From a virus: a DNA stretch of 60,069 bases. The position numbers and the translations under genes are program-made. The stretch spans positions 1 to 60,069 of the IMG/VR virus record IMGVR_UViG_3300017752_000010; one strand, written 5' to 3'. The notes beneath the pieces are model-generated. The model saw only the letters and a program-made list of their open reading frames with translations. It had not been told where the DNA came from and did not search any database. This document shows, one piece after another, positions 1-60,069 of the stretch (within the stretch, counting starts at the first letter, position 1; every line of letters begins with the position of its first letter).

Positions 1-216
1 GAACGTTTTGGTAAGTTAAGTAACACAAGTACCAAACTAGAAGTATATGAAAAACACTTTCCAAATCTCATGCAAAGATATAAAAAAGATGGTTTTGAAA
101 TGCTTCAACACTTAGACACAGAACTAAGACCTGAATTAATTAAATTATATGGGCAGTACAGTCAAGAATATAAAATTGACTATGAAGATCTAATAAGGAA
201 ACTAAGACATGGCTAA
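1..216 (+). CDS. C-terminal fragment of an unidentified protein
   Basis: An open frame enters from the left edge of the window in frame 1 and ends with TAA at 214-216, giving 71 residues. The fragment is charged and looks helical, ending in RKLRHG. Its end overlaps the ATG of the next gene at 209, which suggests translational coupling into the same + strand operon. I do not recognise the family; the fragment is too short to assign a role. Confidence 0.6.
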   Translation, partial: ERFGKLSNTSTKLEVYEKHFPNLMQRYKKDGFEMLQHLDTELRPELIKLYGQYSQEYKIDYEDLIRKLRHG

Positions 217-925
217 AAAGATGTTAATTACCGGTGCTAGCAGTGGTATTGGTAAATCTATTGCTGATAAATTTGAAAATTCAGAATATGACATTATTAC
301 AGTTGCAAGAACTGGTGATATGACTGAGAATGGTGACTTAATGGATGCAGAATTTAGACAATATCTAATAGACAAATACAATCCTTACATCTTTGTTAAT
401 AATGCTGGTGCATTTATGAGTGACATTACCCAAACTATGACTTTAAATGTAGTTGCTGCTATGCATCTTTTTGAAGGCTTTTATCAAAAAATGATGAGAG
501 GACATATTATTAATATGAATAGCTTTGGCTCTAAACTTGCTGGTTATCCTGATATGGGTAGAGAAAGAGCAAACTATTATGCTAGTAAAAAATCTTTTTT
601 AGAATTTGTAAGAATGCACGCAAGAAACAAAGAAAGACCCATTCATATTTGCAGTATTATTCCTAGTGTAGTTCGTTCAGGCATGAACGATATGGATGAT
701 ATGTATAAAAACATTCCTCACGATTATGATAAAGTAGATTACAATTCTACTTTTCCTATACCACCTGAGTATTTAGCAGATACGGTTGAATGGATTATCA
801 ATCAACCACCATATGTAGACATTGAAGAACTTGTAGTAACAATGCACAATAAAATAACTTCTTTCAATCCAATGGTAAGTACTAACGTTGGACTAAAGCA
901 GAAATATAAAACAACGAGAAAATAA
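209..925 (+). CDS. Short-chain dehydrogenase/reductase (SDR)
   Basis: This 238-aa protein has the classical SDR layout: the NAD(P)-binding TGASSGIG at residues 8-15, NNAG at 64-67, and the catalytic YxxxK at Y123-K127. Length is normal for the family. SDRs oxidise or reduce alcohol/keto groups, often on nucleotide sugars or small metabolites; the substrate here cannot be read from sequence. It begins inside the end of the upstream frame and is followed after 1 nt by a 2OG oxygenase-like gene, so it probably belongs to a modification operon with the glycosyltransferases downstream. Confidence 0.85.
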   Translation: MAKKMLITGASSGIGKSIADKFENSEYDIITVARTGDMTENGDLMDAEFRQYLIDKYNPYIFVNNAGAFMSDITQTMTLNVVAAMHLFEGFYQKMMRGHIINMNSFGSKLAGYPDMGRERANYYASKKSFLEFVRMHARNKERPIHICSIIPSVVRSGMNDMDDMYKNIPHDYDKVDYNSTFPIPPEYLADTVEWIINQPPYVDIEELVVTMHNKITSFNPMVSTNVGLKQKYKTTRK

Positions 926-926
926 T

Positions 927-1640
927 ATGAGACCAAATACTGGAGCAAAAATACCTGTTTTAAATTGGAAAGACGCAGAAGAAGTTTTGTCAAATCCTCA
1001 CTTCTATCATGTGTATAAAATCAAAGCAGATATAGACTTAAGTTTGTATAGAGACCTTTATCAAAAAACCATAGACAAATATGAATTCTATGGCAAAGAT
1101 GGTCTTAACACCTATGACGCCATATCTCTACAATATAATAAAAGCGAAGGCAAAGATCCTTATTCAGACGGTGTAGAATACGGTGGTCTAAATAAAAATG
1201 ATGATGGTGAAATCATCTTTAATCCTAATTCTTTTACAGGTCGTTTAGATGGCGCAAAAGATAGAAGTGATAAGAATGATATTGGAGATATGTGGAAAAT
1301 TTGGTTTGATTACTTAGAAGATAAATTTCCTAATATTCACCTATTTAGAACAAGAATTTTAAGAACAAAACCTGGTCATTCAGCTCCTATGCATATCGAC
1401 GAAGAAGCAAGCAGAATACATTTACCGATCTTTACAAACAAATACAATATTATGTGGTTTCAAGAAACACCTTATTATTTGCCAGCTGATGGAAGCATAT
1501 ACTTGTGTAATACAGGAGCAGTTGCTCATCAATTTGCTAATTTATCAGGTTTTTCTCAGTGGATGGGTGAAGAAATAGCTAGAGTGCACTTAGTTACTGT
1601 GGCAAAACCTAAAAGTAGGATGTATACGAATTGGGCATAA
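927..1640 (+). CDS. 2OG-Fe(II) oxygenase, aspartyl/asparaginyl beta-hydroxylase-like
   Basis: The 237-aa protein carries the signature of Asp/Asn beta-hydroxylase-type double-stranded beta-helix oxygenases: HID at 156-158 (iron ligands), followed by RIHLP with R163 and H165, a distal His at 201 in AHQF, and an R-V-H motif near 219-221. Members hydroxylate protein or peptide side chains, or free small molecules, using 2-oxoglutarate and oxygen. It follows the SDR gene directly and is overlapped by a second oxygenase of similar type. The family call is firm; the substrate is unknown. Confidence 0.75.
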   Translation: MRPNTGAKIPVLNWKDAEEVLSNPHFYHVYKIKADIDLSLYRDLYQKTIDKYEFYGKDGLNTYDAISLQYNKSEGKDPYSDGVEYGGLNKNDDGEIIFNPNSFTGRLDGAKDRSDKNDIGDMWKIWFDYLEDKFPNIHLFRTRILRTKPGHSAPMHIDEEASRIHLPIFTNKYNIMWFQETPYYLPADGSIYLCNTGAVAHQFANLSGFSQWMGEEIARVHLVTVAKPKSRMYTNWA

Positions 1641-2425
1641 GAGATACATGGCTGCATAAATTAGATATCGATATAGATATTGATAAACTTCGCCATCAGT
1701 TTGTAAACGAAGTCATGCCACTTGGTGATCCAATAATTCAAGGTGAAACGTATGGTAGTAAATTTGGTGGTTGGGGTGTTCTTACTGGTGACGGTGACTG
1801 GAAGAATGGTATGGTTAGCGGTCAACTTGCATTTGGAGATGATGGCTACGATTTTAAAGCAGCACACGATCATAATATTCATCACGAATTTAACTACAAA
1901 CATAAAACAGAAATATGCACTGGATATATCGAAAAGATCATAGATCAAATTGATGATATGGGATTACATCCAAGAAGAGCTAGATTTACTGTGCTTCAAG
2001 CTGGCGGTGAAAGTACTATACACACAGATGCATTACCAGGTAAATACGCATTGAGATTGCATATTCCACTTATAACAAACGAAGATTGTGTTCATATTGT
2101 GTATGATGAAGATGACAATGTTATTGATGAAGTTAATTTAAAAGCTGATGGATCTGCGTATGTTATGTGGGTAAACAACAGACACCAGATTAAAAACAAC
2201 TCCGATAAAGATAGATATCATTTATTGATGAGCGTTTGGGATACAAAACCTGTTCATGGACCTTTTCATTATCCTCAGAAAAGTATTAACAAGCTAAAAA
2301 TAATGGCTGCTGCTCATGAAAATCAGTTAAAAATTGTGCAGTACAGAAGTGAAAAAGAAAAAAATTGGAATGATCCGAAGACTTATTCGTATTCGTCTAG
2401 CACATCTGCCAAACCAGCAAAATAG
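1631..2425 (+). CDS. Second Asp/Asn beta-hydroxylase-like 2OG oxygenase
   Basis: The 264-aa protein has the same C-terminal core as its upstream neighbour: H131-T-D133, then RLHIPLITN with R142 and H144, a distal H185 in NNRHQI and R195 before HLLM. It appears to start at a TTG codon inside the end of the preceding gene, since the first in-frame ATG would delete the first 28 residues; an AGGA-like site lies about ten bases upstream. The N-terminal half is divergent. Its 3' end overlaps the convergent gene at 2383-2802 by about 43 bases. Two adjacent oxygenases of one fold suggest duplication with divergent substrate. Confidence 0.72.
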   Translation: MGIRDTWLHKLDIDIDIDKLRHQFVNEVMPLGDPIIQGETYGSKFGGWGVLTGDGDWKNGMVSGQLAFGDDGYDFKAAHDHNIHHEFNYKHKTEICTGYIEKIIDQIDDMGLHPRRARFTVLQAGGESTIHTDALPGKYALRLHIPLITNEDCVHIVYDEDDNVIDEVNLKADGSAYVMWVNNRHQIKNNSDKDRYHLLMSVWDTKPVHGPFHYPQKSINKLKIMAAAHENQLKIVQYRSEKEKNWNDPKTYSYSSSTSAKPAK

Positions 2426-2802
2426 TATTTAGTTCCAGACTGAGTTTGCAAATCAACAAATTCATCATATGTCATTTCTATAATCTCAAAGTCTACACCA
2501 CCCATACCGCTTTCAATACCATTAGTAATGATTGGTGCTACTACTTCTTGCATTTTTAGTGCAGATTTTTTATCTTTCATTACTCTCCAAGTAACCATAA
2601 CAAAATCACCGTTATCGTTACCCACACTATCTAAAGTTCTTAGAAAGAAAAGCAAAGTATTATCATCAACAAAAGGCTGTTGGCAATTTAGAATATCTGC
2701 AAGTTGGTCTTTTGTAAAATGAGAATAGATATGAAGACCAAATCCTGATTCATCAAGACCTTCGCTTTTGTCTACTGTCATTGTTGTTTTAGATGCCCAC
2801 AT
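2383..2802 (-). CDS. Hypothetical protein (139 aa)
   Basis: The frame encodes a soluble, acidic 139-aa protein with no signal or membrane segment. It has a predicted alpha/beta composition and ends in DVLDEYE. It lies four bases after the upstream minus-strand oxygenase-like gene, and the two form a small minus-strand island inside a plus-strand cluster. I do not recognise the family. An AATAAATA late-promoter-like motif lies about 18 bases upstream. Confidence 0.6.
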   Translation of the reverse strand: MWASKTTMTVDKSEGLDESGFGLHIYSHFTKDQLADILNCQQPFVDDNTLLFFLRTLDSVGNDNGDFVMVTWRVMKDKKSALKMQEVVAPIITNGIESGMGGVDFEIIEMTYDEFVDLQTQSGTKYYFAGLADVLDEYE

Positions 2803-2805
2803 TTA

Positions 2806-3315
2806 TTATACCTCTTTGTTATTTATTATCTCAGTTAGCTGTTCGTAGGAAAGGTCATAAAACGAAAGTTTAAACATATACCTGTCATACGGTCCATTTT
2901 TCACACCATGCGTGTGGGAGACATTAAGTACAGCTTTATGATACTTACACTTTTCCATACCTTCATCATCAAAAAACATTACATTAGCATTGTGTGCTTC
3001 TCTATCGTGTAACAAACAATTTACAGCACATTGAACTTGATCATCAATATGAGGAGTTAAAATAGAATTTGCTAGTAGTTTGTGGTATAATGTTTTAGGA
3101 GTATATTTTTGAAGACCATAATATTCTATGAATCTTTGTGATTCTTTTAAAGCCACTGGCATATCGTGGGTATGGTCGTATACAACTTCAAAAGGAGATT
3201 TATCAGCGTCTGAATATCTATCGTCTACGTACTTGTCCCAATCTACAAATGAAAAACACTCTTTTTGTAGAGCTTTTTCATCAAATTCAAAGGTGATATC
3301 GGTTACGTTTCTCAT
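2806..3315 (-). CDS. Probable 2OG-Fe(II) oxygenase-like protein
   Basis: The 169-aa protein shows an iron-binding pattern typical of phage 2OG oxygenases: H89-x-D91 in TPHIDD, a distal histidine in SHTHGV (134-136) and an arginine at 145 that could hold 2-oxoglutarate, followed by the strand MFKLSFY. It would be the third oxygenase-like gene in this cluster, though only distantly related to the two beta-hydroxylase types. It is transcribed divergently from the glycosyltransferase at 3343 across a 27-base gap. The assignment is by motif and fold logic, so moderately sure. Confidence 0.55.
   Translation of the reverse strand: MRNVTDITFEFDEKALQKECFSFVDWDKYVDDRYSDADKSPFEVVYDHTHDMPVALKESQRFIEYYGLQKYTPKTLYHKLLANSILTPHIDDQVQCAVNCLLHDREAHNANVMFFDDEGMEKCKYHKAVLNVSHTHGVKNGPYDRYMFKLSFYDLSYEQLTEIINNKEV
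2820..2827 (-). promoter_or_regulatory. T4-late-like promoter motif AATAAATA
   Basis: The minus strand reads AATAAATA, one base from the T4 late -10 element TATAAATA, 18 bases upstream of the ATG at 2802. It overlaps the last codons of the upstream gene, as late promoters often do in T4-like phages. Confidence 0.35.
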
Positions 3316-3318
3316 GAC

Positions 3319-3326
3319 AATAAATA
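3319..3326 (+). promoter_or_regulatory. T4-late-like promoter motif, rightward
   Basis: AATAAATA on the plus strand lies 17 bases before the ATG of the glycosyltransferase gene at 3343. No clear Shine-Dalgarno sequence lies between them, so a transcript from here would have a very short leader. Confidence 0.4.
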
Positions 3327-3334
3327 GTATAGAG

Positions 3335-3342
3335 TATTTATT
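3335..3342 (-). promoter_or_regulatory. T4-late-like promoter motif, leftward
   Basis: The minus strand reads AATAAATA, about 20 bases upstream of the minus gene starting at 3315. It lies face-to-face with the rightward copy at 3319-3326 in a 27-base divergent intergenic region. Confidence 0.4.
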
Positions 3343-3996
3343 ATGAATTTTGTTTGTTTAAAATGGGGAAAGCGTTACTCTGCTGAGTTTGTTAACAAGC
3401 TCTACGGTATGCTCAAGCGCTATCACACAGACTTTATATTACATTGTGTAACAGAAGATTCTACTGGAATTGATAAGAATGTTCGCATTATTGACTTGCC
3501 TGATTTAGGTGTAGAAAAATGGTGGAACAAAATGATTCTATTCAAAGGAGACTTTGAAGTATCTGACGGTATCTTTCTCGATTTAGATCTTATTTTGCAA
3601 AGTAATTTAGAATTGTTTTACAAACCATCTGAAAATATGAAATTCCTATTTACTGATTGGATAGACCTTGAAGCTTTAGGAAAAATAACATTTGGCGATG
3701 GATACAAATATTGCTCTATAAATTCAAGTGTTTTGTCTTGGAACAAAGACACTCAAAAAGATCATATATGGGAAGACTTTATTTCTAACAAAGAAAAAAT
3801 CCTTTACTTATATAAAGGTATTGATAATTATATAGAAAATAGACACACATATGATTTGTATGAAACAGGAAATGCATACTCATATTGGAATTGCAATGAA
3901 GAATACAGAAAAACACCAATTATTTTGTTCGACTATAAGCAAACAAAACAAGATGAAATTGACAAACCATGGATCCATGAGTTATGGTCAAGCTAA
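3343..3996 (+). CDS. GT-A-like glycosyltransferase (first of three)
   Basis: The 217-aa protein begins with a strand and the KWGKRY motif shared with the related gene at 4779 (TRWGEKY), followed by YSAEFVNKLY helix residues. A DxD metal-binding motif lies at D80-L-D82 after a hydrophobic strand (GIFLDLDLI), as in GT8-like nucleotide-sugar transferases. A small conserved protein overlaps its end, then a methyltransferase-like gene follows. The acceptor is unknown: host surface glycan, virion protein or DNA are all possible, though the fold does not resemble the GT-B T4 DNA glucosyltransferases. Confidence 0.68.
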   Translation: MNFVCLKWGKRYSAEFVNKLYGMLKRYHTDFILHCVTEDSTGIDKNVRIIDLPDLGVEKWWNKMILFKGDFEVSDGIFLDLDLILQSNLELFYKPSENMKFLFTDWIDLEALGKITFGDGYKYCSINSSVLSWNKDTQKDHIWEDFISNKEKILYLYKGIDNYIENRHTYDLYETGNAYSYWNCNEEYRKTPIILFDYKQTKQDEIDKPWIHELWSS

Positions 3997-4105
3997 AAAG
4001 ATTATACGCCAAGGCTATACCATGCATGATTCAGAATTAATTAATGAAGCTCATAGGATTTGTAGTGAAAGATACTTTGAGATGATGCGTAGAGGAAAAA
4101 TATGA
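3977..4105 (+). CDS. Small basic protein (42 aa)
   Basis: An ATG at 3977 opens a 42-residue frame (starting MSYGQAKK, ending MMRRGKI) that overlaps the end of the glycosyltransferase gene and stops at 4105 in an ATGA overlap with the next ATG at 4102. The longer upstream extension of this frame is only a shadow of the glycosyltransferase and was dropped. The tight overlaps on both sides favour a genuine translated gene. Function unknown. Confidence 0.5.
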   Translation: MSYGQAKKIIRQGYTMHDSELINEAHRICSERYFEMMRRGKI

Positions 4106-4782
4106 CATTTCACAGCAATGACATTAGAAATGACAAGTTACTAACTAGATATTATCTAGATAAGTTTCCAATACCTGTGTGGGAATGGTCACGTCAAATG
4201 CAAGAAATTTTGTATAGACATCCTCATAGAGCTGAAGATTTTGCAAGATCTTTTTCTCGAAACCAGTTTGTAGCAAAAACTTGGGCGCTTGAAACTATGC
4301 AAACAATTCCTGCACCAGAGTTAGATGATAATCCAGTCTTCACTATTTGCGGTTCTTGGTATGGAACTATCTTTGTTCCTTTGATCAGATATATTTTTGG
4401 TAATAATACTAAAATGAATCTTGTTGATTTTGATAAAGGTGCACTTGAAATGGCTGGACAACTTCATGGTCACAAAACAATAAAACATTTTCATTTAGAT
4501 TTAAATTGGGATCTACACAGAGTGAAAAGAATGTCAACAGATATTCTTATTAACACATCAATGGAACATCTTTATCCATGGACTAATGAAAGTTTTGGCG
4601 GTAAGCTTTGCGTATTTCAATCTAATAACTTTACACAAGACCATGCTCATATTAACTGCTCTGAAACATTAGAGGAATTTGTAGAAAGTATGAACATGGA
4701 TGAAGTGTATTATAGTGGCGAAATACCTTTTCATGATTTTGACGATTTTCACAAGAGATTTATGGTAATTGGTAGAAAATGA
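4102..4782 (+). CDS. SAM-dependent methyltransferase-like protein
   Basis: The 226-aa protein has a Rossmann-type core: a glycine-containing loop after a strand (VFTICGSWYG, 79-88), an acidic residue at the end of the next strand (NLVDFD, D109), and a later DILINTSMEHL strand-loop at 147-157 resembling class I methyltransferase motifs. It could transfer a methyl group to a sugar, lipid or protein. It is coupled by ATGA overlaps to the small protein before it and the glycosyltransferase after it. Family assignment moderate, substrate unknown. Confidence 0.6.
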   Translation: MTFHSNDIRNDKLLTRYYLDKFPIPVWEWSRQMQEILYRHPHRAEDFARSFSRNQFVAKTWALETMQTIPAPELDDNPVFTICGSWYGTIFVPLIRYIFGNNTKMNLVDFDKGALEMAGQLHGHKTIKHFHLDLNWDLHRVKRMSTDILINTSMEHLYPWTNESFGGKLCVFQSNNFTQDHAHINCSETLEEFVESMNMDEVYYSGEIPFHDFDDFHKRFMVIGRK

Positions 4783-5552
4783 TAAACGTATTTTGCACAA
4801 GATGGGGTGAAAAATATCCTGTTGAATATGTTAACAACCTTTACTTTATGGTAAGAAGACACTTGCCTATGGAATTTAGATTCTTTTGTCAGTGCACTAC
4901 CACAAGAGGTCTTCATCCTAAAATTGAACAATTACCTTTCTTAGAAGATCTTCCTAATTCTACGCCTGAAAAGATGTGGGCATCTCCTGATCATGTAAGA
5001 GGTTTGCCAAGACTTTGGGATAGACCTAAAATGAACTATTGGAAACCCAATGGTTGGGGTATTAAAGGTCAAAAGATAGCTTTTGATTTAGACGTAATTA
5101 TTCAAAAAGATCTTACACCTTTGATAGAACTTCATCAAGATAAAATTCTTTTTGGTAGATCTTGGTGGCATGATATGGACTTAGAGAAAAAACCTAGATG
5201 GAAAAAATGTCATAGCGCAAAAATCAATGGTGGTTGTTTTATGTGGAATGACGAACAAAGTAAACCACTATGGAATGATGCGAAAAGAAATGCTGAAAAG
5301 ATTTATCATATCTATACGGGTGGAACAGACAACTGGCTTTCTGAAAAACACATAGACAAATTTGATTTTATTCCTTCTTCTATGTATTATTCATTTAATA
5401 GAGGATGCGAATGGCCAGATGATATTCAAATGCATAAGCTAAGAGAAGATAAAATAGTTTGTGTGTTTAATTGTGACGTTGGCGATCCATTACATTTTGA
5501 ATTACACGAAGCAGCAAAGGTACAACCATGGGTCAGCAAATATTGGCATTAA
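4779..5552 (+). CDS. GT-A-like glycosyltransferase (second of three)
   Basis: The 257-aa protein is clearly related to the 3343 gene at its N-terminus (VFCTRWGEKYPVEYVNNLY) and carries the DxD motif at D103-L-D105 in AFDLDVIIQ. A later CFMW segment and the TGGTDNWLSE motif may line the active site. It is the longest of the three transferases and contains an extra tryptophan-rich insertion before the DxD motif. It overlaps the methyltransferase-like gene upstream and the third transferase downstream, consistent with one translated unit. Confidence 0.7.
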   Translation: MINVFCTRWGEKYPVEYVNNLYFMVRRHLPMEFRFFCQCTTTRGLHPKIEQLPFLEDLPNSTPEKMWASPDHVRGLPRLWDRPKMNYWKPNGWGIKGQKIAFDLDVIIQKDLTPLIELHQDKILFGRSWWHDMDLEKKPRWKKCHSAKINGGCFMWNDEQSKPLWNDAKRNAEKIYHIYTGGTDNWLSEKHIDKFDFIPSSMYYSFNRGCEWPDDIQMHKLREDKIVCVFNCDVGDPLHFELHEAAKVQPWVSKYWH

Positions 5553-6193
5553 GAATTGGGGATAAATATGGCCCTGAGTATGAACACTATTTAAAATCTA
5601 AATTTGACAATATAACATTTATCAATAAACCTTTCTTTACAGAAATGAAACTGCAATGGAACAAAATGTGTGGAATGCGCTTTGACACTGATGAACCTTT
5701 AGTAGTTATAGATATTGATATGCTGTTTATGAATGATTATGAAGATATCATTAATTACCCTATCAAGAAAGGTGAATTTCTTGGAATGAAGTCTTGGTGG
5801 AAAGACACAGAAAAACCAGGCTATTCTTTGAACGGTGGTTTTTACAAGTATTATCCAAAAGATTGCAGATACATATTTGATAAATTCTATAGCGATATAG
5901 ACTATTGGCAGGAATATTACATTAAGAATGGAACAACTGTTGGACCAGTAAATGGTGAACAGTATTTTGTAGAAGATTCTGTAAAAGAAAGATTAGAACT
6001 AAAATTTCTTCCTCAAGAATGGTATGGTAAAATGATTCTTCATCCAACTACTAAATGGTTGGAAGAATGCAACAATGCATATCCAGGTGATTACTTTTAT
6101 AAAGATGGAAAATTTAACGAAGACGTTAAGATTGTTCACTTTCAAAGATCACATTCGCTTCATGAATTATTGCAAACAACTCTACAGGAGTAG
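5528..6193 (+). CDS. GT-A-like glycosyltransferase (third of three)
   Basis: The 221-aa protein starts inside the end of the previous transferase gene and has the same architecture in shortened form: N-terminal strand with RIGDKYGPEYEHYL, then D62-I-D64 in VVIDIDMLF as the metal/nucleotide-sugar motif, and a NGGFY segment equivalent to the acceptor-side loop. Its last 68 bases overlap the convergent structural gene at 6126-6767. Three divergent paralogues in a row suggest sequential sugar additions, which is inference. Confidence 0.65.
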   Translation: MGQQILALRIGDKYGPEYEHYLKSKFDNITFINKPFFTEMKLQWNKMCGMRFDTDEPLVVIDIDMLFMNDYEDIINYPIKKGEFLGMKSWWKDTEKPGYSLNGGFYKYYPKDCRYIFDKFYSDIDYWQEYYIKNGTTVGPVNGEQYFVEDSVKERLELKFLPQEWYGKMILHPTTKWLEECNNAYPGDYFYKDGKFNEDVKIVHFQRSHSLHELLQTTLQE

Positions 6194-6767
6194 TTGCTTT
6201 TCTAATTCTTGATTTTAGCTCTTTAGACGCGTCTCTTACACTTGGAATATCAAAGACTTCGATCTTCATTCTAAATAGATCTTCATGAGAATAATTCGAT
6301 CCAATGTGAGCTACTGAAATAGATGGTACTTCAACAGGAACTTCTTGAACTACTTCAACAACTCTCTCCACTGTAACTGTTTCTGGATCTTGTTCAACAA
6401 TTACTTCTTGAGTATATTGACCACCTTTAGCTTTCCACTCTAGGTATTCAGCAAAGTCTCTTTCAGTTTCTTCTTCATTAGCGCTGTATAGATTAGTCAT
6501 TTCTTGAATTTGATCAATGTCAAATGTTGCAATCAATTTACTAAACATGCTACCAGGAACAATATTTGTAGAAAGATTTTCGATTCTACCCCAACCTTCA
6601 GAATCAAAGTATGCTGTTTGAACAAGTGTTCTAGATGTATCAGCAAACATAGCATAGATGAAGTTTAATTTACCGTTATTAAACTCTTCTCTTTTTCTTT
6701 GGGCCATAGTAACTTGACCTCTTTTTGGGCCTTGTACTGTTGGTTCGGTTGTATCTTCTGTAGTCAT
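6126..6767 (-). CDS. Virion-associated hypothetical protein (213 aa)
   Basis: This 213-aa protein is the last gene of the minus-strand neck/appendage series. It has an acidic middle with a Val-Glu-rich stretch at about 123-147 that could form an extended or coiled segment, and one DSE tripeptide at about 75-77. The position suggests a virion or assembly role, but I do not recognise a family. The ATG at 6767 is preceded by AGGAATAAATAAATC, which provides an AGGA ribosome site. Confidence 0.55.
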   Translation of the reverse strand: MTTEDTTEPTVQGPKRGQVTMAQRKREEFNNGKLNFIYAMFADTSRTLVQTAYFDSEGWGRIENLSTNIVPGSMFSKLIATFDIDQIQEMTNLYSANEEETERDFAEYLEWKAKGGQYTQEVIVEQDPETVTVERVVEVVQEVPVEVPSISVAHIGSNYSHEDLFRMKIEVFDIPSVRDASKELKSRIRKATTPVELFAIIHEANVIFESEQS

Positions 6768-6771
6768 GATT

Positions 6772-6779
6772 TATTTATT
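6772..6779 (-). promoter_or_regulatory. AATAAATA motif between Shine-Dalgarno and ATG
   Basis: The minus strand reads AGG-AATAAATA-AATC-ATG. The motif sits only a few bases before the start codon and downstream of the Shine-Dalgarno, so if it is a late promoter, its transcript would be leaderless. It may equally be an A-rich spacer. Confidence 0.3.
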
Positions 6780-6780
6780 C

Positions 6781-7752
6781 CTAACCTATTAGATTAAAAT
6801 AGTATGTGTTTATGTTACTAGCTGATCCATTTGGAGTTGCTGTAGTAGAGTATGTTGGATCAGCAAATGAAAACGATGAGGGCTGACCTGTTTGTTTCTT
6901 ATCTACAAAAGATCCTCTATTAATACCTGTTTGAGTAGTTGATACTGTGTAATTTAAATTGCCATCATCTAATCTTCTACGTAAAACTGGAAGTAAAATA
7001 TTATTTACCAAGTTAGCAGTGATTGCATCGTCTTTTTCTCTTAAAACATTTGCTGTAGAATTCCATCCAACTGGATAAGCTGTAAAAGTTGGAATAGTAG
7101 TTAAAGCTGTTTTTAACCAAAGCTTATAAGTTACCGTGCCTGCAGAATATGTTGTATCTTGAAAGATAGTACCTTTATCAGTCCATGTACCTGCACCACC
7201 ACTTGTAGGCGCAGATGTCGAAATTCTATAAGTTCCTACTTCATCACCACTTTTCATATCTGTAATACATTGAGCAACAATTTCATCATAGATATCAGAT
7301 TCAGCTGCGCCAGCTAATTGAAGTTTTCCAGCTCCAGTATTCCAGTAAAAATAACTATCTGAGTTAAAAGTGCTAGCTGAAGGATAAGATGGAACTCTTC
7401 TATCTTGATAGTAATTATACGTAGTTACAGTATTTGTTCCAGTAGAAGCTTGTGCTGGCCAATCACCAGCGGATGGAGCAGCTGTTCCATCATAAGTAGG
7501 AGTGGTATCGTCAGCGGCATCTAGCGTTCTAGCATTATTATTAGTACTTTGAGTTGCAATGGTATTAGCAGCTGACCCAATTAAAGTATAACCAGTTGCA
7601 CTACCACTTTGAACTAAACCATTTGTAATAGTGCCTGCAGACAAAAGCGCGGCATATCGTGCTCTTAGATTATAACAAATCCGATCTAATTCGGCATCTG
7701 TCATTTCTTTCAAGCCATCATTTCCTGATTTTATCTTAAGTGGTCTAGCCAT
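6781..7752 (-). CDS. Tail/appendage structural protein (323 aa)
   Basis: The 323-aa protein is rich in Thr, Ser, Ala, Gly and Tyr, as fibre and surface proteins of myoviruses are. The N-terminus (MARPLKIK, then MTDAELDRI) looks like a short helical adaptor before a long beta-rich body. It lacks the DSD tripeptide that crowds its upstream neighbour. It is transcribed after the 713-aa and 454-aa appendage proteins. The role as a minor virion component is inferred from composition and position. Confidence 0.6.
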   Translation of the reverse strand: MARPLKIKSGNDGLKEMTDAELDRICYNLRARYAALLSAGTITNGLVQSGSATGYTLIGSAANTIATQSTNNNARTLDAADDTTPTYDGTAAPSAGDWPAQASTGTNTVTTYNYYQDRRVPSYPSASTFNSDSYFYWNTGAGKLQLAGAAESDIYDEIVAQCITDMKSGDEVGTYRISTSAPTSGGAGTWTDKGTIFQDTTYSAGTVTYKLWLKTALTTIPTFTAYPVGWNSTANVLREKDDAITANLVNNILLPVLRRRLDDGNLNYTVSTTQTGINRGSFVDKKQTGQPSSFSFADPTYSTTATPNGSASNINTYYFNLIG

Positions 7753-7762
7753 ATTATAACCT

Positions 7763-9904
7763 TTACTGTAGTAAGGAACCTGTAATTAGAACAGTGCCAT
7801 TTACATCTTCAATATTTAGAGTTTGCGAGTTAGTAAATGTAGCACCACCGACTGTTAATTCCAAAGATTGCGGAGAAAGTACTGATGTTGAAGATACTAG
7901 TCTCCATTCAGCATATCTGTACGCACCATCTGAATCAAGAGTATTATTTCCAACTTTTGCTGAGTGTTGAACAATATTTAAATTTGATCTTTCAGCAGAA
8001 CTCATACTTAAAGCTTTTGCTTGAGCAGTTGGATCATCAATAAGTGTAGCATCTAGATAGTAAAGCTCTGCAGCTTGCCTACCAGCAAATACTCTTCCTT
8101 TTTCTTGTTGTTTATTAGAAATTTCGATTACAATACCATGAAAATCTGCATCCGAATCAGAATCATGTGGTCTTGGAAGACCAATGTATCTATGTCTATT
8201 ATCGCCTTCAGCTAATGTTAGACCAGATCCATCTGAGTCACCAGTCGATTGAAGGTAAATTTGCATTCCAAAAAGGTCTGAATCGTGTTCAGAATCATAA
8301 CTAACTTTTACAGTATTAAATCCTGCATTACCTAAATCTCCGCCTACATGTGTTTCAGTACCAATAGTTACACCACCATTACCAATTAATCCTTCACTAT
8401 CAGAAATAACAGTTTGTAGCCAACCAAATTCAGTTTTGTTATGAAGAAGATTATAAATCTTCTCAGCAATGGTAGCGTTAGTATCACCAGCTACTAGATT
8501 TAACCTTGAGTCGGTGTCGTCTGAATCTCTATTTTTACCTGGTCCGTAAGGAACATTTAAAGTAAGATTTCCAGCAGGAATTGCAGATGGATCAGCAACT
8601 CCACCACGTCCATACATATTCACTGTAATGATATGTGTTTCTGAATCAACAGCATCAAATCTTGGATTTTTGTTAAATCTATCATCAACCCAAAGAGAAC
8701 CATTATCTACATCAAAACTAGGTGGTGTATTACCAACAACAGCAACGGCGTTCAAAGCAATAATTTCTTCTTCACCAGTAAAATCAGCTGGTCTTAATTT
8801 AAATTTATTAACAAAAGATTGATTGAATTGTTCTTGCGAAACTCCACCAATTAAACCAGTCATATTTTTTAGAACTACTGATTTTCTACCAAACAATAAA
8901 CTATTGCTTATTGAATCAATACCATTTGTTGTTGTATTTAAAGTTTCTCCGATGGATGCAACTCTTGGCGTTGTCTGATCTTCACCAACTGCAACAAATG
9001 TTATTTCAATTCTTGATGCTACACTTCCTTGATCTGAGTCTCTTGTAAAGAAGAAAGTATCGCTATCATTTGGAATAAATTTATACAAAGGTGTAATTGC
9101 TTGATCTACATAGCTTGTAAATGCGAAAGAAGCCTCGACTTCTAGAAGTTTATCACCACCATAAATATACACAATAGATTTATCTACAGAGTCAAGTTCA
9201 GCTTTTACTGTAGAGTCAAGAGATGAAAGCGCAGAATTTGTATTGACAGCATCTCTAATAGCTTTTGCAATTCCTTCTTTTTCAAAATCAGAATCAGCGG
9301 AAATACTAAATTGAATATCGACTACACCACCACCGAATGCTCCACCACCTGCTGCATTCACAGGAGAAATATCTGCATCTACTGTACCATCACTATCATG
9401 TAGAACTCGTTTAGATCTATTAGAGATTGCTAAAGAGGCATACGCATCTGAGTCAAGATTGCGGTGACGGGCTGCAATAGGTGAACTGCTTGGATAGGTA
9501 AAAGCAGCATTAGTAAGCGGTCTTTCGCCTGCATCAGAATCAAGTAAATAACTTTGACGAATTCTAAGTGAGATATTGTTACCAGCTTCGTCTGAATCTA
9601 AAAGTCTGCGAGCAATAACTCTAATCTGTGCACCATTTTGAAACTGCTGACCTGAGATTGAAGAACCTACTAGTCTATTTGCAGGAACATCTCCTGTTTT
9701 AGTAACAATCAATACATCAGAAGTACCATCCGAATCTCTTGTAACAGAAGGTCGTTTAGTATACAACTTTCTGTTAGACAAGTTAATCGCAATTTCGCCT
9801 TCTTCGATCTGATCAGTTTGAGGCTGACCTTCAGCATTTAAACCACTTGATTGAGATCTTCTATGTTGGTATACCGGTCTACCGTTACTAAAATTAATTG
9901 CCAT
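7763..9904 (-). CDS. Large DSD-rich appendage protein (713 aa)
   Basis: The 713-aa protein begins MAINFSNG with a YQHRR patch, then a predicted beta-rich body. By eye about sixteen DSD or DSE tripeptides are spread through it, including RDSDG, LLDSDE, HDSDSDAD and GDSDGSG contexts, usually next to Gly, Asn or Thr as in surface loops. An EGEIAINLSNRKLY segment near residue 37 resembles N-terminal attachment motifs of phage tail-fibre-like proteins. It is probably a fibre or baseplate appendage. The exact T4 counterpart is not recognisable. Confidence 0.65.
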   Translation of the reverse strand: MAINFSNGRPVYQHRRSQSSGLNAEGQPQTDQIEEGEIAINLSNRKLYTKRPSVTRDSDGTSDVLIVTKTGDVPANRLVGSSISGQQFQNGAQIRVIARRLLDSDEAGNNISLRIRQSYLLDSDAGERPLTNAAFTYPSSSPIAARHRNLDSDAYASLAISNRSKRVLHDSDGTVDADISPVNAAGGGAFGGGVVDIQFSISADSDFEKEGIAKAIRDAVNTNSALSSLDSTVKAELDSVDKSIVYIYGGDKLLEVEASFAFTSYVDQAITPLYKFIPNDSDTFFFTRDSDQGSVASRIEITFVAVGEDQTTPRVASIGETLNTTTNGIDSISNSLLFGRKSVVLKNMTGLIGGVSQEQFNQSFVNKFKLRPADFTGEEEIIALNAVAVVGNTPPSFDVDNGSLWVDDRFNKNPRFDAVDSETHIITVNMYGRGGVADPSAIPAGNLTLNVPYGPGKNRDSDDTDSRLNLVAGDTNATIAEKIYNLLHNKTEFGWLQTVISDSEGLIGNGGVTIGTETHVGGDLGNAGFNTVKVSYDSEHDSDLFGMQIYLQSTGDSDGSGLTLAEGDNRHRYIGLPRPHDSDSDADFHGIVIEISNKQQEKGRVFAGRQAAELYYLDATLIDDPTAQAKALSMSSAERSNLNIVQHSAKVGNNTLDSDGAYRYAEWRLVSSTSVLSPQSLELTVGGATFTNSQTLNIEDVNGTVLITGSLLQ

Positions 9905-9908
9905 TGTT

Positions 9909-11273
9909 TTATCCTAAGTATTGAATGACTGCTGAGCCAATAAATGGTTTTTCAGAGAAAATCAGAATATTGCCACTATCATCTACTATATTTGTTACTG
10001 TAATTTCTTTATACATATCATCTACATCTGCAAAACCAGTGTAACCATCACCGCTATAACCAGCTGTATTCGATCCGGCTGCAGCACCTTGGCTGCCCCA
10101 AACTGTTTTAAATCTAACTGCTTTTGCAGTTTCTGAATCAGATTCGTTATCAATTGCATTGTACAATTGAGTTCTAATTACATCAAGGAATTCTGTAGTT
10201 ACTGCAGCTGTATTATCTGTTTGATAAGATCTTTTGTAAATTTTAAAATTCATTAATTTGGTTACTGATTCAAAATCTCTTTGGCTACCAGATGTACCTT
10301 TTGTAATAGGTAATACATAATACCCATTAGCAACTTCAGTAGAACCATCAACTGTAAGTGCTGAAGAAAGCTGATGCCACTGTTCTGAATCCCATGAGTC
10401 TTGATAAGTTGTTGTTACAGTCGAAGACGATAATCTTACATCAGATGTGTTAAACACCCAACCAATATCGTGACCGCAGTAAACAAATTCGTATATGGTA
10501 CTGTTTGTTCTTAGTTTTACTGGAGAAGAAGCATATCCTCCTGATACAATAGTTCCACCAAAGTTAATGTTATAATCTAAGAAGCCTTCAGAGTCTACAA
10601 CTTTTTTAGCAGAGCAATTTTGGAAAGAACCATTATAGTCTCTTATTTTTGTATGATTAGAATTAGGATATGTTAGACCATTTCCTGATGTGGCTTGAGA
10701 CCATTCAACTCTTTGATCGCTATCTGCAAATTTATAAGGCGATGTCCAAACATTTATTTCTTTACCATTTGATATCGATTCGCGAGATTCACGAATCCTA
10801 ATAACATCACCAATTTCTGCAAGTGGGAGAACAAGATTAACTCTTCTTACGCTCTCAACACCACTTAGATCAACATCAATTTGTTCACCTCTAGAAAGAA
10901 AATACATTTCAGAATCTAAATAGAGATCTGGAATTCCATCACCATCAGAATCAGCAAAGATCTTAAAACCAGTTTCAGAATCAAAGAATCTAGTGCCAGC
11001 ACCCTGATTATCTGAATCTATACCAGTTGTTCTAAATCCAACTCTTTGAAACTTTCCAGTTCCATGAAGTTCACCTACTCTATATTCGAATTCACCGAAG
11101 TTTCTACGATATCCGTAATAAGGTTGTGTGTTATCTGTACCAACTGGATTATCACCAAAGTTTTGATATACATCAGCAATAAGGTCATTTATCTTTGCAC
11201 CACCTTTACGAGCTGAATCACCAGTGCCAGAGTCTGGCGAAAGGCCGAGGTTAATTAAATCACGAGTTCCCAT
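9909..11273 (-). CDS. DSD-rich appendage protein with calcium-loop motif (454 aa)
   Basis: The N-terminus has the pattern LGLSPDSGTGDSARKGG followed by KINDLIADVYQNFG, which matches a motif (GDxxR-K-N-NF) recurring in T4-like phage structural proteins and also present in the 280-aa protein at 13194. Residues 108-122 contain DSDGDGIPD followed by LYLDSE, a near-ideal thrombospondin-type-3/EF-like calcium loop. Several other DSD/DSE tripeptides occur. Likely a trimeric or multimeric fibre/appendage component between gp15 and the 713-aa protein. Confidence 0.65.
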   Translation of the reverse strand: MGTRDLINLGLSPDSGTGDSARKGGAKINDLIADVYQNFGDNPVGTDNTQPYYGYRRNFGEFEYRVGELHGTGKFQRVGFRTTGIDSDNQGAGTRFFDSETGFKIFADSDGDGIPDLYLDSEMYFLSRGEQIDVDLSGVESVRRVNLVLPLAEIGDVIRIRESRESISNGKEINVWTSPYKFADSDQRVEWSQATSGNGLTYPNSNHTKIRDYNGSFQNCSAKKVVDSEGFLDYNINFGGTIVSGGYASSPVKLRTNSTIYEFVYCGHDIGWVFNTSDVRLSSSTVTTTYQDSWDSEQWHQLSSALTVDGSTEVANGYYVLPITKGTSGSQRDFESVTKLMNFKIYKRSYQTDNTAAVTTEFLDVIRTQLYNAIDNESDSETAKAVRFKTVWGSQGAAAGSNTAGYSGDGYTGFADVDDMYKEITVTNIVDDSGNILIFSEKPFIGSAVIQYLG

Positions 11274-11277
11274 AGTT

Positions 11278-11285
11278 TATTTATT
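11278..11285 (-). promoter_or_regulatory. AATAAATA motif between Shine-Dalgarno and ATG
   Basis: The minus strand reads AAGG-AATAAATA-AACT-ATG before the 454-aa gene. This is the same arrangement as before the 213-aa gene at 6767, suggesting a reusable initiation or late-promoter cassette. Confidence 0.3.
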
Positions 11286-11290
11286 CCTTA

Positions 11291-12145
11291 CTATAAATTA
11301 ATATCTCTAATAATCTTAACAATATTTCCATCAGAATCGCTAAGGTTAATAACTCTAGGACTATACTGACTATCTGAATCAAGGATAGCTGATGCATCTT
11401 CTGTAAAAGCAAAACCAACTTCACTTCCTATAAGATCACTATCACCTCTTCGCAAAGCATATAAGTTTTGTCTATCAGAATCTGTAGATCCTGGTGTGGC
11501 AATTGCTGCTCTTGAATCGAAAATTACTGTAGTGTTTGCAACTGGACCAGAAATAAAGACTTTACTATCAAATTCAAGTTGCCATTCAATTGTTCTTCTA
11601 CCTGCAATCTCTCCAACCCAGTCATCTGTCCAAGTAGCTGCTGTAAGAGTAATCGGCATATCAAAATCATTTGTAGGTACCGGTGTATCTGAATCAGCAT
11701 CAGCTGGAAAATGTCTAACTTTTACGGTATACGCTGGCTGAAAGAAAGGTAAAATCTGTTCTATAATCTGCCATCCATCATTTAAGTTTTTTGTTTCAAT
11801 GTATAAAGAGAATGAAAGATTATATGGAACAGGAGTCTTGATGTTTTGTCTTCTGCCTTTAGAATCTGGTGTGCGAATAAAATCTTGCTTACTAGTAAGT
11901 TTTCTATTTACATCATAGTTCATTGCAACTAGTTCATAAGACATTCTTGGAAGAAGTTTTTCAAACATCTCTTCTTCAGGTTTAAATTGTTTTTGAGCTT
12001 CAAGCCATTTTGCTCTTGGTCCATACGCAATAGGAACAGGAACTAATTTCCCATCTCTTCTTTTCAAAACAATATTATTAAAGAGACTACCAAAGACTGC
12101 AGTTGCGTTCTTAATAGTTTCGTGATAAAAGTGACGACCAATCAT
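11291..12145 (-). CDS. 15: Tail sheath stabiliser and completion protein gp15-like
   Basis: The 284-aa protein matches T4 gp15 as I know it (272 aa): an N-terminal HFYHETIKNATAVFG, then LFNNIVLKRR, PIAYGPRAKW, LPRMSYELVAMNYD and the strongly conserved IIEQILPFFQPAY, followed by a RRTIEWQLEF strand. gp15 caps the contracted-tail sheath and joins the tail to the neck. It follows the gp14-like gene, as in T4. Several DSD tripeptides lie in regions with no counterpart in T4, for instance ADADSDTP and the C-terminal third. Confidence 0.88.
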   Translation of the reverse strand: MIGRHFYHETIKNATAVFGSLFNNIVLKRRDGKLVPVPIAYGPRAKWLEAQKQFKPEEEMFEKLLPRMSYELVAMNYDVNRKLTSKQDFIRTPDSKGRRQNIKTPVPYNLSFSLYIETKNLNDGWQIIEQILPFFQPAYTVKVRHFPADADSDTPVPTNDFDMPITLTAATWTDDWVGEIAGRRTIEWQLEFDSKVFISGPVANTTVIFDSRAAIATPGSTDSDRQNLYALRRGDSDLIGSEVGFAFTEDASAILDSDSQYSPRVINLSDSDGNIVKIIRDINL

Positions 12146-13194
12146 TAAATATCATCCAAATTTCTAATTCCAGGCACTTTGTGTGCTCTTGCTGTATAGT
12201 CATCAGTTAGATTTTTAGGTCTTTCGACAACATTACCTTCATAATCAGTTACTTCTTGTTCTTCAGCTTGTTGTTCAATTACTGTGTTATCAGCCCAAGA
12301 ATCAAGTATCGCATCACTATCTGTAATATCTATTGCTTTTGTTTCAGAATCAGTAAATGAAATACCTGCTTTGGCTTTTGAAACAATTTCATCAGTTGAT
12401 GTAAGTTCATTTCCAACATTATCGTAAGAAACTGCAGTTGGGTTAAACTCAAGATCTTCACCAGAAAGTTCGAACAGTTTACAGTGTAATTTATACTGAT
12501 AGTTATCGCCTAACTGATAAAATGCCCCATCATGGAAAGTAGTAACACGTAAAATCTCAAACACTTTAGGTACATACTGTTTTTTATTTTGTGCTGATCT
12601 ACCAAATGGTATTACAATTAAATCACCTTCAAGTGGTCTTGAACGAGCATATTTAGAAAGCAAAACTTCGTAACTATCAGAATCAGCAGATCTTTGTTCC
12701 AATGTAACTCTGTAATCAGAATCTATGTTTTCAAAATTATTGATTGCAACGTTCATAATAACTTCTTCACGGAATTCAATACCGTACTGAGTCATTACAT
12801 CGCCTTCACCTTCAAATCCAGCAGCGGCAGCAAGTAACATATCACATTGAAAACCTTGATCAAAAACAGATTCAGGTCTTTCGTTCCAAATATCATCAGT
12901 ATAATCAGATGCTCTTGGCATATACCTTACAGTAATACCATTAACATTAATAGATTCTCTAATGAGGTTTTGAACTAATCTTTGTTCATTAGTTGAAAAT
13001 CTGGCTGAATTACCAAATTGATTAATGTAACCATCAATATATGTATTTTTAATTCCAGCAGAAAGAGCATAGTCTCTATTTACTTTTTGAATAGATCTAT
13101 TTAAGTTTTCGCCAAATTCAGAGTCATTGTCGCTATCGCCATCAAAGCCGCTAGATGCAATAGTAAATCCTGAATAATTGTTTGTTATAGTCAT
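12145..13194 (-). CDS. 14: Neck protein gp14-like
   Basis: The 349-aa protein is longer than T4 gp14 (256 aa) but shares its landmarks: ESINVNGITVRYMPR, a YGIEFREEVIM segment, EGDLIVIPFGRS, VFEILRVTTFHDGAFYQLG, and KLFELSGEDLEFNP. gp14 with gp13 forms the collar that closes the filled head and binds the tail. The extra length comes from an N-terminal DSDNDSE-bearing extension, an internal ADSDSYEV insertion and a longer acidic C-terminus. It abuts gp15 at its 3' end and the 280-aa protein at its 5' end. Confidence 0.85.
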   Translation of the reverse strand: MTITNNYSGFTIASSGFDGDSDNDSEFGENLNRSIQKVNRDYALSAGIKNTYIDGYINQFGNSARFSTNEQRLVQNLIRESINVNGITVRYMPRASDYTDDIWNERPESVFDQGFQCDMLLAAAAGFEGEGDVMTQYGIEFREEVIMNVAINNFENIDSDYRVTLEQRSADSDSYEVLLSKYARSRPLEGDLIVIPFGRSAQNKKQYVPKVFEILRVTTFHDGAFYQLGDNYQYKLHCKLFELSGEDLEFNPTAVSYDNVGNELTSTDEIVSKAKAGISFTDSETKAIDITDSDAILDSWADNTVIEQQAEEQEVTDYEGNVVERPKNLTDDYTARAHKVPGIRNLDDI

Positions 13195-14036
13195 TAACCA
13201 TAATACCCGGCGTCGTACCCTACTCTTACAAGTCTTGCCATAATTTCTGCAAATGCATCTTCTATATTATCAGCATCAATTCTAAAAGAAGAAGCTGTAT
13301 CACCTTCAATGGCGTTAAAATCACTATATAGTAATCTTTGATTTGCAGCAGACAATTTAGATGATTGAGTTCCAGCTTGTAATCTTGCTAATGCTCCATC
13401 AAAGTCAAGTCTAAGATTTTGTGGAGAAAATTCATTTTGAACTTTCAATAAACCATCAGAGCCAACTCTTAAATAGGCAGGAGCAGAAATACCATATTCA
13501 CCGTTTCTAACATTAATAGTATTAATATCAATACGACCAGATGGATTTGATCTAGAGAATTTATCTCTAAAGCTTTGTCTACTTTGGCTTGGAATATTTG
13601 TTGATAGAATTACAACATCACCTTCACTTAGATTTTTAAATGCATCAGAATCAAGACCGCCAGATATACCTCTTTTTGTAAAAGTTGTATCGCTATCCCA
13701 TTGAATTTGATCAGAAGATTTAACACCAAGAATTCTAAAATCACTATCGCCTGTAGGTCTTTCAAGTCTCTGCAAACGTCTGTTTTTATCGGAGTCTGTG
13801 GCATAAACTGCTTCCATAAAATTACCAACTTTAATAAAAGCGGTACGAAGCGGATCTCCAGTGTTTGAGTTTGGAGAATTACCGATATTAATCCTTACGT
13901 TATTTTTTACTCTACGGTCTGCAGCATTAAACGAAACTTCAGTTCCACCGTCATTTAATACAGGAGCTGTACCAACTTCGTCTACACCATCACCATAGTT
14001 TGGTTTTAAAATATCACTTAGATTACGATTTGTCAT
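13194..14036 (-). CDS. Structural protein of the neck/appendage module (280 aa)
   Basis: The 280-aa protein contains IGNSPNSNTGDPLRTAF followed by KVGNFMEAVYAT at about residues 51-80, a motif typical of T4-like virion appendage proteins. The C-terminal IEDAFAEIMARLVRVGYDAGYYG is compact and aromatic. By position just before gp14 it would correspond to gp13, but I see no convincing gp13 similarity. Four or so DSD tripeptides occur. Called structural by motif and context. Confidence 0.6.
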   Translation of the reverse strand: MTNRNLSDILKPNYGDGVDEVGTAPVLNDGGTEVSFNAADRRVKNNVRINIGNSPNSNTGDPLRTAFIKVGNFMEAVYATDSDKNRRLQRLERPTGDSDFRILGVKSSDQIQWDSDTTFTKRGISGGLDSDAFKNLSEGDVVILSTNIPSQSRQSFRDKFSRSNPSGRIDINTINVRNGEYGISAPAYLRVGSDGLLKVQNEFSPQNLRLDFDGALARLQAGTQSSKLSAANQRLLYSDFNAIEGDTASSFRIDADNIEDAFAEIMARLVRVGYDAGYYG

Positions 14037-14226
14037 TTGTAATTCCTAATAGGAGACTTTCAATTCTTTGAAGAGCATCTTGAACTTCTTCTTGTTTTTC
14101 TTCTAGTCTCAAAAGCCTTTCTTCTTTTTGTTTTTCTTGCAGCTTTTTATTTTTTGCTGCTGTATAATCTGCTCTATTAACATTTAATATAGCACCGCTT
14201 TTTTCATTACGAATATAGTTTCTCAT
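14023..14226 (-). CDS. Small coiled-coil protein (67 aa)
   Basis: The protein begins MRNYIRNEKSGAILN and then forms a charged, heptad-like helix rich in Glu, Lys and Gln (EEKQEEVQDALQRIESLLL). The start ATG overlaps the stop of the 2063-aa gene (TAATG) and the end overlaps the next ATG, so it is translated within the structural operon. It may be a small assembly or baseplate-associated helix; no specific function is known to me. Confidence 0.65.
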   Translation of the reverse strand: MRNYIRNEKSGAILNVNRADYTAAKNKKLQEKQKEERLLRLEEKQEEVQDALQRIESLLLGITNDKS

Positions 14227-17200
14227 TATATTACCGCAATAATTCTCAGATCTTTAATTGCAGGTATAAAAGATTCGTTTTGCACTTTAAAGATGATCTT
14301 AATTTTAAAGGCTTCAAACTCTTCAGCAACTTCTTCGATAAGAGAGTACTCTACAAAATCAGAAGAAGATGGGAAACTATCAAAGTTTGTTTCATTTACG
14401 GCTTGATTTCGCGGAAATGTCTGCCAATCAAAATCTTCGAATGGCGTATTATCACCAACTGGTCTGGCTTTATATTGAACAATTAGTTCACTACCAGGTT
14501 CCATATCAGCATCAAAGAGTACTTTTAGCTGATTTGCTGGTACTTCAAGTTCAACTTCATTAGTGATATATTGAGCAAACTCTTTATTATTCTGCACAGC
14601 AGCAATGTAAGAAATAAACTCATTGTGAACGTTTTCACTATCAGCAACTGTAACTTGAGTTGTTGTAAAGCCAGTTTCTAATTCTGAATCAGTAATAAAG
14701 TCTCCAACTACATATTTTTCAGTAAACATGGTTGACATAGCATCTACTCTAACAATTGGTGAAAGATACTCATTAGTATTAGTAAAGGTCAGTTTGTTTT
14801 CAAAATCAGATGTATTGGTTTTGTTCAAAGTGTTTTGAACTATCTGAGGGAAGTTAAAATCTACGAATTCATCAACATCAGCTTCAGCAAAATCTGTTTT
14901 AATATTTGGATTTTGATAATAGATAGAGTTCGTGTTATAACCATACTTGTTAGAAGCTGGTCTCACATCTACAATAGAACCACTTGTTGTTTTAATTTCT
15001 GAAGTAGCATTAGTTCCATCAAAAAGAACAGGTGAAATGTTAGTTTTCACTCTATCAAACTGAATATTAGAAGTAGCTACTGTATTAGTACCACCACCTT
15101 TACCAGCTTTAACACCTTTTCTCCAAGATACATAACTTTGTTCTGAATCAGCTTCACTCAAATCGATAAAGTATGAATCTTTAGTAGCATATTTCACATT
15201 GTGAGTTTTACCAGAAGCTGTACTTGTAAGATTTGATATTCCATCTACATTGTTAATCAAAGTAACTGGTATACCGTTTAAGTTTGACGCAGAATTAAAT
15301 CTAGCGTCTTCTGAATCATTAGATGATGGGAAAAGATTATTTCCTTGAGCACCTAGAATTCTTACTTGGTGTGTATCATTAGGACCATACATACCATGGT
15401 TTTCGTGATATACTTTTACAAAGTGAGAATTTTCAAATGTTTCTAGTGCAAGACCATCATAAGTTTGACCAATTGGATTTGCATAGAAGTTATTTGTATC
15501 TTTAAACGTAATACTAGCATCTTCAGTACCAAAGTTTGCTCTATATACTTTAAACTTCATATCTCTATTTTGATCTGCAGTCCATGTCGAATTGTTTTGC
15601 GACTTAAAGAAAGAACCATAATAACCACCAACGTTTGGTTGTTGATCAATTTTACCGCCAGTGATTACATCATTTTGACCTTGTACAGCTGTCCATGCAG
15701 TTGTTTTATCAGAAGGAGTAAGTAGAACAATACAATATTCTTTGTATGCTTCAATGTAGCATGGAGCATCAAATCTAAAGTTAGTTTCAACTGTTGGTGT
15801 AGTTAAGTTTTCATTTGATTTAGACACTGTAACTCGAGAATTAGCAATAATTTCTGGTCCAGGATAGCCATTAATCATGTTTCTAATTTGACACTGTACT
15901 TGATTTTGAAGATCTCTTGTATCCACAAATCCAAGCCATACATCAACTGAAGTAATGAATGAGCCAGTTCTTCTTGGAGCATCTATGTTTGGATCAAAGT
16001 TATTTGGATTAGAACCAGCATCTAAAGGAAGAGTGAATGCTTGTGCAATCGGATCTTCATACTTAGCAGTAGTGCTTTCTACTCTGGAAACATTAGTTGA
16101 ATTTCTAGCAATTGTAACATTGTTTCGAATAGTTTGTGCTCTAACTGATACCATTTCACCTACATCGAAATATCCTCTTGATGTGAATGAGCCGGCTGCA
16201 AAAGTTGTATTTGCTCCATCTAAATCAGTAATAATAAATCTTTTCACACCAGTCTTAAATGTATTAGCTGGAATAGTAAATCTTCCACGAAGTTCACCAA
16301 TATTATCTGAAGTCAAAGATCCAAGAGCTCCATATTCTCTTGTAGTTGCTGTTGGATCAAAAGGAGTCTGCTGTACAAATCTAGTAACATCAACACCATC
16401 AAATTCTACTTTCAAGGGAACATTTGGTCTCATTCCTTGCACATCAAATTTTACAGTAATTGAACGCATGAAAGCATCATCAATTGCTCTTACTTCTTTT
16501 GTTCTAAACTCTGTTTTGATAGTTCTTTCATCAGCAAAGCTAGCTCTTGTAGTGTTAATCTTTTTACCAGCTCTAATTTTTTGAGTGATTTTAACACGTT
16601 GACGACTACCTTGAGAATTTGTAAATTTAACAACTCCAAATTTTCTTCTAACAGCAGCTCTTGAAATATCTTCGCGGGACCTAAACATATAAGATGTTGA
16701 AGTTTTTGTAGTTCCAGCCCACTGATAAGATGTAGATTCTTTAGCAGAACCAGCAACTTGAGTTGAAGTAGAGCGCAAATTGTTAAACACTGATTCTGGA
16801 ACAGATTCAATACCACCACCAAAGGATGTTCTATCAACTACGTGACCACTAACTACTCTACGACTATCATCTTTCCAATAATCTTGAGGAGGATCTAAAT
16901 TTAAATCGCCTGCATAAATCCATGTGTTATACGGATTAATTCGAATAGTTTCAGAAGCAAACGTTTGAGATAAGACTTCTTCTTGATCATATGATTTAAC
17001 AATATAACCAGGAGTTTGATTCAAGTAATACTCATCAATATTTGTACCATTATCTACTTTTTGAACATTAAAGAATGAATCTACTGAAAGAGGATATAAA
17101 GTTTTCTGTTGCGAATCAATAGATGCTCTAAAGTTTGGATCTCCAAAGTCTGATCTTGCGTTCTCATCAGAAAAATCATCAACAATAAATCCGGATTTTG

Positions 17201-20200
17201 TTCTACCATCTGAGTTATCATGCAAGGCTTGAGATTCAAGCAAAGATAGAGAAAGAACATCTTCAACTCTATCCACGCGTTGCTTAATTTTTAGAATGTC
17301 TTGCATGGTAAATCTTGAATTGTCTTTACTTTCAATACTCACTTCTTGCTCTGCATACCTTACAGCAGGTGGAACAATCATAGTAGATATAAGCATGGAA
17401 TCTTTAGGAATTTCTGGTTCGTTACTTGTTACGCTTGCATTTCCAGGAATAGCTTTAAACTCATTCTTTTCTGTAAGAATAATATTGATTGTTTGACCAC
17501 GGAAAATATCAAAGTCACTACTAAATGTAGTATCTGGTATTACTCTTACGCCCGTGTTTTCAAATTCTCTAAATGTAAATGATAGAGGATTAGAAGCAGT
17601 TGTTGTTACTAACTTTTGTCTCAGTCTAAAATCTACTGTGTTTCTTAAATTAATGCCTGCAAGAGGTTCGCTATTTTTAATAGGCTGAGGTGTATCAAAA
17701 TATCTTGGATCGACATCAAAGAAACCAGCACCTTTATAGGAATCTACATTAAAGTAGAACGATGAATTAGCGTCTGCTTCAAAGTATGAGAAGAAGACTA
17801 CTAAGTCACCATTTGCTGGAGCTGCTACATCAGGTTTTCTAATGATAGAAGAAACATTGTAAGAATTTAATCTTTGTCCATTATCAAAGATATAATTTTC
17901 TGTAACATCAGAACCTTGTACTTTTGAATCAAGTCCAGTATAAGTAACACTTTGAGTAAATGCATCATTTCCTGCTGGGACTTTTACAGTTAAGATTTCA
18001 TTAGCAGTAAATTCATTACCTGTAAGATAAATAACTTCAAGTTTACCAGAATCTCCAGTACCACTTTTTGTGTTGTGATAACCGGTTTGAGAAACTAAAC
18101 TGGAAACTTCATTTTCATCTGGTGTATTTTGTAAAGCAATAATTGCTTTTGTGCCACTGTTCTTACCAGTTAGAATTGTACCTACTGGAATAGCACCACC
18201 ACCTGAGATTGTAACATCAATTTTAGAGAATGAAGCATTTGGAACTGTAGTGCTAGTACCCCATGTATTGTTTGTTGTACCTTGACGAACTCCATAAACT
18301 TTGTAAACATCTGGATAGTAAAGATTGATAATTCTATCAACGGCTGACCAACTAGTATTAATAACGTTTGATCTTGTAATATCGCTAGTATTTCTAATTT
18401 TTAGTGCAGCAAATTTGAGATTTTTCGTGATTTCAGTAGCATCATCAATAATTGCTCTATCGAAAAGACCATTTCTAGCCATTCCACCATTGTTTGAACT
18501 CCACTGCGTATCATTTAGTTGCGGAGTAACAGCAAGGCCACCAGCACCAGACTCGATTGTTGGAGCATTTTTGTAGAGAACTTCAAAGTTGTTATCATAT
18601 GGTTGTACGCTTTCACCACGTCCAGATGAAAGCTCTTGATCTGTAGTACCAAAGAGTGCAGAACCTACATTTTTCAGTGTAGTGATTCCATCAGGACTAT
18701 CTACTGTTGCTGTAAATGCTGCATCTGAATCGCCAGCTGCTAGACCTACAATTTTATTTACTTGAGAGAATTTAAACTGATATGCGCTTTGAATTTTGAC
18801 TTCAGAATCAGCTGATGTAATACCACCAATTTCACCAGTTAATGTAGTACCAGCATCAAAGGTTTTTGATGCATTCACTACTAAGAAACCTTTGCTTCTA
18901 GATAGTCCAGCTACTTTAGCACCTTCAGGTGATTGTGCTGTAGTCCAATCTGAGTCAGCATTGTTTGTACCATTTAGTTTTACAACATAACCTTTTGAAT
19001 TACCAGAACGAACTTCTTGACCTTCAATTAAGCTAGCAGCAATATCCGAGTCAGATGCACCACCAGAAAGATTCACATGCATAAACATTCTAACATCATG
19101 TAGATAAAGATCACCTTTGTTAGAACCTTTATCTCTAAATGCATATGCTCTTGCATAACCAATTGTATTACTTTCTGAATCTTCTAAAGCTAATCTATTT
19201 AGATAAGAGTCAGGACCATTACCAGCTGCACCATCAAAACCAGGCAAAGCTCTATGATTTGCCGATTTTACTTCTACGTACGGTACACCAGTGACTGGAA
19301 TTTTAAAATTATTTACACGTTCTGTTTTTAGCTGTCGAGAAATAGGAACATGTACATCAGTAAGAGATGAAACACGGTAACCATTTACATAACCAATGCC
19401 ATCAGAAAGAACAAGATCAAATGTTTCAGAATCTTCTAAGTTATCTAAAATTTTTGGTGTAAACGGATTTACAACATAACTACCAGATTCTTCTTTTGTT
19501 CTAAGAGCAAGTTGATCATTTAAAGATGCATAAATTGGATTTGGCGAACCGTTTGGATTCGAAGCAGCACCTTTGATTACACCATTTTCTACTTCAATTT
19601 GTTTGTAAAACTGTGGATCAGAACCTTGATCAAGGGTATTTTTAATAACAACTGAAAGAGAATTCTGAAGTCTGTTTGCACCAGGTGCACCTTCATTTGT
19701 GGATCCTCTAGCATTATCAAACAAAGTTGCATCATCATTAGCTGTAATAGCTTGAGATTGAACACTAAATCCAATTGCTGCTGTTGGTTTATGACTCGTG
19801 TTAGAAATTACAACATTTTGTTCTGCAATTCTAGAAAAGAAACCATCAATATAATATACGCCATCTTGAACAATTGCCATAGTAGCATCAGTCACAGAAC
19901 TAAATACATTTACATATGTTTGCGTAAGAGCTGGATTATCTTCGTTTCGTGCATAGACAAAACCCTGATCTGAATCAGTAAATCTCTTTTTGGAAATATA
20001 AGAAAGATAAATTCTACCAGCTTTTGCTGTTCCTGTAATACCTTTAGGTGTTCTAAATACTTTCGCCTTCACATCACCAGCAGCATTAGAAACAATCATT
20101 TCTGAAAAGTCTTCTAACGCACCTTCAATTGAACCAGTAATAGAGTCTGAAAGAGGGAAGTTTACGTTTCCAGTTCCAGATACTAGAGTCATTGCATAAG

Positions 20201-20417
20201 CATCAAAATTCAAAGCAATGTTACCATCAGTAACTTGCGATCCATCTTTGAATACATGGTTACCAAATCTAGTAACTTGCTTTTGTAAGAGAGTTTGTAG
20301 TTGAGTTAATTCTCTTGCTTGTACAGCAAATCCTGGACGAAATAAGACTCTTAAATAGTCTTTTGCTTCATCATAATCATCGAAGTAGGGAGCTACATTT
20401 AGGTTAATAGTTGCCAT
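14226..20417 (-). CDS. Giant DUF4815-type baseplate/tail protein (2063 aa)
   Basis: The 2063-aa protein is the largest in the window. Its N-terminus (LNVAPYFDDYDEAKDYLRVLF, then PGFAVQARELTQLQTLLQKQ and FGNHVFKDGSQV) matches the DUF4815 family found in baseplate regions of T4-like marine phages. The body is beta-rich with repeated Ig-like and fibre-like segments; around residues 1250-1650 are Arg/Thr-rich segments and a jelly-roll-like region. About ten DSD/DSE tripeptides are present, a lower density than its neighbours. It follows gp8 and likely forms a peripheral baseplate or short-tail-fibre-like structure (a gp10/gp12-type role by position). Confidence 0.75.
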   Translation of the reverse strand: MATINLNVAPYFDDYDEAKDYLRVLFRPGFAVQARELTQLQTLLQKQVTRFGNHVFKDGSQVTDGNIALNFDAYAMTLVSGTGNVNFPLSDSITGSIEGALEDFSEMIVSNAAGDVKAKVFRTPKGITGTAKAGRIYLSYISKKRFTDSDQGFVYARNEDNPALTQTYVNVFSSVTDATMAIVQDGVYYIDGFFSRIAEQNVVISNTSHKPTAAIGFSVQSQAITANDDATLFDNARGSTNEGAPGANRLQNSLSVVIKNTLDQGSDPQFYKQIEVENGVIKGAASNPNGSPNPIYASLNDQLALRTKEESGSYVVNPFTPKILDNLEDSETFDLVLSDGIGYVNGYRVSSLTDVHVPISRQLKTERVNNFKIPVTGVPYVEVKSANHRALPGFDGAAGNGPDSYLNRLALEDSESNTIGYARAYAFRDKGSNKGDLYLHDVRMFMHVNLSGGASDSDIAASLIEGQEVRSGNSKGYVVKLNGTNNADSDWTTAQSPEGAKVAGLSRSKGFLVVNASKTFDAGTTLTGEIGGITSADSEVKIQSAYQFKFSQVNKIVGLAAGDSDAAFTATVDSPDGITTLKNVGSALFGTTDQELSSGRGESVQPYDNNFEVLYKNAPTIESGAGGLAVTPQLNDTQWSSNNGGMARNGLFDRAIIDDATEITKNLKFAALKIRNTSDITRSNVINTSWSAVDRIINLYYPDVYKVYGVRQGTTNNTWGTSTTVPNASFSKIDVTISGGGAIPVGTILTGKNSGTKAIIALQNTPDENEVSSLVSQTGYHNTKSGTGDSGKLEVIYLTGNEFTANEILTVKVPAGNDAFTQSVTYTGLDSKVQGSDVTENYIFDNGQRLNSYNVSSIIRKPDVAAPANGDLVVFFSYFEADANSSFYFNVDSYKGAGFFDVDPRYFDTPQPIKNSEPLAGINLRNTVDFRLRQKLVTTTASNPLSFTFREFENTGVRVIPDTTFSSDFDIFRGQTINIILTEKNEFKAIPGNASVTSNEPEIPKDSMLISTMIVPPAVRYAEQEVSIESKDNSRFTMQDILKIKQRVDRVEDVLSLSLLESQALHDNSDGRTKSGFIVDDFSDENARSDFGDPNFRASIDSQQKTLYPLSVDSFFNVQKVDNGTNIDEYYLNQTPGYIVKSYDQEEVLSQTFASETIRINPYNTWIYAGDLNLDPPQDYWKDDSRRVVSGHVVDRTSFGGGIESVPESVFNNLRSTSTQVAGSAKESTSYQWAGTTKTSTSYMFRSREDISRAAVRRKFGVVKFTNSQGSRQRVKITQKIRAGKKINTTRASFADERTIKTEFRTKEVRAIDDAFMRSITVKFDVQGMRPNVPLKVEFDGVDVTRFVQQTPFDPTATTREYGALGSLTSDNIGELRGRFTIPANTFKTGVKRFIITDLDGANTTFAAGSFTSRGYFDVGEMVSVRAQTIRNNVTIARNSTNVSRVESTTAKYEDPIAQAFTLPLDAGSNPNNFDPNIDAPRRTGSFITSVDVWLGFVDTRDLQNQVQCQIRNMINGYPGPEIIANSRVTVSKSNENLTTPTVETNFRFDAPCYIEAYKEYCIVLLTPSDKTTAWTAVQGQNDVITGGKIDQQPNVGGYYGSFFKSQNNSTWTADQNRDMKFKVYRANFGTEDASITFKDTNNFYANPIGQTYDGLALETFENSHFVKVYHENHGMYGPNDTHQVRILGAQGNNLFPSSNDSEDARFNSASNLNGIPVTLINNVDGISNLTSTASGKTHNVKYATKDSYFIDLSEADSEQSYVSWRKGVKAGKGGGTNTVATSNIQFDRVKTNISPVLFDGTNATSEIKTTSGSIVDVRPASNKYGYNTNSIYYQNPNIKTDFAEADVDEFVDFNFPQIVQNTLNKTNTSDFENKLTFTNTNEYLSPIVRVDAMSTMFTEKYVVGDFITDSELETGFTTTQVTVADSENVHNEFISYIAAVQNNKEFAQYITNEVELEVPANQLKVLFDADMEPGSELIVQYKARPVGDNTPFEDFDWQTFPRNQAVNETNFDSFPSSSDFVEYSLIEEVAEEFEAFKIKIIFKVQNESFIPAIKDLRIIAVI

Positions 20418-20441
20418 TGTTATCCATCTTTATATTTTTTA

Positions 20442-20449
20442 TATTTATT
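20442..20449 (-). promoter_or_regulatory. T4-late-like promoter motif AATAAATA
   Basis: On the minus strand AATAAATA lies 25 bases upstream of the ATG of the 2063-aa gene and overlaps the stop codon of gp8. Spacing here is compatible with a normal late promoter and leader (AAGATGGATAAC before the ATG). Confidence 0.4.
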
Positions 20450-21849
20450 TAGAATTTTAGGATGATATTCAAAGATTCAATCTGATCATCATCTCTTGAT
20501 AAAGCATTTTCTAAATAATCAACAGTAAGAACTTGACCACTGTTAAATCTTATTTCTTGTGCAAATTTCTTTGAAATCGTATTATCGTGACTCGTGCTTG
20601 TCAATAAGTCACTATCGTTAAAGTTTTTCTCTAGTTTACCTACATTTAAATAGTAAAGAGTATTACCTGAAGAAGCTACTGGTTTTCCAGCAAAGTCACT
20701 ATCGCCTGACTTATAGAAAATACTATTGTCATCAAAAAGTGATTGACTATTTAAAGTCACTTTATTAGCAATAGTGTAATATTCTTCAGAAGCAATTTTT
20801 TGTGTGTTTTTATCTACAGGATTTTTAATAACACCAATCATTGAGAAATCATTTTGAGCAATGTTTTTAAAATCACCAGACTCAGGAATAGCTCTTGATG
20901 TAAGCATTACATTAAATGCTTTAAGTTCATCAGGAGCATTACTAGCATGACCTTCACTAGGAGCGATATCAGCTTTGAATATTGTGTATGCTGTTTGATC
21001 TGAATCAGAGTCATCATAAGCTACAGGAATAGCTGTGTAACCCTTACCTGGTTGATCTACTTGAAACTGCCATTTTAAATCGCTATCATTATTTCTAGTC
21101 GCAGTTCCTAAAAATTCTTGTGTAACGCTACTTCCAGTACCATCTCTTAAACGAAGCGGTATAGAAGTCTTATTAGTAAAGTTTCTAATATCTGAATCAT
21201 TTGCAACAGGGTTAATTCTAATATTCCAAACTCCGCCTACAACAGCACTATTTTGAGCTTGGAGTTGATCGTATTTTGCCGTACCACTTGTTGTGCTTTG
21301 AGCATCAGTAGTAGTAATTTTTTCTGGAACAGGCATATATGTATTATTCAAGAAAAGAATCGATTCTGAATTTGTAATAGTGTACATATACTGCCACCAG
21401 TGATTATCAACTGTTTTGAAAGCAGTGGAAGAAATACCAGTTGGTGGAACAGTAGAAACAGCGTTTGGCGCGAATAAACATTTATAAACATTTTGACGTG
21501 GTACACCCTGAACAACTTCAGTTGACAATACATAGAAGTCGCTATCAGTAGTTACAGTATCATACCAACCAATATACTTTTTATTCTTAGACCAATTCTT
21601 TCTTGGTATAACTCTTGATACGCCACCAGGTAAAACACGGTGCATAGTAACAATATTTCTATATACTTGCACAAGATCTGAATCAGTAATTTCTTCAGAC
21701 AAATCACTATCAGCAAATGGATATGCGGTTTGATCTGAATACGCTACATAGATGTAAAAAGTATCATCGTTTGTCGTATCACGAATTAAATCACGGATGC
21801 CGCCTGAAAGTGCGGATTTTATAGATGTTGTAAATTTACCAATAGACAT
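20449..21849 (-). CDS. 8: Baseplate wedge protein gp8-like
   Basis: The 466-aa protein aligns by eye with T4 gp8 (334 aa): a DDTFYIYVAYS strand, TAYPFADSD, then NIVTMHRVLPGGVSRVIPRKNW corresponding to the gp8 segment ending in VIPRRDW, and the HWWQYMYTIT motif. gp8 is a dimeric wedge subunit that binds gp7, gp10 and gp6. The additional 130 residues are largely in DSD-containing stretches (about a dozen tripeptides), several of them in loops that are shorter in T4. Confidence 0.82.
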   Translation of the reverse strand: MSIGKFTTSIKSALSGGIRDLIRDTTNDDTFYIYVAYSDQTAYPFADSDLSEEITDSDLVQVYRNIVTMHRVLPGGVSRVIPRKNWSKNKKYIGWYDTVTTDSDFYVLSTEVVQGVPRQNVYKCLFAPNAVSTVPPTGISSTAFKTVDNHWWQYMYTITNSESILFLNNTYMPVPEKITTTDAQSTTSGTAKYDQLQAQNSAVVGGVWNIRINPVANDSDIRNFTNKTSIPLRLRDGTGSSVTQEFLGTATRNNDSDLKWQFQVDQPGKGYTAIPVAYDDSDSDQTAYTIFKADIAPSEGHASNAPDELKAFNVMLTSRAIPESGDFKNIAQNDFSMIGVIKNPVDKNTQKIASEEYYTIANKVTLNSQSLFDDNSIFYKSGDSDFAGKPVASSGNTLYYLNVGKLEKNFNDSDLLTSTSHDNTISKKFAQEIRFNSGQVLTVDYLENALSRDDDQIESLNIILKF

Positions 21850-21852
21850 TAA

Positions 21853-24800
21853 TTATTTTCTCTTCTTATCCAAAGGATACCGAATCACAGAGTCACTATC
21901 TAAGATTTGAACTGTAGTATTTATTCCAGTCAGGTAATATGGCTGAATTACTGGCATAGAAGTGGTGTTTTCTGAATCACCATAAATGCCAAAAGCTTTC
22001 TTAGAATGAGGTGCTTTTCTAGTTACAAATTTTGTAACTCTTCTTTGTTCATCTAATCTATACTTATTACGAATTCTAGATTCAGGAGCTAACTTGTCCG
22101 AATCATAATCTGAATCAGAATAATCATTAGAAATATTCATTCTAGAAGCATAGTCGCCTACAATTTGCCAACCTGTAGAAATGTCTGAATCTCGATTACT
22201 ATTAAAATTATTATACTTTGCTTCGTAAGCTTCAAGATCATAAAGTGTTTCACGACCATCTATAAACGACAGTCTTTTTTCAAGATAAAGAGCTTCATTT
22301 AGTTCTTTAGCTTTTTTCTGCTGCAATTCAACTTTTCTATTTTTAGCTGAATCAAAAGTAATAGAATCACTATCGCTATCTTTGACTTTATCATATTTTA
22401 CTTTACTAAATGGATTCTTAACAGCATCCCATCTAATAAAAGTTTCGTTAGTAAGATCAGAATCGTATGCTCTAATAAAACTTAAATCTTCATATGCAGT
22501 TTTTACAAGAACAATTGCATTTCTATTTTCATAACGGCTTGTGCTATAAAGACTTGGCTTATAATAAGTTTTAGAATTTGTTGAAATATAAGTTGGATCA
22601 GTATCATAGCTTTGAGTTGAAATCGACCGCATAAAGAAATCAGAATCAATTCCAGATCTTAAAGCCCAACCATTAGAATTTGCTTGGTTGTCTTTTGAAT
22701 TTCTATAAAAATACATAGTGTAATTGTCGTATTCTGAATCACTATCAAAGTTATTTACAATATCACTATAATGACCTTCACTATCGAATACTGTCCATTC
22801 ACTATGTATCAAACCAACTGGCTCATAATCAAACCAAGCATTACCATGTTGACCAATCTCTACACTGCTAGCAGCTTGTCTTGTGTAGTCAGCAGTCAAA
22901 AGAGTACCTGTTGCGTCATTAGTTAAAGAAACTAAATTGTATGGATTTGATTCAAATGTAACACTATCAGAAAGTACAACTTGTCCAAGTCGTGATGCAT
23001 CATCGTAAAAATCATCATCAGCATCAAAGGTAAATGATAGTTCTTCAATATCAGTTTGACCTTGTACTACATCAGTTGACAAACTGATATTTTGATTAGA
23101 GTTAACATTTAACTCTCCAAACAACTGTAAACCAGCCGGATGAAGTGTAGTTTTTACTTTACCTTTCCAATCTTTAATTGGCAAGCTAGACTGAATAATG
23201 TAAGAAAATTCAGAAATTGTAAAGTTGTCTCTAATTACTCCACCAGAAACAGAACTTAAAAAACCAGATTCATCTAGATATCTTTTTTGTGTAAGAGAAA
23301 CTGTATTGAATGTCGTCTTCAGCTCTGGCGAAGAATATCTTGTTACAACGTTAGATATTGGAAAAGTTTCTGGAGTTAGAACTTGACCATTTTCAGGACT
23401 AATTCTTGCTATTCTAAGGATAGAAAATTGTTTATTATCATAGAATGAGATATCAGAAATATTTGGAAAAAGTAAATCACTATCACCACTTGATCCATTG
23501 GATTTAGCATTTTGAACGCGCGAGATAGTGTAAGATCTTGAATCAGCAGATTTAGAACTAATTACACCGCCATATCCTGTTCCAGTAAACTTACCAATGC
23601 TATAATTACCAGCATTTTCTGAATCTGCTTCTCTAGGCGAAACAATAACTTCAGTGCTATACTGAACTGAAAGATCTGAATCATTAAAAGATTTTAATCC
23701 TAACTGATCAAAGTGAAAATCATCTAATCTATAAAGACTTGGCTGATCAATAGTAACAGTAAATACATAATGTTTTTTAAGACCAGTTAAATCACTATCA
23801 GAATCGACTGTAACTACTGCTCCAGCCCCAAGATTATTAACAAAATCTGAATCAGCCAAATATCTTTGAATAATAATCGGATTTCTAGATTCAGTATCTA
23901 GACCATCAATATCAGAATCTGAAAAAGTTTTAAATTGGAATTGAAAGTTTTCCGAATCCCATTTAACAGGTAATTGAATGTTACCAATTGTTGTTCTAGA
24001 ACCTGAATTGCCAAAGGCATAATCACTATCATAGAAAAATTTAATTTTTACTAGTTCACTATCATTTTCGAAACTTTGCGTTTGAGCATCAGGTTCAAAG
24101 TACTGAAACTCAACAATTGAACCAACGGTGATGTCTTCATTTTGAGCAATATCAAAAGAGATAGGTGCAAAGATTTGTGGAACACCTAATTCATCTGAAT
24201 CAAAAAAGCCTGAATTTGTAATTGATAGATTTTGAATTGCGCCAACACTTTCAGACCAACCAGCAACACTAGCACCAGAACCAGTAGCAGTTCTAACAAA
24301 TGCTTGAGGTACAGTAGTATATGCTCCACCTTGGTTAATTGGAATAGAAGTATCTACAAAATCATCTGATAAATAACCATTGTTATTTGCACCAGTTCTA
24401 GCATTAACACCATCAATTTGAGTAATAGCACCTTGTAAATCTACTGCAGTAATAACAGCAATAGCTCCAGCACCAAGTCTGGAATCTTCATTTATGAATT
24501 CAATTGTATCATTTACACGGTAATTAAGACCTCTATTTCTAATAAAGATTCTTTCGATAGCACCAGTAGAAATTTGGTCAACAGATACATTAATATCTTC
24601 TTTGTCATCAGTAACTGAGATTAAATCTCCAACTCTCATTCCTGAAGATTTACCTACAACCTCCATAGAACTTACGTGACTAAGAATTTTTATGCCTACA
24701 TTTTTTGTATTGTCAATAGGATCTCTTAAGATATATTCAGAACCTCTTGAAAGACTATTCATAATTGTTGTAGAATCAGGCAATTGACTTAGAATTAAAG

Positions 24801-25443
24801 TTAAAACTGGTTGAAATTCGTTTTCAGATCCAGAAAAATTTGTTCTTCTAATAACACCTTCATAAGTACCATCAACAACAACAAGCGATTGAGAACCTTC
24901 ACTATCAACAGCATCAGAATCTAGTCTAATTGTAGCAAGTTCATACGTAAAATCTTCTAGTTTTTCAGCGTTATTGGTGATTGAAACTTTGATTTGCGCA
25001 AAGTTAACATACAATCCTTCGGAAGCTTGAATAATTTGATCTTTAGGTTCAAAGACATCAATTTTTTCGCCATACAATAAAGCAAAAAGCAATTCATAAG
25101 ATTTAGGTGTACCTTTTGACAGGTAAATATCTCTTACCTTATTTAGCAAAAATGCATCTGTTACAGCATTACCAGCAATATCAATTGGAATTAACTGTCT
25201 TTGAAAGTGAACTACAAAATCATCTAGTGTTGTGTAAACATCGATGTGTTTTTCAGCTTCAGCAATAAGAGTACCAGCATTTGGATTTCTTTTATATCTG
25301 TTTTTTACACTAGATGAATCACTATCACTGGAAGCTTCCAAATATTCGTAATACGCTTCAAAGAATGTTTGAAACATCGGATGATCTGAACGAATAAAGT
25401 CAGGAAGTAAATCCTTGACTAATGGAAGTATATTTTTTGCCAT
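21853..25443 (-). CDS. 7: Large baseplate wedge protein, gp7-like (1196 aa)
   Basis: The 1196-aa protein starts MAKNILPLVKDLLPDFIRSD, then FFEAYYEYLE, a helix and VHFQRQLIPID, and IYLSKGTPKSYELLFALLYG, a conserved N-terminal domain of baseplate wedge initiators in T4-like phages. Its place between gp6 and gp8 is that of gene 7 (T4 gp7 is 1032 aa). It has the highest count of DSD/DSE tripeptides in the window, about twenty-five, with compound forms such as NNFDSDSEYDN, YSDSDYDSDK and KDSDSDSIT. gp7 binding is expected with gp10 and gp8. Confidence 0.75.
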   Translation of the reverse strand: MAKNILPLVKDLLPDFIRSDHPMFQTFFEAYYEYLEASSDSDSSSVKNRYKRNPNAGTLIAEAEKHIDVYTTLDDFVVHFQRQLIPIDIAGNAVTDAFLLNKVRDIYLSKGTPKSYELLFALLYGEKIDVFEPKDQIIQASEGLYVNFAQIKVSITNNAEKLEDFTYELATIRLDSDAVDSEGSQSLVVVDGTYEGVIRRTNFSGSENEFQPVLTLILSQLPDSTTIMNSLSRGSEYILRDPIDNTKNVGIKILSHVSSMEVVGKSSGMRVGDLISVTDDKEDINVSVDQISTGAIERIFIRNRGLNYRVNDTIEFINEDSRLGAGAIAVITAVDLQGAITQIDGVNARTGANNNGYLSDDFVDTSIPINQGGAYTTVPQAFVRTATGSGASVAGWSESVGAIQNLSITNSGFFDSDELGVPQIFAPISFDIAQNEDITVGSIVEFQYFEPDAQTQSFENDSELVKIKFFYDSDYAFGNSGSRTTIGNIQLPVKWDSENFQFQFKTFSDSDIDGLDTESRNPIIIQRYLADSDFVNNLGAGAVVTVDSDSDLTGLKKHYVFTVTIDQPSLYRLDDFHFDQLGLKSFNDSDLSVQYSTEVIVSPREADSENAGNYSIGKFTGTGYGGVISSKSADSRSYTISRVQNAKSNGSSGDSDLLFPNISDISFYDNKQFSILRIARISPENGQVLTPETFPISNVVTRYSSPELKTTFNTVSLTQKRYLDESGFLSSVSGGVIRDNFTISEFSYIIQSSLPIKDWKGKVKTTLHPAGLQLFGELNVNSNQNISLSTDVVQGQTDIEELSFTFDADDDFYDDASRLGQVVLSDSVTFESNPYNLVSLTNDATGTLLTADYTRQAASSVEIGQHGNAWFDYEPVGLIHSEWTVFDSEGHYSDIVNNFDSDSEYDNYTMYFYRNSKDNQANSNGWALRSGIDSDFFMRSISTQSYDTDPTYISTNSKTYYKPSLYSTSRYENRNAIVLVKTAYEDLSFIRAYDSDLTNETFIRWDAVKNPFSKVKYDKVKDSDSDSITFDSAKNRKVELQQKKAKELNEALYLEKRLSFIDGRETLYDLEAYEAKYNNFNSNRDSDISTGWQIVGDYASRMNISNDYSDSDYDSDKLAPESRIRNKYRLDEQRRVTKFVTRKAPHSKKAFGIYGDSENTTSMPVIQPYYLTGINTTVQILDSDSVIRYPLDKKRK

Positions 25444-25445
25444 TA

Positions 25446-27287
25446 TTATTTAGCTCTACTTACGTTATATGTTGCCAAGGCTTCTTTATCATCTTGGCTA
25501 ATTGCTCTTGCTGTAGAATCACCAATAGACATTTGAAGTAAATAGTTATCTTTTGCTTCTACATCAAAAGACTCTGGAATTACTATAATACCAATTTTAC
25601 CATCTTGCGGGTCAAAGTCACTGATTTCAACTTCACCAGTAGTGTAGTTAATAGATCCTGCACTTGAATTTACTACAATTTTATCACCTTCAACTATATC
25701 AACTAAAAGCAAAGTACCTCTACCATCATCTAATAATTGAGATTGATTAGCTCTACCCTGTCTCTTAAATAAAGTGCTTGCAAGTACTGCACCTTGAGAA
25801 GCTTCTCCAGCATAAGTTACTTCGTGTAATCTATTACCAAAAGAAAATTCTGGAACATCTAAAATTCCATCTTTAGCAACTACATCAAATCTTAAATTAA
25901 TTCTTGGGTTTGCTGAAGTGATAGCAGTGTCAAGATTTAAAATTTCAGTAGTTAGTTTGGAAACTTGAAAACTTTTTAAGAAATCGCCGATGTAAGTAGT
26001 ATTCAATGTGTTATAAAGTGCGTTAACTTGAGCTACTAAATTTTCAGGTGTGCCATTCAAATTAGATGGATCATATTGAATTACAGTTTTAGCAATAACC
26101 TTAATAATATTTGGATCAACAATTTCAGGTCTAACTGTAACGAGATTAAACTTAGATAAAATATCTCGGGTAATGGTCAACTTTGCTTGTTCTGTTAGTT
26201 TATCTGCATTTTTAGGTTTAATTGAAAAGAAAACCTTGCCTGGTTTTCCAACTTTTTCTCCACCATAAACACTGATTGTCTGAATATCTGAATAGTTTTG
26301 TTTTAAAATAGTTTCATAATCTTTTTCTGTAACAGCTCTAAACTGCGATTGAAACCAATTTGGAGCGTTATCTTTAATTTCTCTAATAGATTCAGGTTCA
26401 GATCCACCTTCAGCAATGGTTGAAGAAGCAATAGTGAAATCACCAGTAGTAGGTGCGACACCGTTTGCGGCTGAACCACTTGTTACAAGATACGAAACCA
26501 AAATCTCTTCACCAACTTGTAGTTTCTTACCAATAACGCCATTACCAAATCTCAGTCTGTAGTTTCCATCACTAACTTCTTCTAAAAAGTAGATAGTACT
26601 CTCATCGTTTATCGATGTGATGCCTTGTTCTGATGGGCTTACTTGTGTATACTTTACAGCGTTTGAATAAGTACTAGCAGATCCACTCGTAAAAGTGTCT
26701 TCTTGAGGATTTACAAGAACAGTAAGTGTGCTAGTATCTACATTTGCATTATTGATTTCAAATACAGGAAATTCTTCTCTAACATTATCTACAATAAATC
26801 TCTGAGTAATTGGCGTGCCTTCATAAACTGAAACTTTAATAGTCTTTTCAGTTCCTACTGGATCAGTATCATCAAACTGAAGAGTGTTACTATCTAAAGG
26901 AAAGAATCTAAATGTTGTAGTTCCAGAAGATGCCGTAAATGTAGAATATGCTGGAATCGTAACAAAGTTAGAAGAAGCTTTTTGAACTGACAAACTAAGA
27001 GTAGAAGTAGCAGAAGTTGCACTGCGTGGTGTGTAGTTCAGCATTCTTGCAATTGATACTACATTTTTTCGAAGCAATGCGCTATCAAGGAACATCTCAT
27101 TTACCAAGAAATTTGCTGTAAGATTATTATAGTGGGTGTTGTAAGCAAGAACATCCATCAACAAATTTAAACTTGATCCAGTGAATTCATAATCTTGGAA
27201 TTCTGGTCTATTTTTAAAATATCTTACTAGATCAGATTTAATATCATCAAAATCTAGGTTTGCGATTACAGGTCTGTTATCAGCCAT
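25446..27287 (-). CDS. 6: Baseplate wedge protein gp6-like (baseplate J family)
   Basis: The 613-aa protein matches T4 gp6 (660 aa): NLDFDDIKSDLVRYFKNRPEF, then YNTHYNNLTANFLVNEMFLD and a NYTPRSA segment at the N-terminus, the middle YFLEEVSDGNYRLRFGNGVIG (baseplate J-like core), and FRAVTEKDYETILKQ. gp6 dimers form the iris-like ring of the inner baseplate. No DSD or DSE tripeptide is present, in sharp contrast with the gp7-like protein next to it. Gene order gp25-gp6-gp7-gp8 follows the T4 order. Confidence 0.9.
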   Translation of the reverse strand: MADNRPVIANLDFDDIKSDLVRYFKNRPEFQDYEFTGSSLNLLMDVLAYNTHYNNLTANFLVNEMFLDSALLRKNVVSIARMLNYTPRSATSATSTLSLSVQKASSNFVTIPAYSTFTASSGTTTFRFFPLDSNTLQFDDTDPVGTEKTIKVSVYEGTPITQRFIVDNVREEFPVFEINNANVDTSTLTVLVNPQEDTFTSGSASTYSNAVKYTQVSPSEQGITSINDESTIYFLEEVSDGNYRLRFGNGVIGKKLQVGEEILVSYLVTSGSAANGVAPTTGDFTIASSTIAEGGSEPESIREIKDNAPNWFQSQFRAVTEKDYETILKQNYSDIQTISVYGGEKVGKPGKVFFSIKPKNADKLTEQAKLTITRDILSKFNLVTVRPEIVDPNIIKVIAKTVIQYDPSNLNGTPENLVAQVNALYNTLNTTYIGDFLKSFQVSKLTTEILNLDTAITSANPRINLRFDVVAKDGILDVPEFSFGNRLHEVTYAGEASQGAVLASTLFKRQGRANQSQLLDDGRGTLLLVDIVEGDKIVVNSSAGSINYTTGEVEISDFDPQDGKIGIIVIPESFDVEAKDNYLLQMSIGDSTARAISQDDKEALATYNVSRAK

Positions 27288-27293
27288 TTTTAT

Positions 27294-27701
27294 TTACCTT
27301 AGTCTTTCAAGAACAATATTTGCGTCAGCTATTTCTTTGACGTCATTCATACTATATCTAATCGAAATTGCATATGCATTTGCATCAGAATTATCTTGAA
27401 CAATTACATCCAATACGTTAACTCTTGGTTCGTAATTAGCAATTGTCATCTCAATGATGTTTTTTAAATCCGCAATCGTCAATGGATCAGCAGGTTCAAA
27501 GAGAAGTGCTCTCGCATTTGAACCTACATCAGGCTGAAACGGCCTTTCGAAAAAGTTTGTAAGAATTAAAGTTTTCAAAGACTGATTAATAGCTGCTGCA
27601 TCTGTTTTTACACCAATATCACCAGTTAGAGCATTTCTTGTAAAGCTCAGGTCAAAGTCTTTGTAAATATTTTTTCTTTGAAAGGAGGGTTGTCTCGCCA
27701 T
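27294..27701 (-). CDS. 25: Baseplate wedge protein gp25-like
   Basis: The 135-aa protein has the GPW/gp25 family pattern: a FQRKNIYKDFDLSF N-terminus, LKTLILTNFFERPFQPDVGSN in the middle (the ERP-F-P-x-G core), and a NYEPRVNVLDVIV segment. gp25 anchors the sheath to the inner baseplate and resembles type VI TssE. Length is nearly that of T4 gp25 (132 aa). It is the first gene of this minus-strand tail operon. Confidence 0.92.
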   Translation of the reverse strand: MARQPSFQRKNIYKDFDLSFTRNALTGDIGVKTDAAAINQSLKTLILTNFFERPFQPDVGSNARALLFEPADPLTIADLKNIIEMTIANYEPRVNVLDVIVQDNSDANAYAISIRYSMNDVKEIADANIVLERLR

Positions 27702-27705
27702 AAGT

Positions 27706-27713
27706 TATTTATT
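27706..27713 (-). promoter_or_regulatory. AATAAATA motif upstream of gp25
   Basis: The minus strand reads TATAATAAATAACTT before the ATG at 27701. The motif sits only five bases from the start codon. It may mark a late promoter for the wedge operon, though a transcript starting there would be leaderless. Confidence 0.35.
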
Positions 27714-27728
27714 ATAGCGGTCGCAATA

Positions 27729-28265
27729 TTAGGGATGATAGAAAATATGCCTATCAATTACTACTTTCTTTTTAAATTGAAAGGACCATGTGGGTGTTAC
27801 ATAATCTGCATGATAAAAAAGAGCACCATCAGTCATATCAATTATTGAATCTGATTTTGCAACAATTTGTTTTGATAGCTCGTAAATTTCCCAAAAAACT
27901 TTTTTAGATTTGATTACGTCAGGTTGACCATCGCAGTACCAACTAAATTGGCAACGATTTTTGTATGCATATAATTTTCCTGTCAACTTACTTTCGTAAT
28001 GAGGTCCTTCATATACTACTTCACAAATAGTATCAGGAAAATCTTTTGACTTTAACCTATTCATTGTAACGTTACCAACCGCTACTTTGCCTGCAGTTGA
28101 TTCATTTCTTGATTCCATATAAATGTTTTGAGCCATACAAAACGTTTGCGGATCAAGATTTAAAGTAATTTCTAACTTTTCTTCTGCAGTTTCAGTTTTG
28201 TGTGGAACTTCATTCATCCCTGAGAGAGAAATGACAGTTGCGAGCATGCTATCTAATAATTTCAT
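27729..28265 (-). CDS. SleB-type cell wall hydrolase
   Basis: The 178-aa protein carries the hydrolase_2/SleB domain: NIYMESRNES with the putative catalytic Glu at 51, GKVAVGNVTMNRL, then CQFSWYCDG, and the C-terminal GALFYHADYVTPTW. These enzymes cleave the glycan strand of peptidoglycan. A short hydrophobic N-terminus (MLATVISLSG) might be a weak export signal. It lies between the baseplate operon and the fibre operon, so it could act in lysis or as a virion-associated hydrolase. Confidence 0.85.
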   Translation of the reverse strand: MKLLDSMLATVISLSGMNEVPHKTETAEEKLEITLNLDPQTFCMAQNIYMESRNESTAGKVAVGNVTMNRLKSKDFPDTICEVVYEGPHYESKLTGKLYAYKNRCQFSWYCDGQPDVIKSKKVFWEIYELSKQIVAKSDSIIDMTDGALFYHADYVTPTWSFQFKKKVVIDRHIFYHP

Positions 28266-28302
28266 ATCTTATTACTTATACCAGATTATAACGATTTTTA
28301 GA

Positions 28303-28310
28303 AATAAATA
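28303..28310 (+). promoter_or_regulatory. T4-late-like promoter of the fibre operon
   Basis: AATAAATA on the plus strand is followed by an AAAGG ribosome site at 28323-28327 and the ATG at 28334. The spacing matches T4 late promoters and it precedes six co-directional fibre genes. Confidence 0.5.
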
Positions 28311-28333
28311 ATCAGTATACACAAAGGTAATTG

Positions 28334-30283
28334 ATGGCTATTAACGACTCAGATATTGGCAATTTTGAAATTGATGCCAATGGCATACGTACTTCACGTG
28401 CACGTATCAAGAAACTCTTAGACAGAAGAAACTATACTGGTCAATCTGACAAAAGAATAGCTTCTGATGCCAAACTCTACTCTTATTATCTACAGCGCAA
28501 TGTTGATAGTGATAAAGCAGAAGTTCAATACAATTACTTTGATTCAGAAAAATATGGTGCTCCAGCTGCATGGAATAGAAACAACCTAAATGTAGGTTGG
28601 ACTTCTTCTGACAGTGAAGGTACCTGGACAAGATTAAGAGAATTTTTAGGAACACAAAATAATTCCGCATATGTTGCTGGTGATTCTTTTGCTGGTGCTC
28701 CTTATGTAATTGCTACAATCGATTCGGATAATACTGTTCGTCACACAGCTTTTCAATTACTTCTAAAAGCTCACCTTACAGATTGGCTTAAATTTGATAC
28801 TGCTGAAAGTAGATCTATAGTAAAAGCTATCAATGCGATGTCTGATGATAGTGAAGGTAGAAAGAAACTAGTAAAAGCCGTAGCAAAAGGTCTAGACTCA
28901 GATTTTGCAGCTAACAACGATATCTTCTCAAGACTTATTGACTCAGTTTCTACAGATACAAATACTAGTATTTTTAATTACTTCAATTCTTATGGTTTGA
29001 TTCCAAATGACTCTGATGACGATTTGCTGACTGGACCAAGTGATGGTCGAGGAATTAAATGGAATAATAGAAGAAGACTAGGTGCTGCTGTAATCGATGC
29101 TATTCAATATGATAGCGAGTATAGAGGTGGCTTTAGTTACAATTTTGGTAATAACACTCTTGTTACGAAATTAGCTGGTTTATTAAATGAAGCATCTGCT
29201 GCAAATGGTATTTTGCAATTCCAAACTTACAATTCTGCTATACCAAGGTATTTAAGATTTGATTGGATTGAGCGTGATTCTGATGGAAGTGGAAACCTTA
29301 CAGCTTCTGATAGCGAAGGTTACTCTTTAGATTATAGAACTCATGTAAATCACGGTTTTGGTGATGCGAAAAACATTAAAGATTCAGATTATATTTCTCT
29401 ATTGACATTTAGAAATGAACAATTCTTTAACCTAATTGCTGCGCACGTTAGTGCTGTTGATTCTGAAAAAATGGACCTTCTTACTGGTTCTGCATTTAGA
29501 GGTCAACGTGATCCTTTAGGTAAAGGTCAAACAAATTACTTTAATTATCATCCTGGTTTTAAGGAAAGATTTAAGTCAATCAATAAACGTTTCTTTGAAC
29601 AAACTCTAATTGAAGCGTATTTATCTAGAGGTACTTCTGAAACTGATAGTGATAGATTACTGCATCGTAGTAAACTTTGGAATACTATGTATCGCTATCT
29701 TGAAAATGTAGATTCAGATGCTCTAGCTTTAACTAGCTTAATTCTAACACGTATCGAAGATGATTCTGATAGTACAAAACGTGTAACTAATTTAGTTCTA
29801 AACTCTATTGATAGCGATTCAGATAATCAGCACACAATAGCTAAAATGGTTCTTGAAGCTTTTGATTTTGATTCAGACTTGCAAAATACAGTAACACGAG
29901 ATGTTGTAGATACAATTAAAGCAGATTCTGATATTAGAGAAGATTTAAAAACATCTTTGAATACTAATCGCAATACAATTACTCATGAACATATTGTTAA
30001 TGATTCAGAAGCTTCTTATGCATCTTTCACCTTTATTGTTCCAGATGGATTTAATCTACCAAATTCAAATATCAACGTGAAGGTTTACATTAACGGCGTA
30101 AAAATGTCGCAGAATCTTTCATACAATAAAGCGGGTACAGCTGTTGTAAATCACTCAACAGATGTTTCATCAGTGATAGTATCTTCTGATGATTCAAACC
30201 CTTTCATAACAGTTAATTTTAGTTCCAATTTACAAATTGGTGAACTTTTAACTGTTGAATACATAACAACATCTGACAGTTAG
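28334..30283 (+). CDS. DSD-rich fibre/adhesin protein (about 649 aa)
   Basis: I place the start at ATG 28334, six bases after AAAGG; a TTG at 28331 is also open. The protein contains about twenty DSD/DSE tripeptides, roughly one per 30 residues and often in short helical-looking segments such as NSIDSDSDNQH. The C-terminal 90 residues form a beta domain with KVYINGVKM, like the repeated FINGxx units in the next gene. The first gene of a six-gene operon, it is likely a long tail fibre subunit. No similarity to a named T4 protein is evident. Confidence 0.7.
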   Translation: MAINDSDIGNFEIDANGIRTSRARIKKLLDRRNYTGQSDKRIASDAKLYSYYLQRNVDSDKAEVQYNYFDSEKYGAPAAWNRNNLNVGWTSSDSEGTWTRLREFLGTQNNSAYVAGDSFAGAPYVIATIDSDNTVRHTAFQLLLKAHLTDWLKFDTAESRSIVKAINAMSDDSEGRKKLVKAVAKGLDSDFAANNDIFSRLIDSVSTDTNTSIFNYFNSYGLIPNDSDDDLLTGPSDGRGIKWNNRRRLGAAVIDAIQYDSEYRGGFSYNFGNNTLVTKLAGLLNEASAANGILQFQTYNSAIPRYLRFDWIERDSDGSGNLTASDSEGYSLDYRTHVNHGFGDAKNIKDSDYISLLTFRNEQFFNLIAAHVSAVDSEKMDLLTGSAFRGQRDPLGKGQTNYFNYHPGFKERFKSINKRFFEQTLIEAYLSRGTSETDSDRLLHRSKLWNTMYRYLENVDSDALALTSLILTRIEDDSDSTKRVTNLVLNSIDSDSDNQHTIAKMVLEAFDFDSDLQNTVTRDVVDTIKADSDIREDLKTSLNTNRNTITHEHIVNDSEASYASFTFIVPDGFNLPNSNINVKVYINGVKMSQNLSYNKAGTAVVNHSTDVSSVIVSSDDSNPFITVNFSSNLQIGELLTVEYITTSDS

Positions 30284-30291
30284 GATAAATA
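30284..30291 (+). promoter_or_regulatory. GATAAATA motif before second fibre gene
   Basis: AGGATAAATAATATATG joins the stop region of the first fibre gene and the ATG at 30296. The AGG serves as ribosome site with GATAAATA as spacer or as a degenerate late promoter. Confidence 0.3.
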
Positions 30292-30295
30292 ATAT

Positions 30296-32431
30296 ATGTC
30301 TAAGTCGCGCGATATATCAAAACTAAATAGAGGTTTTACCATTGACGGTACTGACCAATCAAGAATTGACTCTGATTTTGTATTATCAGTTTTTAAGAAA
30401 ATTGTCGTAAAAAGAGATGATGCAAATTATGCTGGTGGTAAAGACTCAGAAGTATTTGTTGTAGATGTAGATACTGCTAACCCTGTAGTTCGTATACGTC
30501 ACGATCTTGATTTAAAAGGTAGTCTGAAACTAAATTCTACTCAAAAAGATTCTGATAGAGAGCGTGCATATAATACTTCAAAAGATTATGAAATTCGTAC
30601 TGGTAAGCACTTTGATAGTGACTTTGCTAATCTAGTTATCGATACGCTTATTGGACATGGTAAAGAAGGTGTAGACTACACATCTAATAGATACAATCCT
30701 ATTACTAGGCGTCTCTTAAATGAATTCGCAATTGCTCATATGCATGACGTCAACAATGATAAAGCTCCAGTTGTTGGTCAATATCTTAGATGGAATGGTG
30801 ATGCTTGGGAATCACAAGATCCTGCAGCTGAGGGATCTTTCACTGTTGACTTTCAAGAAGCTGTAATTGCTGCTGCAGCAATTACCGATGGTCAAGATAC
30901 GACCATTGGCTTTTCAAAAGAAATTTCAAACGCGAATGCAATCGTGTTTATCAATGGTGTAGGACCTTTAGTTGACAGTGAATCTTATGGTGATGCTCCA
31001 ACTAACACACAAGATTCTGATAGCGACAAATATTTATCAGTTGAATATACAATTTTGCAAAATGTAACTACTCAAGACGTAGATCAAATTGTTTCTGGTC
31101 CGTCTGACGCTATTACGTTTTATCAAGATGTTAGCACTTTACGTCATGGTGATGAAGTTATTGTGATATCCCCAATTGATGAAACTATTGCTCACTTCTA
31201 TAAAAACTTTAAATTTGCTGATGATGACTTTAAAGTAATGAGACAAGCACGAAATTATTGGGATAGCGATGCTGGAACTTGGTTAGATACTGTTGGTCCA
31301 GCAGCGAAGCACACTCATCAAACATTTAGAATGATCGACTCAGATATCTATGATGATTCTGAAATGGTTATTGCTCGTGTTGGTGGTAGTCCTCTGATTT
31401 TCTTAAATGGTATAAATCTAAATCAAAGAAATGGTGATTTTTACTATTACGATTCTGATTCTGATCAAATTGCCAAGTATTCTGCATCTAGAATGATTGC
31501 ATTTGATTCTGATAATTTTGTATTAGATTCTGATGTTTTAACAGCTCTTTGGGTTAGAAACGTTGGTAATCTTGCATCGCAAAACTTTGAGACTGTAGAA
31601 CATACATTTAGAGTAGATTCTGATAATCATCCTGGTATTACAACGGGTGTCGTAAGAATTGCTGAAATTACCCAAAACTCAAACGATGCTTTGAACAGCT
31701 TGGTGTTTATTAATGGTAGAATTCAGACTAATGTTCCAGTGCTAACATATCAAATTAGAAATGATGATATTGTGTTTCCTGGTAAACTTGATAGCGATGA
31801 CTTTGTATCAATATACTCATTCAGCGGTCCAACTGCTGGTGCTGGAACGATTGGTGGCTTATCAAATGTCGATAGACAAGTAGATTCTGCATTAACTACA
31901 AATGTTGGTGAAGCTCTGGTATTTGATGGCTCTCAATGGACCCATCAGTTCTCTAACACAATTGCTGAATCACCTCAAACAGCTGCTTGGTTGAGAGTTA
32001 CATTTGACTCAGATACTGGTCCAAATCCTAACAAGATTATTGAACGTGCTACTTATGGTTTTGACAGTGATCAGCTGAAATATTCAAGACATGCTGAAGG
32101 CATTTATTACTTCTTGCTTGATTCAGATGTAGTTCCAGTTACGCAAAGTAGTGGAGCATTTATGTCTTTGTCTGTTTCAGTTTGTGCACCACAAGGACAA
32201 CCAATCTTTGCATCGGTTGATGCTCAATCAAACGCTAGTGAGTTATATAGTGCACCTGGTCCAGCACCTGATAGTGATACAGGATTAACAATAGATGTAT
32301 TTGGTGGACAACCACTAATTGCAAATCCAAACGGCAGAGCTATTCGAGTAAGAACATGGGATGCTAACTCTAACCCAATCGACCCAATTCAAGTTAATGT
32401 ACAGTTATGGTTAAAACGTGAAGTTGGCTAA
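30296..32431 (+). CDS. DSD-rich fibre protein with FING repeats (711 aa)
   Basis: The 711-aa protein has at least three copies of a beta unit containing a strand with VFINGVG, LIFLNGINL or LVFINGRIQ, a structure common in phage fibre shafts. About eighteen DSD/DSE tripeptides are distributed between these units. The N-terminal 200 residues include HDLDLKGSLKL and an AIAHMHDVNND segment; a QYLRWNGDAWESQDP motif near residue 160 resembles fibre domains of cyanophages. The C-terminus has a compact beta domain ending LWLKREVG. A role as a fibre or adhesin is likely. Confidence 0.72.
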   Translation: MSKSRDISKLNRGFTIDGTDQSRIDSDFVLSVFKKIVVKRDDANYAGGKDSEVFVVDVDTANPVVRIRHDLDLKGSLKLNSTQKDSDRERAYNTSKDYEIRTGKHFDSDFANLVIDTLIGHGKEGVDYTSNRYNPITRRLLNEFAIAHMHDVNNDKAPVVGQYLRWNGDAWESQDPAAEGSFTVDFQEAVIAAAAITDGQDTTIGFSKEISNANAIVFINGVGPLVDSESYGDAPTNTQDSDSDKYLSVEYTILQNVTTQDVDQIVSGPSDAITFYQDVSTLRHGDEVIVISPIDETIAHFYKNFKFADDDFKVMRQARNYWDSDAGTWLDTVGPAAKHTHQTFRMIDSDIYDDSEMVIARVGGSPLIFLNGINLNQRNGDFYYYDSDSDQIAKYSASRMIAFDSDNFVLDSDVLTALWVRNVGNLASQNFETVEHTFRVDSDNHPGITTGVVRIAEITQNSNDALNSLVFINGRIQTNVPVLTYQIRNDDIVFPGKLDSDDFVSIYSFSGPTAGAGTIGGLSNVDRQVDSALTTNVGEALVFDGSQWTHQFSNTIAESPQTAAWLRVTFDSDTGPNPNKIIERATYGFDSDQLKYSRHAEGIYYFLLDSDVVPVTQSSGAFMSLSVSVCAPQGQPIFASVDAQSNASELYSAPGPAPDSDTGLTIDVFGGQPLIANPNGRAIRVRTWDANSNPIDPIQVNVQLWLKREVG

Positions 32432-32437
32432 TAAATA
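32430..32437 (+). promoter_or_regulatory. T4-late-like promoter motif AATAAATA
   Basis: AATAAATA overlaps the stop codon of the 711-aa gene and is followed by AGGAG at 32443-32447 and the ATG at 32456, a normal promoter-leader order. Confidence 0.4.
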
Positions 32438-32455
32438 TATTCAGGAGAATATGAA

Positions 32456-32899
32456 ATGAAATCGAAGACAAGAAGACTTGCCGAACTAGGCAGTAGAATT
32501 CAGCAAGACAGATATGGTAATATTACTAGTATCAAATCTAAAGGATTAACTACAGAAACTGCTGATTTTACGAGTAGTTTAAATGGAGTCGATGGAACAT
32601 TTTCTGGAAATGTAGATGTACAAGGTTCTTTTGGTAGTGTCCAAGATTTAACTGGCACGGGTTCAGTAGTAGCTCAGAGCTTTGTAACAACTGTAATCCA
32701 CAATGGTACAGGAACAATCACTGTTCCAACTGATGGATTTGCAAAAGGATCACAAATTAGTATCGTTACTAATGGAACTATTAACAATATCGATTGGGGT
32801 GATAGCTCTAAAGGTATTTCATTAGGTGGAGCCACAAAGATGGCTTCTGGAACTTTTGATGGTGTTAAATGGTTCTATTCAGAAGCTGCGACGAACTAA
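32456..32899 (+). CDS. Small fibre-associated protein (147 aa)
   Basis: The 147-aa protein begins with a basic helix (MKSKTRRLAELGSRIQQD) then Gly/Thr/Ser-rich beta repeats (LNGVDGTFSGNVDVQGSF). It has no DSD tripeptide. The C-terminal GVKWFYSEAATN resembles a common ending of phage fibre distal domains. It follows the 711-aa fibre gene with an AGGAG ribosome site nine bases before its ATG. Probable fibre connector or tip. Confidence 0.65.
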   Translation: MKSKTRRLAELGSRIQQDRYGNITSIKSKGLTTETADFTSSLNGVDGTFSGNVDVQGSFGSVQDLTGTGSVVAQSFVTTVIHNGTGTITVPTDGFAKGSQISIVTNGTINNIDWGDSSKGISLGGATKMASGTFDGVKWFYSEAATN

Positions 32900-32903
32900 T
32901 GAT

Positions 32904-33299
32904 ATGCATGTACATAACACACTCTACATCAAACTCGATTCAGACTACGTAAATCACAAACTCACATTTGCTGATAGCGAAAGTGTTACATCAATTGTTG
33001 TTGAAGTTCCTGAAGGAATTAATATTACAAGCACTTTTGGTAATTATGCTCTTGATATTCCTAAACTTCCTAATATAGCTTTTATCAAGATTATAGTTGA
33101 TGGAACTATTATTGGTGAAGGCGGAAATAATTGGGGTGGTGGAATCATAAACAGAAATCCTACGTGTTATGCTCTTTGCACTTCAAACACAGGACAAGGC
33201 ATTGTAAGAGGTGGCGGTGGCACTAGTGGATATATTAGATATGCATTAGCTGGAAAATTCAACGCTTTGAAAAACCCTCCACGCCTTTTTAACTTCTAA
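32904..33299 (+). CDS. Glycine-rich fibre tip-like protein (131 aa)
   Basis: I start this at ATG 32904 (MHVHNTLYIKLDSD), because the longer upstream extension overlaps the previous gene in a shadow frame. It contains two early DSD/DSE tripeptides, a beta domain, then Gly-rich loops NNWGGGI and VRGGGGTSGY, as seen at receptor-binding tips of T-even phages (gp38-like adhesins) and in fibre tips of marine phages. It ends in a TAATG overlap with the next gene. The receptor role is inferred from composition. Confidence 0.6.
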   Translation: MHVHNTLYIKLDSDYVNHKLTFADSESVTSIVVEVPEGINITSTFGNYALDIPKLPNIAFIKIIVDGTIIGEGGNNWGGGIINRNPTCYALCTSNTGQGIVRGGGGTSGYIRYALAGKFNALKNPPRLFNF

Positions 33300-34042
33300 T
33301 GGCATTACGCACCCCACCTCAAAGATCTATTGGCAAGACTTACGCTCGTAAAGCTTCAAAAATGATTAGAACATTTTTCATTACAAATGATAGTGATTCT
33401 ATTGTAATGAAATTTGATCATGAGACCCATCCTTTTTCTACAAAGTTACATAAACTACAAGTTGATTCAGGTGGAGCATTTACATCTTCTGTACCTACCA
33501 CATTTAATGGTACTGTTAATTTTAACTTTGATCAGAATAATATTTTTGATGTTGAATATCCAACGGTAAAAATTGGTGCTGATAATGGATCATCTACAAA
33601 ATTTAATTTTGGATCATCTGTATCAGAAGATTCAGATACCACTATGATTATAGATGGCACTACTGATATTCATGGTGCTGTCTATTTTAGACCTCTTTCA
33701 GAAGTTTTTATTTCAGCTGACTCTTTAAATACGCCTTTTAATAATGAAGTTGCCTTTAACGCTGCAATTTCTATCGACTCTGATTTAAGTGGTGGAAGTG
33801 TATTTGATAGTGAAATTACAGGTACTACGCTGAATGTAATTAATTTAAGAGGCGGAGATGCTGAAGGAGATAATGAGCATTTCGGAGATTCTACTTCCGG
33901 GCATGGTCTCTTTTTAGGAAGTCAAGAAATTGTTTTTAACGCTGCAAAGAATCTTACAATTTGCGGTGTAACTGGAACATATGATTCAGATATTTTGTTA
34001 CCAAATGGTTTGGCAACTCAGTTCTTCGATATAAGGAATTAA
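33299..34042 (+). CDS. DSD-bearing fibre protein (247 aa)
   Basis: The 247-aa protein has a basic N-terminus (LRTPPQRSIGKTYARKASK) followed by a beta-rich body with DSDS, EDSDTT, IDSDLSG, FDSE and YDSD motifs, about one per 40-50 residues. The start is coupled to the previous stop by TAATG. Its composition resembles a short shaft or collar segment of the fibre. No named homologue is evident. Confidence 0.6.
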   Translation: MALRTPPQRSIGKTYARKASKMIRTFFITNDSDSIVMKFDHETHPFSTKLHKLQVDSGGAFTSSVPTTFNGTVNFNFDQNNIFDVEYPTVKIGADNGSSTKFNFGSSVSEDSDTTMIIDGTTDIHGAVYFRPLSEVFISADSLNTPFNNEVAFNAAISIDSDLSGGSVFDSEITGTTLNVINLRGGDAEGDNEHFGDSTSGHGLFLGSQEIVFNAAKNLTICGVTGTYDSDILLPNGLATQFFDIRN

Positions 34043-34049
34043 ATAGAGT

Positions 34050-34634
34050 ATGGCACGTCAAAAATCAAAAGCCCGTCTTCACGCAGATTTGGTTCATCAG
34101 ATCAAAACTAATGAAGATGGTGAAATTGTAGAACTAAATCTAAACGAAGCTATTAATTTCAAAAGTGTTGAAATTGATGGTGATCATCCTGATGATTTTT
34201 TTATTGTAAATTCAGCCGCAACATTCAATAATGATATTACTTTTTCTAGTTCAACAGGAACTTTAACGATTGATGCTGGAGTAGTTAACTTTGGTGTTGA
34301 CTCAGATGTTGCTGAAACTTTAACATTTGGTTATGATTCTGATGATAAGTGGGAAGTATTTGGTACTCTTGATATCAAAGGTAGAGCTTACTTGCGCAAT
34401 GGTACTGTTTTTGATGGTCCAGTCACAGTAAATAGTACAACATCGTTTGGTAGAAGAATTAGTGGTACTGCTGCAACATTTTCTGGAGCTTTAACTGCTG
34501 GAACTGTAACAGCTACGACAGCAAATGTTACAAATCTTAACTTTGGTTCGAGTACCTATACAGGCACTAATAATTTTGTAATTCAAAACTTATCTGGCAC
34601 TGAAGTCTTCAGTGCTCATGGATTCACTACTTAA
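34050..34634 (+). CDS. Terminal fibre operon protein (194 aa)
   Basis: The 194-aa protein begins MARQKSKARLHADLVHQIK, a basic helix, then TNEDGEIVELNLNEAINF and beta repeats rich in Thr and Ser with two DSD tripeptides. The N-terminus is similar in style to the 147-aa protein two genes upstream, suggesting paralogous attachment modules. It ends eight bases inside the convergent small gene at 34627. Likely a fibre shaft or tip component. Confidence 0.62.
   Translation: MARQKSKARLHADLVHQIKTNEDGEIVELNLNEAINFKSVEIDGDHPDDFFIVNSAATFNNDITFSSSTGTLTIDAGVVNFGVDSDVAETLTFGYDSDDKWEVFGTLDIKGRAYLRNGTVFDGPVTVNSTTSFGRRISGTAATFSGALTAGTVTATTANVTNLNFGSSTYTGTNNFVIQNLSGTEVFSAHGFTT
34597..34615. repeat. Perfect inverted repeat near convergent gene ends
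   Basis: GCACTGAAG and CTTCAGTGC flank one T, a 9-bp palindrome inside the last codons of the fibre operon. It lies just before the meeting point of plus and minus gene blocks. There is no T-tract, so a classic intrinsic terminator is not supported. Confidence 0.45.
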
Positions 34635-34776
34635 CTAGCTGCTTCGGTATCTCTGTTGTATGAATACTAATCTCTTCATGAATCGGTGCACGCGGTGATT
34701 GATCTTCAGACTTATCACACTTACAAGTTTTACATTTACATATATCGTTATTCAGGTTGAGCTCCAGTTGCTTCAT
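34627..34776 (-). CDS. Small cysteine-containing protein (49 aa)
   Basis: The frame is open from 34815, but the ATG at 34776 is preceded by GAGG at good spacing, so I choose it. The protein has CKCKTCKCD near residues 12-20, a dense Cys cluster that could bind a metal or form disulfides. It overlaps the end of the upstream small gene. Function unknown; real gene is likely but not certain. Confidence 0.45.
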   Translation of the reverse strand: MKQLELNLNNDICKCKTCKCDKSEDQSPRAPIHEEISIHTTEIPKQLVK

Positions 34777-34939
34777 TAGACTTTTCCTCTGCTTGATTTG
34801 TTGCATGTTCAACAAACTTAACTATTTTCATTCGTAAAGAACCAACAGGTAAAAGTTCTTCTCCTGTAAAAGCTCCACGCTCTGAACAAGCATCAATTAC
34901 TTTGACGATGTCTATCATATCTTGTACTGAAATTTTCAT
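34748..34939 (-). CDS. Small conserved-looking protein (63 aa)
   Basis: The protein starts MKISVQDMIDIVKVIDACSERG, followed by FTGEELLPVGSLRMKI and an acidic tail. It is well formed, with an alpha-helical pattern and no signal. The gene lies just downstream of the holin gene and overlaps the small Cys-rich gene. I recall similar short proteins beside lysis genes in T4-like marine phages, but know no function. Confidence 0.6.
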   Translation of the reverse strand: MKISVQDMIDIVKVIDACSERGAFTGEELLPVGSLRMKIVKFVEHATNQAEEKSNEATGAQPE

Positions 34940-34954
34940 AATATAAATCCTTTT

Positions 34955-35416
34955 TTACTTTTTGCGACCTTTGTCTATTGCTCTTGAACCGAACCAAAAT
35001 GAGATGATAGCCGCAAATATTGCTTTTGTATCTTCATCCCAAAGAACATTAAGAGATTCTGAAATCGATTTGCCTTGACCTAATGCTTCTCTTAAAAGAG
35101 TTACTTCAATAACTACAAACAATCCGAAAAAACAATAAGTGATTACTGGTCTTACTGATTTTTGTAAGCTTGCGACAAATCCAGTTCCTTGATTAATGCT
35201 AATATCGTGTTGCACTAATCGTGAATGTTCTGCATCATCTGCTTTAGTTTCATACATCCGATACTCTTGGTCAAATCCAGCAGCTCTTAGCTCTGCCATC
35301 TTTTCCATCTTTTTGAGTTCAAACTTTTGTTCATTTTTTGCTTTGAAGTGATCAGTAATGGCTGGAACGATTGAACCACCAAAACCTAATGCACTACCTA
35401 AAATTCCACTTAACAT
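34955..35416 (-). CDS. 3TM-type holin
   Basis: The 153-aa protein has the layout of 3TM holins: a glycine-rich N-terminal hydrophobic segment (LGSALGFGGSIVPAI, 6-20), a charged helix (28-70), then two membrane segments at about 90-108 (VITYCFFGLFVVIEVTLL) and 132-145 (AIFAAIISFWFGSR), and a basic tail. Holins form membrane lesions that let endolysin reach the cell wall. It sits ten bases after the M15 peptidase gene, so the two form a lysis cassette. Confidence 0.8.
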   Translation of the reverse strand: MLSGILGSALGFGGSIVPAITDHFKAKNEQKFELKKMEKMAELRAAGFDQEYRMYETKADDAEHSRLVQHDISINQGTGFVASLQKSVRPVITYCFFGLFVVIEVTLLREALGQGKSISESLNVLWDEDTKAIFAAIISFWFGSRAIDKGRKK

Positions 35417-35425
35417 AATAGATCC

Positions 35426-35887
35426 TTATTCAATAAGACCAGTTTTGTAAACTGTCTTTCCATCTTCTTTCATGGCAGTTAATACTGATTTGCGATTTTC
35501 TGCATTAGCTACTGATACATGTACCCAACCTGAATCTGGTATTCCTGGAGTATAAAATTCTAAAATTAGCTGATCAAAATCAAGGTTTTCTTCTATGAAC
35601 TTAGCAACTTCATAATTAGAAGTTCCAGGACATTCAATATCTACTGCTTCACCTTTACAGTGTTGTGATCTGGAAGAACCGCCGACAGCTTCATTTAATT
35701 CTGGTCCACGATATCCTGAATTAATTGTGGTAACACCAAACTTATCTCGTACTGGTTGTACTACAGTTTCAAACAAGAGCTTTGCAGCATCTAGATGTTC
35801 TGGAGATGGTGTGTTATCAATTCCTTGTCTAAGGGCAGTTTGTGATTTGATAAATTCTTGCAATGTAAAGTTTTTTGAAAGTCTCAT
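35426..35887 (-). CDS. M15-family peptidoglycan peptidase (endolysin)
   Basis: The 153-aa protein is a compact M15_3-type zinc peptidase: INSGYRGPELN at 55-65, then SQHCKGEAVDIE with ligands H76 and D83, and WVHVS with H123 as third ligand. These enzymes cut the peptide cross-links of peptidoglycan. There is no signal peptide, so export would depend on the holin next door. Length is normal for phage M15 endolysins. Confidence 0.88.
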   Translation of the reverse strand: MRLSKNFTLQEFIKSQTALRQGIDNTPSPEHLDAAKLLFETVVQPVRDKFGVTTINSGYRGPELNEAVGGSSRSQHCKGEAVDIECPGTSNYEVAKFIEENLDFDQLILEFYTPGIPDSGWVHVSVANAENRKSVLTAMKEDGKTVYKTGLIE

Positions 35888-35902
35888 TATATACTCCTAC
35901 TT

Positions 35903-35910
35903 TATTTATA
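35903..35910 (-). promoter_or_regulatory. T4-type late promoter TATAAATA
   Basis: The minus strand has the exact T4 late -10 element TATAAATA, followed by AAGTAGGAG and the ATG at 35887. It overlaps the stop of the upstream 350-aa gene and would drive the lysis cassette late in infection. Confidence 0.55.
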
Positions 35911-36958
35911 GATCTTGCCAAGTACCTTCTTTTGTGCCGATTATTTTGTAATATGGTTTTGATTTATGAATAGCAATGACATCTTTTAACCACTCAGTAA
36001 CTGATTCAGATTTAGGATGCTCTTTTGCAAACTTCCAATACTTTTGTAATGGTGAATTTAAGGTATTTTCATCATAAAAAGAATCTGGCTGTTTTGATCT
36101 TTGTTCTGCTGTTTTGATAATGGTGTAAACATTGCACCACTCATTATTAAGATTTTGTGCTGTGCGTTTTAAATTTTGAATTTCGAGATACGCGTTAAGT
36201 TGCTCTTCCTTAAAACGAGATTTAGATTTTTTAAATTCTTGAGAGTTTAAAATGTATTTTCTAATAGACATTTTTAATGCTCTTGTTGTTTTTACTAAAT
36301 CTTTCCATGCATCAGTCTGTTCTATTTCTCTAATACTATCACCAGTATTATCAAATTTCCATTGATTAGTTCTTTGTGCACCAGCGGTGTGATCACTAGT
36401 CCTTGCCTGTAGAGCTTCTGTATAAGTTGTTATTGAAGGTTTTTCAGACTGTTCCGGTTCTGGCGCTTTTACTTCTGTTTCATCAGGTTCATCTTGAGTA
36501 GGAGCAACAGATGGCGTAGTGGCGGGTTTTGCTAATTTTTCAATGTTGCCATCAGGATCAAGTTCTAAATTTTCTATTTCACAAACATCAGGCTTGTTCT
36601 TAAAAAAGTCTGGTAAATCAGGAAAGTCTATATCAAAACTAAAATCAGGTAGACTTGGTACCGCTGAATCTACTATACTATCAATCTTGTCGCCAAGCGC
36701 ACCAAATTTCTCTTTCAAAGCTAATTTAGCTGCTTCAAGTTTTGGACCTTGACCCATTGATTGAAGTTTTCTTAATTCATCTTGTAAGCTAATTTTTGGA
36801 ATTTTTGAAGCTACTGCATTTTCGAAATCAGCAAGCGCTTGATCTGCACTTGCTGCAAGAGCATCTAGTCCAGCTGCTCCGCTGTCTGCTGCTGCTTTGA
36901 TTGAATCTCCTAAACTAGTAAGAGCTTCAATACCTTTATTTTCTCCACACTTTGCCAT
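35906..36958 (-). CDS. Hypothetical protein next to gp5 module (350 aa)
   Basis: The 350-aa protein has three regions: an Ala/Asp-rich helical N-terminus (about 1-90), a Pro/Glu/Thr-rich linker (150-185, e.g. PEPEQSEKPS) and a basic helical C-terminus (210-350). It has a short FDIDFPDLPDFF segment with a lone Cys nearby. Position between the lysis genes and the gp5 region suggests a virion or tail-assembly role. I do not recognise the family. Confidence 0.6.
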   Translation of the reverse strand: MAKCGENKGIEALTSLGDSIKAAADSGAAGLDALAASADQALADFENAVASKIPKISLQDELRKLQSMGQGPKLEAAKLALKEKFGALGDKIDSIVDSAVPSLPDFSFDIDFPDLPDFFKNKPDVCEIENLELDPDGNIEKLAKPATTPSVAPTQDEPDETEVKAPEPEQSEKPSITTYTEALQARTSDHTAGAQRTNQWKFDNTGDSIREIEQTDAWKDLVKTTRALKMSIRKYILNSQEFKKSKSRFKEEQLNAYLEIQNLKRTAQNLNNEWCNVYTIIKTAEQRSKQPDSFYDENTLNSPLQKYWKFAKEHPKSESVTEWLKDVIAIHKSKPYYKIIGTKEGTWQDL

Positions 36959-37494
36959 TATGCTACTTTCACTATGCTAATATTTCCATTGTCAATGCTA
37001 AAAGCCGAAGTATCTACATTTGCTGCTTTTAAACGCAATGTATCACCAACACTAATATCAATTAAAACATTTGAAATAGTATAATGATATTCTTCGCCGC
37101 TCACTGTACCAGTTGATGTATACCCATATAAGCTTTCATCCTCATAAATAGAATCATTCAAATGTAATGGAAAAGCAATTCCATCGTTCACTGAAATGCC
37201 AGCGCTTTGAGAACCTGAAATAGTGTAACTAACTGAATAAACACCCTTTTGAGTAAATGTAAAAGTATCTGAGTCATACGTTATTCCACGATTGAAACTA
37301 GATTGATTTGCGAAAGCAATGGAATCGCCAGTTACGGCAGGGCTAATACTAGTCGGATTCCAGCACATTGCAAGGGGTTGTTGAGGCGTAGAAATGATTC
37401 CACCACTAGTAATGTTTAAAATTTCAGAATCGCCATTAGTATCCGTAAAGATTACTTCATCACCGGCATTATTAATTTTAGCATCGATAGTCAT
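36958..37494 (-). CDS. C1q/TNF-like jelly-roll protein (178 aa)
   Basis: The 178-aa protein has a C-terminal domain with the C1q/TNF-like pattern: FNRGITYDSDTFTFTQKG, then VYSVSYTISG, FPLHLNDSIY and DISVGDTLRLKAANVD. Such domains trimerise and occur on phage fibres and baseplate spikes as receptor-binding or capping modules. The gene overlaps the 350-aa gene end to start and follows gp5 with a short gap. Two DSD/DSE tripeptides are present. Assignment by pattern, moderate. Confidence 0.55.
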   Translation of the reverse strand: MTIDAKINNAGDEVIFTDTNGDSEILNITSGGIISTPQQPLAMCWNPTSISPAVTGDSIAFANQSSFNRGITYDSDTFTFTQKGVYSVSYTISGSQSAGISVNDGIAFPLHLNDSIYEDESLYGYTSTGTVSGEEYHYTISNVLIDISVGDTLRLKAANVDTSAFSIDNGNISIVKVA

Positions 37495-37503
37495 CTATAT
37501 CTC

Positions 37504-38847
37504 CTAGTTTGGCGGCGTTGTTGTACCAGCACCCAAGCCGGCAGAATCTGTGTGTGTATGCGATGACAATGCTATACCATTACCAGTTACTTCACCAGTT
37601 GAAGTTGTGGTACCAGAAACTGTAGCATTTCCAGTAATATTTGTATCTCCTACAATATCTGTAGGATTTTGAATAGTTGTCAGATCAGCTTTTATAGTTT
37701 GATTACCACTTACAGAAATTTTCATATCTTTCAAAGAAGATACATTCATCTTCTTGCCGCTAAATATAGTTGTTTCACCAGTTGCACTTATTAAAAGATC
37801 ATCTTTGATGATAAGGTTTTCATTAGCTCCGATAGTTGTGGTTCTATCACCCTCTACAGATCTAATTTCAGCAACTCCTACCCGCAAATTCTTATTGTTG
37901 GTAATATTTGTAGAAACGTCTTGACCTACTTCTAACAAATCATTAAATTTAATTTTGGTTTGACGATTGCCCAATATCTTTTCGTGTTTATCACCCTCTA
38001 CTTCGAGAAAGTAATTACCTTTTACTAATTGCTTATAATCGCCTTCAACAGTCATGTTTACTGAACCTTTGACATATATATTTTCACTGCCAAAAACAAC
38101 GCTATATTTATCACCAACAATTGTAATAGTTTCATCACCATTATCTTGAATTTCCCAATTAGAACCACTAGCATGAAATTGAGAGATTCTATTATTACCG
38201 GGTGTATCATCTACCTCAAGGACATGACCACTTTCAGTTTCAGTTACTTTGTTGAATGGATATACTGGTTCTTTACCTTGCTGAACTTCAGGCATATTCC
38301 AAGTTGTTCTTTCATAGAAAGAATCTGCTTCAGGTGGGCCTACAGTATCTACTTTTGGTGCAATTGCAATTGGTATATTTAGCTGTCTTAGTTCATCCTT
38401 AAGTTGATATGAAATATGCTTTTTGTATTCTTCACGTCTTGCTGAATGCGGTGTATCTACTTGATCATCACCATATCGTACAGGATGAATATTCTCAGGA
38501 TCATTAAAACCTTTTTCAAAGTTTGGTATGTATGGTCTAGATGGAAGTGTACCCATAACAAAAGGCTTTTGCATGCTTTCTGCATCAAGAAAATATCCAA
38601 ACACCCAAGAGCCTTGAACAATACCAGTAGCTGATTGACCTACACCACCTAAACTTGCAGATGTTATTGGCATCATGACCATAGACCATGGCAAACTTTC
38701 TGTAGGAATTAAGGTTTTGTCATCAGAATGCAAACCATATATGCGCACTTTAACACGACCCATTTCTTCAGGATCATTTCTATCTTCTACTACGCCTACA
38801 AACCAATAAAATTGGCCATGACCTACATCGCCTTTATCGCCTATCAT
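37504..38847 (-). CDS. 5: Baseplate hub spike protein gp5-like, without lysozyme domain
   Basis: The 447-aa protein shows the gp5/VgrG OB-fold at about 10-110 (FVGVVEDRNDPEEMGRVKVR, VMMPITSASLGGVGQ, FGYFLDAESMQKPFVMG) and a C-terminal triple-stranded beta-helix with repeated V-G/N-x-T motifs (about 230-420). T4 gp5 (575 aa) has a lysozyme domain between these parts; here there is only a 110-residue linker with no catalytic motif. It is the membrane-piercing spike on the gp27 hub. No DSD tripeptide is present. Confidence 0.88.
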   Translation of the reverse strand: MIGDKGDVGHGQFYWFVGVVEDRNDPEEMGRVKVRIYGLHSDDKTLIPTESLPWSMVMMPITSASLGGVGQSATGIVQGSWVFGYFLDAESMQKPFVMGTLPSRPYIPNFEKGFNDPENIHPVRYGDDQVDTPHSARREEYKKHISYQLKDELRQLNIPIAIAPKVDTVGPPEADSFYERTTWNMPEVQQGKEPVYPFNKVTETESGHVLEVDDTPGNNRISQFHASGSNWEIQDNGDETITIVGDKYSVVFGSENIYVKGSVNMTVEGDYKQLVKGNYFLEVEGDKHEKILGNRQTKIKFNDLLEVGQDVSTNITNNKNLRVGVAEIRSVEGDRTTTIGANENLIIKDDLLISATGETTIFSGKKMNVSSLKDMKISVSGNQTIKADLTTIQNPTDIVGDTNITGNATVSGTTTSTGEVTGNGIALSSHTHTDSAGLGAGTTTPPN

Positions 38848-40034
38848 TATAAGCCATCCTTTACTAGATCAAGAGAAGTCATAAATTGCTTATCTTTAAA
38901 AGTATCTCTTTTACCAACTACAAAATATTTCCCACTCCATACTTTATCAAGATTTCCTTGTTTGTTTTCAGGAGCTGGTTCAGGAATTTTAATACTCAGC
39001 ACTTGACCAATATCGATATCTTGATTTCCGTGAATATTAATAGAAATAGCTTGGTTATAACCATTTACTGAACTTCTTTTGATTTGTGATATATCAATAT
39101 CAGCATTATCAGTATTTACGCGAATAATTCCAGGCTTATACTCGTTGTATGGATAAAAGTAACCTTCATTTAGATACGAATCTTTTTCGTGATTCTTATA
39201 ATAATCATAGTCTATAATTTCAGTATTTTTATTTTCAATATCAATATTGTAGTTTCTGCCAAAAAGATACCCATCTCTCAAAGCTCTAGTAATGTCAAAT
39301 GTTTCTTTGTAATCTATTGATAAAATAGTTTTCATATCCTTAGCGGTATCCGGCATATCATTTGCTGAATTTTGCTTTCTTTGTATTGATTGATTGAGTG
39401 TAAAAGTATCTGCTGGTTTGTCTTTATATAGATCAATAGATCTTTCAATTGGCATAAAATTATAAAGACCTTTACTATCTTGATAAAATCTAAATCTTAC
39501 ATCTTTATGTTCATCACGAGCTTTTGATGCCAGCCATTTTAAAGCTTTGATAGGACTCCAATTAGGTATAACAATATTTTTGTTACCTAAGGAACCATCA
39601 AAAATGCCAAATTTCTCTGTAGTAGTTTCTTTAAATATTTTCAAAGCAATTTCTCCATAAGTTCCAGAGTATGACTTTGATATTTTTGCAAACTGAGATA
39701 TAAAAGCAAGTTCAGAAATTGCTTCTAAGATATACGCTCTTTGAGTTGTTAAATTTTGAATTGCAGAAACTTTTGTTACTACGAGTTTATAATTTCTTTT
39801 TGTGCCATTGATTGTTATTTGCGTATCAATAGGTAATCCACCTTGTACAGGCATTTTACCCAAAAGATTCACTGCATCGATGATTACGAAACGCATCACA
39901 TTAGTAGAATCCATAACACTAGCAAATACGTTTATTTCGTTTACTAAACCTGTAATATCTGTTGAATTGTCATCAGTGCCAAGTTTTACGTATTCGAGCT
40001 TAAAACTCCCTGGTAGAGTTTGTTTAGCCATCAA
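38847..40034 (-). CDS. 27: Baseplate hub protein gp27-like
   Basis: The 395-aa protein equals T4 gp27 in length (391 aa) and begins FKLEYVKLGTDDNSTDITGL, with IDAVNLLGKMPVQGG, then SYSGTYGEIALKIF and a PNWSPIKALKWLASKA segment, all typical of gp27-like hub proteins (also phage Mu gp44 and type VI VgrG N-domains). The trimer forms the cylindrical hub through which DNA passes. The gene overlaps gp5 and gp53 at both ends. Confidence 0.88.
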   Translation of the reverse strand: MMAKQTLPGSFKLEYVKLGTDDNSTDITGLVNEINVFASVMDSTNVMRFVIIDAVNLLGKMPVQGGLPIDTQITINGTKRNYKLVVTKVSAIQNLTTQRAYILEAISELAFISQFAKISKSYSGTYGEIALKIFKETTTEKFGIFDGSLGNKNIVIPNWSPIKALKWLASKARDEHKDVRFRFYQDSKGLYNFMPIERSIDLYKDKPADTFTLNQSIQRKQNSANDMPDTAKDMKTILSIDYKETFDITRALRDGYLFGRNYNIDIENKNTEIIDYDYYKNHEKDSYLNEGYFYPYNEYKPGIIRVNTDNADIDISQIKRSSVNGYNQAISINIHGNQDIDIGQVLSIKIPEPAPENKQGNLDKVWSGKYFVVGKRDTFKDKQFMTSLDLVKDGL

Positions 40035-40728
40035 TTAAACCTTCTAATTCATTTTTTACTTTATTCAAAATAGTTCGCTTTGGAAGAACGATCTTTCTTT
40101 TAAGATCGTTTTGTTCAATTTCCCATTGTTCAATAGAAACAGGAGTAAGAGTTTCTGTACCTTTAGAACCGCCCCATGCATCTTCAGTAGAAATATTCGT
40201 ATCAATCGAATAATCAAAAATAGTATTTGAATCGATAGCACCATAAGTAGAAAGATTTGCTTTAGCTCTTAAAAGCTTTGGCTGTTTTCTCACACCAGTT
40301 CCAGTGACAAAACCTCTATATGTAAGGTTTCCAAAGTTATCACTATCTGATAATCCTTTAAATTGTACAAATTCAGTTACTTGAATTCTTGTTAACGTAA
40401 CATTAGTTCCTGTATCGCTATCATACTGAACTTTATATTTTTGATAGATGTATTCTTCAAATTGGCTACTTGTTTTTGGCCATTGTTCATAAATATTTAC
40501 AATTTCATTTGCAAGCATAATGCCCCAATGCATATTGACGTCATCATAAGTAAGTTTAGCCAAAGATTCAGGCGTATCACCATCTCTTACTTCATAAAAC
40601 TCAAAGTTGCTAGCATTTTCTAAAACTTTTTCGCGAAATTTAGGACGTATAGAAAGGTCAGTCATCACGCGACGAACATTATCTGGAAATTGATATTGGA
40701 TTCTTCTAAAATCTTCAAAATATGCCAT
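40024..40728 (-). CDS. 53: Baseplate wedge protein gp53-like
   Basis: The 234-aa protein matches the gp53 pattern: FEFYEVRDGDTPESLAKLTYDD, VNMHWGIMLANEIVNIYEQWP and the QFEEYIYQKY helix, followed by a C-terminal LERKIVLPKR-like segment. T4 gp53 (196 aa) joins adjacent wedges and contains a LysM-like fold. Two DSD tripeptides occur in a middle part longer than in T4. The start overlaps nothing; AAGGAATAAATCATA precedes the ATG. Confidence 0.85.
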   Translation of the reverse strand: MAYFEDFRRIQYQFPDNVRRVMTDLSIRPKFREKVLENASNFEFYEVRDGDTPESLAKLTYDDVNMHWGIMLANEIVNIYEQWPKTSSQFEEYIYQKYKVQYDSDTGTNVTLTRIQVTEFVQFKGLSDSDNFGNLTYRGFVTGTGVRKQPKLLRAKANLSTYGAIDSNTIFDYSIDTNISTEDAWGGSKGTETLTPVSIEQWEIEQNDLKRKIVLPKRTILNKVKNELEGLIDG

Positions 40729-40734
40729 TATGAT

Positions 40735-41844
40735 TTATTCCTTGCCATCTTTTTCATCTTGACCGACTGCAGTAAAAAAGTCTTTTGCTTTTTTGTAAAA
40801 GTCGTTATTACCTGAAAGAGTGTCGCGATATCTTGGAGTAATTTCTACATATCCTAATTCTAGACCTACATTAATAGGAGAACCATCTGCGTGCAATTGC
40901 TGATTTGCTCCATCATTATAGCTAATATTCACACTTTGCAAGAAACATGCGGCTGGCTGATCAAAAAATTCTAGTTTAGTACCTTGTTTATAATAATCGA
41001 TTTGCCATTGAACTGGAATTTCTAAAAAATTAGCTCCGCCTGGATCATTAGTTCTGCCTGGTAAAGAATAAAAGATAAACGCGTCACAAACTTCTTTAAT
41101 TCTTTTTGATTCACTTGGGCTTCTTGCAACAAGATTAAACTTATAGCTAAATGTTCTATGTTGAACACCATTAAAAATTTGATATGAAAAAGGATTTAAA
41201 ACAGCGCCAGTTTCTTTTGCTGATACGTTTTGCACCAATTGCGAGTTTCTTGCCAAATCAGATATTACAGCGGAAGCAATATCAACACCATTTTCTTTAG
41301 CAAATCCTAAAAGACTATCAGCGCTTTTTTGACCTATCTGATTTGCAATTTCACTTTGAACTGCACCCATATTTGCTTGATTATAATCTACCTGAACTTG
41401 TGATTGAAGATTTTCAGGCAAGTATAAAGATATTGAACCTTGCGGAAAAGCATTATCTTTATCAGTTGTTACACCTGAAGAAAGAAGGAAATCACCAATT
41501 TGAATTTTTCCTTTTACTACTTTACCAAGTGAACCAATAGCAGCGCTGAAACTGTCTTGTTTAAAGATGTCGTTGATAGCATCTAAAGAATTTTTTGCTT
41601 CATCTCCGATACTAGTAATTGAACCACCAATTTGATCTGATATTTGTGAAAAGAAACCTTTGCCTACGTTTGATTTGTTTTTACCATTACTCTTATTGTA
41701 CTTAAATCCAGCCTGATTCTGGTGCACCTTCGTGCTACCATAATTTACTTTTTGAGGCCGAAAAGTAATATAATGTGGATCTTCATCACCACCTAGGGTT
41801 TCTGGGAAACGTATTACATTATAAAACAGTGGATTGTTCATCAT
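40735..41844 (-). CDS. 48: Baseplate tail-tube cap protein gp48-like
   Basis: The 369-aa protein is very close to T4 gp48 in length (364 aa). The N-terminus PLFYNVIRFPETLGGDEDPH and the ITFRPQ strand match the gp48/tail-cap family; the C-terminal half has the tube-fold strands (HRTFSYKFNLVARS, RIKEVCDAFIFYSLP, PVQWQIDYY). gp48 with gp54 forms the platform on which the tube grows. A TATAAATA element lies 27 bases upstream. No DSD tripeptide occurs. Confidence 0.85.
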   Translation of the reverse strand: MMNNPLFYNVIRFPETLGGDEDPHYITFRPQKVNYGSTKVHQNQAGFKYNKSNGKNKSNVGKGFFSQISDQIGGSITSIGDEAKNSLDAINDIFKQDSFSAAIGSLGKVVKGKIQIGDFLLSSGVTTDKDNAFPQGSISLYLPENLQSQVQVDYNQANMGAVQSEIANQIGQKSADSLLGFAKENGVDIASAVISDLARNSQLVQNVSAKETGAVLNPFSYQIFNGVQHRTFSYKFNLVARSPSESKRIKEVCDAFIFYSLPGRTNDPGGANFLEIPVQWQIDYYKQGTKLEFFDQPAACFLQSVNISYNDGANQQLHADGSPINVGLELGYVEITPRYRDTLSGNNDFYKKAKDFFTAVGQDEKDGKE

Positions 41845-41870
41845 TGGATTAAATACCTTAGTTGTTAAGG

Positions 41871-41878
41871 TATTTATA
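41871..41878 (-). promoter_or_regulatory. T4-type late promoter TATAAATA
   Basis: The minus strand carries the exact TATAAATA 27 bases upstream of the gp48 start. It lies in the short divergent gap between gp48 and gp4 if gp4 starts at the TTG at 41879. Confidence 0.5.
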
Positions 41879-42442
41879 TTGGCTACATATAAAGGAAAAT
41901 TTACAAAACTAAAAAACCCTTCAAAGTATGTTGGTGATGCGTCTAAGATTGTGTACCGATCTCTTTGGGAACGTAATGTTATGAGATGGTGTGATCAAAG
42001 CGATACAGTTGCTGAATGGGCAAGTGAAGAAATTGCTATACCATACATACACCCTGTAACCTTAAAAAGAGCAAGGTATTTTCCTGATTTTTATATCAAA
42101 ATGACAGATGGTAGAATTATTGTTGTTGAAGTAAAACCAGCAAAAGAAACTAAGCCACCTATTCCTCCTAAAAAAGGATCTTCAAAAAGATATATTCAAG
42201 AACAATCTACTTATGTAATAAATGCTGAAAAATGGGCTAATGCTGAATTAGCTTGTAGAAAAAATAACATCGGTTTTGAGGTTTGGACTGAAGATACTTT
42301 AAAGAAAATGGGTATTTTGAATTGGGAAGCTGATAAAACTGTTTTAGCGGCTGAAAGACGTTCTATGTCAAAATCTAAACATTCTTTAAAACCTATTGGT
42401 AGAACGAAACCAAAAGTTGGACCGCCTAAAAGAAGATCTTAA
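41879..42442 (+). CDS. 4: Head completion protein gp4-like (TTG start)
   Basis: The protein matches gp4 head-completion/nuclease-like proteins: TYKGKFTKLKNPSKYVGD, YRSLWERNVMRWCD, EWASEEIAIPYIHP, RARYFPDFYIK and VVEVKPAKE (an endonuclease-like D-x(n)-E-x-K core). An ATG at 41834 would run into gp48, so I choose TTG at 41879, preceded by AAGG, giving 187 aa. The family's N-terminus usually begins with MATYKGK-like residues, which fits. It is the only plus-strand gene between the holin and tape measure regions. Confidence 0.82.
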   Translation: MATYKGKFTKLKNPSKYVGDASKIVYRSLWERNVMRWCDQSDTVAEWASEEIAIPYIHPVTLKRARYFPDFYIKMTDGRIIVVEVKPAKETKPPIPPKKGSSKRYIQEQSTYVINAEKWANAELACRKNNIGFEVWTEDTLKKMGILNWEADKTVLAAERRSMSKSKHSLKPIGRTKPKVGPPKRRS

Positions 42443-43869
42443 TTGCTGTACTCATCAGATGCGCCTGGTTTAGTTCCACCGCCTCCAAAGTTAGTATTCG
42501 AATATTGTCTATTGTCAATTTGAGCACTTGCTGACATCGCCATTATAGCTTCATTATTTCCAGCAGCTCTTGCTGCAGCAAAATCTTCTTTCATCACTTG
42601 TCTTTGTTTTTCACTGCGATATAACTCATCAATCTTTTTATTATAGTCTTTTTGCAAGCGATCGAAATCGTATCTTTCGTTTAAATTAGAATCTCTTTTT
42701 AGTTTATCTTCTTCTTGTCTTTTTCTAAGTTTATCGCCAAAAAGACCATCTTCTTTAATTCTTGCAAGATCTTCTTTTAAAAATTTATCATAAATAGTGT
42801 AACCAATACCAGCAACAGCAATTGCTCCTAAAAATGCAGGATTTAAGAGAACTGGAATTAAAGCACTAGCTAACATTTTTGGACCAACTGCTGCCATAGC
42901 CACAGCTCTTGCTAGTTTACTTACATTAGCAGCTTTTACGAATTGACCAGTAGTTTTGGACTGAAATCTTTTTGTTGTTGGATTGTAACGAACTTTATCT
43001 TTTCCAGTACCCGTAGGAACAGCTCCAGATGCCGCTCCAGCAGCTACATCACCAGCAGTCATGGCAGCCATACTAGCACTTCGAGCTGCAAGAGATTTTG
43101 TAGCGATCATACTTGCAAGTTTAAACGGTGCTAAGACCAAACTTCTAATAGTGCTGCTGAACACGGCACCTAAGGCAATTGTTGTTAGACCTGCTTTAAC
43201 ACTACCAAAAAGAGTATCAGTAATTAAAGTTTTTAATCCACCAAGAAAACCTTCATCTTCAAAAGATTTAGCAATTGATATGATTTTATTTCTGAATTTA
43301 TCATATGAAGCAGCAAGCTTTTTAATTGTATCATCTTCTAATCCAAGAAAACCTTTAGCAACATTTAAAATACCAGAAATAATTTTTTGATCTAAAGCAG
43401 CTCCAGGTCCAAAAAGCTTTTCGAAGTCTTGAAATCCTCTTACAAACTTTTTAAAAGCAAAAATTCCACCAAGTATAAGAGTGCCAGTTTTTAAGACATC
43501 AAAAATAGTTTCAGCGCCTTTTTGAACGCCTCTTCCAACAGAAGATACTGCATTTTTTACAGGATCAGTTAATTTTTTTACAAATTGTCTAAAATCGCCA
43601 GGTGTTCCAAAATAATCGTCAAAAGTATTTCTAAAACCATCAACAAACCCAGTTTTAAGTTTTGTAAAAGATTCTGCTAGAGTGGCTCTTTGCCTTTGCT
43701 GAATAGTTGCATTTTTATCAGCTTGCTCGTCAAGCTTGTTAACAATATCATCACTATTACGGCCGGTTATAGCTTGTGTTAATTCCTTTACCACAGAATT
43801 TGCTTTATCTGCTTTCTTGCCATTGTCTACAAGAGATTGTTTTATATCTTCAAATACTGCTTCAGCCAT
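42439..43869 (-). CDS. Tape-measure / baseplate hub protein candidate (476 aa)
   Basis: The 476-aa protein has helical ends and hydrophobic internal segments: LKTGTLILGGIFAFKKF at about 130-148 and IPVLLNPAFLGAIAVAGIGYT near 335-360, plus an Ala/Lys-rich middle. This fits tape measure proteins, which in T4 correspond to gp29. It follows the gp26-type chaperone and its frameshift extension, the usual position for a tape measure. The C-terminus is rich in Gly/Asn. No DSD tripeptide occurs. Convergent with gp4 with a four-base overlap. Confidence 0.6.
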   Translation of the reverse strand: MAEAVFEDIKQSLVDNGKKADKANSVVKELTQAITGRNSDDIVNKLDEQADKNATIQQRQRATLAESFTKLKTGFVDGFRNTFDDYFGTPGDFRQFVKKLTDPVKNAVSSVGRGVQKGAETIFDVLKTGTLILGGIFAFKKFVRGFQDFEKLFGPGAALDQKIISGILNVAKGFLGLEDDTIKKLAASYDKFRNKIISIAKSFEDEGFLGGLKTLITDTLFGSVKAGLTTIALGAVFSSTIRSLVLAPFKLASMIATKSLAARSASMAAMTAGDVAAGAASGAVPTGTGKDKVRYNPTTKRFQSKTTGQFVKAANVSKLARAVAMAAVGPKMLASALIPVLLNPAFLGAIAVAGIGYTIYDKFLKEDLARIKEDGLFGDKLRKRQEEDKLKRDSNLNERYDFDRLQKDYNKKIDELYRSEKQRQVMKEDFAAARAAGNNEAIMAMSASAQIDNRQYSNTNFGGGGTKPGASDEYSN

Positions 43870-44056
43870 ATTTCTTGCTCTCAGATTCTAATCTTTGGTT
43901 CTCTTCATCAATGTGATTCTTTAACATTGCTGAGTAAATATCCCTTTCCCATGGATACATATTTTCGATTTCATCAACACTCCATCCGTGGTGTTGTTTC
44001 ATAGCAAAGATAAGTCTATAATAGGACGTCAAATCAATATGAGAAAGGGCGATTAA
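43862..44056 (-). CDS. Frameshift extension of gp26-type tail assembly chaperone
   Basis: In the -1 frame relative to the gp26-like gene a 64-codon open frame continues from the T8 tract to TGA at 43862-43864. It would add LIALSHIDLTSYYRL and GWSVDEIENMYPWERD to the chaperone. The C-terminal W-S-x-D-E-I-x-x-M-x-x-W pattern resembles the T half of phage tail assembly chaperones. An internal ATG at 44002 could alternatively give a 46-aa protein. The end overlaps the tape-measure ATG. Confidence 0.65.
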   Translation of the reverse strand, partial: LIALSHIDLTSYYRLIFAMKQHHGWSVDEIENMYPWERDIYSAMLKNHIDEENQRLESESKKYG

Positions 44057-44751
44057 AAAAAACTTTGCATTCCTTCAACCGTGATCTCATTTTGATGTCC
44101 ACATTTAGAGCACGCAAAGTCAATAGTTTCAGAAAGTTTAGGCATTGTATCGAAAAAGTTTGTAATTTTTTCAAAATCGCCAGAAGTTAATTCGCTAATA
44201 ATTTCTTCTAGATCTTTTCTATTAGTACTATCGACTGTAATAGTTTCATCACCCCAAAATACTGTTTTTACTGAAGATGCCACCATAGCAAATATTTCTT
44301 CATCAGTACCATCAAAAGATAAAGATTCTTTCAATGTCATATATTTCATTTCAAAACCCAGTTCTTTATTAATTTTAATAATTGGGTTATGATCAGGTGA
44401 TTCTTTAATTTTAATTTCTTTTAGATCAACATTTACTTCAGTGGTTTCTTTGCATTCAGAACATTTCAGTCCTAAGTCAGTTGACTCACCAACAGAAACA
44501 GATCTAAGCTTTAGAAAAAGATATTCAATATCAAAAGGTGCAAGTTCGTCTACTTCTACACCTGTAATGCAGTTCTCTACTACGTTTTCGATAGCATTGG
44601 CGAGATCAGCACTGTTTTCGCTATTTGCAGCAACCATTAAGTTTTTTTCGTCAGCAACTCTAAACGGTGAAATTTTAACTTCTCTTTTATTGGAAGGAAT
44701 AACTTCAACATATTCAGGTCTGTTAACCTTAATGCTTTTTAGTTGACTCAT
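44053..44751 (-). CDS. 26: Baseplate/tail chaperone gp26-like with zinc ribbon
   Basis: The 232-aa protein matches the T4 baseplate gp26 family: an N-terminal SIKVNRPEYVEVIPS, ISPFRVADEKNLMVA, a DIEYLFLKLRSVSVG helix and two CxxC pairs (C97/C100 and C214/C217) that could bind one zinc. T4 gp26 is 208 aa and catalyses hub assembly. The gene stops at TAA immediately after a run of eight T residues, where a -1 slip would extend it. It overlaps the upstream tube-protein stop by one base. Confidence 0.8.
   Translation of the reverse strand: MSQLKSIKVNRPEYVEVIPSNKREVKISPFRVADEKNLMVAANSENSADLANAIENVVENCITGVEVDELAPFDIEYLFLKLRSVSVGESTDLGLKCSECKETTEVNVDLKEIKIKESPDHNPIIKINKELGFEMKYMTLKESLSFDGTDEEIFAMVASSVKTVFWGDETITVDSTNRKDLEEIISELTSGDFEKITNFFDTMPKLSETIDFACSKCGHQNEITVEGMQSFF
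44055..44062 (-). promoter_or_regulatory. Probable -1 ribosomal slippery sequence
   Basis: The minus strand reads A-GTT-TTT-TTT-AA: codons AGT TTT TTT TAA contain the slippery heptamer T-TTT-TTT, directly before the stop. A one-base backward slip yields TTA and enters the downstream chaperone extension. Similar U-rich sites drive gpG/gpGT synthesis in other tailed phages. Confidence 0.6.
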
Positions 44752-45452
44752 TATTTGATTCTCTCATAATTACGATATTTCATCTGCACAGATAATTTTA
44801 ATAGTGCAGTTTCGCTATTTAGCTCAAAAGATCCAATATTGGTTGGAAATACCTCATTGAATCTATATCTTGCCGTCACTTCACTCATTGAAGCATTATA
44901 TTTAATCACTTCGACACGACTAATATAATCATTGTAATAACCAGTGGCTACAGAATCTCTATTGTAAATGATATCTTGCCAATTTTCGAAAAATGCTCTT
45001 TCTCTTAAGTCTTCAGAGCAGTAAAATTCCATATCTAAATTTCCGTGGTTGTGTAGATATCCAATACTTCTTGGCTCACCATCAGTTTTGTATTCGAATT
45101 CAGAAATGTCTCTAGCAGGAATTTGAATATCACTGCAAAAAAGACTAACACCTCTTGTATCTTTGCTTTCATTTGTTAAAGCATAACCTAAAGGTGGAAG
45201 ATCAGGGTTAAAAGATAGGTTTGATCCGCCAACATTAACATTAAGATTGTTTAAAGCATCTGTTGCACTGTCTAAAGCATCAAAGATAGGTAAATTGATA
45301 TTTACTCTATTACTGCCGCTACTTAGTGTATTACTAATTGCTTGACCAAGAGCTGTTGCTCCTCTTGGTGGAAATATTTGCATTACCCATTTACTAGATC
45401 TTGCTAAACCTTTATCAGAAAACATTTCTGCTTTTAGTTCTTGTATGTTCAT
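44751..45452 (-). CDS. Tail-tube-fold protein, gp19/gp54-type (233 aa)
   Basis: The 233-aa protein has the gp19-type tube fold pattern: SSKWVMQIFPP at the start, VSLFCSDIQIPARDISEFEYK, a YLHNHGNLDMEFYCSEDLRER strand, FFENWQDIIYN and a C-terminal LKLSVQMKYRNYERIK. It may be the baseplate-proximal tube initiator (gp54 role) rather than the main tube, since it lies beside hub and wedge genes. It overlaps both neighbours. Confidence 0.65.
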   Translation of the reverse strand: MNIQELKAEMFSDKGLARSSKWVMQIFPPRGATALGQAISNTLSSGSNRVNINLPIFDALDSATDALNNLNVNVGGSNLSFNPDLPPLGYALTNESKDTRGVSLFCSDIQIPARDISEFEYKTDGEPRSIGYLHNHGNLDMEFYCSEDLRERAFFENWQDIIYNRDSVATGYYNDYISRVEVIKYNASMSEVTARYRFNEVFPTNIGSFELNSETALLKLSVQMKYRNYERIK

Positions 45453-45988
45453 CTTCCTCTCCAGACTATTTTGTTACTTGCTTTCTTGAAGTTTTCAAAT
45501 GGTAGAGATATTGCAATTTCGAAATCTGCCTTTGGCACCTTTGCAAGTTTACTTCTAACATTTGATGCTGAATATCTTTTCAAAGCATATTTGCCCATAC
45601 TTGATCTACCAAATCTTTCAGCAATTTCTTTTCCAGAAGTAGATTTGACACTTGTTTCAGCTAAAATTCGAGCTCTTACAGCTGGTGGCATATAATGAAG
45701 ATTTAAACCGTACCACCCATCTCTTGTTATTTCTAAAATAAAAACAAGAGGAAATTTATCATAGAAGTCTAAACGATCTTTATTTTTTGGATCATATTGA
45801 TATATGAAAAGACCACCAGGTGTAGGTCTTGCAGACTTTAAACCTTGCTGAGCTTTATCAATAGATTTAATTGAACTATCTTTTCTCAGATTACGACGAA
45901 ACCAGTCAATACTTTCTTTAGTATTTCTTGTCACATTGGCTTTTTTAGCCTTCTCGTCGTATCTTCTATAAATATCTTGTACAGCCAT
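45449..45988 (-). CDS. T4-like hub-region protein (179 aa)
   Basis: The 179-aa protein is basic with a central beta segment PGGLFIYQYDPKNKDRLDFYDKFPLVFILE and GWYGLNLHYMPPAVRARIL, a conserved motif in proteins near the tail hub genes of T4-like marine phages. T4 gp28 (177 aa) has a similar length, but I cannot confirm homology. It heads the minus operon after an exact TATAAATA element. Likely a hub or tube-associated protein. Confidence 0.6.
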   Translation of the reverse strand: MAVQDIYRRYDEKAKKANVTRNTKESIDWFRRNLRKDSSIKSIDKAQQGLKSARPTPGGLFIYQYDPKNKDRLDFYDKFPLVFILEITRDGWYGLNLHYMPPAVRARILAETSVKSTSGKEIAERFGRSSMGKYALKRYSASNVRSKLAKVPKADFEIAISLPFENFKKASNKIVWRGR

Positions 45989-45993
45989 AAAGT

Positions 45994-46001
45994 ATTTATA
46001 C
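45994..46001 (-). promoter_or_regulatory. T4-type late promoter TATAAATA
   Basis: The minus strand has TATAAATA six bases from the ATG at 45988. It heads the minus operon of the 179-aa protein, tube protein, gp26 and tape measure. The short distance implies a leaderless or very short-leader transcript. Confidence 0.5.
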
Positions 46002-46031
46002 GGAATGGTATAACTTATTTAGGAGATGAAT

Positions 46032-46202
46032 ATGTACTCAACAAATGTTTTAGTTGCTTCAAAAAGAGCTTGGGAAAAACTTAGCTTAATTATTGACGGT
46101 GAAAACGCAACAAAGTTTGAATCTTTAGATGATTTTGATAAGTTTTATTCAGTCTTAATAGATAAAATACATGTTGATCCGAAAAATAGCGAGAATTCAT
46201 AA
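46032..46202 (+). CDS. Small protein (56 aa)
   Basis: An ATG at 46032, preceded by TTTAGGAGATGAAT (AGGAG), opens a 56-residue frame ending TAA at 46200-46202 in a TAATG overlap with the next ATG. The peptide (starting MYSTNVLVASKRAWEK) is acidic and probably helical. The strong ribosome site and overlap support it as real. Function unknown; it begins the plus-strand replication/transcription operon. Confidence 0.6.
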   Translation: MYSTNVLVASKRAWEKLSLIIDGENATKFESLDDFDKFYSVLIDKIHVDPKNSENS

Positions 46203-46438
46203 TGCCTACATATACAATGACAAATAAAAAAACCGAGAAGACCGAAGATATGATCTTATCTTATGACGATATGAAAGAAATGGTCAGTTCTGGTAAATGG
46301 ACTCGTGAGATAACGGCTCCAAAAATCATCGGTGGTACATCAACCGATTCTGGTAAACTTCCTGAAGGATTCAAAGATACTTTACGAGAAATGAAAAAAA
46401 TTCACCCTCATGGCAAAGGCGCAGACCATTTAGTTTAA
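46202..46438 (+). CDS. Small MPTYTMxN-type protein (78 aa)
   Basis: The protein begins MPTYTMTNKKTEKTEDMILS, similar to a class of short phage proteins whose N-terminus resembles FmdB-like regulators but without the zinc ribbon. The C-terminal part is basic (MKKIHPHGKGAD). TAATG coupling upstream and TAATG downstream. Likely a small conserved T4-like marine phage protein; function unknown. Confidence 0.6.
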   Translation: MPTYTMTNKKTEKTEDMILSYDDMKEMVSSGKWTREITAPKIIGGTSTDSGKLPEGFKDTLREMKKIHPHGKGADHLV

Positions 46439-46671
46439 TGACACCACAAGAAATTTTTTATTATAAACTCAACTGGAAATCTAAATCATACAAAACACGC
46501 CTTCATAGCGACATTCGTGGAGAAGGTAAAGCCTTTTGTCGTGAAAATTTTTCACAAGAAAATTGGAACTTTGTAGAATACAGTGATGTTTACGAAGATA
46601 CTTATGAATTTAAAAATGAAGAAGATGCTAAGAAATTTGCGTTGATGCGACCGGAGTTTACTAATTTATGA
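46438..46671 (+). CDS. Hypothetical protein (77 aa)
   Basis: The protein contains MTPQEIFYYKLNWKSKSY, then ENFSQENWNFVEYSDVYED and ends with an ALMRPEF motif. It is alpha/beta with several aromatics. The start overlaps the previous stop (TAATG) and its end overlaps the ClpX-like start. I do not recognise the family. Confidence 0.55.
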   Translation: MTPQEIFYYKLNWKSKSYKTRLHSDIRGEGKAFCRENFSQENWNFVEYSDVYEDTYEFKNEEDAKKFALMRPEFTNL

Positions 46672-47798
46672 CACATGTACTAAAAAAAGATGATAGAGAA
46701 TTTTTACGTTCTACTATTGAAGCAATCAGAGATAAAGTTAACCTAGATTCAGCTGATAAATCTATTGAATTTACCTTGCCAACACCTGTAGAAATCTACG
46801 ATTATTTAAACAAATGGGTTGTTGGTCAAGAAAAAGCAAAAAAGATTTTGTCTGTAGGTGCTCACAATCATTACAAACGTCTATTGATTTATAAAGATGG
46901 CGAATTTGGTGAAGATTCACGTTTAGACAAAACCAATCTAATGTTAATCGGACCTACTGGTTCAGGTAAAACATACATGGTAAAGAAGCTAGCTGAATTT
47001 TTAAAAGTACCTTACTACATAGCAGATGCTAATGCATTTACTGCAGCAGGTTATGTTGGTAAAGATGTTGATGCAATGGTAGATGGTCTTGTACAAAATG
47101 CTGGATCTAATATCGAAGCGTCAGTAACTGGTATTATCTTTATTGATGAATTCGACAAATTGGCTAGAAACGGTGCTGATGCTTCAGGTCGTAAAGATGT
47201 AGGTGGTGAATCTGTTCAGCAAGCATTACTTAAACTTCTAGAAGGTACTGAGATTGAAATAGAAAAAACAACTGGACTTTCTAAATATAGATTTACAATA
47301 GACACTCAGAACATCTTGTTTATTGTTGGTGGTGCATTCGTTGGCTTAGATCATATCATCAATAAAAGAACTGAAGAAGATCAAACAAGTATCGGATTTG
47401 GTAAGAAAATCGATAAGAAAGAAGTTGAAAAGAATATAATTCATAAAATTACAACTGAAGATCTAGAAAGATACGGTTTTATTCCAGAGATTCTAGGTCG
47501 TATTCCACTTGTTGCTACAATGAATGAACTTACAGTAGAAGATTTGGTTTTCATTCTTACAAAAGTAGAAAAAAATCTTATGGCACAATATAAAACATTG
47601 TTTGATTATTCAGATATCGATTTAAAAATAGATGATGAAGCCATTAGATTCATAGCTGAAGAAGCAATGAAAAGAAAAATTGGAGCAAGAGGTCTGAAGA
47701 CTTTGCTAGAAACTATATTGTTAGAATATATGTTTGAGTTAGAAAGCGCTGAAATTAATTTAGAAGAAGCCAAAAGAATTTTGGAAAAAGATGTATAA
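46668..47798 (+). CDS. ClpX-like AAA+ unfoldase lacking the zinc domain
   Basis: The 376-aa protein aligns throughout with the AAA+ portion of ClpX: LPTPVEIYDYLNKWVVGQEKAKK, NHYKRL, Walker A GPTGSGKT at 95-102, pore loop GYVG at 128-131, Walker B GIIFIDEFDK at 155-164, GGESVQQALLKLLEGT, and the GRIP arginine finger region at 277-280. The ClpP-docking tripeptide IGF is retained at 242-244 in SIGFGKK. The N-terminal zinc-binding domain of bacterial ClpX is absent. It could unfold substrates and hand them to host ClpP, or act alone as a chaperone. Confidence 0.9.
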   Translation: MTHVLKKDDREFLRSTIEAIRDKVNLDSADKSIEFTLPTPVEIYDYLNKWVVGQEKAKKILSVGAHNHYKRLLIYKDGEFGEDSRLDKTNLMLIGPTGSGKTYMVKKLAEFLKVPYYIADANAFTAAGYVGKDVDAMVDGLVQNAGSNIEASVTGIIFIDEFDKLARNGADASGRKDVGGESVQQALLKLLEGTEIEIEKTTGLSKYRFTIDTQNILFIVGGAFVGLDHIINKRTEEDQTSIGFGKKIDKKEVEKNIIHKITTEDLERYGFIPEILGRIPLVATMNELTVEDLVFILTKVEKNLMAQYKTLFDYSDIDLKIDDEAIRFIAEEAMKRKIGARGLKTLLETILLEYMFELESAEINLEEAKRILEKDV

Positions 47799-47806
47799 TA
47801 TCTATT

Positions 47807-48484
47807 ATGTTCAAACATATAGAAATGCAAAAACTAACTTTAAATCGAATCGATGCAGAAGATGGTAGAAAATATGAAACGCCTAATGGTCAAAAGTACC
47901 CAAGTATTACGACAGTTCTTGGAGATACTGCAGACAAGTCTGCGCTATTTGCTTGGAAAAAGCGTGTTGGTGAAGAAAAAGCTGCAGCCATTTCTCTTGC
48001 TGCTACTACGCGTGGCACGGCAATGCATCAATTATGTGAAGACTACTTATCAAACGAACCCTTATCTGATGATCACGTGGCTGGTAACTTTATGTTCCTT
48101 GGAATTCGTCCTGCTCTTGATCGTATTAATAATGTAAGAATGCTTGAAGCATCGCTTTACAGTGATGCTTTAAAAGTTGCTGGTACAGTAGACTGTATCG
48201 CTGAAATTGATGGAAAACTTTCTGTAATCGATTTCAAAACATCTAAATCACCTAAAAAAGAAGAATGGATTTCTGATTACTTTATGCAGGCAGCATTTTA
48301 TTGTGTTGCGTATCATGAAATTTATGACGAACTTCCAAAGCAATTAGCAATTTTAATATCTGTACAAAATGGTACATATCAAGAATTTATGGTTGAAGGC
48401 AAAGACATGATTTATTGGGTTGAACGTTTAAAAACTCGTATAGAAATGTATTATAATAAAGTAGAGGAAAGTATTAAAGGATGA
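47807..48484 (+). CDS. PD-(D/E)XK nuclease
   Basis: The 225-aa protein has the Cas4/RecB-like PD-(D/E)XK layout: RGTAMHQLCEDYL with H74, E114 in MLEASL, AGTVDCIAEI with D129, and the catalytic IDFKTSK with D142 and K144, then a QAAFYCVAYHE helix. Members are often exonucleases. The start is taken at ATG 47807, though ATG 47825 is also possible. It lies between the ClpX-like protein and gp33. Confidence 0.8.
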   Translation: MFKHIEMQKLTLNRIDAEDGRKYETPNGQKYPSITTVLGDTADKSALFAWKKRVGEEKAAAISLAATTRGTAMHQLCEDYLSNEPLSDDHVAGNFMFLGIRPALDRINNVRMLEASLYSDALKVAGTVDCIAEIDGKLSVIDFKTSKSPKKEEWISDYFMQAAFYCVAYHEIYDELPKQLAILISVQNGTYQEFMVEGKDMIYWVERLKTRIEMYYNKVEESIKG

Positions 48485-48711
48485 ATGAACTTATTGGACC
48501 TGTAGCTATTGAAAAGCTATTACGCGAAATTACTGAATATTGGGGCGAATCAAAAGCTCCACAAAAAGAGAAAGAACGTATTTTAGAATTAGTTCAAGAA
48601 TACTATGAATCTCGTAACCTTACTGAATTTGATGGAGTAGTCGCCAATCTTACTAGAGGCGTACTATCTCAGAAAAAACAATTGGAGCTTTTTGATGAAG
48701 AAGATAAGTGA
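48481..48711 (+). CDS. Hypothetical helical protein (76 aa)
   Basis: The protein is acidic and helical (IEKLLREITEYWGESKAPQ, then LVQEYYESRNLTEFDG), ending with QLELFDEEDK. It starts in an ATGA overlap with the nuclease and overlaps the gp33 start by about 17 bases. Its position just before gp33 suggests a small transcription or replication accessory protein. I do not recognise it. Confidence 0.55.
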   Translation: MNELIGPVAIEKLLREITEYWGESKAPQKEKERILELVQEYYESRNLTEFDGVVANLTRGVLSQKKQLELFDEEDK

Positions 48712-48934
48712 TAGCGACTTTGCAGCTAAAGTAAAAAAATTACCAGCTGAAATCGAAGAACTTGTCATGAAAACTGGTAGTAATTATATTGAAGCAGTTT
48801 TACACATCTGCGAAAAATATGATCTTGAAATCGAAGGCATGAAACCTCTTTTACCAAAAGCAATAAAAGAAAAAATCGAAGCGGATGCATTAGACCTTAA
48901 CCTATTAAACTATAAAATTAACAAGGTAATATGA
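48695..48934 (+). CDS. 33: Late-transcription coactivator gp33-like
   Basis: I start at ATG 48695, seven bases after GGAG; a TTG at 48692 is also open. The protein (79 aa) matches the gp33 coactivator family: IEELVMKTGSNYIEAVLHICE, EIEGMKPLLPKAIKEKIE, and ALDLNLLNY. T4 gp33 (112 aa) links the gp45 clamp to host RNA polymerase at late promoters. Its presence supports reading the TATAAATA/AATAAATA elements as late promoters. It is followed by gp59 with ATGA overlap. Confidence 0.75.
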   Translation: MKKISDSDFAAKVKKLPAEIEELVMKTGSNYIEAVLHICEKYDLEIEGMKPLLPKAIKEKIEADALDLNLLNYKINKVI

Positions 48935-49515
48935 CTAGAGCAGGATACGACGCTTACATCTTATATTTAGCGTTGCAAAAACATTTTTCAAGCGACTATG
49001 ACTTTTTCAAATATAATGGCAAAGTCAAAGCATCGGTGAAAGCTTATGAAGATAGGAAAGATGTATTTGCATTTGAAAAGCTAGTAAAGATTATAGATGT
49101 AAAAGAAGATCTAACAGACTTCTTTGTATCACATTTTCTAGATGACTCTAAAGCATATATTCGGTCTATGCAAAAAGGTACAATGGATAAATGGCGTGCT
49201 ACTCTTCGTCAAATGCCATCTCAATTTAGAGAAGATATGTATGCCATCAAAAGATCTGGTCCTGGTAAATGCATGGAAGTAAAAAATGATATTCCAATCA
49301 TTCATAAAAAAGTTATAGATGGCGAAATAAAAATGGAAAGCGTGGTATTACTTAATCAGTTGTGGCCTTTGATGGACAAACACGAAGCTGAAGTAGATGT
49401 TCCATTTGTATGGCCTGACTATGTTAAGAAAATAAGGAATTATAGTCCATTTGTGTTACAGAAACTTGACTATAAATACTACGAAGAGATCGCTCGCGAT
49501 GTTCTTCTGTCTTAG
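48931..49515 (+). CDS. 59: Helicase loader gp59-like
   Basis: The 194-aa protein is similar to T4 gp59 (217 aa): AYILYLALQKHFSSDYDFFKYN near the start (T4 has YKLYLMIKQH with YDVIKYNW), a YEDRKDVFAFEKL segment, LTDFFVSHFLDDSKAYI, and VVLLNQLWPLMDKHE. gp59 loads the gp41 helicase onto gp32-coated DNA. The order gp33-gp59-gp32 follows T4. Confidence 0.85.
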   Translation: MTRAGYDAYILYLALQKHFSSDYDFFKYNGKVKASVKAYEDRKDVFAFEKLVKIIDVKEDLTDFFVSHFLDDSKAYIRSMQKGTMDKWRATLRQMPSQFREDMYAIKRSGPGKCMEVKNDIPIIHKKVIDGEIKMESVVLLNQLWPLMDKHEAEVDVPFVWPDYVKKIRNYSPFVLQKLDYKYYEEIARDVLLS

Positions 49516-49565
49516 GCAGACATTAAACTCAACTGAATCGAAACTATGAAATGGAGAAACAAAAT

Positions 49566-50501
49566 ATGTCATTCGATGATTATCTAAAAAACCGAAACTC
49601 TCAATTCGAGAAGCTTTCACAATCCCTAAAACAAAATACTGAAACCAAGTCATATGATGATGACCGTATCTGGAAACCTCGTATGGGTAAAGATGGTACT
49701 GGTTATGCAGTAGTTCGTTTTCTTCCTGGCAAAGATCCAAACAAAACACCGTTTGTTACAATTTATGACCATGGCTTCCAAGGTCCTAGTGGTAAATGGT
49801 ATATTGAAAACTCTTTGACTACTCTAAGTCAAAATGATCCAGTATCAGAGTACAACTCTAAGCTTTGGAATTCGGGCATCGAGGCAAATAAAGAACTTGC
49901 ACGTAAACAAAAACGTCGTACTTCTTATTATGCAAATGCGCTAGTCCTTCAAGATCCTAATAATCCGGAAAATGAAGGCAAAGTTAAAATCTTCAAATTT
50001 GGCCAAAAAATTTATGAAAAAGTCATGAATGCTATGCAACCAGAATTTGCAGATGAAGATCCAATTAATCCTTTTGATCTAATTGAAGGTGCTAATTTCC
50101 GCATCAAAATTAAAATGGTCGGTGGTTATTGGAACTATGACAGTTCTTCCTTTGAAAAAGCAAGTCCAATGAGTGAAGCAGAAGATAAGCTTCGTGCAGT
50201 CTATGAATCTCAGCATGATGTTCATGGTCTTGTTGGAGAAGATAAATTCAAAGGTTATGACGAACTGAAACAAAAACTTATGGATGTTCTTGGTGAAACC
50301 TATATGGGTGATACACCAGCTCAGCAAGCAGCCATTCCAGTAAGTAATCCAACACCAACGCCTACTGCTGAAACTTCTTCTAGCAGTGGTGATGATTTTG
50401 CTCAAGTGTTTGAAACTAAGGATGATGGTAATACAACATCAGCCTCAAATAACGATGATGAAGATCTAGAAGATTACTTTAAAAGCCTAGCTGCTGACTA
50501 A
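49566..50501 (+). CDS. 32: Single-stranded DNA-binding protein gp32-like
   Basis: The start is set at ATG 49566 (MSFDDYLKNRNSQFEKL), nine to ten bases after GGAG; the ATG at 49551 contains that ribosome site in its own frame. The OB core matches gp32: AVVRFLPGKDPNKTPFV, NHGF-like DHGFQGPSGKWYIENSL, KRRTSYYANALVLQDPNNPENEG and a NPFDLIEGANFRIKIKMVGG segment. The Cys/His zinc site of T4 gp32 is absent. The C-terminus has a Ser/Asp-rich acidic tail ending in DLEDYFKSLAAD. Confidence 0.9.
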   Translation: MSFDDYLKNRNSQFEKLSQSLKQNTETKSYDDDRIWKPRMGKDGTGYAVVRFLPGKDPNKTPFVTIYDHGFQGPSGKWYIENSLTTLSQNDPVSEYNSKLWNSGIEANKELARKQKRRTSYYANALVLQDPNNPENEGKVKIFKFGQKIYEKVMNAMQPEFADEDPINPFDLIEGANFRIKIKMVGGYWNYDSSSFEKASPMSEAEDKLRAVYESQHDVHGLVGEDKFKGYDELKQKLMDVLGETYMGDTPAQQAAIPVSNPTPTPTAETSSSSGDDFAQVFETKDDGNTTSASNNDDEDLEDYFKSLAAD

Positions 50502-50542
50502 AAGTATTTAGTAAATAATAGAAGGTTGTGAAACCTGCTAGG

Positions 50543-50584
50543 AAAACCCACCAGTTAATCATTTATTGACTGAGTGGGTTTTTT
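50543..50584. terminator. Bidirectional intrinsic terminator after gp32
   Basis: AAAACCCAC pairs with GTGGGTTTT, and the inner CAGTTAAT pairs with ATTGACTG with a G-T wobble and small bulges, leaving CATTT as loop. A-runs and T-runs flank both sides, so it can terminate transcripts from both directions. The stop of the minus gene at 50563 lies inside the hairpin. Confidence 0.8.
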
Positions 50585-50973
50585 AGTGCTTCTTCGATTT
50601 GTTCTCTAATAGATTTTCTAATATCAAGTAAATCTTTTTGTGTAGCAGTTTCTAGAACGTATAGACGTTTTTGTTCGTCTCTTACATCGAGTTTGACATC
50701 TCTTAAATCGCCAGTAATCATATTCAGTTCTTGCATTACAATACCAACTTCATTTTGAATAGAATCCATTTTTTCGTTTTGTACAGCTAGACTTTTTTCT
50801 ATATGAGAAAGATCAGGTGTTTGGAATGCAGCAATTTTTTCTTCCATTGCTTTATAACGGGAATATGCTTCGAAGCCACCCCACATAGCACCACCTAAAG
50901 TTGAAAGTGCTGTTATTACCACCATCATTTTACCACCAGTGAACTTTACTCCACCAAATTCTATTTCAGCCAT
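50563..50973 (-). CDS. Single-pass membrane coiled-coil protein (136 aa)
   Basis: The protein begins MAEIEFGGVKFTGGKMMV, then a membrane segment MVVITALSTLGGAMWGGFEAY (17-37) and a long charged coiled coil (40-136). Short proteins of this plan occur in marine T4-like phages; roles in lysis or membrane association have been suggested by layout but not shown. It overlaps the 633-aa gene at its start. The stop codon is in the terminator loop. Confidence 0.65.
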   Translation of the reverse strand: MAEIEFGGVKFTGGKMMVVITALSTLGGAMWGGFEAYSRYKAMEEKIAAFQTPDLSHIEKSLAVQNEKMDSIQNEVGIVMQELNMITGDLRDVKLDVRDEQKRLYVLETATQKDLLDIRKSIREQIEEALKNPLSQ

Positions 50974-52874
50974 TAGTATTGACTCCTAATAATTTCTTGC
51001 ATAAGACCATAGTTTGCACTTTGCATTCTGTACAAAGAGTCGGCCTTATCTCGAAGAGTTACATCTTCGTATATCTTACGGTCATTATAAAAGGAAGTCG
51101 CATCCGTCAAAGCTTCTGCATAGTATTTATTTAAATTGTTTCCATTAGCAATGTTTTCTAATTGGGTTATTTGTTTATTGAAAATACCAGATTGATTATC
51201 TAAATTCTTTTTTCTTACACTTTCAGCCATTTTTTCGGCTAGTGATTGTTCTTTAATTTCAAATTTAAAGTTATCTACCTGTAACGATCCACTGAGTGAA
51301 AATGATTGTAGATCTATATTAACACCACTGCTCTGTGCACCCTGTGTATCGTTAGCAAATCCATTTTTCATTTCAGTGAAAGATACTCCTGTTCCAGCAA
51401 TTGCAGATATCCCTCCCTGCCCACTTTCAAAGTATCCTCCGCTTCCTGTACCTTGTGCAGCCGCGGATTGTCCCGATTCGATACTATTTGATATGATCCC
51501 AGCAACAAGACTACTAGCAGTGCCGAGGCCAACACTAAGGCCGATACGAGATCCTGACCGCCTTGTTGTTTTTCCTGATTCTGTTTCTTCGGTTGGAGTT
51601 GTTTCGGTAATAACCACCACATCTTCTTCTATCTCCTTATTAGCTTCTTCAATTTCTTTTCTTTCTTCTTGCTCTTCAGCGAGCACTTCTAAATCTTCAA
51701 TGGCTTCTTTAATATCTTCAGGTATGAACTCATCGAGTTCTGGTTCAATACTAAAACTTTCTTCAAATATAATTTCGTCTTCAAAGACTCTATCAAATTG
51801 TGGTTCAAAGTCATTGTATTCATTAATCATAGAGATGTCATCAATAGGTTCAGAGTACATTTCGTTTTCTTCTGTCTTTACGTTACCAAATGCGTCATAC
51901 TCTTCACCAGTATCTCCTAAACTAAAGTCTTCAAAGGAAGAACTACTCGATGATTCAAACGAGAATGTTTCAAACTTATAGCCTGGACATGTAGATGACC
52001 ATTGAGAATCTGTCTTACATTGTTCTTCTTCATATGCCATTTGGTAGCCGGGACATTTAGGTGACCACAATGGATCGGCTGAACATTGCTGGTCTTCATA
52101 AGCTTTTTCATAGCCTGAACATGATGGGTCATACAATGGATCATAAGAACATTGTTGATCTGTATAAGCCTGTTCATATCCTGGACATTGCTGATTATAG
52201 AGAGGGTCTGAAGAACATTGTTGATTGAAGTACGCTTCTTCGTAACCACTACAACTTGGATCATTTAAAGGATTAGAGCAGTCAACATAACCAGAATCAT
52301 TCCACGTGAAATCTAATTCAGAACCACCTGTAAACAAGCCATCTTGCCTATCGTGAAAAAAGTTCTCAACAACTTCGTCTTCTGATATATCACCAGTAAG
52401 ACCAGACCATATATCGTGATTGCGAATATCTAATTCATCATACCAAAAATCTATCAAAGCACCGCCAGTTGACGCTTTAATATCCAAGCCAAAAGTATTG
52501 TTTGTTTGCTGGTTATAATACTCAAACTGATTATCCCAACTGATAGAAAAAGAATCAATATTATCGGATTGATATGTAATAGAACCACCAATTATGTCTG
52601 TCCAAAAAGGAAACAGACCATAATCATGCATTTCTTCTGTAGGTGAATATCCATTACAACAATTCTGAGCATATCCATTATTGTTGCCAAATAATGTCAT
52701 GCCATTTGTGTAGATTGTAATTTTATCGAATGTTTCGCCAAAATAAGTGAGATCAAAACCTAAGTTAACGGATGTATAAGCATCATCACCTAGATTGATT
52801 GTTGTCTGTGCGTTTGCTTTAAAGAAGAACGAGCAACAAAAGACCGCCAATAGTGTATAAAACTTTATTGCCAC
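50973..52874 (-). CDS. Exported NIDO-like/Cys-repeat protein (633 aa, GTG start)
   Basis: The GTG start at 52874 gives a clean signal peptide (FYTLLAVFCCSFFFKANA, cleaved before Q23). A beta domain follows (30-190) with LGFDLTYFGETFDKITIYTNG, NIDO-like. Residues 199-299 hold five 22-residue repeats with paired cysteines (C-x8/9-C, CPGYxxAY). Then come Ser/Glu-rich acidic stretches (305-430), a Gly/Ser glycine zipper-like segment around 455-480, and a helical C-terminus. Probably acts in the host envelope or periplasm. Function unknown; the Cys repeat is recurrent in marine phage proteins I recall. Confidence 0.7.
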   Translation of the reverse strand: MAIKFYTLLAVFCCSFFFKANAQTTINLGDDAYTSVNLGFDLTYFGETFDKITIYTNGMTLFGNNNGYAQNCCNGYSPTEEMHDYGLFPFWTDIIGGSITYQSDNIDSFSISWDNQFEYYNQQTNNTFGLDIKASTGGALIDFWYDELDIRNHDIWSGLTGDISEDEVVENFFHDRQDGLFTGGSELDFTWNDSGYVDCSNPLNDPSCSGYEEAYFNQQCSSDPLYNQQCPGYEQAYTDQQCSYDPLYDPSCSGYEKAYEDQQCSADPLWSPKCPGYQMAYEEEQCKTDSQWSSTCPGYKFETFSFESSSSSSFEDFSLGDTGEEYDAFGNVKTEENEMYSEPIDDISMINEYNDFEPQFDRVFEDEIIFEESFSIEPELDEFIPEDIKEAIEDLEVLAEEQEERKEIEEANKEIEEDVVVITETTPTEETESGKTTRRSGSRIGLSVGLGTASSLVAGIISNSIESGQSAAAQGTGSGGYFESGQGGISAIAGTGVSFTEMKNGFANDTQGAQSSGVNIDLQSFSLSGSLQVDNFKFEIKEQSLAEKMAESVRKKNLDNQSGIFNKQITQLENIANGNNLNKYYAEALTDATSFYNDRKIYEDVTLRDKADSLYRMQSANYGLMQEIIRSQY

Positions 52875-53676
52875 CTTCTAAGTCCTCTTTAATCTTCACT
52901 TCATCTAGAGCATTATCAGGAACTAGTTCTGGATATGCCTTCCAAAGTTTAGCGGCTTCTTCGCCAATCTTACCTTCGAAAGGACATGGAGTTCCTGCCA
53001 TTTTCATGGCTTTCCATACACGTTCATCTTGACACATTGTAGATACTGCAGCAACTTTCATGCCCATATCATACATTGTCTTAGAGAGTTTAATACGTTC
53101 ACAATTCATATCACGAACTGCTTTACCACCCGAGATACCAAGAATCTGCGTTTGTACCGCAGCAGATATACCAGTTGTACAAAGATCTTGTGAATAAGAT
53201 GAACCAATATTAGGTGAAATAGCACTAGGTGGTGGAGACTTAACAGTAGTCTCACTTTCATTCTTATTGTTATTGGTGTTATTTGTTGTTACGCCAGATG
53301 TGCTTGTCGATGATGAAGTCGATGTATTATTATTTGTATTTGTATTAGTCTGGTTAACTGTTTGGTCAACACTTGATTCTGATGTGCTGTTCACTGTAGA
53401 ACTTGAAGTGTTTGTATTTGTATTCGAATTCGTGTTAGTTGAAGTCGAAGTGTTATTATTTGTATTAGAGTTCGTGTTAGTATTCGTGTTGGTATTACTA
53501 TTTGTATTCGAATTTGTTGAATTTACCGTAGAACTCGTGGTGGTATCATTGTCAATAATAGTATACGTACTATTAGTTCCATCTTGATATGTGTAATCAG
53601 GTTCTGCTTTTGCTATTGTTGTTAACGCAAACGTACATACTAAAGAAACAACGACAGCATTAATCGACTGTCTCAT
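52819..53676 (-). CDS. Exported low-complexity Asn/Thr/Ser protein (285 aa)
   Basis: Residues 1-24 form a signal peptide (VVSLVCTFALTTIAKA). About 45-145 is an Asn/Thr/Ser-only low-complexity tract, then a conserved-looking Cys domain (LCTTGISAAVQTQILG, AVRDMNCERIKL, STMCQDERVWKAMKMAGTPCPFEG), and a C-terminal hydrophobic tail (VLYTIGGLLLLVLL). The tail overlaps the signal-peptide coding region of the 633-aa gene in another frame by 56 bases. Likely an envelope-associated protein; the tail could anchor in the inner membrane. Confidence 0.65.
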   Translation of the reverse strand: MRQSINAVVVSLVCTFALTTIAKAEPDYTYQDGTNSTYTIIDNDTTTSSTVNSTNSNTNSNTNTNTNTNSNTNNNTSTSTNTNSNTNTNTSSSTVNSTSESSVDQTVNQTNTNTNNNTSTSSSTSTSGVTTNNTNNNKNESETTVKSPPPSAISPNIGSSYSQDLCTTGISAAVQTQILGISGGKAVRDMNCERIKLSKTMYDMGMKVAAVSTMCQDERVWKAMKMAGTPCPFEGKIGEEAAKLWKAYPELVPDNALDEVKIKEDLEGGNKVLYTIGGLLLLVLL

Positions 53677-53708
53677 CTTTGTTTCCTTTTTTATTTACTG
53701 GGCACTAT

Positions 53709-54569
53709 TTACTGGGCACCAGTCTTTTTCTTTTTCTTTCGCCAAGTACCGTCAGGTAGCTGTTCCATATCATCAGTCGGTATTTCAATGTTAATACCCT
53801 CATGACTAGTGTGTTGAGGTTCTTTTTTTCTTTCGCGATTAACAATATCATTCCATGCAATCAACAATGCGACTGCTAATGGGTCAAATACAATTACCAA
53901 TAATATAATTACCCATCTTACTGCATCTTCTAATACAGTGCGACTCGTTTCGCCATAAATTAATTCTGCAATGTACTTAATTGGACCAACTTCAGCTTCT
54001 ATTAGAATTTGATCTTTACTTAGTACTAGTTTTTCTTCTTCAAGTGAATCAATAGCCTTTTCAGCATTTCTAATTACTAAGGCGAGTTGATCCCTCTCAG
54101 GCTTTTGATTAGCTCGCGTAGAAATACTCCCCGAACGGCCTCTGATGCGGTCGTTGTCGATGAGGACTTGCACGGCTTGATCAAGCTGTCCGATGACTTG
54201 TTCTGCGTCTCTAATTGCTCTTTGTTCTCTTCCGATTCTGGAGTCGAGTCGTGTGATTTGCACGCTGTTGTCTCCACCGGTAATTCCTTGTTCAATGTGG
54301 GCTTTGGAGAGGAATCCAAAGATTCCCATTGAGGTGATGAACATGAGGAAAGCAACAGCAAAAGTAAGATAAGCCCTAAGCAATTTAGGAGCTTCATGCC
54401 AAAACCTGTGTAAATATGTAACTGCAACCAGTTTACCGGTTTCAAGAACGCCTCCCATTATGATTACAGGAATTGCTGCTGCTGCAAATATTGCAGCCAA
54501 CCCTGCGATTGAATACCATGCTGCAACTGCAGACACTGATAATGCTGTTAATAAAAGTAACCATTTCAT
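53709..54569 (-). CDS. Multi-pass membrane protein with coiled-coil middle (286 aa)
   Basis: Four or five membrane segments are visible: 1-20, 24-44 (GLAAIFAAAAIPVIIMGG), 70-90 (LTFAVAFLMFITSMGIFGF) and 215-240 (WVIILLVIVFDPLAVALLIA), separated by a charged coiled coil at 100-200. The conserved LETGKLVAVTYLHRFW segment lies between the second and third membrane helices. The C-terminus is basic (KKKKKTG). A typical marine T4-like membrane protein of unknown role. An exact TATAAATA precedes it. Confidence 0.65.
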   Translation of the reverse strand: MKWLLLLTALSVSAVAAWYSIAGLAAIFAAAAIPVIIMGGVLETGKLVAVTYLHRFWHEAPKLLRAYLTFAVAFLMFITSMGIFGFLSKAHIEQGITGGDNSVQITRLDSRIGREQRAIRDAEQVIGQLDQAVQVLIDNDRIRGRSGSISTRANQKPERDQLALVIRNAEKAIDSLEEEKLVLSKDQILIEAEVGPIKYIAELIYGETSRTVLEDAVRWVIILLVIVFDPLAVALLIAWNDIVNRERKKEPQHTSHEGINIEIPTDDMEQLPDGTWRKKKKKTGAQ

Positions 54570-54573
54570 ACCC

Positions 54574-54581
54574 TATTTATA
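54574..54581 (-). promoter_or_regulatory. T4-type late promoter TATAAATA
   Basis: The minus strand has TATAAATA followed by GGGTATG, with the ATG at 54569 only five bases away. It overlaps the end of the upstream 374-aa gene. Confidence 0.5.
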
Positions 54582-55701
54582 CGATTGGAGGAGGCGGTGG
54601 CAATCCTGAATTCTGTTTCTTAGATTTTGGTGGTGGTGGCGGTGTAAGATTAATTGCAGCTTGAGGTTGTGGTCTTGTTTTTAATTCTTCTGCATAAGCC
54701 ATCTTCATCATATCTTCTGTTGGCCATTTGACATGTCCATTTTCGATATAATGCATTCCTGGAACTGTTATAACATGATCACCAATCTCGAGATTTAAGG
54801 AAACATTTGCACCATCATCTCCATGCTTTTTCTGTTCTCTTAGTGCAGCAATTCTAATTTCTATTACTTGTTTTGGATCTAACAAATCTGGAAAGATGAT
54901 GTTTTCTTGACCAGAAATTTGACGCTCTAAAGAAGCACGTTCATCATCTGGATTCTTACCATACGCTAATTGTTTATCTTCATCAGTAATTTGTTTGATG
55001 TCTTTTAAATCAGCATCGTTTTCTAAGTGATCAATAAGATTATCAAAAGTAATTTGATGCCAATTATCAAAGCCAACAAGACGTGGAGGAGACTTATCTA
55101 GAAAAGGATTTACGTGATAAAACTCTGTATCTGGAAATTGTTTAATGATCCATTGAAAACGACGTTGCCAATTCCTAAATGTTGGTGCACCATTCTTAAC
55201 ATCATCATCTTCATGGAGCTTCGCATAATGCTTTTCACCTTCATATAGATTGTTCATAATACCATTGTTATCAGGAACATTTACATCTACAGGAGAATCA
55301 AGACCAAAAAAGTCGTTACCAATTAAAAATATCTTTTCACATTTATGAGTATGAGCAGCAATATATGTAGCTGATGGACCAGCTGCAAATTTTTCAGGTG
55401 TAGGAATTTTCTTTGCACCTGAACCAGGCTTTGAAAACCATGTATAGAACCAATTAATTCTAGAGTATCTTTCGAACCTTTTAAAAATTGTTTTAGTCAT
55501 AGGTTCATCAGAAGCTACTAGTACATGTGGTCTAAACTCTTTTTGAAAGAACCAGTTACAGGCATAGATTTTACCCCAATCAGCAAGTTGTTTGATATCA
55601 AGTCCTTTGCGACTTGTACCATTGCCAATGACAAAACCATAGCCACCAAGAGGCAGTTGAGGCTTTTGTCCAGGAGGTTTTTTGATTTTAATTTTACGCA
55701 T
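54577..55701 (-). CDS. DUF115/GNGxS-type protein with proline-rich tail (374 aa)
   Basis: The N-terminal half has a Rossmann-like GYGFVIGNGTSRKGLDIKQL (20-39), ACNWFF, RPHVLVASDEPM and CEKIFLIGNDFFGLD, reminiscent of DUF115/Maf-type proteins associated with flagellin or surface glycosylation. The middle contains a Lys/Glu/Asp-rich helical region. The C-terminus (345-374) is Pro-rich with two PPPPP runs around a Lys/Gln linker. It lies before the membrane protein and could modify or recognise a sugar acceptor. Fold assignment tentative. Confidence 0.5.
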   Translation of the reverse strand: MRKIKIKKPPGQKPQLPLGGYGFVIGNGTSRKGLDIKQLADWGKIYACNWFFQKEFRPHVLVASDEPMTKTIFKRFERYSRINWFYTWFSKPGSGAKKIPTPEKFAAGPSATYIAAHTHKCEKIFLIGNDFFGLDSPVDVNVPDNNGIMNNLYEGEKHYAKLHEDDDVKNGAPTFRNWQRRFQWIIKQFPDTEFYHVNPFLDKSPPRLVGFDNWHQITFDNLIDHLENDADLKDIKQITDEDKQLAYGKNPDDERASLERQISGQENIIFPDLLDPKQVIEIRIAALREQKKHGDDGANVSLNLEIGDHVITVPGMHYIENGHVKWPTEDMMKMAYAEELKTRPQPQAAINLTPPPPPKSKKQNSGLPPPPPIV

Positions 55702-55727
55702 TGGTTACCTCATGATATAGATTATAT

Positions 55728-55943
55728 TTATGCTCTTTGTTTTTGTGGTTTACGGAACTTGTCACTAGTTCCAAGCATAACTCTTTCCATGATTTTAGTA
55801 ATTTCATTCTTATCAAGATGACGTAAGTGAGAAACTGTAGTCATGTACTTAATGCATTCATCTACATTTTTGACTTGATGAATGTAAATTGCTTCTTCAA
55901 TTAGTTCTACAAGAAGTTTGTAGATAGATACTTTTTTAGCCAT
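55728..55943 (-). CDS. Small helical protein (71 aa)
   Basis: The protein is helical and basic (VSIYKLLVELIEEAIYIHQ, then YMTTVSHLRHLDKNEITK) and ends with KFRKPQKQRA. It overlaps the HAD gene stop at its start. Real by tight packing and codon pattern. Function unknown. Confidence 0.6.
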   Translation of the reverse strand: MAKKVSIYKLLVELIEEAIYIHQVKNVDECIKYMTTVSHLRHLDKNEITKIMERVMLGTSDKFRKPQKQRA

Positions 55944-56554
55944 TATTCTTCTCCAATTTCATTAAGAATATAGTTATAGATATGTTTCCATTTCCAGAGT
56001 CGAGGAATACCATCTGTTACGTCTAGATCGTTATTGTAATCATGAGCGATAATAATCGGATCAAGTCCTACTTTTAAACCATCCATAGCGTTTTCGATTT
56101 TATCTTCAATCCAAAAACATTTAGTATCAGAATATTCTGCAAGATCTTTTAGCTTTGACCTACCAGTATCTTGGTAGATAAATTTTGTAAAGATATTTTT
56201 ACCAAACAGATATTCTAAGTTTTTCTCTCTAAGCATTTGCGGATGCCTATGATTCGAGAGAGCGGTAATACAGTGAAATTGAAAACCATGGCGTTCATGA
56301 AGACGCTTAAGGTAATACACTGCATCTCTCAGCGGTGGCAGAAATCCAATCACTGCAGAGTTGTTGAACTCTATGACATAACTTTCAAAGTCTTCTGCAG
56401 ACATATCATAGCTTCCAGCAATTTCGTATTGATCTGAGTCATTGCAAGTCAGATTGTGATGTGTTTCCATCCATGTTTGAAATGCAAATTTCCAATCTAA
56501 GAGGACGCCATCGCAATCGACTAAGATAATCTTTTCTCTCATTAAGTTCTTCAT
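55943..56554 (-). CDS. HAD-superfamily phosphatase (5'-nucleotidase-like)
   Basis: The protein (203 aa) has the HAD motif I IILVDCDGVLLDW with D13 and D15, then a helical cap, motif II as HCITALSN near 130, and motif III/IV with K and FWIEDKIENA (about 160-170). Such enzymes dephosphorylate nucleotides or sugars. The neighbouring dCMP hydroxymethylase and MazG-like genes suggest a nucleotide-pool role. A shorter start at Met5 is possible. Confidence 0.75.
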   Translation of the reverse strand: MKNLMREKIILVDCDGVLLDWKFAFQTWMETHHNLTCNDSDQYEIAGSYDMSAEDFESYVIEFNNSAVIGFLPPLRDAVYYLKRLHERHGFQFHCITALSNHRHPQMLREKNLEYLFGKNIFTKFIYQDTGRSKLKDLAEYSDTKCFWIEDKIENAMDGLKVGLDPIIIAHDYNNDLDVTDGIPRLWKWKHIYNYILNEIGEE

Positions 56555-56579
56555 ATTAGGGTTATACTCTAAAAGAGAA

Positions 56580-57242
56580 TTAATTTACAAGGTGAAAGTG
56601 ACGATCATAAACGTGAAGATTAGCAACTTGCCATACGATTTGCCCAGGATCAACACCTAAGTCTTTGGCTAGCTGAACCTGTACGTATTTTTGCCAAGCA
56701 TAATCATTCTTATATCCAAATACAACGTCATTAGAACGCATCTGAACATTAGCATGCAATTGACCGTTGCGAATATAATAACCAACAGCATTTGTACAAA
56801 TAAAATCATTTTTGCCATTGTCATTAAATTCTGTCCAGATAGAAGGACGATTATAAATCATTTGACCTCGACGCGAATCAGGATTCTGTGTTAGTTCATC
56901 AAGAACACGGTCATATTGATTGTAGAATTTATCATCAAAGATAAGGTAACCATAGTTAGAATTGATTTCACCATGCTGATTAGCAGTTGCTGTCCAAGCT
57001 GATGGTGGTTGCTTACCTTCTTCTTCATAGATATCATAAATGTTTGTTGATTGACTTAGATACCAATCGATTTCTGAATTGATATAAGTTTGATTGGGTT
57101 CTCCAAAAATAGATTGCTCATCAGCTACAAAACATGCTCCAATCATCTCAATGGTCTTACCACCATTACGATCTTTGGTATAGTTTTCATGAAGTAACTC
57201 ATTAATAAAATGAGCTCGAACATCACGAACTGTGGGTAACAT
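56580..57242 (-). CDS. 42: dCMP hydroxymethylase gp42-like
   Basis: I place the start at ATG 57242, since the longer frame would overlap the upstream gene by 128 bases. The 220-aa protein closely follows T4 gp42 (246 aa): KTIEMIGACFVADEQSIFG, GEINSNYGYLIFDD, NPDSRRGQMIYNRPS, catalytic C149 in FICTNAVGYYIRNG, MRSNDVVFGYKNDYAWQKYV with D180 at the position where T4 gp42 has the Asp that selects dCMP over dUMP, and LHVYDRHFHLV. It would make 5-hydroxymethyl-dCMP. The C-terminus is about 25 residues shorter than in T4. Confidence 0.9.
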   Translation of the reverse strand: MLPTVRDVRAHFINELLHENYTKDRNGGKTIEMIGACFVADEQSIFGEPNQTYINSEIDWYLSQSTNIYDIYEEEGKQPPSAWTATANQHGEINSNYGYLIFDDKFYNQYDRVLDELTQNPDSRRGQMIYNRPSIWTEFNDNGKNDFICTNAVGYYIRNGQLHANVQMRSNDVVFGYKNDYAWQKYVQVQLAKDLGVDPGQIVWQVANLHVYDRHFHLVN

Positions 57243-57243
57243 G

Positions 57244-57663
57244 CTATTGTTTCCGAGTCGTGGCTTGGGAGAGAATTCCAGTATTTCCGCCATGGTTTGG
57301 TGCTTTCCATCCCGCAGGTTTAATAAGATCCGGAAGGCCCAGCGGGTTTGGACGTTCTGGTTTGATACCAACTTCTTTAGTTACATTTGCTCGAAGTACT
57401 TCATTCCATGCTTTTGTAGCATCTACTTTAAACAAGTCAAGTGTACCAATTGCTACAACACAAAGGTCAATAAGACCATCTACAATTTCTTCTTCATCTT
57501 TTTCTTTAAATGCTTTGAATGTTTCATCTAGTTCTTCTTTAAGAAAAGCTAGGCGAAAAATAAGAAACTGATGAAGTTGTTCTTCATCTAAATAAGATAC
57601 AGCTTGTCTCACACCATGATGGTTGTGAAAGTTTTCCATATCTTGTACCCAATTATCTGACAT
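57244..57663 (-). CDS. MazG-like nucleotide pyrophosphohydrolase
   Basis: The 139-aa protein has the all-alpha NTP pyrophosphatase pattern: FLKEELDETFKAF (E43, E44, E47) and EIVDGLIDLCVVAIGTLDLF, followed by AWNEVLRANVTKEV and the typical C-terminal GLPDLIKPAGWKAPN. By context it may remove dCTP (the T4 gp56 role) so that only hydroxymethyl-dCTP is available; this is inference. The dCMP hydroxymethylase starts right after its stop. Confidence 0.78.
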   Translation of the reverse strand: MSDNWVQDMENFHNHHGVRQAVSYLDEEQLHQFLIFRLAFLKEELDETFKAFKEKDEEEIVDGLIDLCVVAIGTLDLFKVDATKAWNEVLRANVTKEVGIKPERPNPLGLPDLIKPAGWKAPNHGGNTGILSQATTRKQ

Positions 57664-57724
57664 CTACATCTCCAATATATATCATTACTACTAACAATAG
57701 GATTATACCAAAATACCAAATCAT
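57653..57724 (-). CDS. Micro-ORF, 23-aa membrane peptide
   Basis: An ATG at 57724 opens a frame that overlaps the upstream micro-ORF stop (ATGA) and ends inside the MazG-like gene start. The peptide MIWYFGIILLLVVMIYIG plus a short DVDVR tail is a single membrane helix. The overlap chain supports translation. Role unknown. Confidence 0.45.
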   Translation of the reverse strand: MIWYFGIILLLVVMIYIGDVDVR

Positions 57725-57801
57725 TTTTTGGATTCCCAAATTGCACCCAATACTACGATCACACCTACAATACCAACTGCCCAAATAAAATTATTAATCA
57801 T
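57721..57801 (-). CDS. Micro-ORF, 26-aa membrane peptide
   Basis: The ATG at 57801 overlaps the stop of the exported 111-aa gene (ATGA), and the stop overlaps the next micro-ORF. The peptide (FIWAVGIVGVIVVLGAIW core) is a single membrane helix with a basic tail ESKK. Role unknown. Confidence 0.5.
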   Translation of the reverse strand: MINNFIWAVGIVGVIVVLGAIWESKK

Positions 57802-58133
57802 TTGCAGTATCCTACACATTTCTGTAGTTTAAGAAAGAGTTGGTTCTTATAGTACTCATCATCAGGATGAAAAGTATCACTGACATGTGATAAACCAGCA
57901 TCCATCTCAAGTGTGTCGCTAAACTTCCACTTACCATAAATCATGCTATTGGTTGACATGTCTTTAATGAAGTGAACGTCTGTGTTACTATCACGTCGAC
58001 TGATACCATCGGCATCTTCTTCAAACTTAAATCCCATAATCAAACCACTGTAAAGGCCTTGAAACTCTGCTGCTTTGGTTTCATACACAACGCATGATGC
58101 CAATAGTAAACTTAATGCTAATACTCTAATCAT
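57798..58133 (-). CDS. Small exported protein (111 aa)
   Basis: A signal peptide is visible (VLALSLLLASCVVYETKA); LLASC resembles a lipobox with Cys14, so it may be a lipoprotein. The mature part has beta-strand patterns (YSGLIMGFKFE, MIYGKWKFSDTLEMDAGLSHVSD) like a small beta protein, ending in a CVGYC pair. It starts in a TAATG overlap with the upstream 37-aa ORF. Possibly envelope-associated. Confidence 0.6.
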   Translation of the reverse strand: MIRVLALSLLLASCVVYETKAAEFQGLYSGLIMGFKFEEDADGISRRDSNTDVHFIKDMSTNSMIYGKWKFSDTLEMDAGLSHVSDTFHPDDEYYKNQLFLKLQKCVGYCK

Positions 58134-58246
58134 TAATCAATCCACTTATCAATTTTCTTTTTACCAATATACAATATCGCTAACCAGATGGTAAACAATA
58201 TACCATCAAGGTAACTAAGTTCGTTCCACGCATTAACTAAATCCAT
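58133..58246 (-). CDS. Small membrane peptide (37 aa)
   Basis: The ATG at 58246 overlaps the stop of the outer-membrane-like gene (TAATG) and ends in a TAATG overlap with the 111-aa gene. The peptide has a membrane helix (LDGILFTIWLAILYIG) and a basic tail (KKKIDKW). Strongly packed, so likely real. Function unknown. Confidence 0.55.
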   Translation of the reverse strand: MDLVNAWNELSYLDGILFTIWLAILYIGKKKIDKWID

Positions 58247-58929
58247 TAGAATTTATACCCCAATGTAATGTATGATACGCTATATTCTTCTTCAGCATCA
58301 TCAGTGATATACAAATCTCTTACTTTGAAAGTTGTATTTGTAGACAACTGATAGCTGATAATCATTTCGTTCTTTGTAAGTTCATGGACATTCGATCCAT
58401 TCTCAAATAAGTACTTGTTAGTAAATGACCACTTACTATCTGGATGTTGGTATCTTACCCAAGTAGAATTACGCCATACAATCTCACTATATTCTTCAGT
58501 TCCCATTTGAGTCAATGTAACTTCGTGAGACATTTTCCATCTATCATTACGAAAGAACTTCCAACCCCAACCAACACCAGTGTGTGGACGGAACTCACCA
58601 ATATCACGATTAGCATTGTGATTGAAACCAAAGTTTGCGATACCATAATGTGTGGGTGTGAAGTTTAGAATAAATTCATACTCACCATCAGCACGATTAG
58701 TAAGGTCTTCACCACCTACTTGTGTCTTGTATAGATTGGTTTCTGTCTCAATCTGAAAGTCTTTACCTTCTGGTTCCCAGTTCCATTTCTGATGAACATT
58801 CAAGTTCTTAGTATTACTGTCTTCCACTTTGTATCCAATATCAATAGAACCTTTGTTTTTAGCAGGTGCTTCTGTAGTACCTAAACCTAGAATAGCTAAA
58901 CCAATTAAAGGTGTAGTGATGTATTTCAT
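58246..58929 (-). CDS. Outer-membrane beta-barrel protein, DUF481-like
   Basis: The 227-aa protein has a signal peptide (residues 1 to about 23, ending APA), then alternating amphipathic strands throughout (GSIDIGYKVED, DFQIETETNLYKT, GEYEFILNFTP, HYGIANFGFNHN, HEVTLTQMG) and ends YITLGYKF. A terminal aromatic residue, here Phe, is the usual BAM insertion signal. The pattern is like DUF481/YdiY proteins. A phage-encoded outer-membrane protein could block receptors or alter the host surface. Confidence 0.7.
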   Translation of the reverse strand: MKYITTPLIGLAILGLGTTEAPAKNKGSIDIGYKVEDSNTKNLNVHQKWNWEPEGKDFQIETETNLYKTQVGGEDLTNRADGEYEFILNFTPTHYGIANFGFNHNANRDIGEFRPHTGVGWGWKFFRNDRWKMSHEVTLTQMGTEEYSEIVWRNSTWVRYQHPDSKWSFTNKYLFENGSNVHELTKNEMIISYQLSTNTTFKVRDLYITDDAEEEYSVSYITLGYKF

Positions 58930-59274
58930 CTATTTACTTTCTTTCTCTAAATCGTGAACATATAATGCAATTAGACCATAATGAAGTACTTTCATAAGGT
59001 CTTTGCGGTTGTAACCGTCTTTTTTACCATAACGCTGAGCATACTTCATAATATTACCAATTGTAAAGCCTTCACCATGCCCACCATCGATGATAAACTC
59101 TGTTGCTTGAAATTTATTTACTGCGTAATGCTCACCATATGTATCATTAACATACTTAGTAAGCTGACCAAGAAGTTCACCTTCGTTATATTTGTAATCG
59201 ATCATTCCATATTCCTCAGGTGTAATTGACATAGTTTCTGATGGTTTACTCATTTGAGAACCTATCATCTGCAT
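58930..59274 (-). CDS. DUF3310-like protein (114 aa)
   Basis: The C-terminal half matches DUF3310: FQATEFIIDGG, then GFTIGNIMKYAQRYGKKDGYNRKDLMKVLHY (split over residues 70-100), the I-KY-x-R-x-x-K-G core. These are small phage proteins annotated near nucleotide metabolism. Start could be as far in as M8 (MSKPSE). It overlaps the dATP/dGTP-hydrolase-like gene by 29 bases. Confidence 0.7.
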   Translation of the reverse strand: MQMIGSQMSKPSETMSITPEEYGMIDYKYNEGELLGQLTKYVNDTYGEHYAVNKFQATEFIIDGGHGEGFTIGNIMKYAQRYGKKDGYNRKDLMKVLHYGLIALYVHDLEKESK

Positions 59275-59554
59275 CTTTACCTTCTTGCATTTGTACTAAC
59301 AAGATCATAATTTGGGTGGCTGCATGAGCAACATGAGACATGCCAGATTCTGGATCAATATCTTCACCTTGCCAAAATAGCATAAGATGTCTTTGAATAG
59401 AAGAATAGGTGCGAGACCAATCAGTGTTATTAGCATCTCTACGCCAGTCATTTACTGCATACTTTTCTGCACCAAAAGCAAATACATTAGCAATTTCTGT
59501 AAGAGCTTCAGGTGGAATGAGTGAAATTGGGGCTTTGTTTTTATCGAACTTCAT
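59246..59554 (-). CDS. dATP/dGTP diphosphohydrolase-like (N-terminal domain type)
   Basis: The 102-aa protein has FGAEKYAVNDWRRD near 27-40, SRTYSSIQRHLMLFWQGEDID and GMSHVAHAATQIMILLVQMQ, matching the phage dATP/dGTP diphosphohydrolase N-terminal family. Such enzymes trim purine deoxynucleotide pools. Together with the MazG-like protein and dCMP hydroxymethylase it indicates active control of dNTPs. Confidence 0.75.
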   Translation of the reverse strand: MKFDKNKAPISLIPPEALTEIANVFAFGAEKYAVNDWRRDANNTDWSRTYSSIQRHLMLFWQGEDIDPESGMSHVAHAATQIMILLVQMQEGKDADDRFSNE

Positions 59555-60011
59555 GATATTTCCTATGCAGATTTAACAGTACTTCTAGATTATACTTTTT
59601 CAATTTGATTTTTTTAGATCTAAGTTGATTAGTCCAATTGACATGACTTGGATATTGATCGATGTAAAACAGTTTTGTGAGTGTTTCACTGTCACATCGA
59701 TTAACAATACGATCAAGGTCAAAGAGTGTTGGCTGATTTTCTTTTACATTTGCACGTTTAAGGTTCTCGTATGCATGTGCATGAAAATCTCTTACATACA
59801 TTCTAAATGGTGCTGAATAACCACAATTAAAGCAATGACATACTAAGCTATTATTCTTAGCATCTACCCAGAATCTTGCTTTACGCTGATTTGTTGTACT
59901 ATCACCGCATACTTGACAAGACCAGTTCCAAGAGTACTGATTTTTCTTGCGATAATTACGAACTTCGTATTGAAGTCCATCAGCAACAATCATTTCTTCA
60001 TGTTGACTCAT
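59541..60011 (-). CDS. Stand-alone primase-type zinc ribbon protein (156 aa)
   Basis: The N-terminal half has a zinc ribbon like that of phage primases: WSCQVCGDS with CxxC at about 32-35, ARFWVD, and VCHCFNCGYSAPFRMY with a second CxxC near 60-63. No TOPRIM or catalytic domain follows; the gene ends after a basic helical tail. The ATG at 60011 is preceded by AGAGGATTTATC. It may be a primase fragment, or a separate template-recognition subunit. Confidence 0.6.
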   Translation of the reverse strand: MSQHEEMIVADGLQYEVRNYRKKNQYSWNWSCQVCGDSTTNQRKARFWVDAKNNSLVCHCFNCGYSAPFRMYVRDFHAHAYENLKRANVKENQPTLFDLDRIVNRCDSETLTKLFYIDQYPSHVNWTNQLRSKKIKLKKYNLEVLLNLHRKYHEVR

Positions 60012-60069
60012 GATAAATCCTCTTCTGGAACATTCCTTCTTGTTGACTCATGATAAGTCCTCTTCTGGA
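59991..60069. repeat. Tandem 40-bp duplication of a start region
   Basis: Two 40-bp units lie end to end (59991-60030 and 60031-60069, the second cut by the window edge), sharing a 29-base TGTTGACTCATG-containing block with a single A/G difference. Each unit carries, on the minus strand, an AGAGGA ribosome site, an ATG and MSQ codons. The upstream copy would code for only 17 residues. Confidence 0.8.

Follow-up and report, generated by a model that had tools for sequence, protein, structure and literature searches.

Why is the tripeptide Asp-Ser-Asp or Asp-Ser-Glu (DS[D/E]) so frequent in the virion appendage proteins encoded by this viral DNA? In the window, i.e., the whole stretch of 60,069 nucleotides analysed, 143 DS[D/E] are found vs. 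16 expected; the high density reported by a sequence-only reading is thus real and stronger than first claimed. The region 7763-34634 contains 136 of them across 13 proteins vs. 8.7 expected (Poisson P about 3e-109). According to a per-protein composition model (13 proteins, 7764 aa), there are 100 DSD vs. 5.8 expected and 36 DSE vs. 2.9 expected, which makes them the two most enriched of the 8000 tripeptides. Shuffling (1000 per protein) gives an expectation of 0.02-1.9 DS[D/E] per protein, with p = 0.001-0.002 for nearly all enriched proteins and 0.014 for the 194-aa protein. Inside the same span, gp6, gp25 and the endolysin (27729-28265) have no DS[D/E]. The counts first given were close for the 713-aa protein (17 vs. 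about 16), the gp7-like protein (26 vs. about 25) and the 650-aa and 711-aa fibres (21 vs. about 20 and 20 vs. about 18); gp8 is indeed enriched but its count, about 12, was too high (9 found). The T4-like structural homologues present are gp6, gp25, gp8, gp14, gp15, gp18, gp20 and gp23.

Features of the window considered in this analysis, with their DS[D/E] sites
Feature	Coordinates	Strand	Similarity or remark	Sites
Asp/Asn beta-hydroxylase-like oxygenase adjoining cassette	1631-2425	+	PF05118, E 6e-10	
Glycosyltransferase, candidate modification cassette	3343-3996	+	phrog_1962, E 4e-8	
Methyltransferase-like, candidate modification cassette	4102-4782	+	by eye, without family match	
Glycosyltransferase-like, candidate modification cassette	4779-5552	+	DLD motif; 31% match to 3343 protein	
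GT-A glycosyltransferase, candidate modification cassette	5528-6193	+	model pLDDT 87, GT-A matches	
713-aa virion protein	7763-9904	-		17
gp9/10 N-terminal-like baseplate connector, 454 aa	9909-11273	-	PF07880, E 6e-7	8
gp15 tail sheath stabiliser	11291-12145	-	PF16724, E 5e-54	5
gp14 neck/head closure	12145-13194	-	PF11649, phrog_460	6
280-aa protein	13194-14036	-	short connector-like match	4
2063-aa VrlC-like protein	14226-20417	-	between gp8 and neck genes	11, in two clusters
gp8 baseplate wedge	20449-21849	-	phrog_438, E 2e-38	9
gp7-like baseplate wedge	21853-25443	-		26
gp6 baseplate wedge core	25446-27287	-	phrog_219, E 1e-139; internal negative control	0
650-aa putative fibre	28331-30283	+		21
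711-aa putative fibre	30296-32431	+		20
157-aa fibre-region protein	32826-33299	+		2
247-aa fibre-region protein	33299-34042	+		5
194-aa fibre-region protein	34050-34634	+	p 0.014 alone	2

Motif-bearing contigs were collected by gp6/gp7 homology in IMG/VR. Sixteen contigs, forming two subclades, all show a DS[D/E] enrichment of 8-19x; the group has about 140-190 DS[D/E] per virion in 15-18 proteins. DS[D/E] are only at background in some 145 further related loci and in two pelagiphages with complete genomes. The Kyanoviridae HTVC008M, Mosig and Melnitz share homologous gp6, gp7, gp8, gp14, gp15, gp18 and capsid proteins but their DS[D/E] are at or below background. The group consists of uncultured T4-like phages, probably from the sea; no host match was obtained among the GTDB genomes searched. 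Homologues of the 713-aa protein (37-78% identity) contain 9-23 sites each, and neither this protein nor the 650-aa putative fibre has a homologue among GenBank phages. The gp6 protein has no site in 14 of 14 clade members, and the 280-aa protein has none in its subclade ii homologues.

The density reaches 19 sites per 1000 aa in peripheral virion proteins vs. 0.5 in core proteins (in contig G013, 176 sites over 9260 aa of the former and 3 over 6226 aa of the latter). The tail tube has no motif and the capsid protein a single site. The five sites of the sheath (101, 107, 151, 184 and 283) are all localized within residues 99-305, between the segments aligning with T4 gp18; we take this part, judged from T4 gp18, to be the outward domains. 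On these comparisons, the tripeptide is clade-restricted and crowds in peripheral proteins, the core being almost free of it. In DSD-negative homologues, turn-formers occupy the site positions in 69% vs. 41%. Existing, loop-like residues of these homologues align with the site in 136 of 208 site comparisons and the other 72 fall in inserts (52 expected). From these alignments, the origin of most sites is substitution at loop-like positions rather than insertion. The AlphaFold model of gp8 (pLDDT 46) was unusable for site mapping, and a fold search with it was meaningless.

Between the window and contig G004 (53% identity), 190 of 253 ungapped site comparisons are intact (75%) vs. 38.5 expected (15%), and only 39 sites are partly kept vs. 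193 expected. Similarly, 62 of 66 sites are intact between G005 and G001 (59% identity) vs. 14.4 expected. Asp and Glu are freely exchanged at position 3 (52 of the 190 kept sites), the first Asp and Ser being otherwise retained. The sites of gp8 move by 2-3 residues between relatives, thus nearby presence outweighs exact position. In the pooled enriched proteins, DS[D/E] amounts to 639 vs. 41 expected (15.6x), while DT[D/E] (21 vs. 34.8, 0.6x), ES[D/E] (2 vs. 20.9, 0.1x) and DS[N/Q] (11 vs. 37.4, 0.3x) are depleted; the ratios for DSA and DSG in the clade are 0.53 and 0.41. No flank consensus was found around DS[D/E], Asp is depleted at the immediately flanking positions, and the sites are dispersed, most gaps being 10-60 aa. 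The tripeptide is encoded by 23 different codon triples, and its Ser by 97 TCN and 46 AGY codons; the use of both Ser codon classes points to selection at the protein level. At the level of alignments and codons, D-S-[D/E] is a strict three-residue unit under such selection, kept or lost whole.

The sequence-only reading had proposed three candidates, i.e., calcium or hydration sites, sites for a modifying enzyme, and a short in-frame insert that has spread. The second of these fits best, given the strict tripeptide, the lack of flank consensus, the all-or-none conservation and the peripheral bias. We give about an even chance to D-S-[D/E] being a recognition sequon, located in exposed loop-like spots, for an enzyme modifying Ser, most likely by O-glycosylation. 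Such a short sequon would have been written into most peripheral virion proteins of one clade; an enzyme would read the tripeptide and covalently modify its Ser before or during assembly. The modification would most likely be O-glycosylation, and the sugars would cover neck, sheath, baseplate and fibres, where the coat may shield the particle or tune adsorption. Slightly below even odds, in our judgement, is the broader proposal that a novel enzyme system, guided by an undescribed sequon, covalently decorates most of the outside of the virion. The exterior so decorated might, with the same reserve, comprise neck, sheath, baseplate and fibres plus one capsid-protein site.

Among the alternatives, a non-enzymatic role, unlikely but the most serious, would have exposed D-S-D turns bind calcium, magnesium or water, or add negative charge; that such turns stabilise appendages or tune adhesion in sea water is equally improbable. 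The sites are acidic, peripheral and in loops, and ADSDGDGIPD in the 454-aa protein resembles a calcium loop. However, calcium or hydration sites poorly explain a Ser not replaceable by Thr, Asn or Gly and a first Asp not replaceable by Glu: none of the DT, DN, DG and ES forms exceeds its expected number and sites kept at two-thirds are rare. There is also no fixed flank, and the repeated Asp/Gly pattern of calcium-binding DxDxDG loops is absent around the motif. Phosphorylation of Ser by a phage or host acidophilic kinase has a low probability. Acidophilic kinases suit a Ser flanked by acids, as here, and a RIO/ABC1-like kinase gene adjoins the cassette of contig G006 (PF01163, E 2e-6). But the parts of the window that were scanned revealed no gene resembling a kinase, and the required Asp before Ser departs from the rule of CK2-like kinases, for which it is not a usual requirement.

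Quite as improbable as phosphorylation is non-covalent docking of a soluble decoration protein, a chaperone or a host ligand at the sites: the tripeptide does behave like a linear motif, no rule applying to its flanks, and tolerates small positional shifts, but three residues give little affinity and sites are too many. That a short in-frame insert or DNA-level element has spread is very improbable. Sites are about 1.8x background near alignment gaps (window vs. G004), yet most sites align to existing residues, codons vary, and 25-56% of the conserved sites have changed Ser codon class (window or cross-subclade comparisons); a DNA-level repeat is excluded by the diversity of codons. Composition or chance is refuted: the proteins are Asp- and Ser-rich, but the excess persists after correction by shuffling and by composition models, and homologues at the background rate are confined to phages outside the clade. 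The check by which the sequence-only reading was to be refuted is thereby clearly answered.

The first place to look for a modifying enzyme is the glycosyltransferase cassette next to the tail genes (3343-6193). The methyltransferase-like gene is kept beside glycosyltransferases in related phages. The 5528 gene, whose product is modelled as GT-A, is the best conserved of the cassette across both subclades (49-65% identity in the clade), and contig G004 carries nucleotide-sugar genes. It must be noted that 71 of 80 loci carrying the 5528 gene are without the DSD motif and that most of them hold virion genes; locus L214 has no DSD-bearing virion gene and is hence uninformative. The 5528 gene is therefore neither specific nor proof, and it was rejected as sole determinant. 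In many of the 71 loci, the cassette or this gene adjoins neck or baseplate genes, and Mosig has a related island. Genes present in both motif subclades and absent from Mosig and HTVC008M include a ClpX homologue and an oxygenase (lacking in G004); neither is convincing as modifying enzyme. The other phage proteins avoid off-target DS[D/E] only weakly and not consistently (G004 0.37, window 0.53, subclade ii 0.8-1.6).

Glycan shields based on N-X-S/T combine a short sequon in exposed loops with site turnover at a maintained density. This pattern is alike here; the sequon is different and the host is bacterial, without secretory pathway. Bacteroidota D-(S/T)-X O-glycosylation accepts Thr and a small or hydrophobic third residue, unlike the DT[D/E], DSA and DSG ratios above. 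In staphylococci, SdgB and SdgA glycosylate the SD repeats of ClfA/Sdr proteins (PMC8561734, PMC3794999), and SdgB transfers GlcNAc in vitro onto the bare peptide DSD, the minimal acceptor (PMC8561734). The acceptor unit on an exposed surface protein is alike, with Ser modified in the staphylococcal case. Unlike the long contiguous SD repeat domain of a cell-wall adhesin, the phage motif is singly dispersed over many folded proteins and DSE is also used. No SdgB-like GT-B enzyme, nor a GT-B enzyme with a DUF1975 insert, was seen among the proteins scanned, a subset of the total. According to Freeman et al. 2023, as cited in PMC12619734, mycobacteriophage virions bear glycans at the C-termini of capsid and tail tube proteins. 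Phage-coded glycosyltransferases (here the 3343 and 5528 genes) and virion proteins as targets, putative ones here, are common to both; in the present clade, the motif is found in most peripheral proteins and once in the capsid protein, not in the tube, and would mark the modified Ser.

In the papers searched, an excess of Asp-Ser-Asp in phage virion proteins was not described. If true, the sequon would be to phages what glycan sequons are to eukaryotic viruses, i.e., a surface code spanning the virion that can be read from sequence alone, so that modified sites would be predictable and testable in uncultured phages; the glycosyltransferase and oxygenase genes near tail genes of T4-like phages would thereby acquire a function. 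Whatever the chemistry, all-or-none selection of a tripeptide at 140-190 places per virion is unusual and directly testable. In other cassette-bearing phages, analogous tripeptides (GYT, TAR/RTI) occur in one or two repeat proteins and are not dispersed. Among the matches listed, DSDSD-coding DNA in other viral contigs mostly belongs to one repeat protein each, and only 2 of 80 such contigs have two enriched ORFs.

DS[D/E], i.e., the tripeptide Asp-Ser-Asp or Asp-Ser-Glu, is a strict, all-or-none tripeptide selected at the protein level and enriched in the peripheral proteins of the virions of a single clade. The window (60,069 bases, 34.6% GC) is a portion of a T4-like phage genome. The enrichment that the sequence-only reading had reported in appendage proteins holds: the whole window contains 143 DS[D/E] against 16 expected from shuffling, and 136 of them lie in thirteen proteins. 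Of all 8000 tripeptides, DSD (100 vs. 5.8 expected) and DSE (36 vs. 2.9) rank highest by enrichment in these proteins; no flanking consensus was found, and Asp is rarer at the directly flanking positions. The gp6, gp25 and endolysin proteins have no site despite their position inside the same region. The motif is encoded by 23 codon triples with serine codons of both classes (97 TCN and 46 AGY), thus selection acts at the protein level.

The enriched proteins pooled from seven genomes contain 639 DS[D/E] vs. 41 expected. Variant tripeptides are below expectation: DT[D/E] (21 vs. 34.8), DN[D/E] (27 vs. 33.7), DG[D/E] (14 vs. 29.8), ES[D/E] (2 vs. 20.9), DS[N/Q] (11 vs. 37.4) and DSS (14 vs. 31.3).

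Between the window and the clade genome G004 (53% identity, ungapped sites, both directions counted), DS[D/E] is intact at 190 of 253 site comparisons, vs. 38.5 expected from the background conservation of D, S and D/E within the same proteins; partial matches number 39 vs. 193 expected. Position 3 exchanges D and E in 52 of the 190 kept sites, while D1 to E or S2 to T account for a handful at most. A subclade ii pair (59% identity) keeps 62/66 sites (14.4 expected). Between subclades (36% identity) the motif survives at 31-37 of 102-105 sites, with about 6 expected; most of the others are gone nearly whole, and per-protein counts are still high (19-36 sites in near full-length gp7-like copies). 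Some gp8 sites are displaced by two or three residues. Codon-class change is about as frequent for motif serines as for other aligned serines. It must be noted that gp15, usually 281-288 aa with 3-5 sites, reaches 560 aa with 12 in L207 and 330 aa with 7 in G007; the additional sites fall in segments absent from other clade members.

Relatives were collected from IMG/VR with one gp6 and one gp7 alignment. Seventeen loci, on sixteen contigs, carry the motif at 7.7 to 19.3 times expectation across all ORFs of each, and about 145 further related loci show 0 to 3.2 times; because the sequences are related, the counts are not independent tests. Subclade i (L002, L087-L092, L097, L098, L108) has gp7-like proteins 43-60% identical to that of the window, L002 being near-identical to the window; in subclade ii (L007/L094, L008, L093, L095, L096, L099) the identity is about 30%. 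A second search, starting from the neighbouring glycosyltransferase, yielded eight loci with the motif (L206-L213, 9 to 16 times expectation), three on contigs already recovered. DSD is the top tripeptide in every clade locus of at least 10 kb except L088, where DSE ranks first and DSD second. The GenBank relatives examined are motif-negative: complete Mosig (18 vs. 25.1 expected), HTVC008M (20 vs. 26.5), Melnitz and Sf-FR1. The 713-aa protein and the 650-aa putative fibre have no homologue among GenBank phages, and a search of GTDB genomes found no host. Gene absence is weak evidence, since most of these metagenomic records are partial.

Placement was compared in G013, whose sequence covers head genes. 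The periphery (fibres, gp7-like, gp8, VrlC-like protein, gp13, gp14, gp15, gp18 sheath and others; 15 proteins, 9260 aa) has 176 sites vs. 3 for the core, interior and non-virion class (gp2, gp3, gp4, gp5, gp6, gp17, gp19 tube, gp20 portal, gp21, gp22, gp23, gp25, gp26, gp27-like, gp32, gp48, gp53 and gp54; 18 proteins, 6226 aa), a descriptive contrast since classes were assigned from T4 knowledge after the counts were seen. One of the three belongs to gp5, one to gp53 and one to the major capsid protein, which has a single site although exposed. All five sheath sites fall within residues 99-305 (binomial 0.005), between the stretches aligning with T4 gp18 (4-98 and 306-596). In alignments with DSD-negative homologues, existing residues stand opposite 136/208 site comparisons (turn-formers 69% vs. 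41% background) and inserts hold 72/208 (52 expected). T4 homology and these loop-like residues suggest that the sites are surface-exposed.

DS[D/E] is very probably a linear motif. Ser-linked glycosylation or a similar modification has about an even chance: an enzyme would read the tripeptide and modify its serine, possibly with a sugar. SdgB, the staphylococcal SD-repeat glycosyltransferase, attaches GlcNAc in vitro to the peptides DSD and DSDSD (PMC8561734) and is a precedent for an enzyme reading DSD. Virion glycosylation is known in mycobacteriophages (work cited in PMC12619734). The rivals to a glycosylated serine are that DS[D/E] forms metal or hydration sites, that its serine is phosphorylated, or that it is a non-covalent docking site.

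A candidate modification cassette adjoins the tail genes. Its two end genes, for a glycosyltransferase and a GT-A glycosyltransferase, flank a methyltransferase-like and a glycosyltransferase-like protein, and oxygenase-like and SDR genes accompany it. The model of the GT-A product (pLDDT 87) resembles GT-A enzymes solely in fold (TM about 0.5); one of the enzymes matched, from PBCV-1, has a role in capsid glycosylation. G006 (subclade ii) has a similar cassette adjoining tail genes. The cassette alone does not explain the motif, because many DSD-negative T4-like phages have it, whole or in part, next to neck or baseplate genes. Its GT-A member shows about 50% identity vs. 27-40% for the adjoining gp14 and gp15 (L210-L285 and the window). 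G004 also carries genes for GDP-mannose dehydratase, DegT aminotransferase and UDP-glucose/GDP-mannose dehydrogenase. Sugar genes may act on DNA, as its AGT gene illustrates: this gene suggests that phage DNA is glucosylated in the clade.

Coordinates of the features discussed
Feature	Sequence	Position	Description
Candidate modification cassette	window	3343-6193	beside tail genes
Glycosyltransferase	window	3343-3996	phrog_1962
GT-A glycosyltransferase	window	5528-6193	last cassette gene
Thirteen enriched proteins	window	7763-34634	7764 aa in total
ClpX-like unfoldase gene	window	46668-47798	AAA_2, ClpB_D2-small
374-aa protein	window	54577-55701	proline-run end LPPPPPIV
DNA alpha-glucosyltransferase (AGT)	L178 (G004)	5340-6665	E 7e-29
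Island by tail genes	L189 (G006)	2884-19055	three related oxygenase-like proteins, Asp-hydroxylase, TauD, RIO/ABC1-like kinase, series of radical SAM-like enzymes (one Pfam-confirmed)

The ClpX-like product is about 42-46% identical to ClpX-type genes of GenBank phage records; the gene is present in both motif-bearing subclades (54-59% identity) and was not found in Mosig and HTVC008M. The 374-aa protein, with no Pfam match, is 46-60% identical across both subclades and has distant relatives in Mosig and HTVC008M. In L270 and L273, GYTG collagen-like repeats occur only in one or two fibre-type proteins.
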